This document shows positions 1 to 64,000 of a stretch of 64,000 nt of DNA, piece by piece; the first letter of the stretch is position 1, and each line of letters starts with the position of its first letter. The translations under genes were made by a program, and so were the position numbers. Source of the DNA: Watersipora subatra (Eukaryota; Bryozoa; Gymnolaemata; Cheilostomatida; Watersiporidae); NCBI RefSeq assembly GCF_963576615.1, contig NC_088708.1, positions 2,852,001 to 2,916,000 on the forward strand, written 5' to 3'. The notes below the pieces were generated by a model, which was given only the letters and a program-made list of their open reading frames with translations, was not told the DNA's origin and searched no databases.

Positions 1-146
1 ATTTAATCCGTTCCGATATTTACTTGTGTGAAAACTGTCATGTGTGAAACCAAATATTCCTTGAATCTTTTTACATTCAAAAGCTCAAAAAGCCTATAAA
101 TATTTTAAATAGTTACAGTAAAACAGATGTGATAAATAAAACAATG

Positions 147-1029
147 TTAAAGGTTGACTTGCAACAAAATTCACATTACAGTTATTTGGCATCAAAAGAT
201 TCACCATGTCTTACTCTGTTGTGTTGTAGGTGCAAAATATGTGGAAATGTTATTACAAGCTCTTAAAAGCTCAAAAACGAAAAGCCGTCGTAGATTGGAA
301 TCTCTTTATTTCTCTGACGTATTCATTACAGTTTGGTTATCGTCTTGTCACGTGATGTTCTCACGTGAATTGAAAGGCCAATAAAAATCTCAATATCAAA
401 CTTGTCGTAGCACTAGTTTGTGACAAACACTTCGGGTTTTACCGAAGACCCCGTATCAAATATAGATGCTCGCTACTTTACAGTTTTGTTTCGGCTTGAA
501 CTAATCGTCAAGTCGTAATCTGATCATGTGACCCAATACTTTGAAAATAATTTTTGCAGCACTTTTCAATTATCACAGGTGACCAACAGGCTCGTCATTA
601 TTATCAGACAATGATATGTACTCCTTCGAGCCAAGTTTAAAAAGTTTAACGATTTTTACGGTAAGTTATAAGATATCAGTGCTAAAAGTGACAGCATTAC
701 AATGACGATAAAACAGACGCGAAAGAACAATAGACATAGTTTTATTGAATGCGTGAAGTATATTTGTGAAAATATTTCGATGAATGCGGTTCCATGAAAG
801 TAAACAGAAACCATCTCTCACAACTACGTCCCATTTGAGCCGTTTTGGAAAGCGAATCCGAACTACGGCAGTCTCGTGTGGCTGCGATTAAATGTTCGTT
901 TTTTTGCTTTTAAGAGCTTGTAATCACATTCCCATATATTTTGTACCTACAGCGCAACAGAGTAAGACATGGTGAATCTTATGATACCAAATAACTGTAA
1001 TGTGAATTTTGTTGCAAGTCAACCTTTAA
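147..1029. mobile_element. Inverted-repeat DNA element, family 1, copy 1
   Basis: An element of about 880 bp bounded by long inverted repeats. The left end begins TTAAAGGTTGACTTGCAAC and the right end reads GTTGCAAGTCAACCTTTAA. The two arms match over more than 100 bases, including a shared block around the words 'caccatgtcttactctgt' and 'aagctcttaaaagctc'. A second copy in the opposite orientation lies at 16974-17856. The short ORF inside the left arm is not convincing as a gene. The element is non-autonomous; its superfamily was not determined. Confidence 0.85.
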
Positions 1030-1907
1030 AGAATTAAATCAAGAGTCCAAATTGTATGGAAAAACTAACTTAATGAAGTAATAATACAAAAATGTTTTTT
1101 ATTACTGTTCTATAGAGAACATAACTAAAGGCTCAGCAATAAGACAATTCGGTGGCAGAAAGAGTAGTAGCTCTTTTTATGCAGCGTAACTTGCGCTAGA
1201 TATGCATCAAGTTAATATATTTTGTTTCTTTATTTTTAACTGCTTCCATCTTGTGTTACTTACAAAACTGTAGTGTTTGAAAATTTTGTATGTAGAAGTG
1301 AGCATAAGTTGAATTTGAACTGTATTCCAAAGAGAAGTTTGGTTTGCTGTTTATCAGTTTTTTTCTACAGCCGATTATGAGATTTTTCAAGATTTTTATG
1401 TAATACGCTCAGATGAGAACTACGGCCTAGTTTGCACTGAATGCAACTGAATACGCTACTGGTAGCAAGCTGACGCAACCAGTATGAGCGGAATTGTTTG
1501 GCTTAATCAAACATTACCATCAGCTTGAGCAATGACGTCATTTTAACATCTCAACGTCATTTGACAGCATCTATGTGAAAAGAATTGAATTGTGTTAAAC
1601 TAAATTTATATTTATAAACACTAGATGAATCCCTGACAAGTAATAAAATGGTTACCTAATTAATTTGAGTATTTTGAGCTAGTCAAAAAAAATTACTTTA
1701 ATAAAAGCTGTGTCTGAAGCCAGTTTAATAGTTGTTACCATAGAGTTATCTCCCCCTAGAGTGATAACTGTGCCTTCAACAACACGAGCGTTTCCGGTGC
1801 CAACAAGGAACGTTTAGGCCACGCCCCTTTTTGTGCTGGTCAGTCGTGGTGATTGACAGAACAATAACATCAGCCATGAGAATGATCATTAAATTTCACA
1901 GTTAAGA
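1030..1907. other. Intergenic, nothing recognised
   Basis: AT-rich DNA between two transposable elements. I see no ORF with codon-like structure, no RNA gene and no repeat shared with the rest of the window. Confidence 0.5.
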
Positions 1908-3106
1908 TACCCTAGGACACATGTATTTCGCTAGTATTTAGTTTCGTGAGCAGCATACAGAGTAAAATTTTGCTGCAACTTAATTTTGCAGCTCTGATAA
2001 GTGCGAAAATATAGTGATGTGACAATAAATGCAGTGGAACAAACATCATTAGATTCCTCAGGTCCAGTTCACTGGTACGAAATGTTTTTCAATTTGGGAC
2101 TACCGTACTTTTCGGACTATAAACCGCACCTCTATATAAGCTGCATCTGCTTTATTTTCCAAAAAACGATAATAAAACAATACATAAGCCACACCTTAGT
2201 ATAGGCCGCAGAACTAAGGACTGTGCTTTTCAACGTGGCAGCAACTTTGCCATTTAAAACAGAACAGTGCAGAACGGCACAGTTTCGTATTCGACGCTTT
2301 TTAACTTTGTGCCTAACGGGACAGTACGGTGAGGCATAGTTTCGTATTTTCTTTCACCGCTAGAAGCGCACTAATTGGAAATTCCCGTTAGTGTGCCCTA
2401 GCGGTGAAAGAAAAGCCACAGATTAGCCGCACCCTTATATAAGCTGCATGGCTCAAATCATCAGAAAAAAGTAACGGCTAATAGTCCGAAAAGTACGGTA
2501 GTTTGTATTTGTCAACCGAAGGTAGAAATGTGTAGGCGAGATCAATAATGCAATTTGATCGCTTGCTGCCATTTGTCTCCCGGACTATCAATGACGTCAA
2601 GGTCCCTGCAGCAGTGACTGATGTGGTACCAATATTAAAATTCAAGTATTCATAGCACGCGGTTTCGCGGTGGCCATGGCTCCGGGTTGTTATTGCTTTT
2701 GGTTGGTAATAAAATTCTTCACCACAGTAATTATTATTCAATTTTATGACTTTCCCTACCAGACTGTCATCAGGTACAAATTCAATGACTAAACTAATAT
2801 CATCATCTTCCTTATTTGTCTAGGCTTTTCCAAAAAAACTTATTATCTCAATTTGTTTTGCCATGCTGCTCAATCGGTGTATTAGCTATAATGAGTTTGG
2901 CAAAAATTGCCCAATGAGCCGAACCACACACGAAAATTGCCTGCATTTTTAATATGACGATTTTATTGTGAATGTCAACGAACAAAGCCATTTAATTTCG
3001 CGTTTCCGCTCGTTCGTTATGATAGTTCAGTTTCGCTCATGAAATTTTCGCGAGAGGATGTTGCCGCGAAAATTAGATGCCGCGAATACATAAGTGTCCT
3101 AGGGTA
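1908..3106. mobile_element. Inverted-repeat DNA element, family 2 (TACCCTAGGACAC ends), copy 1
   Basis: The ends read TACCCTAGGACAC and GTGTCCTAGGGTA. Subterminal sequence is shared in reverse with 28280-28461 (words such as 'actaaatactagcgaaatat' and the 'ggaacaaacat' region), which defines a second copy at 27361-28461. This copy is interrupted by a family 3 element at 2101-2500. No coding capacity was recognised. Confidence 0.75.
2101..2500. mobile_element. Short inverted-repeat element, family 3 (TACCGTACTTTTCGG ends), copy 1
   Basis: Exactly 400 bp, with near-perfect terminal inverted repeats TACCGTACTTTTCGGACTAT / ATAGTCCGAAAAGTACGGTA. The inner arms also pair (GCCGCACC and TATATAAGCTGCAT blocks on both sides), and a central hairpin carries GGTGAAAGAAA / TTTCTTTCACC. 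Other copies lie at 26751-27145 and 32655-33051, with a fragment at 49639-49730. Short elements with this kind of end are common in many animal genomes (from memory). It is nested inside the family 2 element. Confidence 0.85.
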
Positions 3107-3205
3107 GTAATTATTGCTCATATTAAAGAAATGATGATTATAGTTTATTACTCTAATATATGCTTATTATTTAAAGCAATTCCATACCTACATGACTTGC
3201 AAAGT

Positions 3206-4121
3206 CACTGAATAGATAGTGTTAAGCAAGTGAGTTAATGCAATCAGTTACTCCAATGATATACAGCCCTCACACATGGTGGCTGTATATCATTGGTTAC
3301 TCATAGATAAGATAGATAGTCATACTGAGGTTGTATTACATTAGTATGATGGGAAGCTAATCGACTACCATCAACTGAAAGTATTGACATTGTATGGTGA
3401 TAGAGTGATTCATTGACACCACAGTCCACAAACAGCCCTTGCATGTAATATTTGATTTCAATACATATCAATCAAATACATAGACTAGCTGAAAGCAAAG
3501 ATGTCCACTAGTTAGTGGACACTTTTGCTTGATGTAAGCACGCAAAATGTTTGAAAGTTAGAGTGGCAAATGTTGTTATATGTTAAATAAAATAAATTAC
3601 ACTTAATTATACTAAATTATAATTATATAAAAATAAAATAGACTTTGTTATTACCTTATTGATTATATAATTTTTCATTGTAATCATAGCTAAATAGATT
3701 ATATTTAGCCATTGCTAATTATTATACATTTACATTTAAACACATTTACAGTTTTATTTTTCTTCCTAATTTATTTCAACGAAACACTTCTTTCATGATA
3801 TGAAGTTTAAAAGTTGTAGTTGTTTGAAAAAGCTTGAAAACCTTAACAGTTATTTTCGTTTTCTTCTTAATTCATTTGAACTGCTTAAAAATATTTTCTC
3901 TTGATATGAAGTTTAAAAGTTAGAATGGTAAGTGTTATATAAAAATAAATTTTCTGTCCAAAGACTTTTTTATTACTCGGGCAACTCGGGTAGTACAGCT
4001 CATATTTGATGGCAGTCGATTAGCCTCCCATCACACTAATGTAATACAACCCCAGTATGACTATCTATCTTATCTATGAGTAACTGATTGCATTAACTCA
4101 CTTAACACTATCTATTCAGTG
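3206..4121. mobile_element. Inverted-repeat DNA element, family 4
   Basis: The left arm begins CACTGAATAGATAGTG and the right arm ends with the reverse of it (ACTATCTATTCAGTG). The arms pair for about 110 bp, to the ATCGACTACCATCAA / TTGATGGCAGTCGAT blocks. The interior of about 640 bp is AT-rich and non-coding. The left arm is interrupted at 3253-3296 by a tiny palindromic insert that the right arm lacks. Confidence 0.8.
3253..3296. mobile_element. 44-bp palindromic mini-insert with TTACT target duplication
   Basis: Perfect terminal inverted repeats CCAATGATATACAGCC / GGCTGTATATCATTGG surround a 12-bp centre. The insert is flanked by direct TTACT repeats (3248-3252 and 3297-3301). The matching position in the right arm of the surrounding element reads straight through with a single TTACT, so this is an insertion caught in one arm of an inverted repeat. 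Confidence 0.75.
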
Positions 4122-4747
4122 CCTTTGCCTTTTGGAGATAACTCTATCGTTGTTATGTTATGTGTAATGATCTTTCATGCAATCATGATCTTCAAGCGTG
4201 CTAATAATAACTAATAGTGCATACATTAAAGATGTGGTTGCCTCAAATTTGAGTTGATTTTAAAAGAAAGTATTTTTCTTTGTTTATCAGTTGATATGTT
4301 GTTTGTTGTGTTAGGCGATTTCATTGTCAAGATATTTAAAGATTAAAATCGAAAAAATTCGGTCGCGGTAAAAACGCTCATGCCAAATAAAACATGCCCA
4401 GACTTGCCCAAAATGATGTAACGCGTGATACAACCCGTCTGTCTCCATTTCTCGTATTCATATCGGCTATTGCAATAAAAGTCTAGTCTTATGCAGCTCT
4501 ATTGGCATATATTTTATCTTGTATTTTCTCGTATTGGCTAAAATAAAATTTTAACTCCGGCTACAGATACATTATTACCAATGTCTCAAAGGCCTCAAAC
4601 AAGGAAAATTAAAAACTTGTATTTTTAGCTCCTTCTAAATGCTGTGTAAACATCTTAGTACCGACTACCAATTCTACCGGTCTACGGTAATTCTGTCAAG
4701 CAAACTATGTAGAATAAGGTCTTTGTATCGGCACAGTTCCGTCCCTA
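4122..4747. other. Intergenic, nothing recognised
   Basis: AT-rich DNA with no convincing ORF or RNA gene. The short ORF starting at 4639 overlaps the palindromic mini-insert and looks accidental. Confidence 0.5.
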
Positions 4748-4754
4748 CCCACAC

Positions 4755-4831
4755 TAACGATATACAGCCTCCTAAAAGCCCCGCCCACATTATGCCCGTC
4801 GCCTATCCTGGGGTGGGGCTGTATATCATTG
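4755..4831. mobile_element. Related 77-bp palindromic mini-insert
   Basis: It shares the core ATATACAGCC / GGCTGTATAT with the 44-bp insert at 3253. The ends are TAACGATATACAGCC and GGCTGTATATCATTG. It is flanked by 7-bp direct repeats CCCACAC (4748-4754 and 4832-4838). The centre is GC-rich compared with its surroundings. Confidence 0.55.
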
Positions 4832-5249
4832 CCCACACCGAAAACTAGTTTCTTACTACCGTGAGTAAAATAAGCAAACTGCGTCTTTGAAAAGAAGATG
4901 TGGCGAAACCTACCACATCCCTAAAAGTCATAAACATTGTATAGTCGACTGTTAACGTTATCGAGTCTTTATTGGTATCAATGTGTAGAAAAAAATTCAC
5001 TGGTCACATTTGATTAGCTGATTCAAGTAATGTACTAAACAAATGGTCGAGCTATGCAAAAGTGCTGGTCCATTCAGCTCTGATTGTACTTCATAAATCC
5101 ATCTATCAGAATAGATTTTCACACAGGTGTCAACGGGGCTATGACGCATTCAATGTTCTGCAAATCATGTTTTGCATTATCTTCAACAATATTATTTCAT
5201 TATTTAATTTTTACAAGCAAAAAACTGTCCTCTCGGCATAAAGCTTCTA

Positions 5250-5438
5250 TTAAAAGTATCCATCAAGTCGTGGCCACTCACATAGTTTCAGCTGATACAA
5301 TAAGACAAATTCATCTACTGCAGCAAACTCAAACAAGACATCATGGTTTATGCAACACACATTCAAGTCTTTCTTTCCCATTTGTGGCAGTTTCCACACT
5401 GACAAAGCTGCTTCGGCTGGTGAGACCACATAAACATC
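5250..5438 (-). pseudogene. Decayed fragment with a C-x-C-G-N-C cysteine motif (P2X7 C-terminal-like)
   Basis: On the minus strand an intron-like acceptor (TTATAG) precedes a reading frame containing LCQCGNCHKWERK. After a frameshift near 5365 the reading continues in another frame as NVCCINHDVLFEF and stops at 5250-5252. The CxCGNC...CC arrangement resembles the cysteine-rich cytoplasmic C-terminal domain of P2X7 receptors, which also occurs in many unrelated, often transposon-associated invertebrate proteins (from memory). The frameshift argues for a relic. No upstream exon was identified. Confidence 0.35.
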
Positions 5439-8400
5439 CTATAATCAGTAAAACAAATGCAATAAATATATGTCATTCATAGATATGTCATTCTAACGCG
5501 TATCTATTGAAAGCTTTCAAATTGAGAGTTAGCTAGATTGCGAGTGTAATTTTAAAAATGAATAATTGTTTAACAAAAGCATAAGTACGCCAAGCCAACG
5601 ATTCGAAGCTTTGGTTCTAGAAGTTAAAGATTTGCATTGACCAATCGATTTTCTTCACTTTCTACAAGTGAGAAGTGAACATGTAAAGTCAAATGATAAA
5701 TCTAATTTACTAGCTAAAACTGCCATAGAAAATTTGAAGCAAATATAGCTTGGTGAAATGATAAAAAAAAATGATTGGTGATAGCAAAAAGTTATAATTT
5801 TATTAATTACTACATGTATTAATGAGGACTAAAATATTACATTTACTACATTCATCAATCTAAGCCATTGTATTGCTAGATGTTCTGGATTAGAAAGAAG
5901 CCGTCAAGGACTCACTGTACATACGTATCTCGCATGCGCAGGAAGTTACATTATAACCACAGACAGGGAAATATAATCTGAATGTAAACTCAACAGTATA
6001 TCTATAGGAGATTCAAAGTAAAAGATGGATTTACCTCCATTCTCCTATCTTCCTCCGTAGCACTTTAATCACCTGATGCACAGAAAACTCGGAGTCGCCT
6101 TCGCAGTAACTTTATAGTAATTTTTACAATTCTGTTGTTCGTCAATAAAATGTGTCGATCGAGTAATTCATTAAAGTAACGAGGTTACTTAATATAGTAA
6201 ATATCGATGTCCATGAGATTTAATAATAGAGTTAAATCCCTAAATTTGAGATGACGGACAACGCGTTTTACGAGTGATAACATTTATTACGACCTATATA
6301 AAAATTTCGTGCTGATAATTGGCTAATGAAGCGATCTTATATTTATCGCCCGTGGACTCTTTTCAGATGTATCACTAGTTACGTCATGAATGAAGCACCC
6401 GCTGGAATCTGAGCTTTTTAAAAGATGGCCTCATTCAAACGCATATATCTCTGGACAGGATTAGTCTACAAAGACATAAATGACATCAAATTGTAGCTGA
6501 TGTTTTAGCCTTTTATTGGTATTACTTTCATTAAATCGACCTTTTTGACGCAACCACATCTTTAACTCTTTGCGTGCTACAAGTCGTGTTGTATGGCTCT
6601 GCGCAGCGTTTGCGTATGGCCAAGAGCCATGTGGTGGGCTTTAGTAGGCTTAATACAAAACCTTAGCTAGTAGCCAATTAGTCAACCTTGTCTGTACTTG
6701 AACAAAAGGAAACAATCATCTCCCTGCATTAAGCCAATAGACAATAGGTTTACAGCCCAACCTAAGCTTAGTTTGCTTTGCAAAAAATTTACTTTTGTCT
6801 CAATTTATTTTTCGCAATGATCAGTTGTATCAGACGCAACACAGCTACAGAGGTTTTGATAGTTGTTATCTTGGAACTTCTGGTGATTATCTCCTGAGCA
6901 ATAGTACTTACTACCGAGAGAGATAATTCCATTTTTAGCAGTAATGATAATGCCATAAGCCATAATATTATTGATAACTCGGCTGACTCGGAACATCTTC
7001 ATGGTAGTAGCGCAAAAGACGAAAACATGACTGAGCTCATTCTGCAACACATTTAGTGGCATTTTATGGCATCAGCAGATGTAAAATTTTGTACTGATTA
7101 ACTTGGTATCCAAATATTTTTCATAGATGTTGTAGGTTGGAAAGTGATGACACTTTATATGTGCTTTTTCTCAAATATTAGGTTTTACCAAATATTTCAC
7201 TATATCCCAGTAAATAATATAATTTAGTAGTAAGTGTTAAAGGCAAATTAAGAATAAACCATGAGCAAACTTCATCTTTCTGATGAAATAACTGACGATG
7301 TCCTGTGTGAACTTGGCTTATGAATTGATGGTTACTAAATTATGATATCATTCTTTGTCACCCCTGCCAAAACAGCGTGTGTTGGAGTATTATGTGTACC
7401 TACACATATGTTGTATAGCTGCAGCAAGTGTTTTTATGAATACATCAAAGTGTTTTTTGCCCGCTCTTTTTAATGTCGATTCATTAGCTCGCTCAATTAA
7501 ATGGCACCCGTTAATGAATAATAGGTTGAAGTAACTTGACATTCCAGCATAATAAAACAGAATTATTGCAAATATCGTTTGGAGCTGGCCATAAAATGTG
7601 AAATAATATTAGTTACTGTATTCATTCCTCTTTGTAACGATAAGTATATTTCAAGTTGGCAATAATCTTAGTAACATTGTCCAACTAATTGTAAGGTGTA
7701 ATACAAAAATTCTTTGCCAATTTTGCAATTACCTGACCATTAAACACAATGTTGAGTGACTAGCTGATTGTAACTATTTCAAGAATCTCTATGTTCAGTA
7801 GAAACCTAATTGTTTTGCATGAAGAATTATTACCTAATTATTTGAAGAAGAATCGGCTTTCTATCTCTAAAATCTACGATATGTTTAAGCTCTGATATTA
7901 TTCTTTTACTCAAAAATCAAGTTACGATTTAGAAAGTTATATTATTCGTAATATATATATGAAAACAAATGTGCATTTTTTTCTAAATAACATGCTTTAT
8001 ATTTAATAACTATCAACTACAGCTTATTTAAACATGATCCTACTATCAACTTTACAATTTAATGGTTGTACCTCTGATTCATACTGCCCTGTCTTAGTGG
8101 TCATTTTGTTTGTATGTTGATTTCGCTTTTTAGCCTAATAGCTCATTTTTAGATAGATTTTCGAAACTCTTGGAGTTTTTGTTCAGTGAAATTACTTTTA
8201 GCAAGGTCAAAAATAATATTAACAGAAAGTTTGATTGGGTTTGAGTTTTTATTGTATTTTTTGTGTTAAAATTGACACATTTAATGTCATGGTAAGGGGA
8301 AGTGAAGAATCGAACCAAAAAGCTTAGCCTCTCTGGTTTATTTTAAGGTCGTCTCATTAAAATTCATTCTCAAGACTGGCCTGGTCTTATTTTTTGAGAA

Positions 8401-8513
8401 TAAATGGTACTTCATAGAATATTAACAATCTTATTTCTTACCATCTGCTATTGTAGAAAAGATGGCTTTACGAATATCGACCAAAGCACTGTATTATATC
8501 ATATATGTTTTAG
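5439..8513. other. Upstream DNA of the Ki-67-like gene; no gene resolved
   Basis: AT-rich sequence. I looked for exons of an FHA domain, which animal Ki-67 carries at its N-terminus, and did not find one. An 85-codon minus-strand ORF (6805-7062) and a short open plus-strand stretch on the same bases are both unconvincing. A possible small exon of the Ki-67-like gene (about 8456-8489, acceptor TTGTAG) is noted but not included. Confidence 0.4.
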
Positions 8514-8552
8514 GTCAAGCCACCACTCTCGTCTGAAGTTACAAAATCCAAG
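8514..8552 (+). CDS. MKI67: Ki-67-like gene, candidate exon 1 (39 nt)
   Basis: The acceptor is ATGTTTTAG and the donor AAG|GTACAT. It encodes VKPPLSSEVTKSK in phase 0, which joins in frame to the next exon. It is so short that its support is only splice signals and phase. Confidence 0.4.
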
Positions 8553-11500
8553 GTACATCCATTTTATTCAACACAGATGCAGTTCGTATGCGTTGTTGAT
8601 TTCATGCTGTGGATGTACATTATTTATTTTACAGATACCTCGAAACATCCGCTCCCCTAACCGAAGGGCCAGTCTGTTAGAAATAAATCAGCATTCGGAG
8701 AGAGCAGGTATATTGATTTCATTATATGTGACTTAATGTCTCATTACTACCACATGGTTCTGAACCGTAAGTTATGGCGGATTTTGTAGTTGCTAAGCGA
8801 AAGTCTACTTCTCCTGCCTGGACTAGTAGCAAAAGAAAAAAAGTATCATTTGGAGCCAATCTGAGTCCTGAGTTATTTGACCAAAGACTGCCTCCTGGAA
8901 CACCTGTCCGTAGGGGCTCAACGCCGTTTATTACAGCTGGTATGTCTCAGTCACCCTTTTTATATTTATCTACTCCTTTATTCACTAGTATCTTTGTAGA
9001 TTGGAATCTATCATAGTCTGAAATGAGACATTTTTAAATAAAAAGAATATAAGTTATAGCCATTTCATCTTGGAGCTTGAGATTACATTTATTTCCATCT
9101 GGTACCATAGAACCCTCCGTATCGTTTTACTAATTATGAATCTACCATGGTTTTAGGGCCGTTTCATAAATAAAATTCTCTCATTCGTATCACTATATCG
9201 CCTTTTTAACATTTTCACTACTGAATGCATATCACTTGTAATTGCTTAAATTACCGAGCCAATTTTTAACGCAATTTAAACCTCAGGCATGGCTGCAGGA
9301 AAGCCGCTACACGTTACCTCCAATTTGTCGTAAATACCTACATGCATTGGGAAGCTGAATAATTTCTCTATAAGTTGATCTACCTGTGCTGCAATTTTTT
9401 TAAGCTTTCAAATTTTTTAGGTATTGTAAATTTGAATTCATATTTTGATTTTATAAATGTATTTAAAATGTGCTATACAAGTTCATTATACTGATTGGTA
9501 TGTTTGGTAGTTTGCAGCAAAAATCGGTTGGCTTTTTATGTACAGTGCACCCTCGAGATACGGTTACCCTGATATACGATTTTTTCACCCTACGAAGTTG
9601 AACATCGTGAGATTTTCACCTCGCTATACGAATTTTATTTCACCATACGAATTTGAGAAAAATTTCGCCTGAGTTAAAGTTTGGTGGTCGGTGTGCTCAT
9701 AACGCACGTCGAAATAACAAAGATGCCGAAATGCGGTTTGCCGAAAACATTTAACAACGTTTAGAAGAGACATGATGACCGTCTTCTCTTAGGTCAGCGT
9801 TCCACGTGGGAAATTTTGTGAAAAGTACATAATCGAGAGCGAGTATTCATTTTTAGCGTTGTAATCTCTCTACAAGACAAAAAAAAATTATTTCTATGAC
9901 AACAGAGTTGGAGGTCATAAATAACTAGGAAGAAGACGCCTGTATTGTAAATATTGCCAAGTAATATGTTCGCAAACAATTGCAATTATTAAAAATAAGA
10001 AATTCGTTAAAGCAAGCACAAGAAGGAGCTTACGACTGACGACTTGAAGGAGTTGAAAGCAATACACGGGATGTAGAAGAGACATAAAAACCTACATCGG
10101 CAGAAAAGTGTTAAGTGTTAATTTACCGATGTGAACTGGTACATAAAAACATTACTGTACAGTGCGTATCATTATTTATCTTCTTTGTGTGGCATTTTTT
10201 TCATGCTTTATTCAATACATTTTATGTTTTATTTATTTCATTTTGAGGTTTCATTTTCTTGTTTAACCACGTCTTTGCAGATGGGCCTGTTTTTTACTAC
10301 GTAAATACAAATCATCGTATGTATGTAACTCATATATAACTAGCTACTCAAGATAGTTGACACATCCACATTACTTTCTAGAAGTTGCTAAAACCATACC
10401 CTGTAGGGTATAAATACGTACAAACCTCTGTATGTATGGTCACATTGATTTTTGTGCACGTTTCATTCAAGACAAACTACTGTACAACCTTCTCTGAATC
10501 CTTTTACAAATGTTAGCTAGCAATTTTCTGCACTGCACCAGCATTTACAGTGCACGAGCAAGCGTCATCCTCAATAAGTGATAATCCGCACTAAGTTAGC
10601 TTATTTTCTTCGAGCACTCTCTGTACCAGCAGCAAAGTTGTGTCTTCCTGGCAATTTCTGCTTTTTTCGACAAAAAAATGATAAACTAGATCAACAGTTC
10701 AAGTCACGTCACTCCAAAGGTGTGTACACTATAGTATATGTAGTGTATAGTAAATAAAATTTCATTTTTTGATGGCCATTATATGGTCAAGTGTACGAGA
10801 GGCCGCTTTTGAGAATTGCAACGCATGGCTTTTACGGGCATGTAAGGTTTTAACCAGACTTGCTAAAGGCTATAGTGAAAGCTGGGAAGCGAAAAGATTT
10901 TAGTGAGGAAAAGTTATAATTTAATGAAATCGTTAAAAATACATACTGAAACTCAGCTTTAACTAGCTTTGATTGTGTTTTAGTAAGCTAAACATATTTG
11001 AAGTAAATTAAAAGCTTATGTTATACGTACGTCTTGATAGTAAGGACTCCTTACCGTGCGTACTGCATTTCGTATACACATGATGTTGCATTTTACAGTT
11101 TTGCAGATCATAATCACTAGGTGCACTTAATACAATGCAGCTACTGTAGGTAACTATAGTTACTAAAGTTAACATACTATTTTGTTACTAATTTTCAATA
11201 TGTACTACATTTTTATAAAAATTTTGGACGATTTTTACCATTTTTTTGCATTGTGTAATTACAATAGTTTCTATACCCCTACATACGATTTTTTCACTAT
11301 GCGATGCCAATCTTGGAACGGATCAACATCGTATCTCGAGGGTGCACTGTACTTTGGAAGATGAGTCATGAGCCTCGATCCATGAAAACCCAGTTTAGCT
11401 AACCGCCATAATGCTATCAAATGGCGTGCTGCAAATTTATAAGTTGTTGAATTATAATCTATCGAATGATACAAATATTTATTCAAAATCAAGTGACATA

Positions 11501-14500
11501 AACAAGCAATATTTATAAATTAGAGTACATGCAGAAACCAAAATAAAAACTTTCATGCAAAAAGGTTATTTGGCATAGTTTGCATGGCCTCCATTCCCAG
11601 TTGCGATCTCATTGTTGCTTTTATTTTGACTTATTTTAGCTTCTGATTGTTCAATATCTTCTGCGGTGTCTTCTGACCTGAAATATTTTGCACTGCTAAA
11701 TATGTCAATATTAGCGTACAAACAGGTTTTTTTAGCAAGAGCAAACCTTTTACGCATCTATAGCCATTTTAAATACATACTTTTCACATAAAGAAAGAGA
11801 CTTATAGCCACGTGTACTGCTTGTACATGTGTGCTAAGCAGAAATATTGGCCTTAAAATAGTAGTACAAATAGTATCGAAATTACTCTATAATTATATAA
11901 GAAATGTTATATATAACAAAGATTTTAAAAATATCGATCAAAAAGTGAATCCACATAGGATCGCTTACCTCGATATTGTTGAGACTGGTCTGCTAAAGAT
12001 TAATACAGTCATACTTCGACTTACGAGCTTAATGCGTTCCGAGACTGAGCTCGTATGTTAATTTGCTCGCATGTTGGTGCAATTTATTTATATACAGAAC
12101 AATTAAATATATATTGATTGGTTTTCATGCTCTAAAAAATGCAAATAAAACACTCAAAACAAGATATTGTAACAAAAAGAACATGTTGGTTATTGTCCTA
12201 ACTTACTACGTGCTTTCAAAAAAGCAACAAATAAAAAATAATGCAAGGAGATGTGATTAATTAAAATGTAAAATTAAATACATACAATAGCAGCTAACGC
12301 TAGCATTTGCCAGGGAGGGAGATGTAAGTTATCCTTCATTACAACAGTTGACTTTGATAAATCTGGATTTTATCAATGTCTTAAAAGACAAACTTAGAAG
12401 CAAACCTGAAAGCAAACTTTCATTTTCAACTTAACGTAATTAAAATTTATTTGGCGTTCATAGTTTGAAGTTTCTCGCTGGTTAGCTAATTTTTCCTTTG
12501 TTTCGCTTTCACGACCAGCCGGCCGTTTTAAGATAAACCTATCTACGGACGTTTGCCTTTGTCGCCCTTTCAACATGTTGCAATTAAGACGAACACAGGT
12601 GTCGTCACAAAGGGTTAATGCACGACCATTAGCCAACTTGTCCGAATGTCTTTTTTTATAGTTTTTATAGATAGCACCGGCCTTTTCACATAGCATCGTT
12701 TCAATGCGCTGTCTCCGGCCAATCGTTTATCTTTTATCCAATGCCTGAGCAGTCTCTCCATCAGTGGTCGTGAAGGTCGCTGTGCCGTTTATAAATTATG
12801 GTTAGTCCTTTTGCGAACTAAATGCCCTGAATATAATTCTTCTGTTTGATAATTGTGGATGTAGTTCTGTCAAATTGCTGAGCTAGCTCAATCACGCATA
12901 CACATTTCGCATATTTTTGAATAATTTTCCGTTTAATATCAACTGTTATCATTCGCTTTTTCTTTGCATTATCCTTCATTTTACTGGCAAACTTTCAGTC
13001 AACGCACAGTACTTTTAATTCACATAATTCTGCACTGAAAATCGCGCACAAAAAACACGGTACAAAAGTATAACCTGAGCAGTTGAAAAATACAGAGTGA
13101 TGCTGTTCTCATAAAACACCTCCGGCATACTTGGCAACTGACTCACGTGCTCGTATCTCAAACATGGCTTGTATGTTAGTGCTAACACTTGCTTAAAAGC
13201 TGGCTCGTATCTCAAGTTTCTCGTACGTTGGAGCACTCGTAAGTTGAAGTATTACTGTATATTGAATTGTGTATAAAATTGTTGGGATACTAGATATTTA
13301 AGTAAAATTTTTCATCAAGATAATCTACTTTAGATAATGGATAAGAATCTGTTCTTTCTCTTATTTGCAAAGTTGGTAAGCTTATTTTTTATTGTATGAT
13401 AAATGTTAACTGACATTTTAAAACTAGAAATTTCCCTGTCATACAGCCCACGACCAAAGTGATATTGGAAAAAAGAAAGGGTACTGATGGTTGAGAAATG
13501 CAATATTAGCAGTCAAATGGCACTGCAGTGCAATAGGATAACTGCAATGGTAGCTGTAATGTACTGGGTGTTATTATGTACAACAAACAGCAATAATGAA
13601 AGGAAAAAGATTATGTTTATATCTCTCCCCCGCAATAGGATAAATGCACTATTAGAAGTACAATGCTCTGGTATTATTAGAATAACCAATATTATTAATA
13701 TAGTAATACAGTAATAATAGAAAACCAATGCACAAATTTGTTTACATTTCAAAACGTCATAGCTAACAATATCAAGAAGTTGATATTTATATAGATTTTT
13801 AGAAAATCTATTTAACAAAACTATTTAGAAAAAATAATAACAGTAACAAATTGCCCAACATCGGTCTCTATATACTTTGATCTTGTAAATTCGAATGCTT
13901 ATTCTTATAATTAAATCTTATAAAATCGAATAATTATTCTTATAAATAAATATTGTAATAATCTCACAAAAATCGTTAGAACAAATATCATCATCATTTC
14001 CTTTACTTTCACTGCTTTGGACATCGGTTGGAATACCAAAGTACCCATAAGTGTCCAAAATGTCTGTTACTTTGCAATCGGCAAAAAAGAAACGATGACT
14101 TTTCAGTACCTCTATGTTAATTACAGAAACCTTCGGCAATTAGACAATACCATAGACTGGTGAAATGTGCACGTTTTTTTGTGCAAAATGCGCACGACTT
14201 ATGGTTCTATTCTCTGCTGCTCGGCGTTTCGTTTGTCGGTCTTAATTTTGATAAAAATAAGGCTTGTCAAGTTTTAATAACGATTTCAGGCTAAATTAAT
14301 GTCTATTTATGTATAATCCGATCAGATGGGTAAGGTTTAGGCAATTTTTTACAAATAATAAAGACTTGGTAACATATTTAAATGGGTTTATATGTGTTTT
14401 GTATCATTATTATACTTAAACGACTCCATTGAAAAAATGGTTAAATTTATTGATGATATTTCGGTACAAGGGTTTGCGACGGCCGTTGATGAATAATTTT

Positions 14501-17500
14501 CGTGAGTTGTGTGCATATATGCATTTAGGTATCATAAATCTCCCAAACAATCGCTCCGCTCGTGTTTGGTCATGGGATTATCTTTACCTATAACAGGGTT
14601 CTGCAACCTTTTCCACTCAAACAGCCATTTGGACCTGTTTCCAATAGAAAAGAACGCAGCGGGAGCCACAAACCCCTTTTGATATTTTAATTTAAAAAAA
14701 ATAACTATTCCATGTAACATTTTTGTTTAGCTTTTAATGATTTCATACCATGTTTACACCATAAAACGAAAAGATGGGACATGTATAATAATATAACTGT
14801 TGAGAAAGCAAAATTAAACTTTTGCAAAGAACAATAAAATAGCTAATAATAGCTTGAACGTAAAGTGAAAATATTACGTTTTTAAGGTTACTTTTAAGAA
14901 AAATTGCAACTTCATGTTTAATTCAGTCCTTTTAACAAAACGTTTGCAACAGTTGACAATAAGACTTGTTTACAAATTTCTCATCACGTTGAAGCAAACT
15001 GGTGAACAGGGTTGGTTTGATATATATCATCGATATATATCAAACGATATATATCATTGATAAATATCGTCGCTAGATATATTTTTGGTAAAAAAATCGA
15101 TATTTCTGATATTTTTGAAAAACATCCATTTTATCATTCCGTTTTCACCTTACAACTATTGCTAACAGTTTAGAAATGCTAAATAATACCTAAAATCATC
15201 AAATACTTGCATAGGGGCCTATTAGGCTTACCCAACACAGACAAAGACAGCCAGACCAAGGCGGTGACATTGGCTAGACCAATTAATTAGTTGATTGTTT
15301 GAGTTAAGAAGAATTTTTTCAGATTTAAATTGTATTCCTTCATTCCAGTGCCATCTCCCTAATCTGATTATCTCATCTCATGTTAATCTGTGATATTTTA
15401 TTGCCTTATTGGAAGACCAGCCTGCTGAAAACCCTTTGAACTTCATAATCCATGATTTTGGATTGAACAATTTGACACCCAAAAACAGAATTGTAAGCAC
15501 ATTACACTGACTCACTGAGATGACAGAGTAACTCATCTCATCATGTTCTGTATAAATCTTTCAATGACTAGCTTCAAAGGATTCTGGCTCAGTATAAATC
15601 TATAAATATGATGATATAACTTTGACTGCTGCTGTTGAGTGTGTATTTTCATCATGTTGACTGGTTCACAGCAAGTTGAGAAATTGTTTCGGTGTCGTGA
15701 AGGCTGGCAAGCTGGTGTTTGTTTGCAAATACCCAAACTAGACAAAAGTAGGACATACACTGCGTTTCCATGAAGCGCATAATTCGCAAATTTAAGCCAA
15801 TCCGCAAGTTATCCGCGTCATGGAAACAGTATAAATCCGCAAGCTAAGCGAGTTTTTTGATCCGCAAAACTTAATTGAATCCATCACGCTTGCGAATCAT
15901 AAAAACAGTACCGATGCGCATGATCCGAATGAAGCGCATTGACGTACCGCACCAGCTATTCAGTTTTAAACATTTTCAGTACTTCCGCTCGTACTTGGCT
16001 GCTCGGCTTCAAGCGTTTTTAACTGGGAATATTGCTTTATCATTAAATAATGCCAAATACACCGTTTAGCGATGAAAAAATATTTAAAATGTTATTGCTA
16101 ATAAAAGAGCACAAGGTGCAAAAGCGAATCGATGGAAAAGTAATAAGAAATCAAGAAATTTTTAAAAAGTTTAGCAGATAAGTTTGAGGGCAGCAGAAAC
16201 TTCGAACAAAGAAGAAACAAATGGAAAGCCCTAAAAAAACGCTACGAGGAGGAAAAAGAGTGTTCTAATTCTGGTAAGTTATGTGGTCAAGTATGAAAAA
16301 TGTAAAAACGTTTGATTTGAATTAATCGATCTAGTATAATTATCGTCGTTTTTAAACAGAAATTTGTCATTTTTTACGTTCAAGATTTAACATGCATGCC
16401 TTTCAACATCTAAGCTGAAAATGATGTTATAACATACGAGATGGGTTAGATTAGCCTACGTACATAGCAGACCTGTAAGAATTGTTGAAAAAAAAACAAT
16501 AAATGAATCAGTGTGATTTTTTAAATTGAAGCTGGAAATTGCCTAAAATAATCTCAAATGAACTTCTAAAAGGTTATCTATATATTTTTAAATTCTGTTG
16601 ACTTAAAACTGTGATCCTCTTAATTTTACGATACATGTATGTAATTTCCTCAGCCTTCCTTCCAGTCTGGAAGAACCACACACTAATTGCAGATAACGTT
16701 TTGTTAGAAACTTTATGTAAATGTTTGAAGTGCCAAAATACATCTGGATTGTATAGCTATCTATTTGCTTATTATTCAGGAGCTCTACCGTCAAGCTGGC
16801 GGTTTTATGAAAATATCCAGCGACCTTCTTGATCTTCGACCAGTCGCTAATGATGTTAATCCAGGACTTGCAGCGATCGATGCAGATAAACTTCAGAGAG
16901 CCGAAGGTATCTATGTAAAGTTTATAGGAAGCTCAACAGGTTTATGGCACTGCGCAAACTTTAAAAATTTATTTTAAAGGTTGACTTGCAACAAAATTCA
17001 CGTTACAGTTATTTGATACGAAAAGATTCACCATGTCTTACTCTGTTGTGTTGTAGGTGCAAAATATGTGGAAATGTGATTACAAGCTCTTAAAAGCTCA
17101 AAAATGAACAGTTAATAGCAGCCTCACGAGACCACCGTAGTTTGGATTCTCTTTCCAAAATGGCTCAAATGTGACGTAGCTGTGGTAGATGGTTTCTGTT
17201 TACACATTCATGCAACCTTACTCGTCGAAATATTTTCACAAATATACTTCACGCATTCAATAAAACCATGTCTATTGTTGTTACGCGTCTGTTTTATCGT
17301 CATCGTAATGCTGTCACTTTTAGCAGTGATATCCTATAACTTACCATAAAAATTCGTTTAATTTTTTAGCCTTAGCTTGAAGGAGTACATATCATGTTCT
17401 GATAATCATGACGAGCCTGTTGGTCACTTGTGATAATCGAAAAGTGCTGCAGAAATTATTTGCGAAGTATTGGGTAACATGATCAGATTACGATTTGCCG

Positions 17501-20500
17501 ATTAGACCAAACCGAAACAAAACTGTAAAGTAGCGAGTATCTATATTTGATACGGGGTGTTCGGTAAAACTCAAAGTGTTTTCTCATAAACTAGTGCTTT
17601 GATAAGTTTTATGTTAAGCTTTTTATTGGCCTTTCAATTCACGTGAGAACATCACGTGGCAAGACAATCAAATTTTATGGCTACGTCATCGAAATAAAGA
17701 GATTCCCATCTACGGTGGCTTTTCGTTTTTGAGCTTTTAAGAGCTTGTAATCACATTTCCACATATTCTGCACCTACAACACAACAAAGTAAGACATGGT
17801 GAATCTTTTGATACCAAATAACGGTAATGTTAATTTTATTGCAAGTCAACCTTTAAATGAAAAAATTACACTGTCATAGCCAGGCTATATTATAAATAAA
17901 TTGAACTTGATGTTCTTTCTTGAAACACATTAAATAATCATTTTGTCTTTGTTTTATTATACAGGAGAAGAGCAAACATTAACACCTGCATCAACAACTA
18001 CATCAACGGCCACATTAACGACTGCATCTTCTTTTTCTTCTGTATCTTCTTGTGCATCTTCTGCATCTGCTTCCTCTGCTTCTTCTCCTTCTGCATCTTC
18101 TCGAACCATTCCTAGAAACAGCTTTTCTCGCAAACGAAGGGCCGAAGCTTCTGATGAACTGTATGAGAAGATGGGAAGAATGCTGGATAAAAGCAATGAC
18201 CATTTGTTGAGTGGATTTAAATCTATTATGAAAGATGTAACCTCGGCTCTCACCAATGCTTTGCTGCAAAGCGAATACCATCGTACACCAGCTCACCACC
18301 CTTCTCGAGCATCCGCGTACCACTCTTCTCGATTACCCGCGTGCCACCATTCTCAGTCACCCACCTACCACTCTCCTCAGTCACCTGCGTACCACTCTCC
18401 TCAGTCACTTGCGTAAAACCCTTCCGACTCACCTGCGTACAACCCTTCCGAGTCACCCGCTCAACCCCCTTCGCAATCGCCCTCTAACCCCCCTCCGCAA
18501 CTAGCCACTCAACCACCTTCGCAACTATCCACTCTACCACCTTCACAATCACCCTCTTACCAGTATCTGCAACCACCTGCTCACCACCCTGTGCAGTCAC
18601 CCTCTCACCCCCTATCTCCTGCTCAATCGATCTCTGCAGCTCTTTTGGAATCAAGATCTACCTTTAACGATTTGTTGGATTAGTTAATAAGTTAATCAGG
18701 CTTAATCTATTCTTCAGGTATTATTATTAAATATTATTCGTATTATTATCGTCGTTTATATTACTTTTTTTTAATATATTATTTCCTATAATTATCACTC
18801 AACTCAATATCACTCAACTCTATCACTCACTCAAGTCGTCAAACCACACCTTGCAGCTTTCTGATAATGCAGTTCATTTGCTTGTTTCATGGCAACCGCA
18901 ATCAGTAACAAAGTAACTAACTTTGTGCGTAGTTTGTGATCATCCGATCTGACTGGCAAGGTACCCGCATTCAACTGTCATTTCAATACTATTAAATTAA
19001 TTCCAACATTAACGAGTTGATAGATCTGTCTTTTAAGTGCAATAGTAAGGTATTGATCTGTTAATCGGAATTTCAAACATATGCATGAGCTTGGAACCAA
19101 AATGAAGTAACAGTTAAGCAAGGGTTTATCTGGCCAGCCAAATTGTGAACCAAGAAACGATTATAAGATACAGGTAATTGTGAGTAATATAAATGGGGGA
19201 AGTAACATAATGACTAGGCTTATAAAATTGTTAAGACAGACAAAACACAGACTCTTTAGTATAATGTTAGATTGACAAAGAATTTAAAAGATATAATTGA
19301 CGGATTAGAGTGCCCCGGGTTTGCAACACGGGTTGATAAACCGAGTTATATTTACAAACTCGAGTTTGTAAACTTAAGGTGCAATATACTATTATTACGG
19401 TAGCATAACTGTAGATCTGGTTATATTAACAATGGTACACCGATAGGCACCCATTAGCTAATAGAAATTAAACTGTGTATGTACAGTAAAACTACAATTT
19501 ATGGCGAATTAGAGTGTCCCAGGTTTGCCAACCAGGTTGATAAACTGAGTTATATTTAAAAACTTGATTTTTTAAATATAACTCGGGTTGCTAACCCGGG
19601 ACACTCTAATTCGCCAAAGTTCTAGTTTTACAGTACAGACAATCATAGTTTAATTTCTATTTGCTAACGGGTGCCTGTCGGTGTACCTTTGTTAATATAA
19701 ACAGATCTACAGTTATGCTACCGTAATAGTAGTATATTGCACCTTATTTTTACAAACTCGCGTTTGTAAATATAACTCGGTTTATTGTCTCGGGATGCAA
19801 ACTCGGGCACTATAAGGCTCCATAGATAGGGCTTAGCAGCAGAAAGATTTTTGCAAAGGATAGTTTTCAAATAAATGGTCCTTTATTGCTTTGCGAATAG
19901 GTTGTGCTTCCTTATCCGTAGTTAAGTCGGAGATCGTAACTGGCTGCTGAAAGAGTTCCTGAGCTGCAGGTGGTACAGGAGTTTTTAAACTTTCACAAAT
20001 GTTGTGAAGCATGCACCATGTTGTAATGAGCAGTGGAACTACAGTGTTCGCAACATATAACCGCTTGCTCAAGCATATCCAACGGCTTTTCAGTCTCCCA
20101 AATGCCATTTCGACACTTGCGGGTACTGCTGAGGTATACATTAAAGCATTCCTGCGCTGGTGTTAGATTTTACCTGGGTAGCCTTTCATGATGTGTGCGG
20201 ATTTGGGGTAAGCCGGATCACCTAAAATGTGCAAAGGCACGGCAACATCATTGATCATCAAGTCATGTTTTGGAAGTCTAGCATCCAGAAAGCCTGCTAG
20301 AGGTGACCTGTGGAAGACAGTCGCATCATGCGCTGAACGAGGCGTGTTGCAGTAGATATTCCTAAATTTGAAGTATGGGTCTACTACTGCCTGCAAAACT
20401 ATTAATGGATACTGTTTGTGGCATATGAAGTCGGAGTATCTGTCAGAAGGAGGAGTGATGGCAATGTGGGTCCCGTCAATAGCTCCAATAGCTTGACGGT

Positions 20501-23500
20501 AGCAATACTTCAGCCTGTTATGGTGAGCTCGCTGTAAAGCTTCTTCGAGCTCATGCCATTTGATGTAGTTCGACTTTCGTTTGGCCATTGCTTCACAGAA
20601 GCCGTACATACATCTATGGACGGTAGCTTTGCTAACTCTAAACGCTTCAGCAACCACTCGATATTCTGCGCAAGATGCCAGCTTGTACAAGGCGATGCAA
20701 ACTCTAAAATAAACAAAGACGGGACAAGATTATATAATTTTCAAAATATAATTGCATACCTTTTTAGAAATGTGCATGTCCATACTCTGCAACATAAAAA
20801 TAAGAGATGCCTTAAAATAGCTTTATTTTGCTTGTTGCAACACTGAATATCTAGTGCAGGATAATTTGTTACAAAAGTTTGACAAGGCTCAATCGTCATC
20901 ATCATCTATCTGCTTACATGTTAGTTATAACAACAAAGCTTATTGCTGTAAGTGTGCTAACCTGATTGCAGTAATGTTAGTTACGCAAAATACTGATTTT
21001 AAAATTAGATCATTAAATTTATTCAAGCGACAACACGAAGACGACTGAATGTGATGCATATAGTTGAGCATGTACCTTTTTTTCAGTGAAATTGGCGATC
21101 TCACACATTCAATTGTTGGTGCCATGTCTTCTTGCACCTCATCGCACAGCCTGTCTACAACTTCCTGAGGGAGTCTGACATTCTCAATCCATTTGTCATC
21201 TAGGCTTTTTAAAAGGACATTTTCGTACCAAGAATCGATTCTCTAAAGCATAAAAAATGGTACATATTATTTAGATGTACTTTAGAACGATAAATTAAAT
21301 ACTTACTGAAGCCTTTCTATAATTTATATGGTTTATAGGTAAATGGTTTATTTTTGTCATACTTACGGATTGGAGGCTGATCCATCCGTCCGGAGCTTTC
21401 CTTTTCCTTGGAACAGTGAGTTGCTGCAGCTGCCATAACTGAAAAGTTAGGGCCAATATTATCTTATTTCTGATGGCATTACTAATTCCAAAACATAGCG
21501 TAAGTAAAACCAAGCAACAAAAGAAATGTATCGCTGTATCCACTGAGCTAAGCATGATTGTCGCGAACAACAAAACAACGCCGCTAACTATTCATAACTT
21601 CCTGCGTACAATTCTTTACCTTTTTTCAAAAAAGCGCCGGAGTCGATCTGCATCATGCGAATGTCGTAGAGTAGTCCATGAAAACACTTAATCTTGCGGA
21701 TTTGGAGTTGTGCGCAACTAGCGCACAACTCCAAATCCGCAAGATGCGAATGATTCGAATCATGGAAATGCAGTGATTAAAACATGCTTGGACTATCATA
21801 GTGTGTATTTACTATTTGCACTATTTTGTTTGCACTTTGCATTCATGTCATTGTTTCCAATCCAATGGTTGACGAACATTTTCATATTTATAAATATTAT
21901 ATTAAGCCTACAATAAATCAAGTGTTTGGTATTAAACATTGCTGACTGGTCTCATACAACCTATAAAATACATCAATCACAATGTAAACACCATGCAAGT
22001 TCAACCTAGCTTCAAATTTTTTTCAAAAATATAATAAATATCAATAAATATCATGATAGATATCAATGATATGATATTTTTGAAAATATCAATATTTTTG
22101 CCAACCCTGCTGGTGAACCAGTCTCATCAGCAGTGAAAGCAAATGAATCAGCCTACGTAAGATTAAATGTTCTATTTTCTTCTGTCACTTTTCTTAGTAT
22201 TCGCCACAGTTTGCCTACCTGGGATAATAACATTCAAGGAGTGTCGGGCCGGTTGGTGTATATTTGGCCATCTTACGGCGCATAAAAATTACGCATAGCA
22301 AGCAACAATGTTTGATTTATCACCATAGTTACAATTTTTTAAATTATGTTACACAATCTAGTGATAAAACATCTATATTTTTATTAATTACTTGGCATAA
22401 TTATGGTAAAAATGAAAAAATTCAGTCAGAGAGCTGCAGGGAGGGAGTGAAAGAGCCGCATGCAGCTCCGGAGCCGCAGGTTGCAGACCCCTGACCTATA
22501 ACAATTCAATCAAGCTATTCCGTTTATCGCTGATTTATTTTATATTAGTGAAGCGACAGATTACTTTTAAAAATGAAAAGATTTGTAAGACAAGCCTCAA
22601 CACTGGGTAGAAAAATTTTCCGCAAGACAGACGTATGAGGTACAGAAAGAATTACAGAAAGGCTCATGTCATTGTTGGCTAGCACATGCGCAACACCATG
22701 TGATTAGCTAGCCTTTTGTGACCGCCATGTTTAAGGCTTCTATGTTTCTGCACTGCACTAATAGCATGTTCTGTTATTTGACATTATGGAAGAGATAGGG
22801 CTTTCAATTATTGTTATTGGTTTAAAAGATTGGTGAGTGTCGAACCTCTCGCATTCTGTACGCAGCCATGATGGCATCCTAGCTGGAAATCTTAGCTGGT
22901 CAGTTTGGAAATTAACATCTGATGTCTGCATTATGGCAGTAAACACTTTTTAGTGTGGAGCGCCAAGAATTTCCTTTACCAAATTTTTACCATCAGTTAA
23001 TGGCATCCAAAGAAAGGTTTACATTAACTGATTAGCTTCGTAGGTATAATTATACCTAAAATTAGGCACACTAAAAATTCCTTGGTACAGTAGGGAGTAA
23101 ATAACTGATATGCCTCTTGAGCTACAGTGAACGCTGTTGTGTGCAACATACTTTTCTTCATGTATTAGATCACTCACAGTATTTTCTCCATGCCTTCCTA
23201 CTATATTAAAACATACGATTTATTTCGTGCGATTTCAATTTTTCATAACGTGATTACAATACATATAATACCCAATTGGTGAAGTGTGCTTATTATTAAC
23301 TACATAAAAATTGAAAATGTTTTGTCAGGTGCCTCAGAAGTTGTTGCATCACCGCGACTGAGCCTGTTAAAAAAACGATCAACTGTAGGATCAATAGAAG
23401 AGGAGAGTCTCAAAGGGATGAGGTAAGTTTCGTTTTATATACAGGAGATGTTCCTATAACTATCGCTCCTATAATATACATATATTCCACTTAGCTTTAA

Positions 23501-26500
23501 AAAATTTATGTAAGTTTTTGCTGCGTATTATGTAAGAAATTCCATAAAACGTCAAGCGGTGCAAATTCTCAAATTCGATTTGAATCATGACTGTCTCAGT
23601 TCGCTTTAAAAAAGTTTTTTAATGCCGCATTTGGGAGAGAGTGACATAGATGTATCTCTATTGTATATAGTAGTGCCCTATCAGTATTGGTACACGTGTT
23701 AGTGTCGGTCTACCCTATAACATAAATCCCTACTAATTTCCTATAATGTAAAGTTATAAACGGTCTCAGGACGGATTATATGCATTGTGCCAAGTATCAA
23801 GCCTACATATACGTGTATCTGGTGTTCAAAGTTATATCATAAAGATATATAACTACCATGTTAACTCAATTCTTTTTCATTGTTTGCAAATGGTGGACTG
23901 CTGATTGCAAAGATTTTCCTGTTAACAGAAGCATACCGTCTGCTAAGAAATTAGCAACTGCAAAGCACTCCCCAGCCAAGTCTCCACAATTGAAAAAGTC
24001 GCCTGCATCTAAGAGTGCTGCAGGCACTAGAGCCAGCGATTCATCAAAAAGGTGGGTTGCCTACTAGAGTGTTGCAATTTACTTGGGCATGTTCATTTCA
24101 AACTGACCAAACGGAATATTTTGAAATGATATAAATATTGTGAGTTTTATTTGAAAATTAATATTAATTATAATCGTATGATAATAATAAAATATAAGAA
24201 AACTAAAGACGGCTATAGGAAGTTTTGTCAGGCTTACCTAAAAGTGATTTTGGGTGCTAAAGTCACTCAGAAACGTCAACAAAAGTGACATATTCACTGT
24301 AGAATTAGTTAAGGAGTCAAAATTACATTGTCATCGTCAGCAATTTGAAATAAACTAGTTCAAAACATGATATAGCTTTTTGAAATTTGATCGGAGGGAT
24401 AACCTTTACAACAGCATCATCAATAATCTAAAGATTTTCTGCTGCGCGAGTTTAAGCCATGCTACCCGCTGAGAATTGCATGGTTAAAATGGTAAATGAA
24501 TAAATAAACATTACGTAAGTAACCAATTGTAAACATTTCAGTTATTATAAGTTATTATAGGGAAAATAACTTTGTTTAGAAGTGCTTAAAGAGTAAAGCC
24601 TCTTTGTATGGTCAATTGTATGGTCAATCAGTTCTATGTAAGAATTATTCATCATTACATTTTAAAAAATTTGACTAGGTCACTAATGGTGACTAGGTAA
24701 TGGCGAATGAGCAAGAATTGAAACAAAATATGAGGCAAGCACGTTTAAACAATGTTTAGTGCAAGTCGAAGTGAGTTACACGGTGTATTTCTTCAAATCA
24801 ATTGTCTTGCATAAACAACTGTAGGTCTCCCTATCAGGTCTCCTTTATCTTAACCAGCTCTGTATTTTAGAACTAAGAAGCATGTTGTTCTCAAGTCGCC
24901 ACACGTACCCCACCTTAGCATGTCTGAGACTGAAGAGCGTCTTTACTCCGCCCAGCGCAAGCAGGAAGGAGCAGCTTTTAAACGTCTCTCCCACAGCCCT
25001 GAAGATGTGAGTTTGACGTCAGTTTCTATTTTCACTCAGTAGCTGTGCAGAAACTGATTATTGAAGTCTTTCTTAGGGTTTCACAAGTTTTGTAATTTTC
25101 TATTTATTCATTATCAAATGAGACCTGTCATCACAAAGTCGGGTATGTTGTGCGGATTTATGGTTTGTATTTTTCTTCTCCTGAAAGGCTGGTCACTTAT
25201 GATCATTTTTCTTTTTTCAGTCAACTGTATTCAAATTTATGATTTAAGTCTGATAGGACTTCGGATGAGGTACTCAAAATGTTCTTTTGAGAAAAGTGTG
25301 ATGAACGTTAGAGTTGTAAAATAATATTGTAACTATTTGTTTACCTCTACATTGGTTTCCACACAAAGGCCCGTACACACTCGCTCAAATCAACTTTTAG
25401 CTCTGCGATGGACTACAGAGATTAGCTATTTTTACATCACTAACGATAAGGTGTACACATTATGAGCGATTAGCTGTAGTTGATTGCTAAAGACTAGTTC
25501 CTATATACTTCGCAAAGCACCGGCGACAGCACCGCAGACTATTAGCAGTGAAATGGGAACCTACGCGCCGGGTACCGCCGGTAGTTGTTGGCGGCAACGC
25601 AATAGTTTAGCGCTGTTCAAATTACGCAGAAGGCCGCAGGCTAAAACCTTCTTGAAATACACCGTACAAGTGAAGGTCACCATTATAGAAACGGCATGGC
25701 AAGTGAGAATTTTATTTGATTACGCTATTATGTTTAGCGATGCAGCTTTATATGTGAACAGATGTCGCTTAGCGTCGCAAGCGTTTTGCTGCGAAGCTAC
25801 CGCCGGAGTCTCGCAATTGATATGGTAACCAAGCTTAACCAACAACCAATTAGAAATTATTGGATTGGTGATATTGCGGGTCCTTTGGTTATCTTTTTAT
25901 TATCTGGTTATGCAATTCGTCACAAGGGTAGTTCTTCGCCATGCTGGCGAATGTGAATTGACAATATCTTCATAACTGTTGAAATTGGATCCAATGCGGT
26001 CAACAAACAGCCAATCAAGATGCTAATAGCTACGATCATCTGTGTCAAAGTTCAACATGTTGAAAGTCCATTGCATCCTTGCTAGCAACGATTACGTTGG
26101 TCGCTCATCACAAAGTGACGTTATAGCAGCCCATCGTTGTGGTCAATCGCACAGCTAATCGTCGATCTGAGCAATAGTGTGTACAGGCCTAATGGCTGTT
26201 ATACTTTAGTTCGACCATCTTACCGTCAATACAAACAACAAAAATTAAACCCTTCCAGGTGACAGCCTCTCGTAATTAACTTGCTTATTAAATAACCTGC
26301 GCAGGAATAAAATAACATAAATTCCGGCATACCGGTCAACCCGGCTTATAAGTTGAGTTATGAAGTTTGGTTTTAAAATTATGGTATCGCCAGTAGTTCA
26401 TTCGGCATCATAGGCGGGTGATGCGTCCCTGAGAAAATGCTTTCAAAAGCACCAGCATTTATGCCGTCAGCAATACGGACAACAATTAACAAAAGAATGA

Positions 26501-29500
26501 GAGCCGTCAGTTTTAGTGAAGACCTCAGAGCAGGAAAAACAATACTTCACCATCGTATTGGCCCGCCTTGCGAATAGTACGAAACTGCCACCTTTGATAA
26601 TGTGGACGTTGTTAACAGAATGTCATGCCACAAGACAACTTTCTGTCAGGAGTTGTGATTCTTGTACAAAAAGGATGGATAGATGATAGTGGATGTGCTA
26701 AATGGATTATCGAAGTGTGGACTTGCAGGCAGATACTATGGAAAAAGCATTACCGTACTTTTCGGGCTATTAGCCGCTACTTTTTTCTGATGATATGAGC
26801 CATGTGGCTTATATAAGGGTGCGGCTATTCTGTGGCGTTTTCTTTCACCGCTAAGGCGTATTAACCAGAATCTCCGGTTAGTGCGCCTCTAGCGGTGAAA
26901 GAAAGTACGAAACAATGCCTAACGGTACTGTTCCGTTAGGCACTAAGATAAAATGCGTCGATTAATACGAAATAGTGCCGTTAGGCACTGTTCCGTTTTA
27001 AACAACAAAGTTGCTGCCACGTTAAAAAGCACCGTCCTGCGGCCTATACAAAGGTGTGGCCTATGTATTGTTTTTTATGGTTTTGGAAAAATAAAGCAGA
27101 TGCGGCTTATATAGAGGTGCATTTTACAGTCCGAAAACTATGGTAAATTCGAAAAAAGCATGTTATTCCAAAAGAGAACCCTGAAGAATGAGGAAGAATC
27201 AAAATGGATATTGTTAAAGAAAACTCGCTTTCGGGTTATGATCGCTATCACTTCACGTTTCATACACTTGTTGCACTAACTCAGCCACGATGCCTGATGA
27301 GTATTTACTTTTTTTATCGCTGCCCTTAACATAGAGATAAATATATTAAACAGAAATACATACCATAAGACACTTATGTATTCGCCTCATCTAACTTTTG
27401 CGTTTTCGCCGAGTCATTCTCTCGCGAAAATTTCATGTGCGAAACTAAACTATCATAACGAACGAGCGAAAATGCGAAATTAAATAGCTTTGTTCGTTGA
27501 TAGTCCAAGAAACAAATGGCAGCAAGCGATCAAATTGTACTATCGACCTTGCCAACACCATTTTACCTGCGGTTCACAATTACAAACTAGTCCCAAATTG
27601 AAATTTTTTTTTATCGGTAAACCAGGCCCGTATTCCCTGGCCGGCTGAGCCGTCCCAACTTTTTAGGAACTTTTCGCGGCTAAGTACAGTCAAACTCGGA
27701 TAACTCGCCCTTGAATAAAATGTAACATTTCATCTCAAACACAAGGTTAACTCGAATGGATTTGTTTGGTTCGTTTCCACGCAATGATAAATTGCTTCAG
27801 ATAACTCGACTTCAACATCATTTATTCGAAAAGTTATTTGCCCACCAGCTATGGAGAGGGTTTTTATTGCTGTAGTTATAAAGGTTTGCAAAATACCAAG
27901 TTTTACCAAACATCCGCTTGGCCATGTCCCATCTAAAGCGTGGAAACCTCCGTATGAACTTAAAATAAAATTGGCAAAATTGATCTTTGTTATAACGCTC
28001 AAAAGAAAAAGATGTCTTTTTTCTGAGCCTTTTATCTGTGGTCAAGTTTTGCCTATTTTAATTTTAAAACGTCTCGTCAGTCACATCCCCTAAAACAAAA
28101 CAAATCTCAAAAAATAGAAAAATGTTTATACTTTCCGATAAAATTTATTAAAACTTGACAAGAGAGGAACGACTGAGGCCCTACATAAGAAAAACCTGTT
28201 GGGGGCTTACACCGCCCCCTCAACACCCCCAGGTGTTCATAACTAGTCGCCTACCATTAGCCACTCCAACTTGCAACCAGTGAACACAGGCCTGCGGTGA
28301 ACTGAACCTGAGGAATCTAATTATGTTTGTTCCACTGCATTTATTTTCACATCACTATATTTTTGCACTCATCAGAGCTGCGAAATTAAGTTGCAGTGAA
28401 ATTTTATTCTGTATGCTATTCACGAAACTAAATACTAGCGAAATATAAGTGTCCTAGGGTAGCAACAAGTTATTCATTTAAATATCTATGCAAACAGCTG
28501 CAAAGGTTTTAAATAACTCAATCACTCACATATAGAAGTAGTAGTTTTGTCCCAACTCAACAAGCGCGTACTGTAATTTGTTCTTTAAAATTGGACATGG
28601 AAGGAGAGTATTTGTTTGTAGTGGTGTCATACATATGTATGACGTGACACCTCCACTTTGATGGTATCTTTTAAATTTAAACTTAAATACTGATCGCGTG
28701 CGTGGCCTTCTAATAATTGCAAATGCAATCGGTCGCATCCAACTTTGTTGACATAGAAATCATTTTTCCTTCGTTTTGTAACATTTGTATCGGTCTCAGA
28801 TTCCATAGCTAACGAATTAAATGTAGATACTTGTAGTTATATACGCATGCTGGCTTAAATGTTTATAGTAAAATATATTATAACGCTACAAACGAATATT
28901 TGCTCTAGATTGTGTATTTTACACGAATTTTTTCCTCGTGGTTTGCTGACATGAAAGAAGTCGATCATCGTGTCTCTTCTAAACGTTCTGAAAATGTTTT
29001 CGGCAAACTATATTTCGGTATTTCGACGTGCGCTATGAGCAGACCGACCGCCGAATTTTAACTCGGGCGAAATTTTCTCAAGTTCGTATGGTGAAATAAA
29101 ATTCGTATAGCGAGGTGAAGATCTCACGATGTTTGACTTCGTAAGGTGAAAAAAATCGTATATCAGGGTAATCGTATCTCGAGGGTGCACTGTAGAACTA
29201 GTTTTTCGCGGAATTGACTGTTCGCGAAATCGCAAATTTTTATATCCATCGAGTATTTTCATCCTGTAGGGTATGTTGTATTTCGTTTAATTCGCTTCAA
29301 AGTCGTGATGTGGTAATAATACTTCAATTGATCACATATAGTATTAAAACAAATGCATTTTGTAAAAAAGTAAATAAATATTTCTAGATTGCTCTTTCGC
29401 TTTTATGTTAACGACAAGTGAATTTATGGATTAGTGATTAAAGAGGCTGTGCATAGGTAGAGTTGCTAATAATGATGCCGAATTGGTCACACTTACACTA

Positions 29501-32500
29501 AGTTAACCTTAAGTTGATATGTAAAACTTTTTTTTCAACTGGATATTTTTCGCGTTCACCCATAATTTCTACAGCCAGCATGTTCACTGTTACTACTTTC
29601 AAATATTAAGCTAATCGTAAGTCGAGGTTTGATTGTATGTTTAGTCGAATCGCATAAGCAGATGTTCAAATCAAGTGTTTTCAGAAGTCAGTTAGAAAAC
29701 CAATGTTTGTTGTTAATTAGCACAGCTAAGTTGTTATTGTTGTTATTGTACAGCTAAGATTTTATTAATAAGGATGTCAAAAGTTAACTATGTTATTTGC
29801 GTATAAATGCATTACATTGATAGTAACATTAGACAAACTCAAATTATTTAAAATTGTTATGTAATCTGATTCTACCAATGTATAAAATGATGTTATTTTC
29901 TAGCAGAATCACTAATCAAATATATTTAATTCAGAAACAACCTTTTTTAGCGTTCTTCTAATAATAAACAGATGATTGCGCCTTCACTAGTCACTCATAA
30001 ATGGGCTCAATTATAAAGCACTTTCCCCAACCAAGCGTCACATGTCAATCACAATTGCAAAACGTATGCGCTTGCATGCTCAGCCGTATGTGTGAAAACT
30101 TGGTAGTGCCAAACCTGATATTTAGTGTTAGACTCTTTATCGACATTTTAGAACAAGTCTACTAGAATTGAAATTTGTCAAAAGTATCTCGACAGCTCTA
30201 TAAAACCTAATCTCGAATATTAATTATTTAAAGCTCAAAAGATGAAACAGTTAATCGACCAAAATATTGTTTTTGTATGCTTCCTAGGCCCGTATATCTA
30301 TTATTTTAATTGTAGTCTGTATCACCTGATTTGGATCTTGTTGGGCTGTCAGCATCTCCAGACCTTGGTCTCAATGTTCGTCGCATAAGAGGTACTCCTG
30401 CAAGGGCGTCTCCAAGCAGTAAAGGTACTCCTGCAAGGGCGTCTCCAAGCAGTAAAGGTACTCCTGCAAGGGCGTCTCCAAGCAGTAAAGGTACTCCTGC
30501 AAGGGCGTCTCCGAGCAGTAAAGGTACTCCTGCAAGGGCGCCTCCAAGCAGTAAAGGTACTCCTGCAAGGGCGTCTCCAAGCGCTAGAGGTACTCCTGCA
30601 AGGGCGTCTCCAAGCAGTAAAGGTACTCCTGCAAGGGCGTCTCCAAGCACTAGAGGTACTCCTGCAAGGGCGTCTTCAAACACTAGAGTTACTCCTGCAA
30701 GGGCGTCTCCAAGCAGTAAAGGTACTCCTGCAATGGCGTCTCCAATCATTAAAGGTACTCCTGCAAGGGCCTCTCCAAGCAGTAAAGGTACTCCTGCAAT
30801 GGCGTCTCTAAGCACTAGAGGTACTCCTGCAAGGGCGTCTCCAAGCACTAAAGGTACTCCTGCAAGGGCGTCTCCAATCATTAAAGGTACTCCTGCAAGG
30901 GCCTCTCCAAGCACTAGAGGTACTCCTGCAAGGGCGTCTCCAAGCACTAAAGGTACTCCTGCAAGGTCGTCTCCGATCAGTGGAAGTACTCGCGCTGAAG
31001 CATCCCGGAGGAGTCGAATGTCTCCAACCCTTGATAGGAGCACTCCACAGTCTCCAAATAAGCAAACAAGCACCTACTATTCCGGAATATTGAGAGGTGT
31101 TAATCAACAACAGGCTCGAAGTGTAATGACCCCTGGCCGCCAGCATGTGATCCATACAGACACCCCTAGACCAAAAACCCCTGACAGGTACATGTTGAAG
31201 CATTTTAATTTGTCAAGATAAAAGCATCTGCGTAATTTCATTATGTATTACATGTACCCACATTGTTTTTTTTTTCAACACTTGTGAAAGGTGAATGCAC
31301 ATCCTAACAAGGGCAGCACTGGTTTTGTTAGACAAGGAAAAGATACATTTTTGTCAAATTCGATTATTGCAACATTCTTTACTTGCGTAGTTCTTGGAAC
31401 ACTTTGAAAAATAGAGCGCCACCCTTTAATTGAAAGACATTTCTATTGGAACGTCACTTTGACATTTTTTGATTTTTATGAATCCATAATAGAAAGTGAT
31501 CAGTAGAAAAGTGTCCACTAAATCGTACTAATAATAACTTGGTTCTATAACAATTAATTATTCAGTTGGTTCTGTTTGTATCGAAGGCCGTTTTCCAACT
31601 ATAAAGCTTTTCGGCTTTTTTCATTAAAACTTTAAAAGCAACATCACAGAAATAATTACTAATTGTATCAGGCTAATAGTAGTTCCTTGTTTAATGCGGT
31701 CTGGATACATTGACGTATGTGAAAAACGGTTTAAAAATAGAGCGGCATGGTGTTAAAATATAGGTTTATGCTAGTTCTATAAATTTTCAAGCGAAAGAAA
31801 TCTCAACGTTATTTCATTGTAGAGAAACTTAGTACAGTCAAACCTCTTCATGCGAAGTGATTCGTTGCAATGTTTTCTTTCTCAAAATCATCGTATGTTG
31901 TTTGCTTAATTATTTCTAGAGTTCAATAAACAGCAATAAATACTTTAAGTGATCACAAAGCAGGTTAAATCAAGTACTGTACAAACAAGTACATTATGTT
32001 AGCACTTTGAAACCTGACCCTGAGATAATTGGGGGAATTGTTCTCCCACATGATCTTAAACTCACGTATACTAAGCTGCGTTGTTGCGCCTCATTTCCAG
32101 CGCTTCCTGTTTAGGTGGGGTTAGGAAGTTTTAGTCACTTGGGCGTGGTTGGTTGTAAGTTCATTTTCAAAATTTTAAGTCGATTGGACTTAGTTTTTCA
32201 GATATCGCCTACAAACTGAGAGCAGTTCTAAGAACAAAAGATACACACTCTGTCAGACTTGGTGTACTCCAATCCTTGTTTCTTCAGTTATCTTTAAAAC
32301 AACATCTTTAAAAGGGTGTAAAAAACTATTTGCACGGCTTGAATTCTTTTTTTTTCATTAGGTTTTGCAAGCTTGTAGCTTTAATAGGATATACAGCTCA
32401 AAAAGAATTGTGCTATTTCAAGTGCTTCACAGCCGATGGAAAGTTGTTAACTCTTTAGGTGCCATTTTCGCACTTCACCAAGGGTTACATGACCCGGATG

Positions 32501-35500
32501 CCATTTTCGCATTTTTTCAAAGTTGCACTGGCACAGAAACTATGAAACTGAACAACTGGTGAATGAGCATAATATGTTTCAAAATATCTACAAACTTGAT
32601 ATATTCATGGCCGAAACATATTTAAACTGCTCATGAAGCAGTTTTAAACAGTCACTGTACTTTTCGGACTATAAACCGCACCCTTATATAAGCCGCATCT
32701 GCTTTATTTTCCAAAAAACAATAATAAAACAATACATAGGCGGCACCTTTGTTATAGGCCGCAGAACTCAGGACGGTGCTTTTTAAGGCGGCAGCAACAT
32801 TGTTGTTTAAACGGAACAGTGTCTAACTGTTTTGTATTAACTGACGCTTTTTAACCTAGTGCCTAACGGAACAGTACCGTTAGGCATTGTTTCGTATTTT
32901 CTTTCACCGCTGGAGGTCCACTAACCAGAGAGTCTGGTTAATGCGCCCTAGCGGTGAAAGAAAAAACCACAGAATAGCCGCGCCCTTATATAAGCCGCAT
33001 GGCTCAACTCATCAGAAAAAAGTAGCGGCTAATAGTCCGAAAAGTGCGGTACACGTATTTCATTCGTAGTGAGAAAAAAACGAATAACAGCAAAATAATA
33101 GACATTTCATGGCGATGTTTCAAACTGTTTCTAAATATTAATAAAAGACTTTGAAAACCTTGTCATAGCTATATCAACCTAAGTTCCATCACACTATAAA
33201 TCTCTGTACATCTGTAAAGTATTAATAGGAAACGTTATATTTGTTGGCCATGACTGATCTAACCCCAGGGCTGATACTCATCCCTAAAAGGCCCATTAGG
33301 TTCGGCCCAAAATCACGTTTTAGGGGGGGTTTTCAGACCATGAGGCACTGTCAGTGAATTTGCTACTTTAGGGGTGGTTTCCACAGCCAAGCCAGTAAAA
33401 GGGCCCATACTCATTGAGGTTTTATTCAGCCAAAGTAATACCAAAAAATTGCACCGAAATTCCCGTCTTCATTTTAATACAAATCGCATTAGAATCTGCA
33501 TGCTTGCTGACGGGAAACAAATGGAAAAGAGACAGTCGACACTGAATCATCTTAGCAACTCTTTAGCCATATACTCAGAACGAATGATATGCTATTTCTT
33601 TCATTGATATTTACTATGTTTTCCTTTGTAAATTAAAATGATGATTTGATGGTTGATGTTTGGAATCAGTTTTATTAACCCTTTTTGCAGGCTTAGTGAC
33701 ATTTTGTCGTTTTGCGATACTGATGCTAGTCGGCAGAGCAACTATTATGTCGCCACACGAATGGTTTTTATAAATTGATTTATGGTTAGCTAATTGCCTG
33801 TTTTTGTTTAATTTTTTACTAATAGTAAACTACAATATATCAGTCTCTGTTAGCAACAAAAAATAAGCCGTTTGCAGAAAAAAAACGATCGTTTTTGCAA
33901 TACTAAACAAACAAAAAATTCGAAATAAAAACGTATCTAAATAAAATTGGGAATTTTGTTTGTAGGTTTTTTCTGCTTTATTAATGCATGAATCATATTG
34001 GATGTTTAGCAGGGCTTAGAACCTGGGCGTCCTTTAGAAAACTCCCAGTGTTTAGGGGGTGTATTTCAAATTGACCAACCAGGTGATTGGGGGTACAATA
34101 TCCAAATTCAAATTGACCAACCAGGTGATTGGGGGTACAATATCCAAGTCTGGGCCTATCCAGGTGGGTGTTTCTTTCAGAGTATCAGCCCTGGGGATCT
34201 AACCAATAGAAAAATGATGTTTTGCAAAACTCAATGAACTGAAACCTTTTGTTTCTATAAAAAAAGACTTAAATTTTATATGGTGTTTTCGTTTTAACGT
34301 TGTTAACATGTCTATTAGTTTAAATTCAAAACCTTTCTGTGTTGGAGCAATTATAATTTGTCATTCATTTTAGGAGGTTTCTGCTATCGATAATTATATT
34401 TTGGACGATACAAATGTATTTATTAGTCGATGTTACATTTTTCCAGGGTTCCACTTCCAGTTTGTTTTATATTCAAATTTGTTATATAACTTTGCATTAA
34501 TTTATTCTATATTCTATTCTTTATTTCCAAACTGAGTTCATGTTATCTTAACATTTCTAACAGCAAAATAAAATGGCCAGCATTCATGCAATATGAACTA
34601 GAGCTCCAACAGCTGTATTTTCATTTCATAAAACACTCTTTTTTGTACTCAGCATTATCTAGTTTGTTATAAGGTTACCTTGTTAGGTACTATTGGTCAT
34701 GTTCTGTTGTTGAAAGGGTTCCGATGGTATATTGTTAGTTTGGGCTAACTAGAGAAAGTAATAACAGAGCAAAAACTAAAACCAAATGTCATGTTTTTGA
34801 GTGCAACACCCGCAGCTCTGAGGCATTTGGCGCTATGAGTTATGTGGTGATCAAAGGGTTAATGCGGTCTAGGATCAAAGGAGTTAAGCCTGGTTCCCAT
34901 ATACATCGCAAAGCACCGGCAACAGCACCGCGGGCTATTAGCGGTGAAATGGCAACCTACGCACCGAGGACTGTCGTAGTTGCCTGCGGCAACGCAATAG
35001 TTTAGCGCTGTTCAAATTTCTCATAAGGCCACAGGCAACACCTTCCCGAAATACACTGTACGGGTGAAGGTCACCATTATAGTAACGGCATGGTGAGCGA
35101 ACATTTTATTTGATGACGCGATTATGTTTAGCAATGCGGCTCATATGTGAACATATGACGCCGAGCCTAACGTCGCAAACGTTTTGCTGCGCAAGTTACC
35201 GCCGGAGTATCGCAATCGATATGGGAACCAGGCTTTACTCGTATGTATAAGGCTAGCCTTAAATTAAGGGTTAAACAATGTAAATATGCATAAATAACCA
35301 TAAATGCGCAGAGCAATAATGCCAGTGCCAACAAAACTTAACCCAAATTCATACTTTTAGTTCAAAGAAGAAAAGTGAAATGTCCGTAGAGAAAATAGTG
35401 GCCCCACCATTGGATTTCAAGAAAATGATTGCGTTGCGAGCAATTCATGGCAAGTCTGCTACCCCTGTCCTGCCTAAAAGAACTATAACACCAAGGTATT

Positions 35501-38500
35501 TCTTTCATCCACTGTTTGTGTGCTGTCAGTCGTCACAGCGTGCTTCATCACAGTCCTTGACTAGCTTATCAATTCACCTCATTGGATTTATGGCGCCCAT
35601 GAATGATAATCATATATGAGCTTATGGTTGGTGAGCTGTGCTCCTGCCTAATAATTTTGTATTAGCCTTATTTCGCTTTTAGATCTTCAAGCAAAAAGGT
35701 GCCTTTTAAAAAGACTTGGGCCGAAATAGTAAAAACAGGAAAAAGAAAATCGGGCGCTGGTTTGAAGAAAGTTTCTGTTGCTCCCAAGAGGAAGTCTGTT
35801 AGCAAGGTCATCAAAAAAACAGCCTCGAAAAGGGTAGAGCACTGTTATTAGTCTTTATGATTAGCTGTGGCTTGCTTGCTGATTACTTTCATTGCTCGTT
35901 TCAAAACTCAACACTTCTTTAGCCAAAACATGGTTGATTTGTAGAAGTCAGTTAGCAAAGCGAGGCCTATGGCTGCTCGACTCGTAGGTGGTGTGCAGTC
36001 AACTGGGCATGTCGATTCACCAGAGACCATTGTGATTGGAAGGAGGCGGAGGAGTGCTGTCAAGCCAAGCGCTTCCGTTAAGGATAATGATCTATACGAC
36101 GATCTTCCACCCACACCCGCTGCCCCAACCATGATGTTCGTGTCACCCATGACAAGTCAAAAAAAGAAGAGTCGAAAATCTCCTTTGAGTAGACATTCTT
36201 CTGCCAGTCCTAATCTAACAGGTCTCCGAAAGATGCTTAATGTGCCCAAGTTTAGGAAAAGTGTTCAGTACACGGGTGTTCGAGAGCTGCTCACAACTAC
36301 TAGGTGAATACATTAGCGCAATACACTCAAACGTCTACTTATAATCGCCTTGGCATATGAGTTTTTCATTGTATGACATGAACTTCAAATAATTTATTTC
36401 ACCCCTAAAATAATTTCTAACTTACATTTGAAGTGTAACAAAACCATTGCAGTTGTATATAAGTTGAGTTAGTTTACAGTTCACTTAGTTGTATATAAGT
36501 TGAGTTAGTTTACAGTTCACTTAGTTGTATAGTAGTTGAGTTAGTTTACAGTTCACTTAGTTTTATATAAGTTGAGTTAGTTTACAGTTCACTTAGTTGT
36601 ATATAAGTTGAGTTAGTTTACAGTTCACTTAGTTGTATATAAGTTGAGTTAGTTTACAGTTCACTTAGTTGTGTATAAGTTGAGTTAGTTTACAGTTCAC
36701 TTAGTTGTATATAAGTTGAGTTAGTTTACAGTTCACTTAGTTGTATATAAGTTGAGTTAGTTTACAGTTCACTTAGTTGTATATAAGTTGAGTTAGTTTA
36801 CAGTTCACTTAGTTGTATATAAGTTGAGTTAGTTTACAGTTCACTTAGTTGTATATAAGTTGAGTTAGTTTACAGTTCACTTAGTTGTATATAAGTTGAG
36901 TTAGTTTACAGTTCACTTAGTTGTATATAAGTTGAGTTAGTTTACAGTTCACTTAGTTGTATATAAGTTGAGTTAGTTTACAGTTCACTTAGTTGTGTAT
37001 AAGTTGAGTTAGTTTACAGTTCACTTAGTTGTATATAAGTTGAGTTAGTTTACAGTTCACTTAGTTGTATATAAGTTGAGTTAGTTTACAGTTCACTTAG
37101 TTGTATATAAGTTGAGTTAGTTTACAGTTCACTTAGTTGTATATAAGTTGAGTTAGTTTACAGTTCACTTAGTTGCATATAAGTTGAGTTAGTTTACAGT
37201 TCACTTAGTTGTATATAAGTTGAGTTAGTTTACAGTTCACTTAGTTGTATATAAGTTGAGTTAGTTTACAGTTCACTTAGTTGTATATAAGTTGAGTTAG
37301 TTTACAGTTCACTTAGTTGTATATAAGTTGAGTTAGTTTACAGTTCACTTAGTTGTATATAAGTTGAGTTAGTTTACAGTTCACTTAGTTGTGTATAAGT
37401 TGAGTTAGTTTACAGTTCACTTAGTTGCATATAAGTTGAGTTAGTTTACAGTTCACTTAGTTGGAATTTGAGTGAGTTACACTGCATATCTTCATCTCTA
37501 CATCCATATCGCCAGGTCTATGCTTTTATCCTTCCGCCGCTACAATAAAGTAAAACAATATTTTTATTAGTTTTCCATTCATTTGTTCATTTCTTTTATT
37601 GCTGTGCATATTATTTATTTGCAGTATGTATTAAGGACAATTTTTTGACTTGGGAAACGAATTAAACACACTGCAGTGTATTCTTAAGGAATTTTTGATA
37701 CATATTGGTTTCAGATCGATGATTTTCTCAACATTGTAACTACTAATGAATTCTATAGTTGAGTTGTTTTTTTCAAAATCATTTGTCGACAAGGAGCACT
37801 GACTGGAGCAACGTTGGTTAATTCACTAGTAATGTAATTGTTAGATAGTGTATTCGTTTACCAACCTTGCGTTTTTGTTGATAATTCGCGGGTCAAGTGA
37901 TGAACTTTTGATGTCAGTCAAATGTCTCAATAATTTCTGGCTCGCTCTATTATTTGATGCAATCACAAGTTAATAGAATCTTAGCATAAAATAAGATTGT
38001 GTGTGTTATGTTGACGTAGTCATCTTGTCGGCATATTTTATTGACACCTTTTTTATTCGTTGTTGTTACTGAGACAATATTTTTACATGTCGGTAAATTT
38101 TGTATTGTTACTTATACTTACTTATGGTTACTTATACGTACTGTTTCATATGTTTACATTTGTTCGGTTCAAACCAAACACCGCATGCTACAGTACAAAT
38201 AGTTTATTACGCGCAAAATAGAAATAAAGTAGGCGTTCCCTCAACAAAATTAATCCGATTCTGAGAACGTTTACTTTATAGGTATTTTACGTTATACAAA
38301 CAGTAAAATACATGTAACTTGCCTAATCCATTCCAAAATCTTTCCAAGCTCCCCTTTGGCCATGCAACAAAGAAAAACTTGACGGAAAATATTTAATGTG
38401 TGGGCTGAACCGTAACTGCAGTATTATTTGTTTGCATCGACAACTCTTTTTCTTTTTATGATCAATCTCACTTGTTTTATAGACCATGATTGTACGGATG

Positions 38501-41500
38501 TTTTTATAGACCATGATTGTACGGATGTTTTTATAGACCATGATTGTGTGGATGTTTTTATAGACCATGATTGTGTGGATGTTTTTATAGACCATGATTG
38601 TACGAATGTTTTTATAGACCATGATTGTACGGATGATTGTTTATAGACCATGATTGTACGAATGTTTTTATAGACCATGATTGTACGGATGTTTTTATAG
38701 ACCATGATTGTACGGATGATTGTTTATAGACCATGATTGTACGGATGATTGTTTATAGACCATGATTGTACGAATGTTTTTATAGACCATGATTGTACGG
38801 ATGATTGTTTATAGACCATGATTGTACGAATGTTTTTATAGACCATGATTGCACGGATGTTTTTATAGACCATGATTGTACGGATGATTGTTTATAGACC
38901 ATGATTGTACGGATGATTGTTTATAGACCATGATTGTACGGATGATTGTTTATAGACCATGATTGTACGGATGATTGTTTATAGACCATGATTGTACGAA
39001 TGTTTTTATAGACCATGATTGTACGGATGATTGTTTATAGACCATGATTGTGTGGATGATTATTATAGACCATGATTGTACGGATGATTGTGGTAATTCT
39101 AAAGTAAGTTGATGAAGAGCGCACATCTTTGACGTTCATTTACAACGATTTGCTTATTTATCTAAACAGTAACTTGTACTCTTCAAAGTAAAACTAATAA
39201 CAAATATTTTATATGTTTGCAATAAAGCAAAACGACAAATATTTTTACTATAAAAATTGGTACTACCTGTTCACGGTTTATCTGTATACAGGGGTCAAGG
39301 TTAGAATAAAAGATAACTTTCAACGATACTCCAACTTGTGACATTCAGATTAATAGATCGATGCTGTAACATCTGCACCAATCGATTTCCTTCAAGTATT
39401 TATGAACAATTGCGCAGCTACTTATTTTGTTTTGTAGACACGCCGGGCGATCTATTACAATGAACTAAAATGTCACCAAAGTTGCGTATCGCATATATGC
39501 AATGAGATAGATTAATATTCAAATCGCATTTGAGAACTTTCCCGATATGACACTTTACGTTATATAGAATTTTTTTACATAGTACTAAGCAAAAACTTTA
39601 CATAAATTCTTTACGTTATTTGAAATTCACGTTATAGGAGCGTCTACTGTATAGAAGATGAACAGAAGTAATTAAAAATATGTGGTTGCAAAAATGCCAA
39701 AACACTAAAATTCAAACGCTTTCGTCATTGGTGTTTTGCGAACCATGACCGACATGAATGTGTTTTCACAGATGGCAGCTAATGGGCGCATAGACGCTCA
39801 TTTACCTACTGATCAAATGGTTGCAAAATTGATTTCATTGGTCATGTAGCCTACTAAACATTTGGGAAGTCAAACAATTCAAAATCAACTACGACACATT
39901 TTATTATCTTGATTGTTTTAGCCAAACGAAATATTTGAAAACAATAACGGCTATCCTAATCAAAATAAGCGCCAATTTTTTAAGGATTATTCACCTGGTA
40001 TTAGTTGGAGTTTGAATTTGCTTATTGTGTATCGATGATTTCAGATCTCGGAGGAGTAAGGTTACCAAGATGGATGGTGTACGAGAATTGTTGCAAGAGA
40101 AGAAACCTGAGCGATCACCCAGGCTGGCAGGAGTTCGGGAGATGATGAAGACACCAAAACACCCTGAGCGATCACCCAGGCTGGCAGGAGTTCGGGAGAT
40201 GATGAAGACACCGAAACAACCTGATCGATCACCCAGGCTGGCAGGAGTTCGGGAGATGATGAAAACACCAAAACAACCTGAGCGATCACCCAGGCTGGCA
40301 GGAGTTCGGGAGATGATGAAGACACCGAAACAGCCTGAGCGATCACCCAGGCTGACAGGAGTTCGGGAGATGTTGAAGACACCAAAACAAAACCAATCTC
40401 TGCAGTTCACAGGTAACAGAGATATTAGACTGTTTTGTGATATTAATTAATAGTGTAATTTGTACTGTTTAGGCTATCAGCCAAGATATAAAAAGTGCTT
40501 AGTTTCTTTATTTCGTGGCCACCTCCTTTCAGATGGAAGATCCCTTCAATTTACATATCCTAACTCAAGTACGTAGATTTCAAATCTGATGAGTGACTCT
40601 GGATTTGATTCCCATTTCTTTGTAAAACCAAATTTGTATATAAATCCGTAGTTATCTCTACCTAATATATGAACATATGTTATTTCCTGGGCCAAATAGC
40701 AATAAAAATACAAGTTATTGCAAAATAGACATTTATTATCATCTCCAAACCTCCAATAGAAACTCTGTACCTGACATGAATAAAAAAAAACTTCGCATAA
40801 CTTCACACGAATACTGATATCATTTAGAGTTATTCACTTGCACTGATATTTGCATGGCTTGAGTGTCGACAGTTTATGCTTATGCTGGTATCGGTCTCAG
40901 ATATGGAGGTAGGACTGTCACTTATGTTGGTGTCCTATCTAATAAAGATGTCATATTTGGCGGATATGCACCTATTTCTGATCCAGAATCCTCCGCAGAG
41001 GAGCTGTCGCTCAGTATTGACTACCGAAACACCCATTTTCGCATCTTTACAGTAGACGATCTCCCTCTCATTGCATCTCATGGACTTTTCAAAATTGAGG
41101 TTATCCTACTTCTGCACAAGCTTGGACTTGATCTGCCGATTTCTAAAACAGTAAATGTAACTGTGTGCAAATTAATTTCCCTTCCCAAAACCCTATGGCT
41201 CTCATTCATCACTTGATAAACCTGCAACTTTTGAAATAATACACATAAGCTAGTTCGAGACAAGCACACAAAATATCCGACTATCAGCTTATTACTGAAT
41301 GTAACTGGATATGGACTTCTGGTCTCACCTTTCATGATTAGTCTCACTGTACTTATTGAACAGTTTGATGACATCCCTTATAGTCATGAACGTATTTTCT
41401 GACATCAGTCTCTGTTCAATTTCTAAGCAAAACTCTTGAGGCAGCTGATTACTTTCTTCTCCCATATCATGCTGCTGAGTATTAATGCTAAACAAAAAAA

Positions 41501-44500
41501 GGTAATGTGAGAATTATATTACGATGTCAATAACACATCAAATCATATGATTTGCGAGCCAGTCATATTCAGTGAACATTACCATCCTTTAACCCATGAT
41601 AATAATAAGACCACAGCACACCCCACCAAATATTTCAATGGTCCCATGAATGGCACTAAATCATGCAGTTCTCTAAATCGTTATTTGAATAGAAATATGG
41701 AAACTGATAGATTGTGATTTGTTAGCAGGTTAATGTTATTCACAATCATCACAAACACAAAATTGATCTCGCACAGTGACATATAATTTACCTGCATGCT
41801 TAATTCATGCTGAAAGACAAAAATTATCAATTACAACGTAACACCTTCTGGTTACCATAGATTCATTTTACAAGAAAAGACTTGACAATCAAATGGAATG
41901 ATACATAAAATCAATACAACATCGTTCAAGTTTTACCAGATTTAAGCTTTGTCATGCACATTTTATTGAACTTGAATGGGCTGTGTGAAATCTGCCATAC
42001 CGTTTTCTTTCAGCAGCGGAGATGTAGGTATAATCTCTGGCAGTTCTTGTGATAATGCATCTCCGAAGCAATAGGATCTTTGACAAAGTGCATGTTGCTC
42101 CAACCACCAATGAATCTCCTTTTTCTCTAGCACAGTTGTTTGTTAAGTTCCATCCATTGCTGGACATAATTCTGTAGCACTGAGGCTGAATAGTCAGTTA
42201 AATTAATTTAACTTTTGATGGCATCTTTTGTGCCTTCAAAGCGAGCCACACAAGCCATCATAGACAAACAACATAGATCAATATCATCATGCTTAGAGTT
42301 CTGTAATGTGATAACTTGACTCGGCTGACCTGTCCCAATTATAGAATGAAATCTAATTGGTTGAGAAGAAAAAAATAACCAACAAAAACGATCGTTTTGA
42401 GAGAAAACAACTCCTTATTCATGAGATTTGTTTCATCAATTTGGCATAGACCTGGGAATCCTACATTCAGTCACTCATCAGATTCATAATCAGCACCCTC
42501 AAAATACCCTGTAGGGAAAGTTTCATCCATCTTAAAGAAGGTGGTCAGAACTTGCAAGATAAATTGGCTTGGCTGATAGCCTAATTCAATCTCAAGGCTG
42601 GCTGGTGAAATTTGCTGACGAATCTGTCAGCACTGCTTCTGACATTAGGGTATTCGCGTGTATTAGGAGCGCATGATATTTTTATGCTCGACGCTTCTGC
42701 AGTATGTTTTCAAATAAAATCCCAAAGAGGTTGGTCCAATTATAGTAAAAAAAATAATTCCACGAAATTCAGAATAAAATTCGTTTAAAAAATAAAATTA
42801 TTAATAAGGAATACTAGAAAACTAAGTAGATCACCTCTATATATATATATATCAAGGTTTACGTTAGCTATTACTTATAGCCACAGAGAGCGTTCATTTT
42901 TACTTTTTAGTAGTTTTTATTATTTTCAAATCCATTTGTTTGCTAGTTTTAAGTAAACTGTGTAACTAATTATAGTAGACGCTCCTATGATGTATACCTC
43001 CTCTAGCGTAAATTCCACATAACGTAAAGAATTTATGTGAAGTTTTTGCTTACTAGTATGGAAAAAATTCCATTTGATGTAAATCGTCAAATCGGGCGAG
43101 TATTCAAATTCGATTTGAATGTTACTCAATCTCGTCGGACTTGCGAGAGAAAAACGATGTGCGTATGAAGCTATATCTATTATATATATAATAGATATTT
43201 ATATATAATATGTATTATATATAATATGTATTATATATAATATGTATTATATATAAAGATATATATTATAACACTTTATAGATATACATCTTTGCATATA
43301 TAAAGTTATATACATATATATATATACAACTTTCGCGACATTTTAGTTCGTCGGGATACATCGTCAGATGTGTCGACAAAAAATAGAATAGTTGCTGCAC
43401 AATTTTTCATAAATACAAAGACGATCGATTGGTGCAGGTGTTACAGTGTGCCACATCTGCACCCCTGGGTACAGATGGACGACGAATAGGTAATACCGCT
43501 TTTTGTAGGAAAAAAATTTTGCTGTTTTACTTTATTGTAGACGTATAAAATATTTGTTATTAGTTTTATTTTGCAGAATAGACTTTGCTGTTTAAAAGTA
43601 CGAAGCAAAAACTTCACATAAATTCTTTACGTTATTTGCTGATTAGCAGTATAGATCTACTGTATTAGCAGATTAACTAATTAGCCAGAAAACTGCGCAA
43701 TGTTCAAACACTCACTAATTAAAGTTGGAAACTGAATATATGCTCTGATCACAGTCCAGCTCAACAGACTGGAGTAGATTCAACCATGAAATAAAATACA
43801 AGCAGTGTTAAGGTCTCACATATCCAATTTATAGATTTTTGTTTGCGCCAAATTTCTTAACATACTTTGGTGGCAGTCTCGACGTGCGTTTCAAAAAGTC
43901 TTATTACATAATTTTTATGTTTTTGCAACGACAATGATCATGATATTGCCTCATACTAGTTGTGAAGTTTGAAAACATTATTCTGTAGGATTAGACATAT
44001 AAACCATTATTTATCTTAAACCATATCAGTAGTATGACTAGCTTTTTAATCGACGCAGGTCATACCATATCAATCCTTTTATGATTGTTTTGACATATAG
44101 TAATACATCTGGAAAAAAGGTGATAAATTTGGGAGTCTATCAAGCAGACATTTTTTGGTTAAACGCCTCCCAACATTCCTCAAATAATGTGATTCTAAGT
44201 GGCAAATTTTTATGAAAAAGAATATCGGATACATCATTGATAGCTAAGTGGCCAGATTCATACCAAGTGCTCCTCCTTAGCTACATCTACATTCTTTTAC
44301 CAATTTCTGTATTCAGGGATTGCAGAACTTATGAGAGAATACAAAGAAAGGCTCTCTGAAGACCTGTCCTATTTGGAGAATCTCTTCAAAGAAGCATCAC
44401 ATGAAACCACTAAAGTCGCCATTACCAAGTCTACGTCGGCAGCGAAAGAACGATCTGCCATGTCTCAACCTAAAGAGAAGAAACAGACACCATTGCAAAC

Positions 44501-46100
44501 ACCAGCAGCAAAGCTAGGTGAACAGGTTGCTGCAATTTCTCTCGCTTCTCAAAAGTCATCTGCCCAAGCTGTAACTTCGTTAAAAAAGTCTAGAAGAGCA
44601 AAGGCAGGTGGCATTCCCACTAACATAAATGACTCTCCTAAGAAAACTGAAACACCAGCAAAGAGAAGCAAACGGGCTGTTGTAGGGTCTCCTCCGGTCA
44701 AAGCTGCAACTCCGACAAAAAGAGGTAATAGAGCAAAAATGGCGGCCTCCTCCCCTAACATGACTGATTCTGCAAAGAAAACTGAAACACCAGCAAAGAG
44801 AAGCAGACGGGCTGCTGTAATGTCTGCCTCGCCTTCGAAATCTTCTCCAGTCAAAGTTGCAGCCCCATTAGAAAAGAGTAGAAAAGCTAAGGTGGCGGCC
44901 TCTTTCCCTAGCATGGCTGATTCTGCAAAGAAAACTAAAACACCAGCCAAGAGAAGCAGACGCGCTGCTGTAATGTCTGCCTCTCCTTTAAAATCTTCTC
45001 CTATCAAAGCTGCAACTCCTTTAAAAAGGAGTAGAAGAGCTAAGGTGGCAGCCGCTTCCCCTATCACGGCTGATCCTCCCAAGAAAATTAAAACACCAGC
45101 AAAGAGAAGCAGACGAGCTGCAGTAATTTCTGTCTCTCCTTTAAAATCTTCTCCAGTCAAAGCTGCAACTCCCTTAAAAAGGAATAGAACAGCTAAGGTG
45201 GCAGCCACTTCCCCTATCGTGGCTGATTCTGCAAAGAAAACTAAAACACCAGCCAAGAGAAGCAGACGCGCTGCTGTAATGTCTGACTCTCCTTTAAAAT
45301 CTTCTCCTATCAAAGCTGCAACTCCTTTAAAAAGGAGTAGAAGAGCTAAGGTGGCAGCCGCTTCCCCTATCATAGTTGATTCTCCTAAGAAAACTAAAAC
45401 ACCAGCCAAGAGAAGCAGACGGGCTGCAGTAATGTCTGTCTCTCCTTTAAAATCTTCTCCAGTCAAAGCTGCAACTCCCTTAAAAAGGAATAGAACAGCT
45501 AAGGTGGCAGCCACTTCCCCTATCGTGGCTGATTCTGCAAAGAAAACTAAAACACCAGCCAAGAGAAGCAGACGCGCTGCTGTAATGTCTGACTCTCCTT
45601 TAAAATCTTCTCCTATCAAAGCTGCAACTCCTTTAAAAAGGAGTAGAAGAGCTAAGGTGGCAGCCGCTTCCCCTATCTTGGCTGATTCTGCAAAGAAAAC
45701 TAAAACACCAGCCAAGAGAAGCAGACACGCTGCTGTAATGTCTGCCTCTCCTTTAAAATCTTCTATCAAAGCTACAACTCCTTTAAAAAGGAGTAGAAGA
45801 GCTAAGGTGGCAGCAACTTCTCCTATCATGGCTGATTCTCCTAAGAAAACTAAAACACCAGCAAAAGGAAGCAGACGGGCTGCTGTAATGTCTTCTTCAG
45901 TCAAAGCTACAACTCCAAAAAAAAGAAGTAGACAACCTGTTGATATTTCTAGCTCTCTTCAGAAGTCATCGTCAATCCAGGCTGCAGCTCCGGTAAAAAA
46001 AAATGGGCGACATAAAGCAATTTCTCCTAAAATGACCATATCAGCCAACAAGGTTTCTCAGCCTGTAGCTAAAAGAATAACTCGCTCTCGTAAATTGTAA
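8514..46100 (+). CDS. MKI67: Ki-67-like chromosome-periphery protein (12-exon model, N-terminus uncertain)
   Basis: Model: join(8514-8552, 8635-8707, 8772-8939, 23329-23422, 23929-24051, 24871-25006, 30316-31187, 35361-35495, 35683-35833, 35945-36303, 40045-40412, 44317-46100). All junctions are GT-AG and all phases agree; the total is 4302 nt (1433 aa plus stop). Landmarks in order are a PP1-docking KVSF followed by LSPELFDQRLPP (exon 3), TWAEIVKTG (exon 9), DSPETIVIG and NLTGLRKMLNVP (exon 10), five LAGVREMMKTPK repeats (exon 11), FTGIAELM (start of exon 12) and a basic C-terminus ending KRITRSRKL. From memory, human Ki-67 has RVSF..LRPELFDENLPP, SWADVVKLG, SPCTIIIG and LSGIAEMFKTP in that order. 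Ki-67 coats mitotic chromosomes, recruits PP1 and is heavily phosphorylated by CDK1. No FHA domain was found in the window, so the true start may lie upstream. Confidence 0.85.
8635..8707 (+). CDS. MKI67: Ki-67-like gene, exon 2
   Basis: The acceptor is TTATTTTACAG and the donor GCAG|GTATAT. It encodes IPRNIRSPNRRASLLEINQ followed by HSERA, basic and serine-rich, with an RRAS phosphosite-like motif. It ends in phase 1. The following intron would be only 64 nt with a weak acceptor (CCGTAAG), but the phase matches exon 3. Alternatively, translation could start at the ATG at 8774 in exon 3. Confidence 0.5.
8772..8939 (+). CDS. MKI67: Ki-67-like gene, exon 3: PP1-docking module
   Basis: Contains KRKKVSFGANLSPELFDQRL, then PPGTPVRRGSTPF. 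KVSF is an RVxF-type protein phosphatase 1 docking motif. The extended block (VSFG, PELFD, LPP.TP..RG) is the conserved PP1-binding region shared by Ki-67 and RepoMan/CDCA2, which brings PP1-gamma to anaphase chromosomes. This is the best-conserved part of the protein. The donor is GCTG|GTATGT, phase 1. The ATG at 8774 could be an alternative start and would give 1395 aa. Confidence 0.9.
8940..9540. other. Start of intron 3, nothing recognised
   Basis: AT-rich intron DNA between exon 3 and a pogo/Tigger-type element. No ORF or RNA gene seen. Confidence 0.5.
9543..11349. mobile_element. pogo/Tigger-type DNA transposon, non-autonomous, family T1
   Basis: The ends read CAGTGCACCCTCGAGATACG and CGTATCTCGAGGGTGCACTG. 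They are flanked by TA (9541-9542 and 11350-11351), the usual target duplication of the Tc1/mariner-pogo group. The 1.8 kb interior has no intact transposase. A separate end of the same family lies at 28980-29192 in the opposite orientation. Confidence 0.75.
11350..12005. other. Intron 3 DNA between two pogo-type elements
   Basis: No recognised gene. Small ORFs on both strands (for example 11566-11757 minus) lack homology that I can recognise. Confidence 0.45.
12006..13257. mobile_element. pogo/Tigger-type DNA transposon, family T2
   Basis: The left end is CAGTCATACTTCGACTTACG. The right end is its reverse, CTTCAACTTACGAG-type, ending ATTACTG. TA dinucleotides flank both ends. The element of about 1.25 kb carries a broken transposase gene on the minus strand (see the next entry). 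Ends beginning CAGTC with CTTACGAG-type sequence are typical of Tigger/pogo elements. Confidence 0.8.
12394..12979 (-). pseudogene. Broken pogo/Tigger transposase (CENP-B-like N-terminus)
   Basis: It starts at the ATG at 12977-12979 with KKKRMITVDIKRKIIQKY, then ELAQQFDRTTSTI. This is the helix-turn-helix of the CENPB_N/Tigger family. A stop follows at about 12827. Further on, other frames give MERLLRHWIKDKRLAGDS, then MLCEKAGAIYKNYKK, the second DNA-binding (CENPB-type HTH) segment. A late piece, RQRQTSVDRFILKR, resembles the C-terminal tail of Tigger proteins. Stops and at least two frameshifts, plus loss of the catalytic DDE core, make it dead. Confidence 0.75.
13258..14585. other. Intron 3 DNA, nothing recognised
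   Basis: AT-rich. Mirror ORFs at 13487-13818 on both strands and one at 13918-14139 (minus) show no family I can name. Confidence 0.45.
16051..18682 (+). pseudogene. Harbinger Myb/MADF-like accessory gene, frameshifted
   Basis: Three exons can be seen. The first starts near MPNTPFSDEKIFKMLLLIKE (about 16051) and contains NKWKALKKRYEEEKE, a MADF/Myb-like DNA-binding region. It has a frameshift at the A/T run near 16165 and a donor G|GTAAGT at about 16272. The second (about 16779-16908) encodes LYRQAGGFMKISSDLLDLRP. The third (from about 17966, acceptor TATACAG) encodes a serine-rich stretch, then RKRRAEASDELYEKMGRML and a proline/serine-rich repeat tail. A TAA at about 18414 interrupts the tail, but the same frame stays open to a TAG at 18680-18682, so the TAA is a single nonsense change. 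The second intron carries the element at 16974-17856. Confidence 0.7.
16974..17856. mobile_element. Inverted-repeat DNA element, family 1, copy 2 (level 4 of the stack)
   Basis: 883 bp with the same ends as the copy at 147-1029 (TTAAAGGTTGACTTGCAAC...GTTGCAAGTCAACCTTTAA-type) but in the opposite orientation, as shown by the position of the 'gagattcccatctacgg' block. It sits in the second intron of the Harbinger Myb-like gene. Confidence 0.85.
19306..19816. repeat. 500-bp near-perfect palindrome (foldback element)
   Basis: The left arm (from about 19306, AGAGTGCCCCGGGTTTGCA) pairs with the right arm (to about 19816, TGCAAACTCGGGCACT) across almost its whole length, with the axis near 19562. 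Matched blocks include GGTGCAATATACTA / TAGTATATTGCACC, GCATAACTGTAGATCTG / CAGATCTACAGTTATGC and GCGAATTAGAGTGTCCC / GGGACACTCTAATTCGC. It lies between the two genes of the Harbinger element and is probably a later insertion. Confidence 0.8.
19833..21245 (-). pseudogene. Harbinger DDE transposase, broken
   Basis: The first exon (about 21245-21085) encodes SWYENVLLKSLDDKWIENVR and ends SPISLKKR. The second, from about 20705, encodes YKLASCAEYRVVAEAFRVSK, then the first catalytic Asp in AIGAIDGTHI, the second in HILGDPAYPKS (frame ends at 20163), and after a disruption the Glu in SVEMAFGRLKSRW (frame 20141-19833). The spacing and motifs match the DDE_Tnp_4 family. The stop after PGKI and frame changes around 20110-20165 (LTPAQECFN-like reading in another frame) show that it no longer makes a full enzyme. 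Confidence 0.85.
22502..23328. other. End of intron 3, nothing recognised
   Basis: Between the hAT stack and exon 4. No ORF or RNA gene was recognised. Confidence 0.5.
23329..23422 (+). CDS. MKI67: Ki-67-like gene, exon 4
   Basis: The acceptor is TTTTGTCAG and the donor ATGAG|GTAAGT. Phase 1 in, phase 2 out. It encodes ASEVVASPRLSLLKKRSTVG followed by SIEEESLKGMR. The SPRLSLLKKRS stretch is a proline-directed and basic site. It joins in frame to exon 3 across the 14.4 kb intron that holds the transposon stack. Confidence 0.85.
23929..24051 (+). CDS. MKI67: Ki-67-like gene, exon 5
   Basis: The acceptor is CTGTTAACAG and the donor AAAAAG|GTGGGT. Phase 2 in and out. It encodes a Lys/Ser/Ala/Pro-rich segment with HSPAKSPQLKKSPASKS, in which three SP dipeptides are followed by basic residues (CDK-type sites). 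Confidence 0.85.
24871..25006 (+). CDS. MKI67: Ki-67-like gene, exon 6
   Basis: The acceptor is TCTGTATTTTAG and the donor GAAGAT|GTGAGT. Phase 2 in, 0 out. It encodes TKKHVVLKSPHVPHLSMSET followed by EERLYSAQRKQEGAAFKRLS and HSPED. No named domain was recognised. Confidence 0.8.
25367..26190. mobile_element. Inverted-repeat DNA element, family 5 (AGGCCCGTACACAC ends)
   Basis: The left end AGGCCCGTACACACTCGCTC pairs with the right end AGCAATAGTGTGTACAGGCCT. Subterminal blocks ('gattagctgt' and 'cagctaatcg') also pair. The element is split by a family 6 element at 25492-25835. It lies in intron 6. The short ORF 25484-25828 is accidental. Confidence 0.7.
25492..25835. mobile_element. Short inverted-repeat element, family 6, copy 1 (nested)
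   Basis: About 345 bp, with ends ACTAGTTCCTATATACTTCGC and GATATGGTAACCAAGCTT. It aligns along its whole length with the cleaner copy at 34887-35234 (shared blocks GCAAAGCACCGGC, GCAACGCAATAGTTTAGCGC, AAGGTCACCATTATAG). It is nested in the family 5 element. Confidence 0.8.
26400..27240 (+). pseudogene. Decayed pogo/Jerky-type transposase core, split by a family 3 element
   Basis: One frame reads KTSEQEKQYFTIVLARLANS then TKLPPLI, matching the conserved 'KTTG.EK..FTV.LA..A.GTKLPP' of DDE_1 (pogo, Jerky, CENP-B related) transposases. Another reads GWIDDSGCAKWIIEVWT, matching the following 'GW.D..G..KW...VW' segment. Several frame changes and stops show decay. The family 3 element at 26751-27145 is inserted in it, and coding-like sequence resumes at about 27150. 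Confidence 0.6.
26751..27145. mobile_element. Short inverted-repeat element, family 3, copy 2
   Basis: Begins TACCGTACTTTTCGGGCTAT and ends AGTCCGAAAACTATGGTA. It is inverted relative to the copy at 2101-2500, and the same central GGTGAAAGAAA hairpin is present. It is inserted in the decayed transposase of the surrounding pogo-type element. Confidence 0.8.
27361..28461. mobile_element. Inverted-repeat DNA element, family 2, copy 2
   Basis: The right end GTGTCCTAGGGTA matches the family, and the left end is mutated (TACCATAAGACACTTATG). It is inverted relative to 1908-3106. The element contains a pogo-type end at about 27687 (CAGTCAAACTCGGATAACTCG), suggesting a further nested insertion whose far end was not located. 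Confidence 0.65.
28980..29192. mobile_element. Solo end of pogo/Tigger family T1
   Basis: Reverse match to 9543-9760, ending CGTATCTCGAGGGTGCACTG then TA. It shares blocks such as GAGGTGAAGATCTCACGATG and GAAATAAAATTCGTATAG with the family. The opposite end of this copy was not found nearby. Confidence 0.7.
29193..30315. other. End of intron 6, nothing recognised
   Basis: AT-rich intron DNA before exon 7, with no ORF, RNA gene or shared repeat recognised. Confidence 0.5.
30316..31187 (+). CDS. MKI67: Ki-67-like gene, exon 7: 18 tandem 11-aa TP/SP repeats
   Basis: The acceptor is TTTTAATTGTAG and the donor CTGACAG|GTACAT. Phase 0 in, 2 out. After SVSPDLDLVGLSASPDLGLN comes an array of 18 units of 33 bp with consensus GTPARASPSSK (about 30391-30985). 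Nearly every unit holds one TP and one SP followed by basic residues, giving roughly 35 possible CDK sites. The tail includes MSPTLDRSTPQSPNK and DTPRPKTPDR. The array is Lys/Arg-rich, fitting a chromatin-coating segment that could be phosphorylated in mitosis. Long antisense ORFs here (30306-31073) are a by-product of the repeat. Confidence 0.9.
30391..30985 (+). repeat. 33-bp coding minisatellite in exon 7
   Basis: Eighteen units of GGTACTCCTGCAAGGGCGTC plus TCCAAGCAGTAAA-type sequence. Substitutions between units are few and no unit changes the frame. Recurrent variants (ATGGCG for AGGGCG; ATCATT for AGCAGT) show that blocks of units were duplicated together. Confidence 0.9.
31188..32654. 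other. Intron 7, first part
   Basis: AT-rich. A pogo-type terminus lies at about 31836 (CAGTCAAACCTCTTCATGCG) without a recognised partner. No gene seen. Confidence 0.45.
32655..33051. mobile_element. Short inverted-repeat element, family 3, copy 3
   Basis: Starts CTGTACTTTTCGGACTATAA and ends ATAGTCCGAAAAGTGCGGTA. Same orientation and internal hairpin as the copy at 2101-2500. It lies in intron 7. Confidence 0.8.
33264..34195. mobile_element. Non-autonomous hAT-type element with GATCTAAC target duplication
   Basis: The termini are CCCAGGGCTGATACTC and GAGTATCAGCCCTGGG. The 8-bp direct repeat GATCTAAC occurs on both sides (33256-33263 and 34196-34203). The size is 932 bp. Near its right end an internal block containing ACCAACCAGGTGATTGGGGG is duplicated in tandem (about 34070-34145). 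No transposase was seen. It lies in intron 7. Confidence 0.8.
34887..35234. mobile_element. Short inverted-repeat element, family 6, copy 2
   Basis: About 348 bp. The ends AGCCTGGTTCCCATATAC and GATATGGGAACCAGGCTT form clean inverted repeats, with TTA/TTA-type flanks. It ends about 125 bp upstream of exon 8. Confidence 0.8.
35361..35495 (+). CDS. MKI67: Ki-67-like gene, exon 8
   Basis: The acceptor is ATACTTTTAG and the donor CCAAG|GTATTT. Phase 2 in and out. It encodes KKKSEMSVEKIVAPPLDFKK followed by MIALRAIHGKSATPVLPKRT and ITPR. TP sites continue and no separate domain was recognised. Confidence 0.85.
35683..35833 (+). CDS. MKI67: Ki-67-like gene, exon 9: TWAEIVKTG motif
   Basis: The acceptor is CGCTTTTAG and the donor AAAAGG|GTAGAG. 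Phase 2 in, 0 out. It encodes SSKKVPFKKTWAEIVKTGKR, then a basic stretch (SVAPKRKSVSKVIKKTASKR). The TWAEIVKTG block corresponds to SWADVVKLG of human Ki-67 (from memory), lying between the PP1 site and the repeats as it does in the human protein. Confidence 0.9.
35945..36303 (+). CDS. MKI67: Ki-67-like gene, exon 10: first Ki-67-type repeat cores
   Basis: The acceptor is TTGATTTGTAG and the donor ACTAG|GTGAAT. Phase 0 in, 2 out. It contains HVDSPETIVIGRRRRSAV (human counterpart SPCTIIIG, from memory), an acidic DNDLYDDLPPTP segment, then NLTGLRKMLNVPKF and QYTGVRELLTTTR. The last two are degenerate copies of the core 'L-x-G-[IFLV]-x-E-[LM]-[FLM]-x-[TV]-P' that defines the Ki-67 repeat. Confidence 0.9.
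36451..37463. repeat. Minisatellite, 36-bp unit, about 28 copies
   Basis: Tandem units built from GTATATAAGTTGAGTTAGTT followed by TACAGTTCACTTAGTT. Units are almost identical, with only a few single-base variants (GTGTATAAG, GCATATAAG, TTTATATAAG). It is non-coding, in intron 10, 147 bp past the end of exon 10. The lack of divergence suggests recent expansion or an assembly-sensitive array. Confidence 0.95.
37464..38228. other. Intron 10 DNA between two minisatellites
   Basis: AT-rich, with no gene or shared repeat recognised. Confidence 0.45.
38229..39651. mobile_element. Inverted-repeat DNA element, family 7 (TACAGTAGACGCTCC ends), copy 1
   Basis: The right end is GTTATAGGAGCGTCTACTGTA; the left end (GTAGGCGTTCCCTCAACA) is its diverged reverse. 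Subterminal sequence (AATTCTTTACGTTATTTG, CTTTACATAAATTC) is shared with 42971-43673, 52038-54020 and about 50669. A 22-copy minisatellite is embedded near its left end. No transposase was seen. Confidence 0.65.
38476..39091. repeat. Minisatellite with 27- and 28-bp units, 22 copies
   Basis: Units are based on TATAGACCATGATTGTACGG, with two alternating linkers: ATGTTTT-type and ATGATTGTT-type. I counted 22 copies of AGACCATGATTG. It is contained in the family 7 element. The ORFs it produces on both strands are artefacts of the repeat. Confidence 0.9.
40045..40412 (+). CDS. MKI67: Ki-67-like gene, exon 11: five 19-aa Ki-67-type repeats
   Basis: The acceptor is TGATTTCAG and the donor TTCACAG|GTAACA. 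Phase 2 in, 1 out. After TKMDGVRELLQEKK come five units of consensus PERSPRLAGVREMMKTPKQ (57 bp each, about 40108-40390), then NQSLQF. The unit contains the Ki-67 repeat core (LAGVREMMKTP, human consensus near LAGFKELFQTP from memory) with SP and TP sites at each end. Vertebrate repeats are about 120 aa; here only the core is repeated. Confidence 0.9.
40863..41216 (+). CDS. Unrecognised ORF inside intron 11
   Basis: An open frame of 117 codons without a plausible ATG start. It contains GIGLRYGGRTVTYVGVLSNK and ending segments such as FKIEVILLLHKLGLDLPISK. A splice-like CAG before ATATGG (about 40904) and a TAAATG after AAAACAG suggest that part may be an exon. The composition looks more protein-like than the surrounding intron, and the antisense frames have stops. 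I do not recognise the family. It may also be antisense to the minus-strand fragments nearby. Confidence 0.25.
   Translation: MSTVYAYAGIGLRYGGRTVTYVGVLSNKDVIFGGYAPISDPESSAEELSLSIDYRNTHFRIFTVDDLPLIASHGLFKIEVILLLHKLGLDLPISKTVNVTVCKLISLPKTLWLSFIT
41329..41487 (-). pseudogene. Unrecognised coding-like exon, minus strand
   Basis: Acceptor TTTTTTGTTTAG and donor GAAAG|GTGAGA on the minus strand bound a 159-nt open frame containing LPQEFCLEIEQRLMSENTFM followed by TIRDVIKLFNKYSETNHE. Splice signals and amino-acid make-up look genuine. Together with 41962-42200 and 42471-42623 it may be one gene nested in the intron on the opposite strand. The family is unknown. Confidence 0.4.
41962..42200 (-). pseudogene. 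Unrecognised coding-like stretch, minus strand, frame-shifted
   Basis: One frame reads YSASVLQNYVQQWMELNKQL and then meets a stop. The next frame reads VLEKKEIHWWLEQHALCQRS and continues through CFGDALSQELPEIIPTSPLL to a stop near 41962. Either a frameshift or an unrecognised intron separates the two. The family is unknown. Confidence 0.3.
42471..42623 (-). pseudogene. Unrecognised coding-like terminal exon, minus strand
   Basis: After the acceptor GCTGACAG a 50-codon frame contains ASLEIELGYQPSQFILQVLT and ends FEGADYESDE then TGA (42471-42473). The acidic end looks like a natural C-terminus, yet more coding-like sequence lies further downstream on the same strand, so the gene model is unclear. 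Confidence 0.35.
42971..43673. mobile_element. Inverted-repeat DNA element, family 7, copy 2
   Basis: The left end is TAGTAGACGCTCCTATGATG and the right end ATCTACTGTA. Blocks ACATAACGTAAAGAATTTAT and its reverse TAAATTCTTTACGTTAT occur near both ends. The interior includes a TATATAAT-rich simple-sequence tract (about 43180-43330). It is inverted relative to the copy at 38229. Confidence 0.65.
44317..46100 (+). CDS. MKI67: Ki-67-like gene, exon 12: basic C-terminal repeats and stop
   Basis: The acceptor is TCTGTATTCAG; phase 1 in; stop TAA at 46098-46100. The exon junction completes FTGIAELM, the last Ki-67-type core. Then come YKERLSEDLSYLENLFKEAS, a possible short coiled coil, and nine tandem units of about 51 aa containing KKTKTPAKRSRRAAVMS, SPLKSSP and KAATPLKRSRRAKVAA. 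Almost all of this is Lys/Arg/Ala/Ser/Pro with repeated TP and SP sites. It would bind chromatin or DNA, as the LR domain at the end of vertebrate Ki-67 does. The end is KRITRSRKL. A 451-codon antisense ORF (44549-45904) is a repeat by-product. Confidence 0.9.
44630..45930 (+). repeat. About 153-bp coding tandem repeat, nine units
   Basis: Nine copies of the 51-aa basic unit. Units 4-5 and 6-7 form nearly identical pairs (RNRTAKVAATSPIVADSAKK, then VMSDSPLKSSPIKAATPLKR occurs twice), showing a recent duplication of a two-unit, 306-bp block. Unit 8 lacks one codon and unit 9 is shortened. Confidence 0.85.
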
Positions 46101-48248
46101 ACCTGTCATCGTACTTTAGTGATGTTATTTCTGTTACTACATGTGTACATTAGTATCCAGATATTTATCGGTTTGATGAAATAATGTAATTTTTTTGGGA
46201 TCATTCTCACTCATAATTCCACTGTTCTATATTATGGTATATATTTTAATAGTTAGCATGCATTGCGTCTTTTAGGCATCTATATCATTCCTACATATAG
46301 GTGAATCCAAATTAGTTTACATGTTTATTGACAATGTATAATCTCATTTTTAGAGAGTTAATTCTTTTAACTCGTATCATATTTGATATATTTTATTTGT
46401 GTTCAAGTAATAAATAGGTAGTTGTATCATTGTAATATATATCATTCACAAACAACCTTTAATTCCTTAAAAATTCCAGGAAGAGTTCCAATACTATCAT
46501 CGTGCTTGATGCTGATAATGAGATTTTTAGTTTTTCCAGAATTCCAGTTTCTTAAATGCTTCGAAAATTGGCTAATCCCCTGCATGATCTTGAAATCTTT
46601 CACACTCGTGCTATCAGAAGGCCTCAAAGCTCTCACAAAAATGCAAGTGAATATTTGAATACTGCAAGCGTTTAAAAGGTCTCAGCAACTAAGTTTATAT
46701 AGGCTTTGTATACATCAAGCTAGCTGATCAAGAACTGTTATTACTGTAGATCACAATAGTGATTACGCGTGCATTTGAGTATCGGGCATTCGTGAATCTT
46801 CATTGCGGATACCCATGTGTATTTGCGCGTATACTGAAGCAACACAAAAAATATCTTTCACCAACGTCGTACGACAACCTATGTCGTTGCCCATTCGTAA
46901 GTCAGTATTTGGATAAACAGTTGTCTGCCAAGTAATAACTGGTACAGGCCTATTAACTAGTTCCTTAGGCTAATGCCACAATATGTACTGTTGTGAATAT
47001 CTCCAGGCGAGTCATCTTTTTCAAATACTCGATAGATATGCTATAAGAACTACTCGAAAATCTTTTAGGAAGCAACTAAGCAGCGCTCGGTTGTTTCCTA
47101 TGTGTATAAAATACATGTATTGGTTTTATGAGAACATAGTGCTACAAAGTTTAGTGCATGCCGTAACGTTGGCTTTGCGATTGTTTTAACATCATAATTC
47201 AAAAAGTAACAACTATTTAGAATGTTTAGATCATGAACAACTTCATTGAAACTATCCCAGAACTGATAATCATTGAAATGTAACTCAAGATTCCATTCGG
47301 TTCATTTTGTCTGGCAGCTGCAATACAAAAATGCTGTTCACACCAGCAGTCAGTTCTCCATTCTTGCACAACTTCCTGATTGCCTTAAAACTTTGAGCTA
47401 CATTTCCGTGCCCTTATGTTGGATGCCATGCAACTCAAGACTGAATATATTCCATAGATATCAATAAGTTCTTGCCGTTGACGGCATCATTTCATTTGTG
47501 CTTAGCACGAATGTAACGCTGCATTATAAATTACTCATAAAGTTTGATGTGTAGGTACAGTAAAATTTATTAAATGGCGGCATTCTTTGTAGTATGACTA
47601 CCTTCCTACTACAAAAACAGCGTAAAATATTTTGTGATCCTCAAAAAAAGTTTAGTAAAATAAAAATTTCATTGTGTACATGAACATACAGCCAAACTTC
47701 CACATACGAACACCTTTACAAACAAACTTTTGTAACATCAATGTAAAACGAGCAAATATCTGTCTTGGCAGGTGAAACAATCTCTAACAAACAAGTTCTA
47801 AGTCCTCAAAGCATTAGTCTTGTAAATAGAAATGAAAAACGCTAGTTAAAATTAAGAAAAAAGCCTCTAGTTTTCATATGGCTTCATGTGATGCATTTAT
47901 TTAATGTTCGTTCTCTGAAATAAATAGAAAAAAATAAACTATTGTTTAAAAATTTATTTGCTTCAACATTGAGCAAATAGTTGAACACATTTACTGTATA
48001 GTCTTCAGTCACAGAAGTTTGTTCTACCGAGTTTAAATAATATTCAGTGTAGTATTTCAAACCTACGGTATCTTTCGCTTTAAAATCATAGATGCCAAGG
48101 AAAGTAGTGGTCATAGAGCTACGCTCTTAAAATTAAAGCAAGAAAATATTCTAAAAGCTCTTGAAGATTTGATATTAGTTTGAATCTACGTAGCTATCAT
48201 GGTACAAATGAGTTTTCCAAGTGACAGCAACAAAAATTAGGTCGTACT
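46101..48248. other. 3' region of the Ki-67-like gene and intergenic DNA
   Basis: A poly(A) signal AATAAA at 46409-46414 fits the end of the Ki-67-like mRNA. The rest is AT-rich, with short ORFs on both strands that I cannot assign. Confidence 0.5.
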
Positions 48249-48551
48249 TACAGTGCTGCGCAAAATTATGGCGAGCCCCTGCACAATATGACAAGCGTCA
48301 CATTTCATTGGTAATTTTTGTGCTTACAATCAAGAAAATTAAGCTATGTTATACATCATTTTGCTCAGAAATTTGTGAGCAATTCAAATATGAATTTGAA
48401 TTCTGGCACATTTCAACTGCTTTTTTATAACTGAAAAATATATTTTCAATGGTGAAAAACTTGTCGCTATAGTGAAAGTGCTCATTTTGGTTTAGCATCA
48501 AACATTGCACAATTGGGGAAAACTTACAAACTGAACTCTTTATACAAGTGA

Positions 48552-48575
48552 TGGTGGCCCTGAAAAAAGGCCGTT
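48552..48575 (-). promoter_or_regulatory. Histone-type 3' stem-loop sequence
   Basis: On the minus strand AACGGCCTTTTTTCAGGGCC followed by ACCA. Animal replication-dependent histone mRNAs end with AACGGCYCTTTTCAGRGCCACCA (established consensus). The match differs by one substitution and one extra T. Downstream ATAAAGAGTTC is purine-rich, like a histone downstream element. No histone reading frame lies upstream; the decayed Tc1-like transposase does. Confidence 0.5.
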
Positions 48576-48594
48576 GGGTTTAAAATTGAGGTTT

Positions 48595-49270
48595 AGTACT
48601 TTGTTGGCCAGCGTTCATTTCTGATGACAGCGCGACATCGCCTTGGCATGCTGTCAACAAGCTTTCGAGTTTATTCGGGTGCCCCTATGTGATGCCAGGC
48701 CTCAATAATTTTCTCAATCAGTTCTCTTTTGCTAATAGGTTTGCGCTTGTGAATTTCCATGCCCACTTTTTGCCATAAATGAAGTTTTTGTCACTAAAAA
48801 GTACTTTATGCCACTGTTCTTTGGTCCAGGAGCAATGAATCATGGCCCATGTCAACCAACGTTTCTTTCTCTGCTGTTCTGACAGCAGTGGCTTTCATCT
48901 TGTCTTACATCCTCTCTATCCATTTTCAATCAGTCTTCCCTTTACTAATGAGGATGAGGCTTCTACTTCAGTAGACTCTCAATTTTCGTCGCAGGTCAGT
49001 GCTGGTTTTCTTTCTGGCAGAAAGTTTAAACCGCACCAAACTGTGGTCGTCTCTGGTAGAGCTGTTGCGTTTTCTCCCTCTACCTTAATGATCACGTGTC
49101 GTGCATGTCGACTTCCATCTGTTGACAGTGCCAGCAACACCTTTCATGAAACATTGAACCTCTGCAATCTGCTTGTTTGATTTCCCTTGCTGGTGAAGGT
49201 GAATGAGGTTGACCTCTCTTCTCATCGGTCAACCTCAAGTTATGATAGAATTTTAAAATGATATCGCTGG
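48595..49270 (-). pseudogene. Decayed Tc1-like transposase
   Basis: Minus-strand frames contain RWLTWAMIHCSWTKEQWHKV then LFSDKNF, matching the Tc1 region 'W....W..V.FSDE..F' that carries the second catalytic Asp. Later frames read LVDSMPRRCRAVI, the typical C-terminal 'L..SMPRR..AVI..KGG' of Tc1-type enzymes. Many stops and frameshifts are present. Confidence 0.65.
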
Positions 49271-49290
49271 TCATTATGAGCCGACTTTTA

Positions 49291-51845
49291 TAATAGCCAA
49301 CTGGTCATCGTTGAGATGGATTTAAGATAGTTTTACAATGTTGATGAATTTCTTACATGGATTCAACATACTGTACAACATTGAGCAGATTAGAATACTT
49401 CAAAGAGTCTGTTGATGTAATTAAGTGAGTGACAAGTTTAGAGTGAGTTTAGAGATTAGAAGTAAATTAAGCTCTCTAACTTTTTGTAAACAATGAAACA
49501 AATACTTTCACTAAATTAAATGTAAAGATCAGACATTTAGCTTCAAAATGATATATAGATGTGAGGCATTAGGCTAGTTTGAGATGAGATATGAGAAAAG
49601 AGATGCTATCGATCACAAAGGGGTTGCAGCGCCCAACCGCACTGTTCCGTTTTAAACAGCAAAGTTGCTGCCGTGTTAAAAAACACCGTCCTGAGTTCTG
49701 CGGCCTATACAAAGGTGCCTATATAGCTAAACAAATATACTACTCATTAAATAAAATAAATTAATGAGTAGTAATTTACATGCAATTAATATTTACTGCC
49801 AACGTGTACCGAGAAGGTCACGTAAACGTTTGTTTCTTACGGTCACTCGAAAAAACACAGTTCTCATCTACTAAATTTCCACATCAAAAAGGTAAGTACT
49901 TCTTATTCAATGTTGTATTGTCTATGAATTGCCACACTTCTAATACATAACCCTTTCACTTGCTTCCATGTACAAATTTAGCTATCGGCCTACTGCCAGC
50001 CATTTTGCCGATAGTGCTTCATGATATTTTTTCAATTTGAAACTCCTTCTAAAACGTTTGTTTTGGTTATATATTTCATTTTGCCAACGTGTTAACAAGC
50101 ACTGCTTGCAAAACATTCATTGTATCTATACTTTGTGCATTTTAATTATCTGTGTAATCACAAAAATCTGAATCAGCTATAATGTCATCAACATAAGTAA
50201 TTGTTTTCTAACTCTGCTGGTGATAGCTAAGCAGTGTAAAAGCAAAATATTTTCTAGAATTTCTTAAAATATGTAAAACCTTTCGATACTGACAGTTTGA
50301 AGAACTTGGGTTCGCCTAGCAATGTCAATTTCATTATCAGTTGTGTACAAAATTAGGACAGCTCCGATACAGATGCATTGTAGACTAGCTGTAGAACACA
50401 TTGCATATTTCCATTGGTCTTTCCAACATTATTGACATGTACGACTGCACGCGTATGCTGTCTGATCAGCACAAAAATTTCAGTAGATTGCTAATTTAGA
50501 GTTGTTTTACAGTATGAAAGACAACTCTCAATAAAACTATTGCGTTACGTAACACTGTTACCGAACACGGGTAATGCAGATAGGGCATTTTTACCAACAT
50601 TAGGGGTTCACTAGAATGTAAAAAAATATGGTGAGTAGAATAAAAGACCCTAATACACGTATTTGTTTACAGTAGATCTCCTACAACGCAAACCTACGTA
50701 AATTTCTCTTACCTTTAAGAGTTTATGCAGTTTCCGCTTGGTATCTGAAAATTTTTTTCATGCTAAAGTCAAGTCAGTGCAAGTTCCTAAAATTCCATTT
50801 GAACAAGTCCCATAGGTAGCCTTAAAAATATGGTTTCTCTCTTGCCACACATGGGAGAGAAATCAACGTATAGGGATATCTCTGTCTCATACGTAAACTA
50901 ACTGCACACTGTCGGTCTAGTGTGCCATGAGTGATAGTCAGGTATGTTAATAAAGTAGAGTCTAAGCGTTAGTTCACCACATATATATATATATAATAAA
51001 CCACATAGATATAATAATAGGATTTATTATATCTCTATGGTTTCCAAGCCAAATATTATGAGTTGAAGTCTGCTTGAAAGCAATCTTTCATCCTAATCTT
51101 GGCTTCAGACAAATGGATGAACAGACAGACTGCTTTTGCTTGTGTATATGTTTTTGTTTTACTTTATTTTAGACATTTTTATTTTTTGAAGCGAAAACAT
51201 AGGTTAAGTAAATATTGAAGGCTTACGGTTTCCCTTAATTTAATGTAAAATAATCATAAACCATAAAAAGTGAATAGTGATAAAAAAACAACAGTTGTTG
51301 ATACAACCAACAGAACAACAGTTACTATACAGCAATAACAGCCATTCTACAATTAAGCGTCACTTGCCATATCAGAAGAACACCTCAGTATTGATATAAT
51401 CATCGGATATTAGTGTTAAGTGTAACCGGATCAAACAATGACTTGCGGAGAAATTTGTTGTAGAACAGTTTACTGGAGTAGGAGAACCATTCAGTAACCA
51501 TAGATCGACTAGTGGATGGCTTTGGACTGCTGCTGATGAATCAGGTGTCGGCCTGAGCTTCAACTAAAAAGGATTAAGTCCGTATCACTGATTGATCGGA
51601 TATTTTAGTAAAATGTGATATCATAACTGCCAAGTTGCTTTTCATCCCATCACATCTACCAAAATATGATACGCAAAGGGCATTTTATTAATTTTACTTG
51701 ACAAGGAGGGGAGGTTTTACCTACTTGATTAAGTGAACAGAAAAATATCTCAACAAGCAAATGAATCGTCTACAGCAAAAATCTTGTTAGTCATGAAAAA
51801 CAAAACAGTACTAAGATATTAAAATTATATTGGTTGTTTACTCAC
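49291..51845. other. Intergenic DNA with transposon fragments
   Basis: Contains a family 3 fragment (49639-49730, with CCGTTTTAAACAGCAAAGTT) and a family 7-like terminus at about 50669 (TTTACAGTAGATCTCCTACA). No gene recognised. Confidence 0.5.
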
Positions 51846-51884
51846 ATGAATAGAAATACTCCAGACAAGGTATGACTCCTTTTG
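51846..51884 (-). ncRNA. Host-gene exon, 39 nt (shortened)
   Basis: Acceptor ATATTTGTAG and donor TTCAT|GTGAG on the minus strand. Contains AAAAGGAGTCATACC, corresponding to AAAAGATTCATTC of the 49-nt exons. The last recognisable host exon. Confidence 0.45.
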
Positions 51885-51956
51885 CTACAAATATAAAAGG
51901 CACATTGTAATACATAGAAGGCAGTCAGCGGATGAATACCATCTCACAAGCATGTA

Positions 51957-52025
51957 TATCAGAGAACAAGACTTCAAATAGGCAATCCTCAGGAAAATAT
52001 GAAAGGCATTCGTATCTTCAGATAC
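51957..52025 (-). pseudogene. Relic of an snR57-type snoRNA (copy A1)
   Basis: It aligns with the other A copies along its length (CAATCCTCAG block, box D CTGA), but the guide is changed (GAAGTCTTGTTCT instead of GAATTCCTCGTTT) and no GTGATGA box C remains. The adjacent host exon (51846-51884) is 39 nt, ten shorter than its relatives. Confidence 0.5.
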
Positions 52026-52037
52026 ATTAATGATAAA

Positions 52038-54020
52038 ACGTTAATAATCCGTTCCAGGACCGTTTACATTATAGGGAATTTACGTTATAAGAACAGTAAA
52101 ATACATGTGAATTGCCCGGGTTTAGTAAAATGTGACGGGTAAAAAATTGCGTGATGCTGTGTCATAGCTAAAATTCTGTCAGATCGTCATAAAATTGCTC
52201 CTAATGACTTGCCAGATGCCTTTCGAGTAATATCTTAACAAACTAGAGATCTTCTTTTTAATTTTAAATTATTTTCAAGCTGATACAGGTTGAAGCTATT
52301 TTCAAGCATGTGTGAATATGACTCCTGACAATTTTAGCTAGTTTAAATACATTTCAGACTAATTTTGACCCTTACGTATTTTTCTGGTTTGTTGAAATTT
52401 TTCTCAAACTATAAAAAGGCGCAAGGGTCAAAATTGGTCCAAAATGTATTAAAACCAGGGATTGCTAAACATATTATGGAAATGTTTACTTTTCCATATC
52501 CATTAATCCCTGATTAAATCTAACCAAAATAATTGTCAGGTGTTATATTCACACATACTTAGGAATTTCATGACGACCTGGCATGATTTTAGCCACCCCG
52601 CAATTTTGCACGCGTCACACTAAACCCGTAAATTGCCTAATCCGCTCCAAGAACTTTCTAAACCACCCCTTTGCCCATGCAAAAAGGAAAAACTTCACTC
52701 TTTTAATTTGTGGGCTGTAGCAAACTTGCAGAATTAGTGGTTCGCATCAACAGCTTTTTTTAACAGCAAAGTTTATTCTGAAAAGTAAAGCTAATAACAA
52801 ATATTTTGTACGTCTACAATAAGACAAAACAAATTTTTTTAATATAAAAAAAAGTTTTATCTGTTCGTCGTCTATTATTATCCAAGGTTAGGATAGAGAT
52901 AATTTTCAACGATACCCCTTGTGCCATTACAACTAGTAGACCAACGCTGTAACACCTGCACCAATCAATCGCCTATGTATTTATAAACACTTGCGCAGCT
53001 ATTCTATTCGCCTTTTTGTCGACACAGTTAACGATCTATTACGACGAACTAGAATGCTGCGAAAGTTATATATAACGCAAAATAAACTAACATTCAAATC
53101 GATTTTGAAAACTTGCTCGACCGGACACTTTACGTTGTAAGGAATTTTTTAATGTAGTAGGAAGCAAAAGGTTCCTACAAATTTTTTACCTAATCTGGAA
53201 TTAAACCATAACTGTCACGAACAACTTTTATCGTGTTTACTGGGTAAATCAGACACGCTGATTCCGATTTTGTATTCAAAATAAAGATTAGTCCACTAAC
53301 CTTCAAAGTCATTTAGGCTTTTTTAAAGCGTTTCAATATCCGTTTTGAAAACAACACAAACGGCATTACAAGCTCCGCCCATAAATATGTGACGAAACCT
53401 AGCTTTTTCAGAAACGGAAGTTAGGAATGTTTAGTCCGATTTAGAATAATAGAGATGGGTGTCTTAAAACCCATTATTATCTAATTCCAGCCTGTAAAAT
53501 AATTTCAGTTTTTTATGAAAGGGATATTAACTATTTAAAATTGCTTGCAGCTTGTTACATGACGTTTAAATGGGCTGGACGCCGAGAAAAATGAGCTCAA
53601 AAAGCGCGGTTTTATCACAAGCTAGCGTTATTATCGCACTTTTTAAATACGCAATGCTAAATAGCTTATCTACCTTTCAGAAAAGACTGATATTATTTTT
53701 AAGGCTGAATTTAGATATTAATGGATTTTAAAACACCCATCTCTATTATTCTAAATCGGTCTAAACATCCCTACGTAACTTCTGTTCATAAAAAGCTAGG
53801 TTACGTCACGTATTTATGGGCGGAGCTTGTTATGCCGATCGTGTTGTTTTCGAGACCGATATTAAAACGCTATAAAAAAGTCCTTCATTACTCTGAAAGT
53901 TAGTGGCCTAATCTTTATTTTGATTACAAAATCGTAATCAGCGTGTCTGAATTACTTATTAAATACGATAAAAGTTGTTCGTGGCAGTTATGGTTTAACG
54001 TTACAAGAGTGTCTACTGTA
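52038..54020. mobile_element. Inverted-repeat DNA element, family 7, copy 3 (in a host-gene intron)
   Basis: The right end is AAGAGTGTCTACTGTA; the left end near 52038 contains ATTATAGGGAATTTACGTTA. It shares TTACATAAATT-, TTTACGTT- and GACACAGTTAACGATCTATT-like blocks with the copies at 38229 and 42971. It carries a TTAA-flanked element at 53205-53994. It lies between snoRNA copies B1 and A1. Confidence 0.6.
53205..53994. mobile_element. 790-bp TTAA-flanked inverted-repeat element
   Basis: The ends are ACCATAACTGTCACGAACAA and TTGTTCGTGGCAGTTATGGT, with arms of about 280 bp each pairing almost throughout (for example CCACTAACCTTCAAAGT / CTGAAAGTTAGTGG). It is flanked by TTAA at 53201-53204 and 53995-53998. 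TTAA duplication is typical of piggyBac-type (and Kolobok) elements. It is inserted in the family 7 copy, where related copies read straight through (GGAATTtACGTTA-type). Confidence 0.85.
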
Positions 54021-54056
54021 TATGCTAAGAGCCAAGACAACATTAAGAAGACATAC

Positions 54057-54081
54057 TTGTGAGGTATGGTTGCTGAGGTAT
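54057..54081 (-). ncRNA. Host-gene exon, 25 nt
   Basis: Acceptor CTAATGTCAG and donor CTCACAA|GTATGT on the minus strand; contains AGCAACCATAC as in the exon at 55264. Confidence 0.55.
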
Positions 54082-54192
54082 CTGACATTAGTGTAACCCT
54101 CCCACAGTGACAGTTCATCGTATCTGAAACAAAAGCGTTGCAGGTACATTTACAATCATAATACTAAATAAATTGTAATAGTAAATAGCGGC

Positions 54193-54257
54193 TTCACTTC
54201 AGTTTACCAGTTGTCAACATTATCATGTCTGACAGGGATAACTACTCATCATGTGAA
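54193..54257 (-). ncRNA. snR38: Box C/D snoRNA, snR38-type, copy B1
   Basis: Minus strand: stem TTCAC/GTGAA, box C ATGATGA (54246-54252), guide AGTTATCCCTGT (54232-54243), D' CAGA, box D CTGA (54199-54202). The guide matches the ACAGGGATAACT segment of 28S rRNA. All elements intact. Confidence 0.85.
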
Positions 54258-55029
54258 CTTGAAAATAATAATGCAAAAATCACAGCATTAATAAAAAACA
54301 GTTACACAAAATTACAATCACATATCTAGCTACTCATCTACTTGCCATCGCACGGTGTATAGGCATTAGACGTGAAAAACAAGACTCGCGAATGTTAATA
54401 ACAAATATAAAAAAACCAAAAGAAAGACATGTTGGAATAGTATGTCAGAGATAATCAATCATATTTTAGCATATCATATCAAGCATAAAATATGCTTTTT
54501 GTGCATTGGTTAAAAAAAAGAGCCACCAGAGTTTTAGAATGCAACGTTTCACTTTTTGTAATAGGCAGTATTTGCGGTGCTTAATAATCTCCAACAAGGG
54601 ATGTTATTCCAAACGCCAACCTTGTAGTAAGTTCAACACTGAAAGTTGGCTTTTTTCTACTGGCATATTCACAAACTATTGCGACACATTTTAGAACATG
54701 AGTCATCAACTTCAGCGCATTTTACTTTTTCTGATTAAGAGTAATTATGTTTGCCTTATACTAAACTATTTAGAATCAGGAAAACACAAAGAATTGCACT
54801 AGATTAGTTATTTGTAAAAAAAATAATTGTAACGGCGGAGCTTTAACGGCAATGACTAAGTTTTCCAATCAAACTTTAAGAATTGAAATTTTATGTTGCC
54901 GACAAAACTATCACATTCAAATAAAAACATGTACAAGGAGCCATCAGGTTAAATTAAGGGCAAAAGGCGCTAATCAAAATACCTATCATCGAGCAAAGTG
55001 AATATATAATATTGGTCTGCATTACTTAC

Positions 55030-55078
55030 AAAGATTGAAAGCTATCTCAACACTCCAAATACAAGATGAGTGCTTCGG
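55030..55078 (-). ncRNA. Host-gene exon, 49 nt
   Basis: Acceptor TATTTGTAG and donor ATCTTT|GTAAGT on the minus strand. The length is the same as the three related exons although the sequence has drifted. Confidence 0.65.
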
Positions 55079-55146
55079 CTACAAATACAAAGGGTACCAT
55101 GTAACAAAATGCAGGAGGTCAACAGGAGGAAATCGTCTCACAGTCA

Positions 55147-55219
55147 TGTCCATCAGAAACGAGGAATTCAAGTAAACAATCCTCAGCAACAATCAGAAGG
55201 GTAATGTCATCACCAGACA
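55147..55219 (-). ncRNA. snR57: Box C/D snoRNA, snR57-type, copy A2
   Basis: Minus strand: stem TGTC/GACA, box C GTGATGA (55207-55213), guide GAATTCCTCGTTT (55157-55169), box D CTGA (55153-55156), possible D' CTGA at 55193-55196. All elements are at consensus; this is the best-formed copy of the family. Confidence 0.85.
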
Positions 55220-55263
55220 CGCAGTATATGAAAAGAACCAAACAATTAACAACAAAAACATAC

Positions 55264-55293
55264 TCGAAATGTATGGTTGCTAAGATCTCTGAC
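55264..55293 (-). ncRNA. Host-gene exon, 30 nt
   Basis: Acceptor TTACATTTAG and donor TTTCGA|GTATGT on the minus strand. Shares AGCAACCATAC with the exon at 54057-54081, the other exon that follows an snR38-type intron. Confidence 0.55.
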
Positions 55294-55386
55294 CTAAATG
55301 TAAAGTTTACACAGTGAAGAACAACAGTATTTGAAACAATAGCGAGCAGTTATCACACAAAAATTGTAATGATACTAAAGAGCGGT

Positions 55387-55446
55387 TTTACTTCGGTTTA
55401 CCAGGTGTCAACATGTCTGACAGGGATAACTAGTCATCGTGTGAAA
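55387..55446 (-). ncRNA. Box C/D snoRNA-like, snR38-type, copy B2 (boxes degenerate)
   Basis: The guide AGTTATCCCTGT (55420-55431) is perfect, but box C is ACGATGA (55434-55440) and box D is CCGA (55393-55396). The guide persists while the protein-binding boxes are damaged, so it is probably non-functional or weak. Confidence 0.55.
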
Positions 55447-56314
55447 TTGAAATAAAAAATCGCTCTGCAAAAATCATATCAGCCAATTTTGTGGACTGTT
55501 TAAAGCATCAGTTACCAACACAGTAACACAAGTGTAATTTCACTTTTATAACTTGAAGAGAAACTAAACTTGCCTTTAACATGTTAACTTAAATCTTTGG
55601 CTACCGCATTGAATTCTGACCGAATGATTATTTCGCTCAAATTAATTCAAACGGATTTTTGAAAAAATCGATATACCATTATTATTTAAGCAATATCTCG
55701 AGGATTGAAACAGATGTCGTTTTACTGTAGAAAGCTCTAAATTTACAAAATTAGTATAAAATTGTTTAGTAGATCCTACTCGCGAAAATTTATGACACTT
55801 TCTTTGGGTTGAATGAATGCGGTTTGTTTCATTATCGCCATGACGACAACGATCTGGTTAACCTGTTTTCAAAAAATAATTAAAAATGGAATTGCTGAGC
55901 TAAAAACTTTTTTAGTGGTTGCACATGATTGGCAACAAGGTTGTTTCATTGGAGACAAAATTTGATTGGTCTAGCTAATGTGTGGGCTTCGTGATGAAAA
56001 GAAAATTGAAATCCTATTGATAAGCCGATACATCATCTTACAGTAGCGAAAGAGTCAAAGGCACCATAAAAAACTGAATCTAAATATCCTTTTAACAGTA
56101 TCGCTGTGAAGGTGGAACTTCAACAGCAAAGATGAATTTTACAATTGAGCTGCAAGAGTTAAATTTGACTTTGGAATTATTACACTAGACCAACTAAAGG
56201 TACATATGTTAACCAAAAGAACTAATCAAGTGACACCAATGATTAAAAGGCATAAAGAATATTCATATCATCACATCACATGGAGTTGAGGTGATATTGG
56301 ATGGTTAGACTTAC

Positions 56315-56363
56315 ATGATTGGATGGCCATTTGAATATTCCAAATGAAGAATGAATCTTCTGG
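56315..56363 (-). ncRNA. Host-gene exon, 49 nt
   Basis: Acceptor ATTTGTAG and donor AATCAT|GTAAGT on the minus strand. Contains AGAAGATTCATTCTTCATTT, shared with the other 49-nt exons. Confidence 0.7.
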
Positions 56364-56431
56364 CTACAAATATAAAGTGCACATTGTAACATGCTGCAGA
56401 CAAAGAGCAGACGAGTATCATCTGACAATCA

Positions 56432-56504
56432 TGTCCATCAGAAACGAGGAATTCAAATAGGAAATCCTGATCAACAATCAGAAGGGTATTCTCACCGCCA
56501 GACA
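56432..56504 (-). ncRNA. Box C/D snoRNA-like, snR57-type, copy A3 (box C degenerate)
   Basis: Guide (56442-56454) and box D CTGA (56438-56441) are intact, and the TGTC/GACA stem remains. The box C position reads GCGGTGA instead of GTGATGA, which should impair binding of the core proteins. Probably a decaying copy. Confidence 0.6.
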
Positions 56505-57590
56505 AATGAAAAGAAACAAATATAGGACAACCACTACTTTCGAATGTAATTCGTTTCAGAAGCTGTTTCGTGAACAGAGAATTTCATCAGACTGAATTAG
56601 CCATTTTAACACCCTAATCTGTTCCAAGTCTCCACAAAATTCCGATTTACTATTTGCATCAATTTATGGCATGATTAACATTGGTAACGAATACATATTA
56701 GAATTACATGTATATCACTACATGAATAGAAAAAATACTCACATCGAAAAAAGAAAAAACCATAAAAATGACAAATAAAAAAATTATGAACGGAATGTTT
56801 GTAATCTTTAGCCGTCTAGGCGAGACTGAACAAAGACCGCGTTAAGCTGGAGGTCAGGAGTGAGGGTTGTATTGTCTTGGTTCAGATTAAATGTTTTTAA
56901 AAACAGAGAAAGATTTATTGACCTCGTTATGAACTGAAAAACTGTCAACATACTTAAAATACAGAAAGCTTGCATTGCCATAAACGGCTGTCCTACTCAG
57001 TAGGAGATATATGATAACTCCAAATTACACAGAGAATAAATATGAAACACTAGTCCTTTACAGATTTTCGCTAAACAAAAGGATACGGAGACATGTTCTA
57101 AGCCATATCCCATGGATAAGTCAGAGTATGCAACGCCTACTCAGAGTACGCAACAGGCCTTGTACATCTAGAAATATACAGAGTTGGCCGATTTAAATCA
57201 TCCTAAAAAAATGTTCGATGATTTTTTTCATGTCAGAAAATGGGACTTCTAGAGGGTCTACTGTGAATCAACTGCAATACTTGGTCAAAATTAAAATAAA
57301 CTTTTAATAAATTAAAGTGATGCAAAGTTGTTTTGTTATGTTGCTGATGTTTTCATGTGGCACGCTTCAACAAAGTAAAATTATGTTAGTGGTTATGAAA
57401 AAAGCTGGTAATTGATGTGTGCAAAATTTTTCCCAATCCTGGAAATATCTTTGGTAAGTCGAAGAAAAAGTACTACCATAAGATGTTTCACGACTTGAAA
57501 ATTTCCTATGTAGAGGGCTTTATATCATCAATAATAATATCATAAGCAGATATTCCACGATAGGGAGATATGAAATGTTGGTTACATTTT
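56505..57590. other. Host-gene intron DNA, probable transposon insertion
   Basis: The intron is about 1 kb longer than its neighbours. A TTTCGAATGTAATTCGTTTC / CTAATCTGTTCC-like start near 56540 and TCTAGAGGGTCTACTGTG near 57247 look like ends of a pogo- or family 7-type element. The ends are too diverged to call firmly. Confidence 0.35.
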
Positions 57591-57597
57591 TACTCAC

Positions 57598-57646
57598 GCG
57601 AATAGAAAGTGATCAGAGGACATCAAACGAAGAATGAATCTTTTGG
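57598..57646 (-). ncRNA. Host-gene exon, 49 nt
   Basis: Acceptor TGTTTGTAG and donor ATTCGC|GTGAGT on the minus strand. Sequence contains AAAAGATTCATTCTTCGTTT, shared with the other 49-nt exons. Confidence 0.7.
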
Positions 57647-57714
57647 CTACAAACATGAAGGACACATTGTAATGCATTTTAGGCAGTCAGCATATGAACA
57701 CCATCTCACAATTA

Positions 57715-57787
57715 CGTCTATCAGAAACGAGGAATTCACAGTGATGATCCTCAGCAACAATCAGAAAGGTATTTTCATCACCAGACA
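57715..57787 (-). ncRNA. snR57: Box C/D snoRNA, snR57-type, copy A4
   Basis: Minus strand: box C GTGATGA (57775-57781), guide GAATTCCTCGTTT (57725-57737), box D CTGA (57721-57724), with stem bases GTC/GAC around them. A CTGA at about 57761 could act as D'. Full consensus boxes; probably functional. Confidence 0.85.
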
Positions 57788-57847
57788 GAGTACAGGAAAA
57801 GAAACAAATAGCAAGGTATAAAATTATATTGGTCATTTTTGGCTCAC

Positions 57848-57896
57848 CTGGATAGAAAGTCATCTACAGACATCGAATGAGGGAGAAATCCTTTGG
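57848..57896 (-). ncRNA. Host-gene exon, 49 nt
   Basis: Acceptor AATTTGTAG and donor ATCCAG|GTGAGC on the minus strand. It matches the exons at 57598, 56315 and 55030 in length and sequence (AAAGGATTTCTCCCTCATTC versus AAAAGATTCATTCTTCGTTT). Non-coding. Confidence 0.7.
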
Positions 57897-57962
57897 CTAC
57901 AAATTAAGGACAGATTGTAATATACCGCAGGCAGTGAGCACACACATATCGTCTCACAGTTA

Positions 57963-58035
57963 TGTCCATCAGAAACGAGGAATTCAAATAGACAAACCTC
58001 AGCAACAATCGGAAGAACGCTATCATCAAAAGACA
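57963..58035 (-). ncRNA. snR57: Box C/D snoRNA, snR57-type, copy A5
   Basis: Minus strand: stem TGTC/GACA (58032-58035 with 57963-57966), box C TTGATGA (58023-58029, first base off consensus), guide GAATTCCTCGTTT (57973-57985), box D CTGA (57969-57972). The guide pairs with AACGAGGAATTC near the 3' end of 18S rRNA. The fifth base before box D faces the G of AACG, matching yeast Gm1572 guided by snR57 (from memory). Confidence 0.8.
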
Positions 58036-58184
58036 ATGAAATAAAACAGAACTAAATCATAAAAACATACCCTTATTTTCTTTAAAAGCGATCTGCCCAC
58101 AGCAAAAGAACATCTACAACAAAAAAGAAAACTTTTTTAAACATGAAAGAAAACAATGTGATAACAAAAATTACAAAATGGGCA

Positions 58185-58249
58185 GTTCATCAGTTTACCA
58201 GTTGTCAACATGAACATGTCTGACAGGGATAACTATTCATCATGTGAAC
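58185..58249 (-). ncRNA. snR38: Box C/D snoRNA, snR38-type, copy B3
   Basis: Minus strand: terminal stem GTTCA/TGAAC, box C ATGATGA (58237-58243), guide AGTTATCCCTGT (58223-58234), D' box CAGA, box D CTGA (58190-58193). The guide is complementary to ACAGGGATAACT of the 28S rRNA peptidyl-transferase region. The fifth base before D' faces the middle G of GGG, the site modified by yeast snR38 (Gm2815, from memory). Length about 65 nt. Confidence 0.85.
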
Positions 58250-59039
58250 TCGAAAGATTTCGCAAAACTGAAGGGATTTGAAGCCAACCTAAACGTAACA
58301 TTAAAATTCTATAAATTGTCACCTTATAAGATAATAATGCAATCAACTGCGTTACTAACTATAGTGCCAACAAGCTAAAAGAAAACTGGATCATGCATCT
58401 TAATGCTAATGGTATTTAAAAGCAACAATGCTGGCAGCTGTACAAAATTGTGACCAACATTGGCTTTGTCCGAAAGGGATGATACAAACTTCCAGAACCA
58501 CATTGGGGTTGCTGTACAACAGAGTTGCTGTTACAAGTCAACCAGGGTTGAGTTATGACATACTTGACAGGCTTTGTGACCAAATTGTACTGTACCTGAA
58601 CACTCCAACCTCTTTGACCTTTACAACGTTGAAGGTTTTCAGTTGATGAAGCTAATACTTCAATTGATCTACAATTCCATAAAAACAGTTTACTAGTGCT
58701 GTAAGGTTACAAAATAAAAAATACTATGGTATCATACAAAACTTGATAAAATACATAGCACAGACAAACCTTTGAACTAAACGACATGTCACATAATCAA
58801 AACCTAATGAAACTAACTAAAACAAACCATAGCAAACCTAATTTAGGTAAATATAAACAGAGGCTATTATAACTTACGATTATCCCATGTAGAAATCCGT
58901 ACAGCTCAGCTGACAGAAATATCAACCATTCACAACAAATATATTTGCTATTATCCATCTGTCAATCATTCCTACCATGCAGTTGCAAAACAGCCTACTA
59001 TATTAACTAAACAGAACATGGGGGTTACTCCAGCCAACA
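58250..59039. other. Gap between RPLP0 and the snoRNA host gene
   Basis: About 800 bp that should hold the promoter and first exon of the snoRNA host gene, unless the host is an extension of the RPLP0 transcript. I could not pick out a TOP-like start or a first exon. A 72-codon plus-strand ORF at 58428-58646 has no recognised family. Confidence 0.4.
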
Positions 59040-59043
59040 CTAT

Positions 59044-59049
59044 TTTATT
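59044..59049 (-). terminator. Poly(A) signal of RPLP0
   Basis: AATAAA on the minus strand about 70 bp past the RPLP0 stop codon. Confidence 0.7.
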
Positions 59050-59119
59050 TCTTCAAAACAGCTTTACAGGTTAGAACCACAAACAGTTGGTCTAGAGCAG
59101 AACGTAAGAGGTCCTTCAT

Positions 59120-61737
59120 TTAATCGAACAAGGAAAAGCCCATATCCTCATCCTCGGACTCAGATTCCTCTTGCGCTGCAGGGGCAGGAGCCTCTGCTTC
59201 AGCTGCAGGAGTGGCAGCTGAAGCAGCAGCAACAAACTTGCTCGGATCAGCTAAATACTCCTTCAGAGTTTTGGCCTCTTCAAACTCTATGTCAGTGACA
59301 GCAGCAATGGCGAGAAGTCTCTTGAAACCGTTAATAATGGAGTGAGGTGCAGATGCAACTGTTGGGTAGTTCATGCTGAGTGACAAGGAAGCCACCCTTG
59401 CAACGCCCTAGAACAAAAAGGAAGACAGTTAAAACAATAATTACCATGACATGTTTGTAAGGAAATTTCCACTACCGCAAGTAATAAATAAAGCATGAAT
59501 TGCCCTGGAAACGCTACGAAGCTAAAGCTTACCTTCATGAAAGCTTCTCTCAGTTGCTCATCAGTAATGTCAAGAATAGCAGGGTCAAGAACAGTTCCAT
59601 CGTCATAAATCTTTTCAATGACCAGACCATATGTAAAGGGGGAGATTCCCAGCATATTGAGGAGTGTGGCTTCAGATGCACCTACCTTTTCATTGGCCTT
59701 GATCAGCTCAACATCAGACTACAAAAAATGTCGATCTTTCAAAATTAATCTTACATTGACATGACAAGCTATTTTACATTATAGAAGCTGATGGCTAAGC
59801 TTTATATTCTTTGGCAAAATTACTCATGCTAGTGGTATTTTTGGTTGCGGCTTGATATCTACCAAGTTATCTCAAAAATTTGTTTATTTCCAAACAATAA
59901 TACCTAACAAAAGGTTAATGTGTTAACACCTTTGGGTACAACAAGAATAACCATTGAATTTGTAAATACACTCACAAGAATTTCAATATTTCCTCGAGAA
60001 ATTTTGGTTGGAATTTGAAGAGCCTGAAAGAAAGAGGTCTTTTCAGGACCAAGAGGCGTGACCTGCTTAGGCACAGTGCACGACACTGGAGCAAGTGCTC
60101 CAGCTCGCGCAGCGGCAGGAACTTTGTTTGCAAGGATCTTATCACGAATTTCCGTTAGCTCCTTGTCCGTAAAGACAAAACCAACATTTTGTCTGATCAA
60201 GGGTAAGAGTTTTTCCAAAGAAGGATTGTTTTCAAGATGTCCCCGAATAGCCTTTCGCATCATTGTATTCTTACCAAGCAGCAAAGTAGCATCACCTGAA
60301 CAGGAATAACTTTAAATGTCAAGATTGAATAAAAACAATGCACACAATATTGGACAAATCAGGATAAGTCGAGTAAATTACAAATTTAATATATAGACAA
60401 CTGTGAGTCCATCATAGGGCAACAATCTTGCCAACAAAGATATGTAAGAACCATCTTTATACTGCTCTTAACCTTGGTGCTAGAGAGCATGGCAACAAGT
60501 TAAATAAATTATTAGTAACCATTCCCAAGAAACCATTGGCAGTATGTCTTTTCTTTAAAGTATGATGCCATTAAAAAATAGCCAAATGTTTTAGTTCTTG
60601 TGTGTAAGTTTTGATGTATTTTTCTGACTTATAACTGCAGACAATTTCTGATCAATATTGCTACATCAAAAATCATAGACAATGGATCATTTCTAAACGA
60701 GTCTAAAAGAGAAGCTTCGGTGAAGATGCAGTTGAATGATTCTTAAGAGAAGTGTTTGCTAGCCGGATGACTTTGTTGTTTTAACATTGTTACTCATCTT
60801 GTAAATATGACCTGTCAGTTATTTTCATCATACCGAGCAAGTTGGGAATTTTGGTAACACCAGTATGCAGCCCATTTCAAACAGATTTCTGCTCCGGGTA
60901 ACTAGATTAACGGCAATTACGGCTTGTACGTCAGCAGTCTCGTGTACAAGATTATAGGGCAGTTTAGTATTTGATCCGTCAGATTATCTTGAGCGCAAAA
61001 CATGCATAAATTATGATTTTCATATGCATTCCTGAATTACTTCAGGACTTTAGTGGCAACGATACCCTTTTCACTGTTATCAGTCCATATGATCGCTGTA
61101 ATTAGCAAACGGGTCTTATGGACATTAGCATGTTAAATGCCTTGGTAGAAGCAAAAGGTTGAAATTATAATAAATTTGCAAAGGTTTAAACAGCATTACA
61201 CATGTAGTACAAACAGATAAGAAATAGGAGAGAGAATTGTGGCAGCATATTGAGAGCAGATGTGTGTAGAAAAATTGATTTATCTGCTGCTAACAATTGC
61301 ACAAGTGCTTACTTATAAGCAATAAATTAAAAATATTGACGGAGGGTTTAGGTAATCTTTCAACTGCATTAAATAAGGACCTAATTCATATGTCGAACCT
61401 CGACATATGAAGGTTAATCTGTCTCAGCATTTTCTCTTCTTTGCCGAAACTGGTATGTTACATTATATTTTTACAAGGTGAAATTATACTTGACTTAATT
61501 TATTGCAAGTCCAACAAAATGACAACAAATCATACAACTACCAGACATCAAACTACTGATAGCGTGTCCTGTAACTAAAATACATTACAAACCTCTCAGC
61601 TCTGCTCGGATGTTTTGCATTTGCTTAGATCCAACATTATCGACATTCACAATGAAGATCCTTGAATATTCATCCATTAATGATGTGAGTTTCATGAAAT
61701 AGTTAGATTTCCATGTAGTCTTGTCTTCCTTGACCAT
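59120..61737 (-). CDS. RPLP0: Large-subunit ribosomal stalk protein P0 (uL10), 4 coding exons
   Basis: Minus strand: join(61737-61593, 60295-59976, 59718-59533, 59407-59120), 939 nt, 312 aa, close to the usual 315 or so. It forms the base of the ribosomal stalk and binds the P1/P2 dimers and the GTPase-associated centre. It starts [20 protein letters not shown]; the uL10 core includes [20 protein letters not shown] and [13 protein letters not shown]. Exon 3 holds [20 protein letters not shown]; exon 4 holds the alanine-rich hinge and the conserved acidic end [11 protein letters not shown], the P-protein tail that contacts elongation factors. Every junction is GT-AG and in phase. Short minus ORFs seen alone are pieces of these exons. 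Confidence 0.97.
60296..61592 (-). other. RPLP0 intron between coding exons 1 and 2
   Basis: A 1.3 kb intron. I looked for box C/D motifs on the minus strand and found no convincing pair; nothing else was recognised. Confidence 0.5.
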
Positions 61738-61781
61738 CTTGAATGTGGTGCAGGGATCGTGTCAAACGGTTTAAAGACAAG

Positions 61782-62432
61782 CTAAAAGATAAACAGCCCA
61801 AACTTCATTATTAATACTAAAAATATGTACGGCAATAATGAAACGTCAGCATGTTGAAAGTTTTATTCGTATAAATCGAAGTATCATTATGTTGTCACAC
61901 AGTTATAGCGGTTAAACATTACCAGCATTACTAGAATTGAGGACTCTAATATAACTCGAACATAGGAATTTATGTTTCGTACGCCAGGATCGGTATAAAC
62001 TCACATTCACGAGTTTAACAGCCGAAGAAATGTAATGAAACACCAGATATCAATTTAACATTAGCACAAAATGCCAGTAACAACTCATTTAAGCTCAGGT
62101 TAAATGCAAAACAAATACGTAGCAACTAAGGATGAGGAAAAATTATTGAATTTGTGTATTACAATGTATTAATGTGTCACATCTAATACACGACGGTTGA
62201 AGTTTACAATGAAATAATCGTCTACATTTTAATTAAGTTTGTGTGTAATTAAGTCTTCATCGGGATAACTAAAACTACCAACTTTTGCGAACAGAACAAA
62301 AACATTTCATTTATCAAAAATATTAAAACCTATTAATAAGATACAACGTCAACTTAATACGTTAACAGAACAAATATGTCGACGGTACCGTTGAAAATCC
62401 AAGCTCTCGCAGATAAAACGTGTTCAACTCAC
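61782..62432 (-). other. RPLP0 5' UTR intron
   Basis: About 650 bp between the non-coding first exon (donor TTTTG|GTGAGT) and the exon carrying the start codon (acceptor TTATCTTTTAG at 61782). No embedded gene seen. Confidence 0.6.
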
Positions 62433-62463
62433 CAAAATGGTCGGCCGGAAAAGGCAGAAAAAG
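62433..62463 (-). promoter_or_regulatory. RPLP0 non-coding first exon with 5' TOP-like start
   Basis: Minus strand: CTTTTTCTGCCTTTTCCGGC, then CGACCATTTTG at the donor. A C followed by a pyrimidine tract at the cap is the TOP motif that places ribosomal-protein mRNAs under mTOR-linked translational control. The exact start (near 62463) is inferred from the tract. Confidence 0.7.
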
Positions 62464-62808
62464 TTCGCAATCGAACCGCTTGCTGATCATCTTCAACAAT
62501 TCTTCTTATAGCACCACTTACCTATTTATAAGATTGTAATAAACACGTCAATGGTGCTAAAGGGAGCGCCTTTCTCACGTAGCTTCAGATCTGAGTACTG
62601 TTTACAATAACTTTTAAAAGAGTTTTGAAATCCACATCTAAATTTTCCATAAAAGTAACAACCTTCAAATCGGAGCATAACAACGGCATAACCAGAAATC
62701 TTAGGACAATGGAAAGCCATAGCAAATGCCCCAGGGTTCCTATTCGACTTACTACGATTATAGCTCGGTTGATCTAGCGCAAATAAATCGAACACACAGC
62801 TATCAGCG

Positions 62809-62908
62809 ATGCCGGACAAGTCTGGAAATTATACTTATTTCGACTCGCCTGATGGTACTGATCCCCATAAAAAAGCTTGGTACATATCTAAATGGCTTGC
62901 AAAGTTAG
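62809..62908 (+). CDS. First exon of an unrecognised gene, divergent from RPLP0 (partial)
   Basis: The ATG at 62809 opens MPDKSGNYTYFDSPDGTDPH followed by KKAWYISKWLAKL and a good donor (TTAG|GTAAGA) after 33 codons, phase 1. It starts about 350 bp from the RPLP0 TOP start on the opposite strand, so the two may share a bidirectional promoter. Later exons are not visible before the window ends. No domain or family recognised. Confidence 0.45.
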
Positions 62909-63355
62909 GTAAGATTTAAAATGTTCAGAGCCTTAGTTGTGGGTGCACACCGGCAAACTAAAAGCTCAATACTTTGCATGGAACGTTTTGTACAGATACT
63001 ATTAGTCGGTCCAAAACGCTTGAGTTTATTTTTAGGTGTCCTATTACATGTAGAAATGTTCATGAGTTAATATAATTTTCTGTAGATGAATTGTCTACAG
63101 TTATCAGTTGCTTACAGCATTTGTCAAAGCTATGCACAATTACCCAACGGTATGGTGTATTTTTATGGGTATGCTTTTATCGACATACGGCAGTTCTTAC
63201 AGCCGAAGCAGATTTTGGAATGAAATAACTCTCTATGTCGCACTAAATCGTTAAGAAAAAGGAGTTACACCTATTATATGTCGCTGTCTATCATTACAGG
63301 CAATGTTGTATAATTGTTGCATTACCTCAAAGTTTTTAGCGATTCGATTTCAATT
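62909..63355. other. Intron or intergenic DNA after the divergent first exon
   Basis: AT-rich; no further exon recognised before the hAT element. Confidence 0.45.
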
Positions 63356-64000
63356 CAGGGTAGGCAAAAATATTTCACTGATATATATCATGATATTTTT
63401 GATATTTATGATACTTTTGAAACAAATGATATTTTTGAAAAAAAATTGAAGCTAGGTTGAACTTGTATGATGTTTACATTGTGATCGATGTATTTTATAG
63501 GTTGTATGGGAACAGTCAGCAATGTTTAATACCAAAAACTTTATTTATTGTAAGCCTAGTATAATAGTAATATTTATAAATATGAAAATGTTTGTCAAAC
63601 ATTGGGTTGGAAATCATGACATGAATGCAAAGTGCAAAAAAATAGTTCAAATAGTAAATACACACTATGATAGTCCATGCATGTTCTAATGTCCTACTTT
63701 TGTCTAGTTTAGGTATATGTAAACAAACACCAGCTTGCCAGCCTTCACCACACCGAGACAATTTCTTAACTTGCTGTGAACCAGTCCACATGATGAAAAC
63801 GCACACTCAACACTAGCAGTCAAAGTTATATCATCATATTTATAGATTTTATACTGAACCAGAATCCTTTGAAGCTCTTCATTGAAAGATTTTTACAGAA
63901 AATGATGAGATGTGTTACTCTGTCATCTCAGTGAGTCAGTATAATGTGCTTACAATTCTGTTTTTGGGTGTCAGGTTGTTCAATTCAAAATCATGGATTA
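63356..64000. mobile_element. Second copy of the inner hAT element, cut by the window end
   Basis: Starts CAGGGTAGGCAAAAATATTT at 63356, matching the reverse of the right end of the 15007-22109 element. It continues with the same interior in reverse: GATATTTTTGA repeats, TTGTAAGCCTA, then at 63690-63970 the reverse of 15430-15757. It is uninterrupted where the 15 kb copy has the PIF insertion. Its other end is outside the window. Confidence 0.8.

Follow-up and report, generated by a model that had tools for sequence, protein, structure and literature searches.

The window analysed here, the whole 64-kb stretch of DNA at genome positions 2852001-2916000, carries a gene whose motifs and exon model together define 12 spliceable exons on the + strand at positions 8514-46100. 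These exons were modelled from open frames and splice sites within the 64-kb window, and they reproduce the 12 exons with matching phases that an earlier note on this DNA had placed between the same limits: 11 of 11 junctions are in phase, all introns are GT-AG, and the 1427 amino acids (aa) encoded in the window include no internal stop. The phase agreement is meaningful because 8 of the 11 non-terminal window exons have a single open frame and the other 3 have two. The exon at 8514..8552 (phase 0-0, AG/GT borders), which had been read as the first of the gene, is exon 4, with at least three further exons 5' of the window. Exons 1 and 2, at genome positions 2838837-2838961 and 2843931-2844163, precede the window by 13.2 and 8.1 kb and join in phase, as do exon 3 (2851672-2851913) and exon 4, all on the + strand. 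The full model comprises 15 exons over 59 kb with 14 of 14 junctions in phase, and runs for 1627 aa from start to stop, with an in-frame stop 9 bp 5' of the ATG. Two weak candidates between exons 3 and 4, 4737-4812 (or 4768-4812, which would fit in phase) and 5391-5419, were left out of the model but may be exons; exon 3 joins the exon at 8514 in phase even in their absence.

Exons 1 and 2 encode the two parts of an N-terminal FHA domain of the Ki-67 type. The earlier note had suggested looking for an FHA exon upstream of 8.5 kb or beyond the window, and PF00498, Ki-67 FHA structures and in-phase joins place it beyond the window. A genome search with PF00498 returned 11 matches, one of them at 2843929-2844111, ~8 kb upstream of the window and on the same strand. 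When the human Ki-67 FHA was aligned with the 20 kb upstream and with the window as far as 8.5 kb, the best open pieces were those at genome positions 2843842 (score 132) and 2838831 (72), the next scoring 41. The joined exons match two human Ki-67 FHA entries in the PDB (5.1e-20 and 5.5e-20), the next family being MDC1 (0.0088), and the Pfam match is 2.8e-9. Identity to the human domain is 37 of 93 aligned residues, with a score of 199 where 1000 shuffles gave at most 66. Phosphothreonine binding is uncertain because two signature positions are altered, with Q in place of the histidine of SxxH and NS in place of NG. A separate ISRVHC string at 11333 (+) was rejected as an FHA core; it has no Pfam match, and we take it as a dispersed repeat because it recurs at 9559 (-) and 29176 (+).

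Exon 5 (8635..8707, +), with a single open frame and in phase, leads into exon 6 (8790..8939, +), which encodes an RVxF + KiR-SLiM PP1-docking module of the Ki-67/RepoMan type: KVSF...PELFD at 8840-8881 (+), followed by LPPGTPVRRGSTP. The exon 6 frame matches Pfam PP1_bind with E 6.2e-16 (58.8 bits, cut-off 27), and among solved PP1-docking peptides (PDB entries 5ioh, 5inb and 5j28) it matches those of RepoMan (1e-9 and 2.4e-9) and Ki-67 (1.3e-8). It agrees with the published KiR-SLiM pattern at 13 of 14 fixed positions, the mismatch being a G where N/S/D/A/I is asked; no other site in the window comes closer than 6 mismatches. In the 784-Mb, 239-contig genome, PP1_bind has one match, at this gene; this search was made exon by exon on the best candidates only, of which two were scored, and might therefore overlook a second copy that has diverged strongly.

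Three small spacer exons follow on the + strand: exon 7 (23329..23422), with a strong donor, in-phase joins and weak coding support; exon 8 (23929..24051), K/S/P-rich and moderately supported; and exon 9 (24871..25006), also moderately supported and preferred, for reasons of phase, to the alternative 24956-25006. When bases 1-44000 were scanned for exons with RPLP0, the gene next door, as the sole training set, the two strands gave similar numbers (+ versus - candidates: 17 versus 18 at a score of at least 5, 9 versus 9 at 8, and 7 versus 5 at 12), some of the - strand candidates being antisense of model exons. Support for exons 7-9 is therefore moderate and comes from phase, splice sites and composition. 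Exon 10 (30316..31187, +) consists of ~18 tandem 11-aa units of the GTPARASPSSK type and an S/T-P-rich end, and exon 11 (35361..35495, +) is defined by its splice sites and phase.

Between the PP1 module and the cores of exon 14 lie two motifs, WA(D/E)(V/I)V and STGHxxSPxTIxIG, that the gene appears to share with human Ki-67. The human letters of both are presumed here, as is the identity of the second stretch with the Ki-67 'conserved domain' (CD). Exon 12 (35683..35833, +) carries KTWAEIVKTG, and exon 13 (35945..36303, +) carries STGHVDSPETIVIG, the likely CD counterpart, together with two degenerate cores. The presumed human CD query, STGHANSPCTIIIG, has its best place at 35999, where it aligns with the exon 13 stretch and where 1 of 100 shuffles did as well; a longer query that adds the first human core finds the same best place, equalled by 0 of 100 shuffles. 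KSWADVVKLG, presumed for human and placed in a 23-mer, aligns with KTWAEIVKTG at 35711 (1 of 200 shuffles as good), this 23-mer having been shortened afterwards from a 46-aa WADVV query whose best alignment was out of register and was equalled by 7 of 100 shuffles. PMC4841783 describes a 22-aa motif inside a 31-aa domain of unknown function, conserved in all homologues. Pfam searches of the WAEIV and DSPET exons gave no match, and the profile of the annelid linker family PF16915 was silent here and in the controls. The only PDB match of exon 13, to Mediator subunit 6 at 0.026, was taken as chance.

The repeats form three tandem arrays: 33 bp × 17.9 (91%), 57 bp × 5.0 and 153 bp × 7.8. Exon 14 (40045..40412, +) contains one DGVRELLQ core and then five 19-aa units, four with identical LAGVREMMKTP-type cores and one with LTGVREMLKTP. 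Exon 15 (44317..46100, +) completes a further core and continues with ~eight basic 51-aa units with S/T-P-x-K sites, a basic tail and the stop. There are nine xGxx[EK][ML] cores in total, the ninth (TGIAELM) spanning the exon 14/15 junction. Estimates of dN/dS among units are 0.62 (0.34-1.24) for the 51-aa, 2.53 (0.45-10.15) for the 11-aa and 0.40 (0.06-2.34) for the 19-aa array. The 22-aa human motif printed in PMC8354752, where a version of it is described in all homologues, reads TPKEKAQALEDLAGFKELFQTP and aligns with TPKQPERS-PRLAGVREMMKTP at 40265, its top-scoring site among 3503 open pieces and one that 1 of 100 shuffled queries equalled; the nine cores provide such a version here. The human-type repeat is another matter, since exon 14 reaches only half of the curated KI67R cut-off (16.6 bits against 32.4, E 0.012), the profile is unlisted for the 440-aa joined stretch, and it is absent from the genome search, in which control genomes were also silent. 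Of the parts proposed as ancient, the repeat core is shared, but the human-type repeat of the Pfam model is not recognised. We do not treat the KI67R result as defining because chicken repeats are much shorter and diverged, and zebrafish has only four (PMC8354752). In vertebrates the repeat region, where present, always lies within one exon (PMC8354752), whereas the arrays here occupy exons 10, 14 and 15.

Along the + strand the order is thus KVSF...PELFD, TWAEIVKTG from 35714, DSPETIVIG from 36014, five LxGxxExMxTP-type cores at 40124-40384 and a basic tail up to the stop at 46100, as the earlier note had it. A six-frame pattern scan of the 64 kb found no further match to the scanned motifs, KVSF alone not being among the patterns. 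Profile searches, proposed as a check, gave PP1_bind at exon 6 and, for the LxGxxE exon, KI67R alone and below its cut-off; exon 6 and exons 12-14 (then numbered 3 and 9-11) did not fall into different families. Since the FHA domain, the PP1 module, the exon with repeat cores and the strongly basic C-terminus share a strand and follow each other as in human Ki-67, we consider it very likely, on sequence grounds, that this is an invertebrate MKI67 orthologue, probably single-copy and co-orthologous to vertebrate Ki-67 and RepoMan. The earlier claim that an invertebrate Ki-67 keeps its modules in the vertebrate order is supported by the FHA exons, the PP1 module and the in-phase joins.

Could these exons belong to two adjacent genes, one coding for a short FHA-PP1 protein whose last exon is 6 or 9, the other for a basic repeat protein beginning at ~30-35 kb? 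The gaps of 14.4 kb between exons 6 and 7 and of 5.3 kb between exons 9 and 10, where no exon is shown, would suit such a division, as would the weak coding support for exons 7-9 and an open frame that continues past exon 6 to 9013 before a stop. Yet every junction is in phase, the exon 6 donor scores well, the ninth core is complete only across the exon 14/15 splice, and FHA, PP1 module, Ki-67 motif and basic end succeed one another as PMC8354752 describes for human Ki-67, all of which makes a split very unlikely. An invertebrate RepoMan-like protein with PP1 docking only appears highly improbable: the PP1 module is slightly nearer to RepoMan (1e-9) than to Ki-67 (1.3e-8), but a Ki-67-type FHA, the TIxIG motif and Ki-67 cores are present, and the FHA exons largely refute it.

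RVxF and KiR-SLiM are common to this gene and RepoMan (CDCA2), and according to PMC5005033 Ki-67 and RepoMan are homologous in the PP1 region alone. We give almost no credence to the idea of a pseudogene in decay or of a chimaeric assembly; the introns do contain minisatellites and a transposase, but 1627 codons run without a stop, the GT-AG sites are intact, start and stop are present, and the whole gene lies on a single 79-Mb contig. To our knowledge RepoMan has neither an FHA domain nor Ki-67 cores, and this gene, which has both, does not match the RepoMan type.

Ki-67 coats dividing chromosomes and is used in medicine as a growth marker. The human protein is more than 3000 aa long, against 1627 aa for the orthologue proposed here. 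The two have in common, in the same order, an N-terminal FHA domain, the RVxF/KiR-SLiM module, LxGxxE..xTP-type cores and a basic C-terminus; unlike vertebrate Ki-67, this gene has no recognisable ~120-aa KI67R repeats, and its arrays lie in three exons, not one. The earlier description of Ki-67 as usually a vertebrate protein overstates the novelty, although the distant homologue itself is supported. Booth 2014 (PMC4032110) also lists Ki-67 from Ciona, Saccoglossus, Hydra and Trichoplax and RepoMan from vertebrates only, and calls Ki-67 ancestral, with RepoMan proposed as a later offshoot. The single PP1_bind match in our genome search is what would be expected of the state before RepoMan split off, and fits that proposal. 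This fit, together with a neighbouring RPLP0 that visibly departs from the PDB chains aligned with it, is our ground for calling the host an invertebrate. A Ki-67 with FHA and PP1 domains is described from the annelid Platynereis in PMC12669781 (2025), whose authors know of no phylogenetically validated orthologue reported in other invertebrates. The present gene resembles these homologues, which have the PP1 module in all cases and FHA with PP1 in Platynereis.

Because invertebrate homologues are already in print, we regard the gene as adding one more, to all appearance complete, to a family already known and not as a new kind. The accessible portions of PMC4032110 and PMC12669781 describe only PP1 or FHA with PP1, with no statement on WA(D/E)xV or on rebuilt invertebrate repeats, and those of PMC8629999, PMC13144362 and PMC4811767 add nothing on invertebrate Ki-67. 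Its interest lies in the intact module order together with rebuilt arrays. With a distant orthologue in complete form, the modules that stayed fixed (FHA, PP1 docking, WA(D/E)xV and SPxTIxIG, a motif of unknown function) can be told from the repeats, which were rebuilt. By description, the gene is also like the fungal kinetochore protein Bridgin (Bgi1; PMC7794384), which has an N-terminal FHA domain, a putative PP1 site, a disordered middle and a basic chromatin-binding end, and of which Ki67 is named as the metazoan homologue. Bridgin differs from it in being a kinetochore protein and in a PP1 site that is called unconventional (PMC7794384).

The window part of the protein contains 113 S/T-P sites, where 1000 shuffles averaged 34 and never exceeded 51, and 54 S/T-P-x-K/R sites, where they averaged 7.7 and never exceeded 16, an excess that is inflated by the copying of repeat units. 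By charge count the C-terminus is basic, with a net +119 over 594 aa, its likeness to the chromatin-binding LR being putative. If all S/T-P sites were phosphorylated, the computed net charge would change from +53 to -41 for residues 288-695 and from +119 to +31 for the tail. The basic tail may bind chromatin; CDK would phosphorylate the S/T-P sites at mitotic entry, giving the middle a negative charge but leaving the tail positive, and the protein could then stand out from the surface of the chromosome and coat it. Phosphorylated nucleolar partners might be recruited by the FHA domain, and in anaphase the KiR-SLiM would bring PP1 to chromatin, reversing the effect of phosphorylation. The ~120-aa human-type repeat would not be conserved in such a scheme, and lineage-specific arrays of 11, 19 and 51 aa would carry the S/T-P sites instead.

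According to PMC9106583, mitotic phosphorylation gives the Ki-67 repeats alternating charge blocks that drive phase separation, and charge-block mimics restore the chromosome periphery in knockout cells. By analogy we infer that the gene may work in the same way with different repeats. Our tentative reading, in which we have slightly less than even confidence, is that the mitotic charge switch of Ki-67 has been kept without its sequence: three unrelated arrays (~18 × 11, 5 × 19 and 8 × 51 aa) would replace the human repeats, their S/T-P sites, once phosphorylated by CDK, turning a uniformly basic chain into a block polymer with an acidic middle and a basic tail, and FHA, PP1 docking, WA(D/E)xV and SPxTIxIG would be the fixed ancient parts. 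The gene offers a direct test of the claim made in PMC9106583 that the chromosome coat depends on the charge pattern and not on the precise sequence of the repeats.

The introns and flanks hold other elements. Upstream of the window, the intron that follows exon 2 holds an open frame of 270 aa (L010:3357-4166, +), perhaps a transposon protein. In the 14.4-kb intron, a DDE_Tnp_4 transposase lies at 19836-20729 (-; E 7.6e-10 for 20166-20729), and the S/P-rich open pieces near it at 17934-18680 (+) may be its partner protein; the pieces 17934-18413 and 18417-18680 were rejected as exons, as they adjoin the transposase. Two minisatellites lie in the exon 13/14 intron, 36 bp × 28 (98%) at 36451-37463 and 27 bp × 22 (or 56 bp × 11; 93%) at 38475-39091. 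At 59123-60311 (-) lie exons of the gene for ribosomal protein P0 (RPLP0), three joined pieces of which match PDB P0 chains at 1.2e-110 and are visibly different from the chains aligned.
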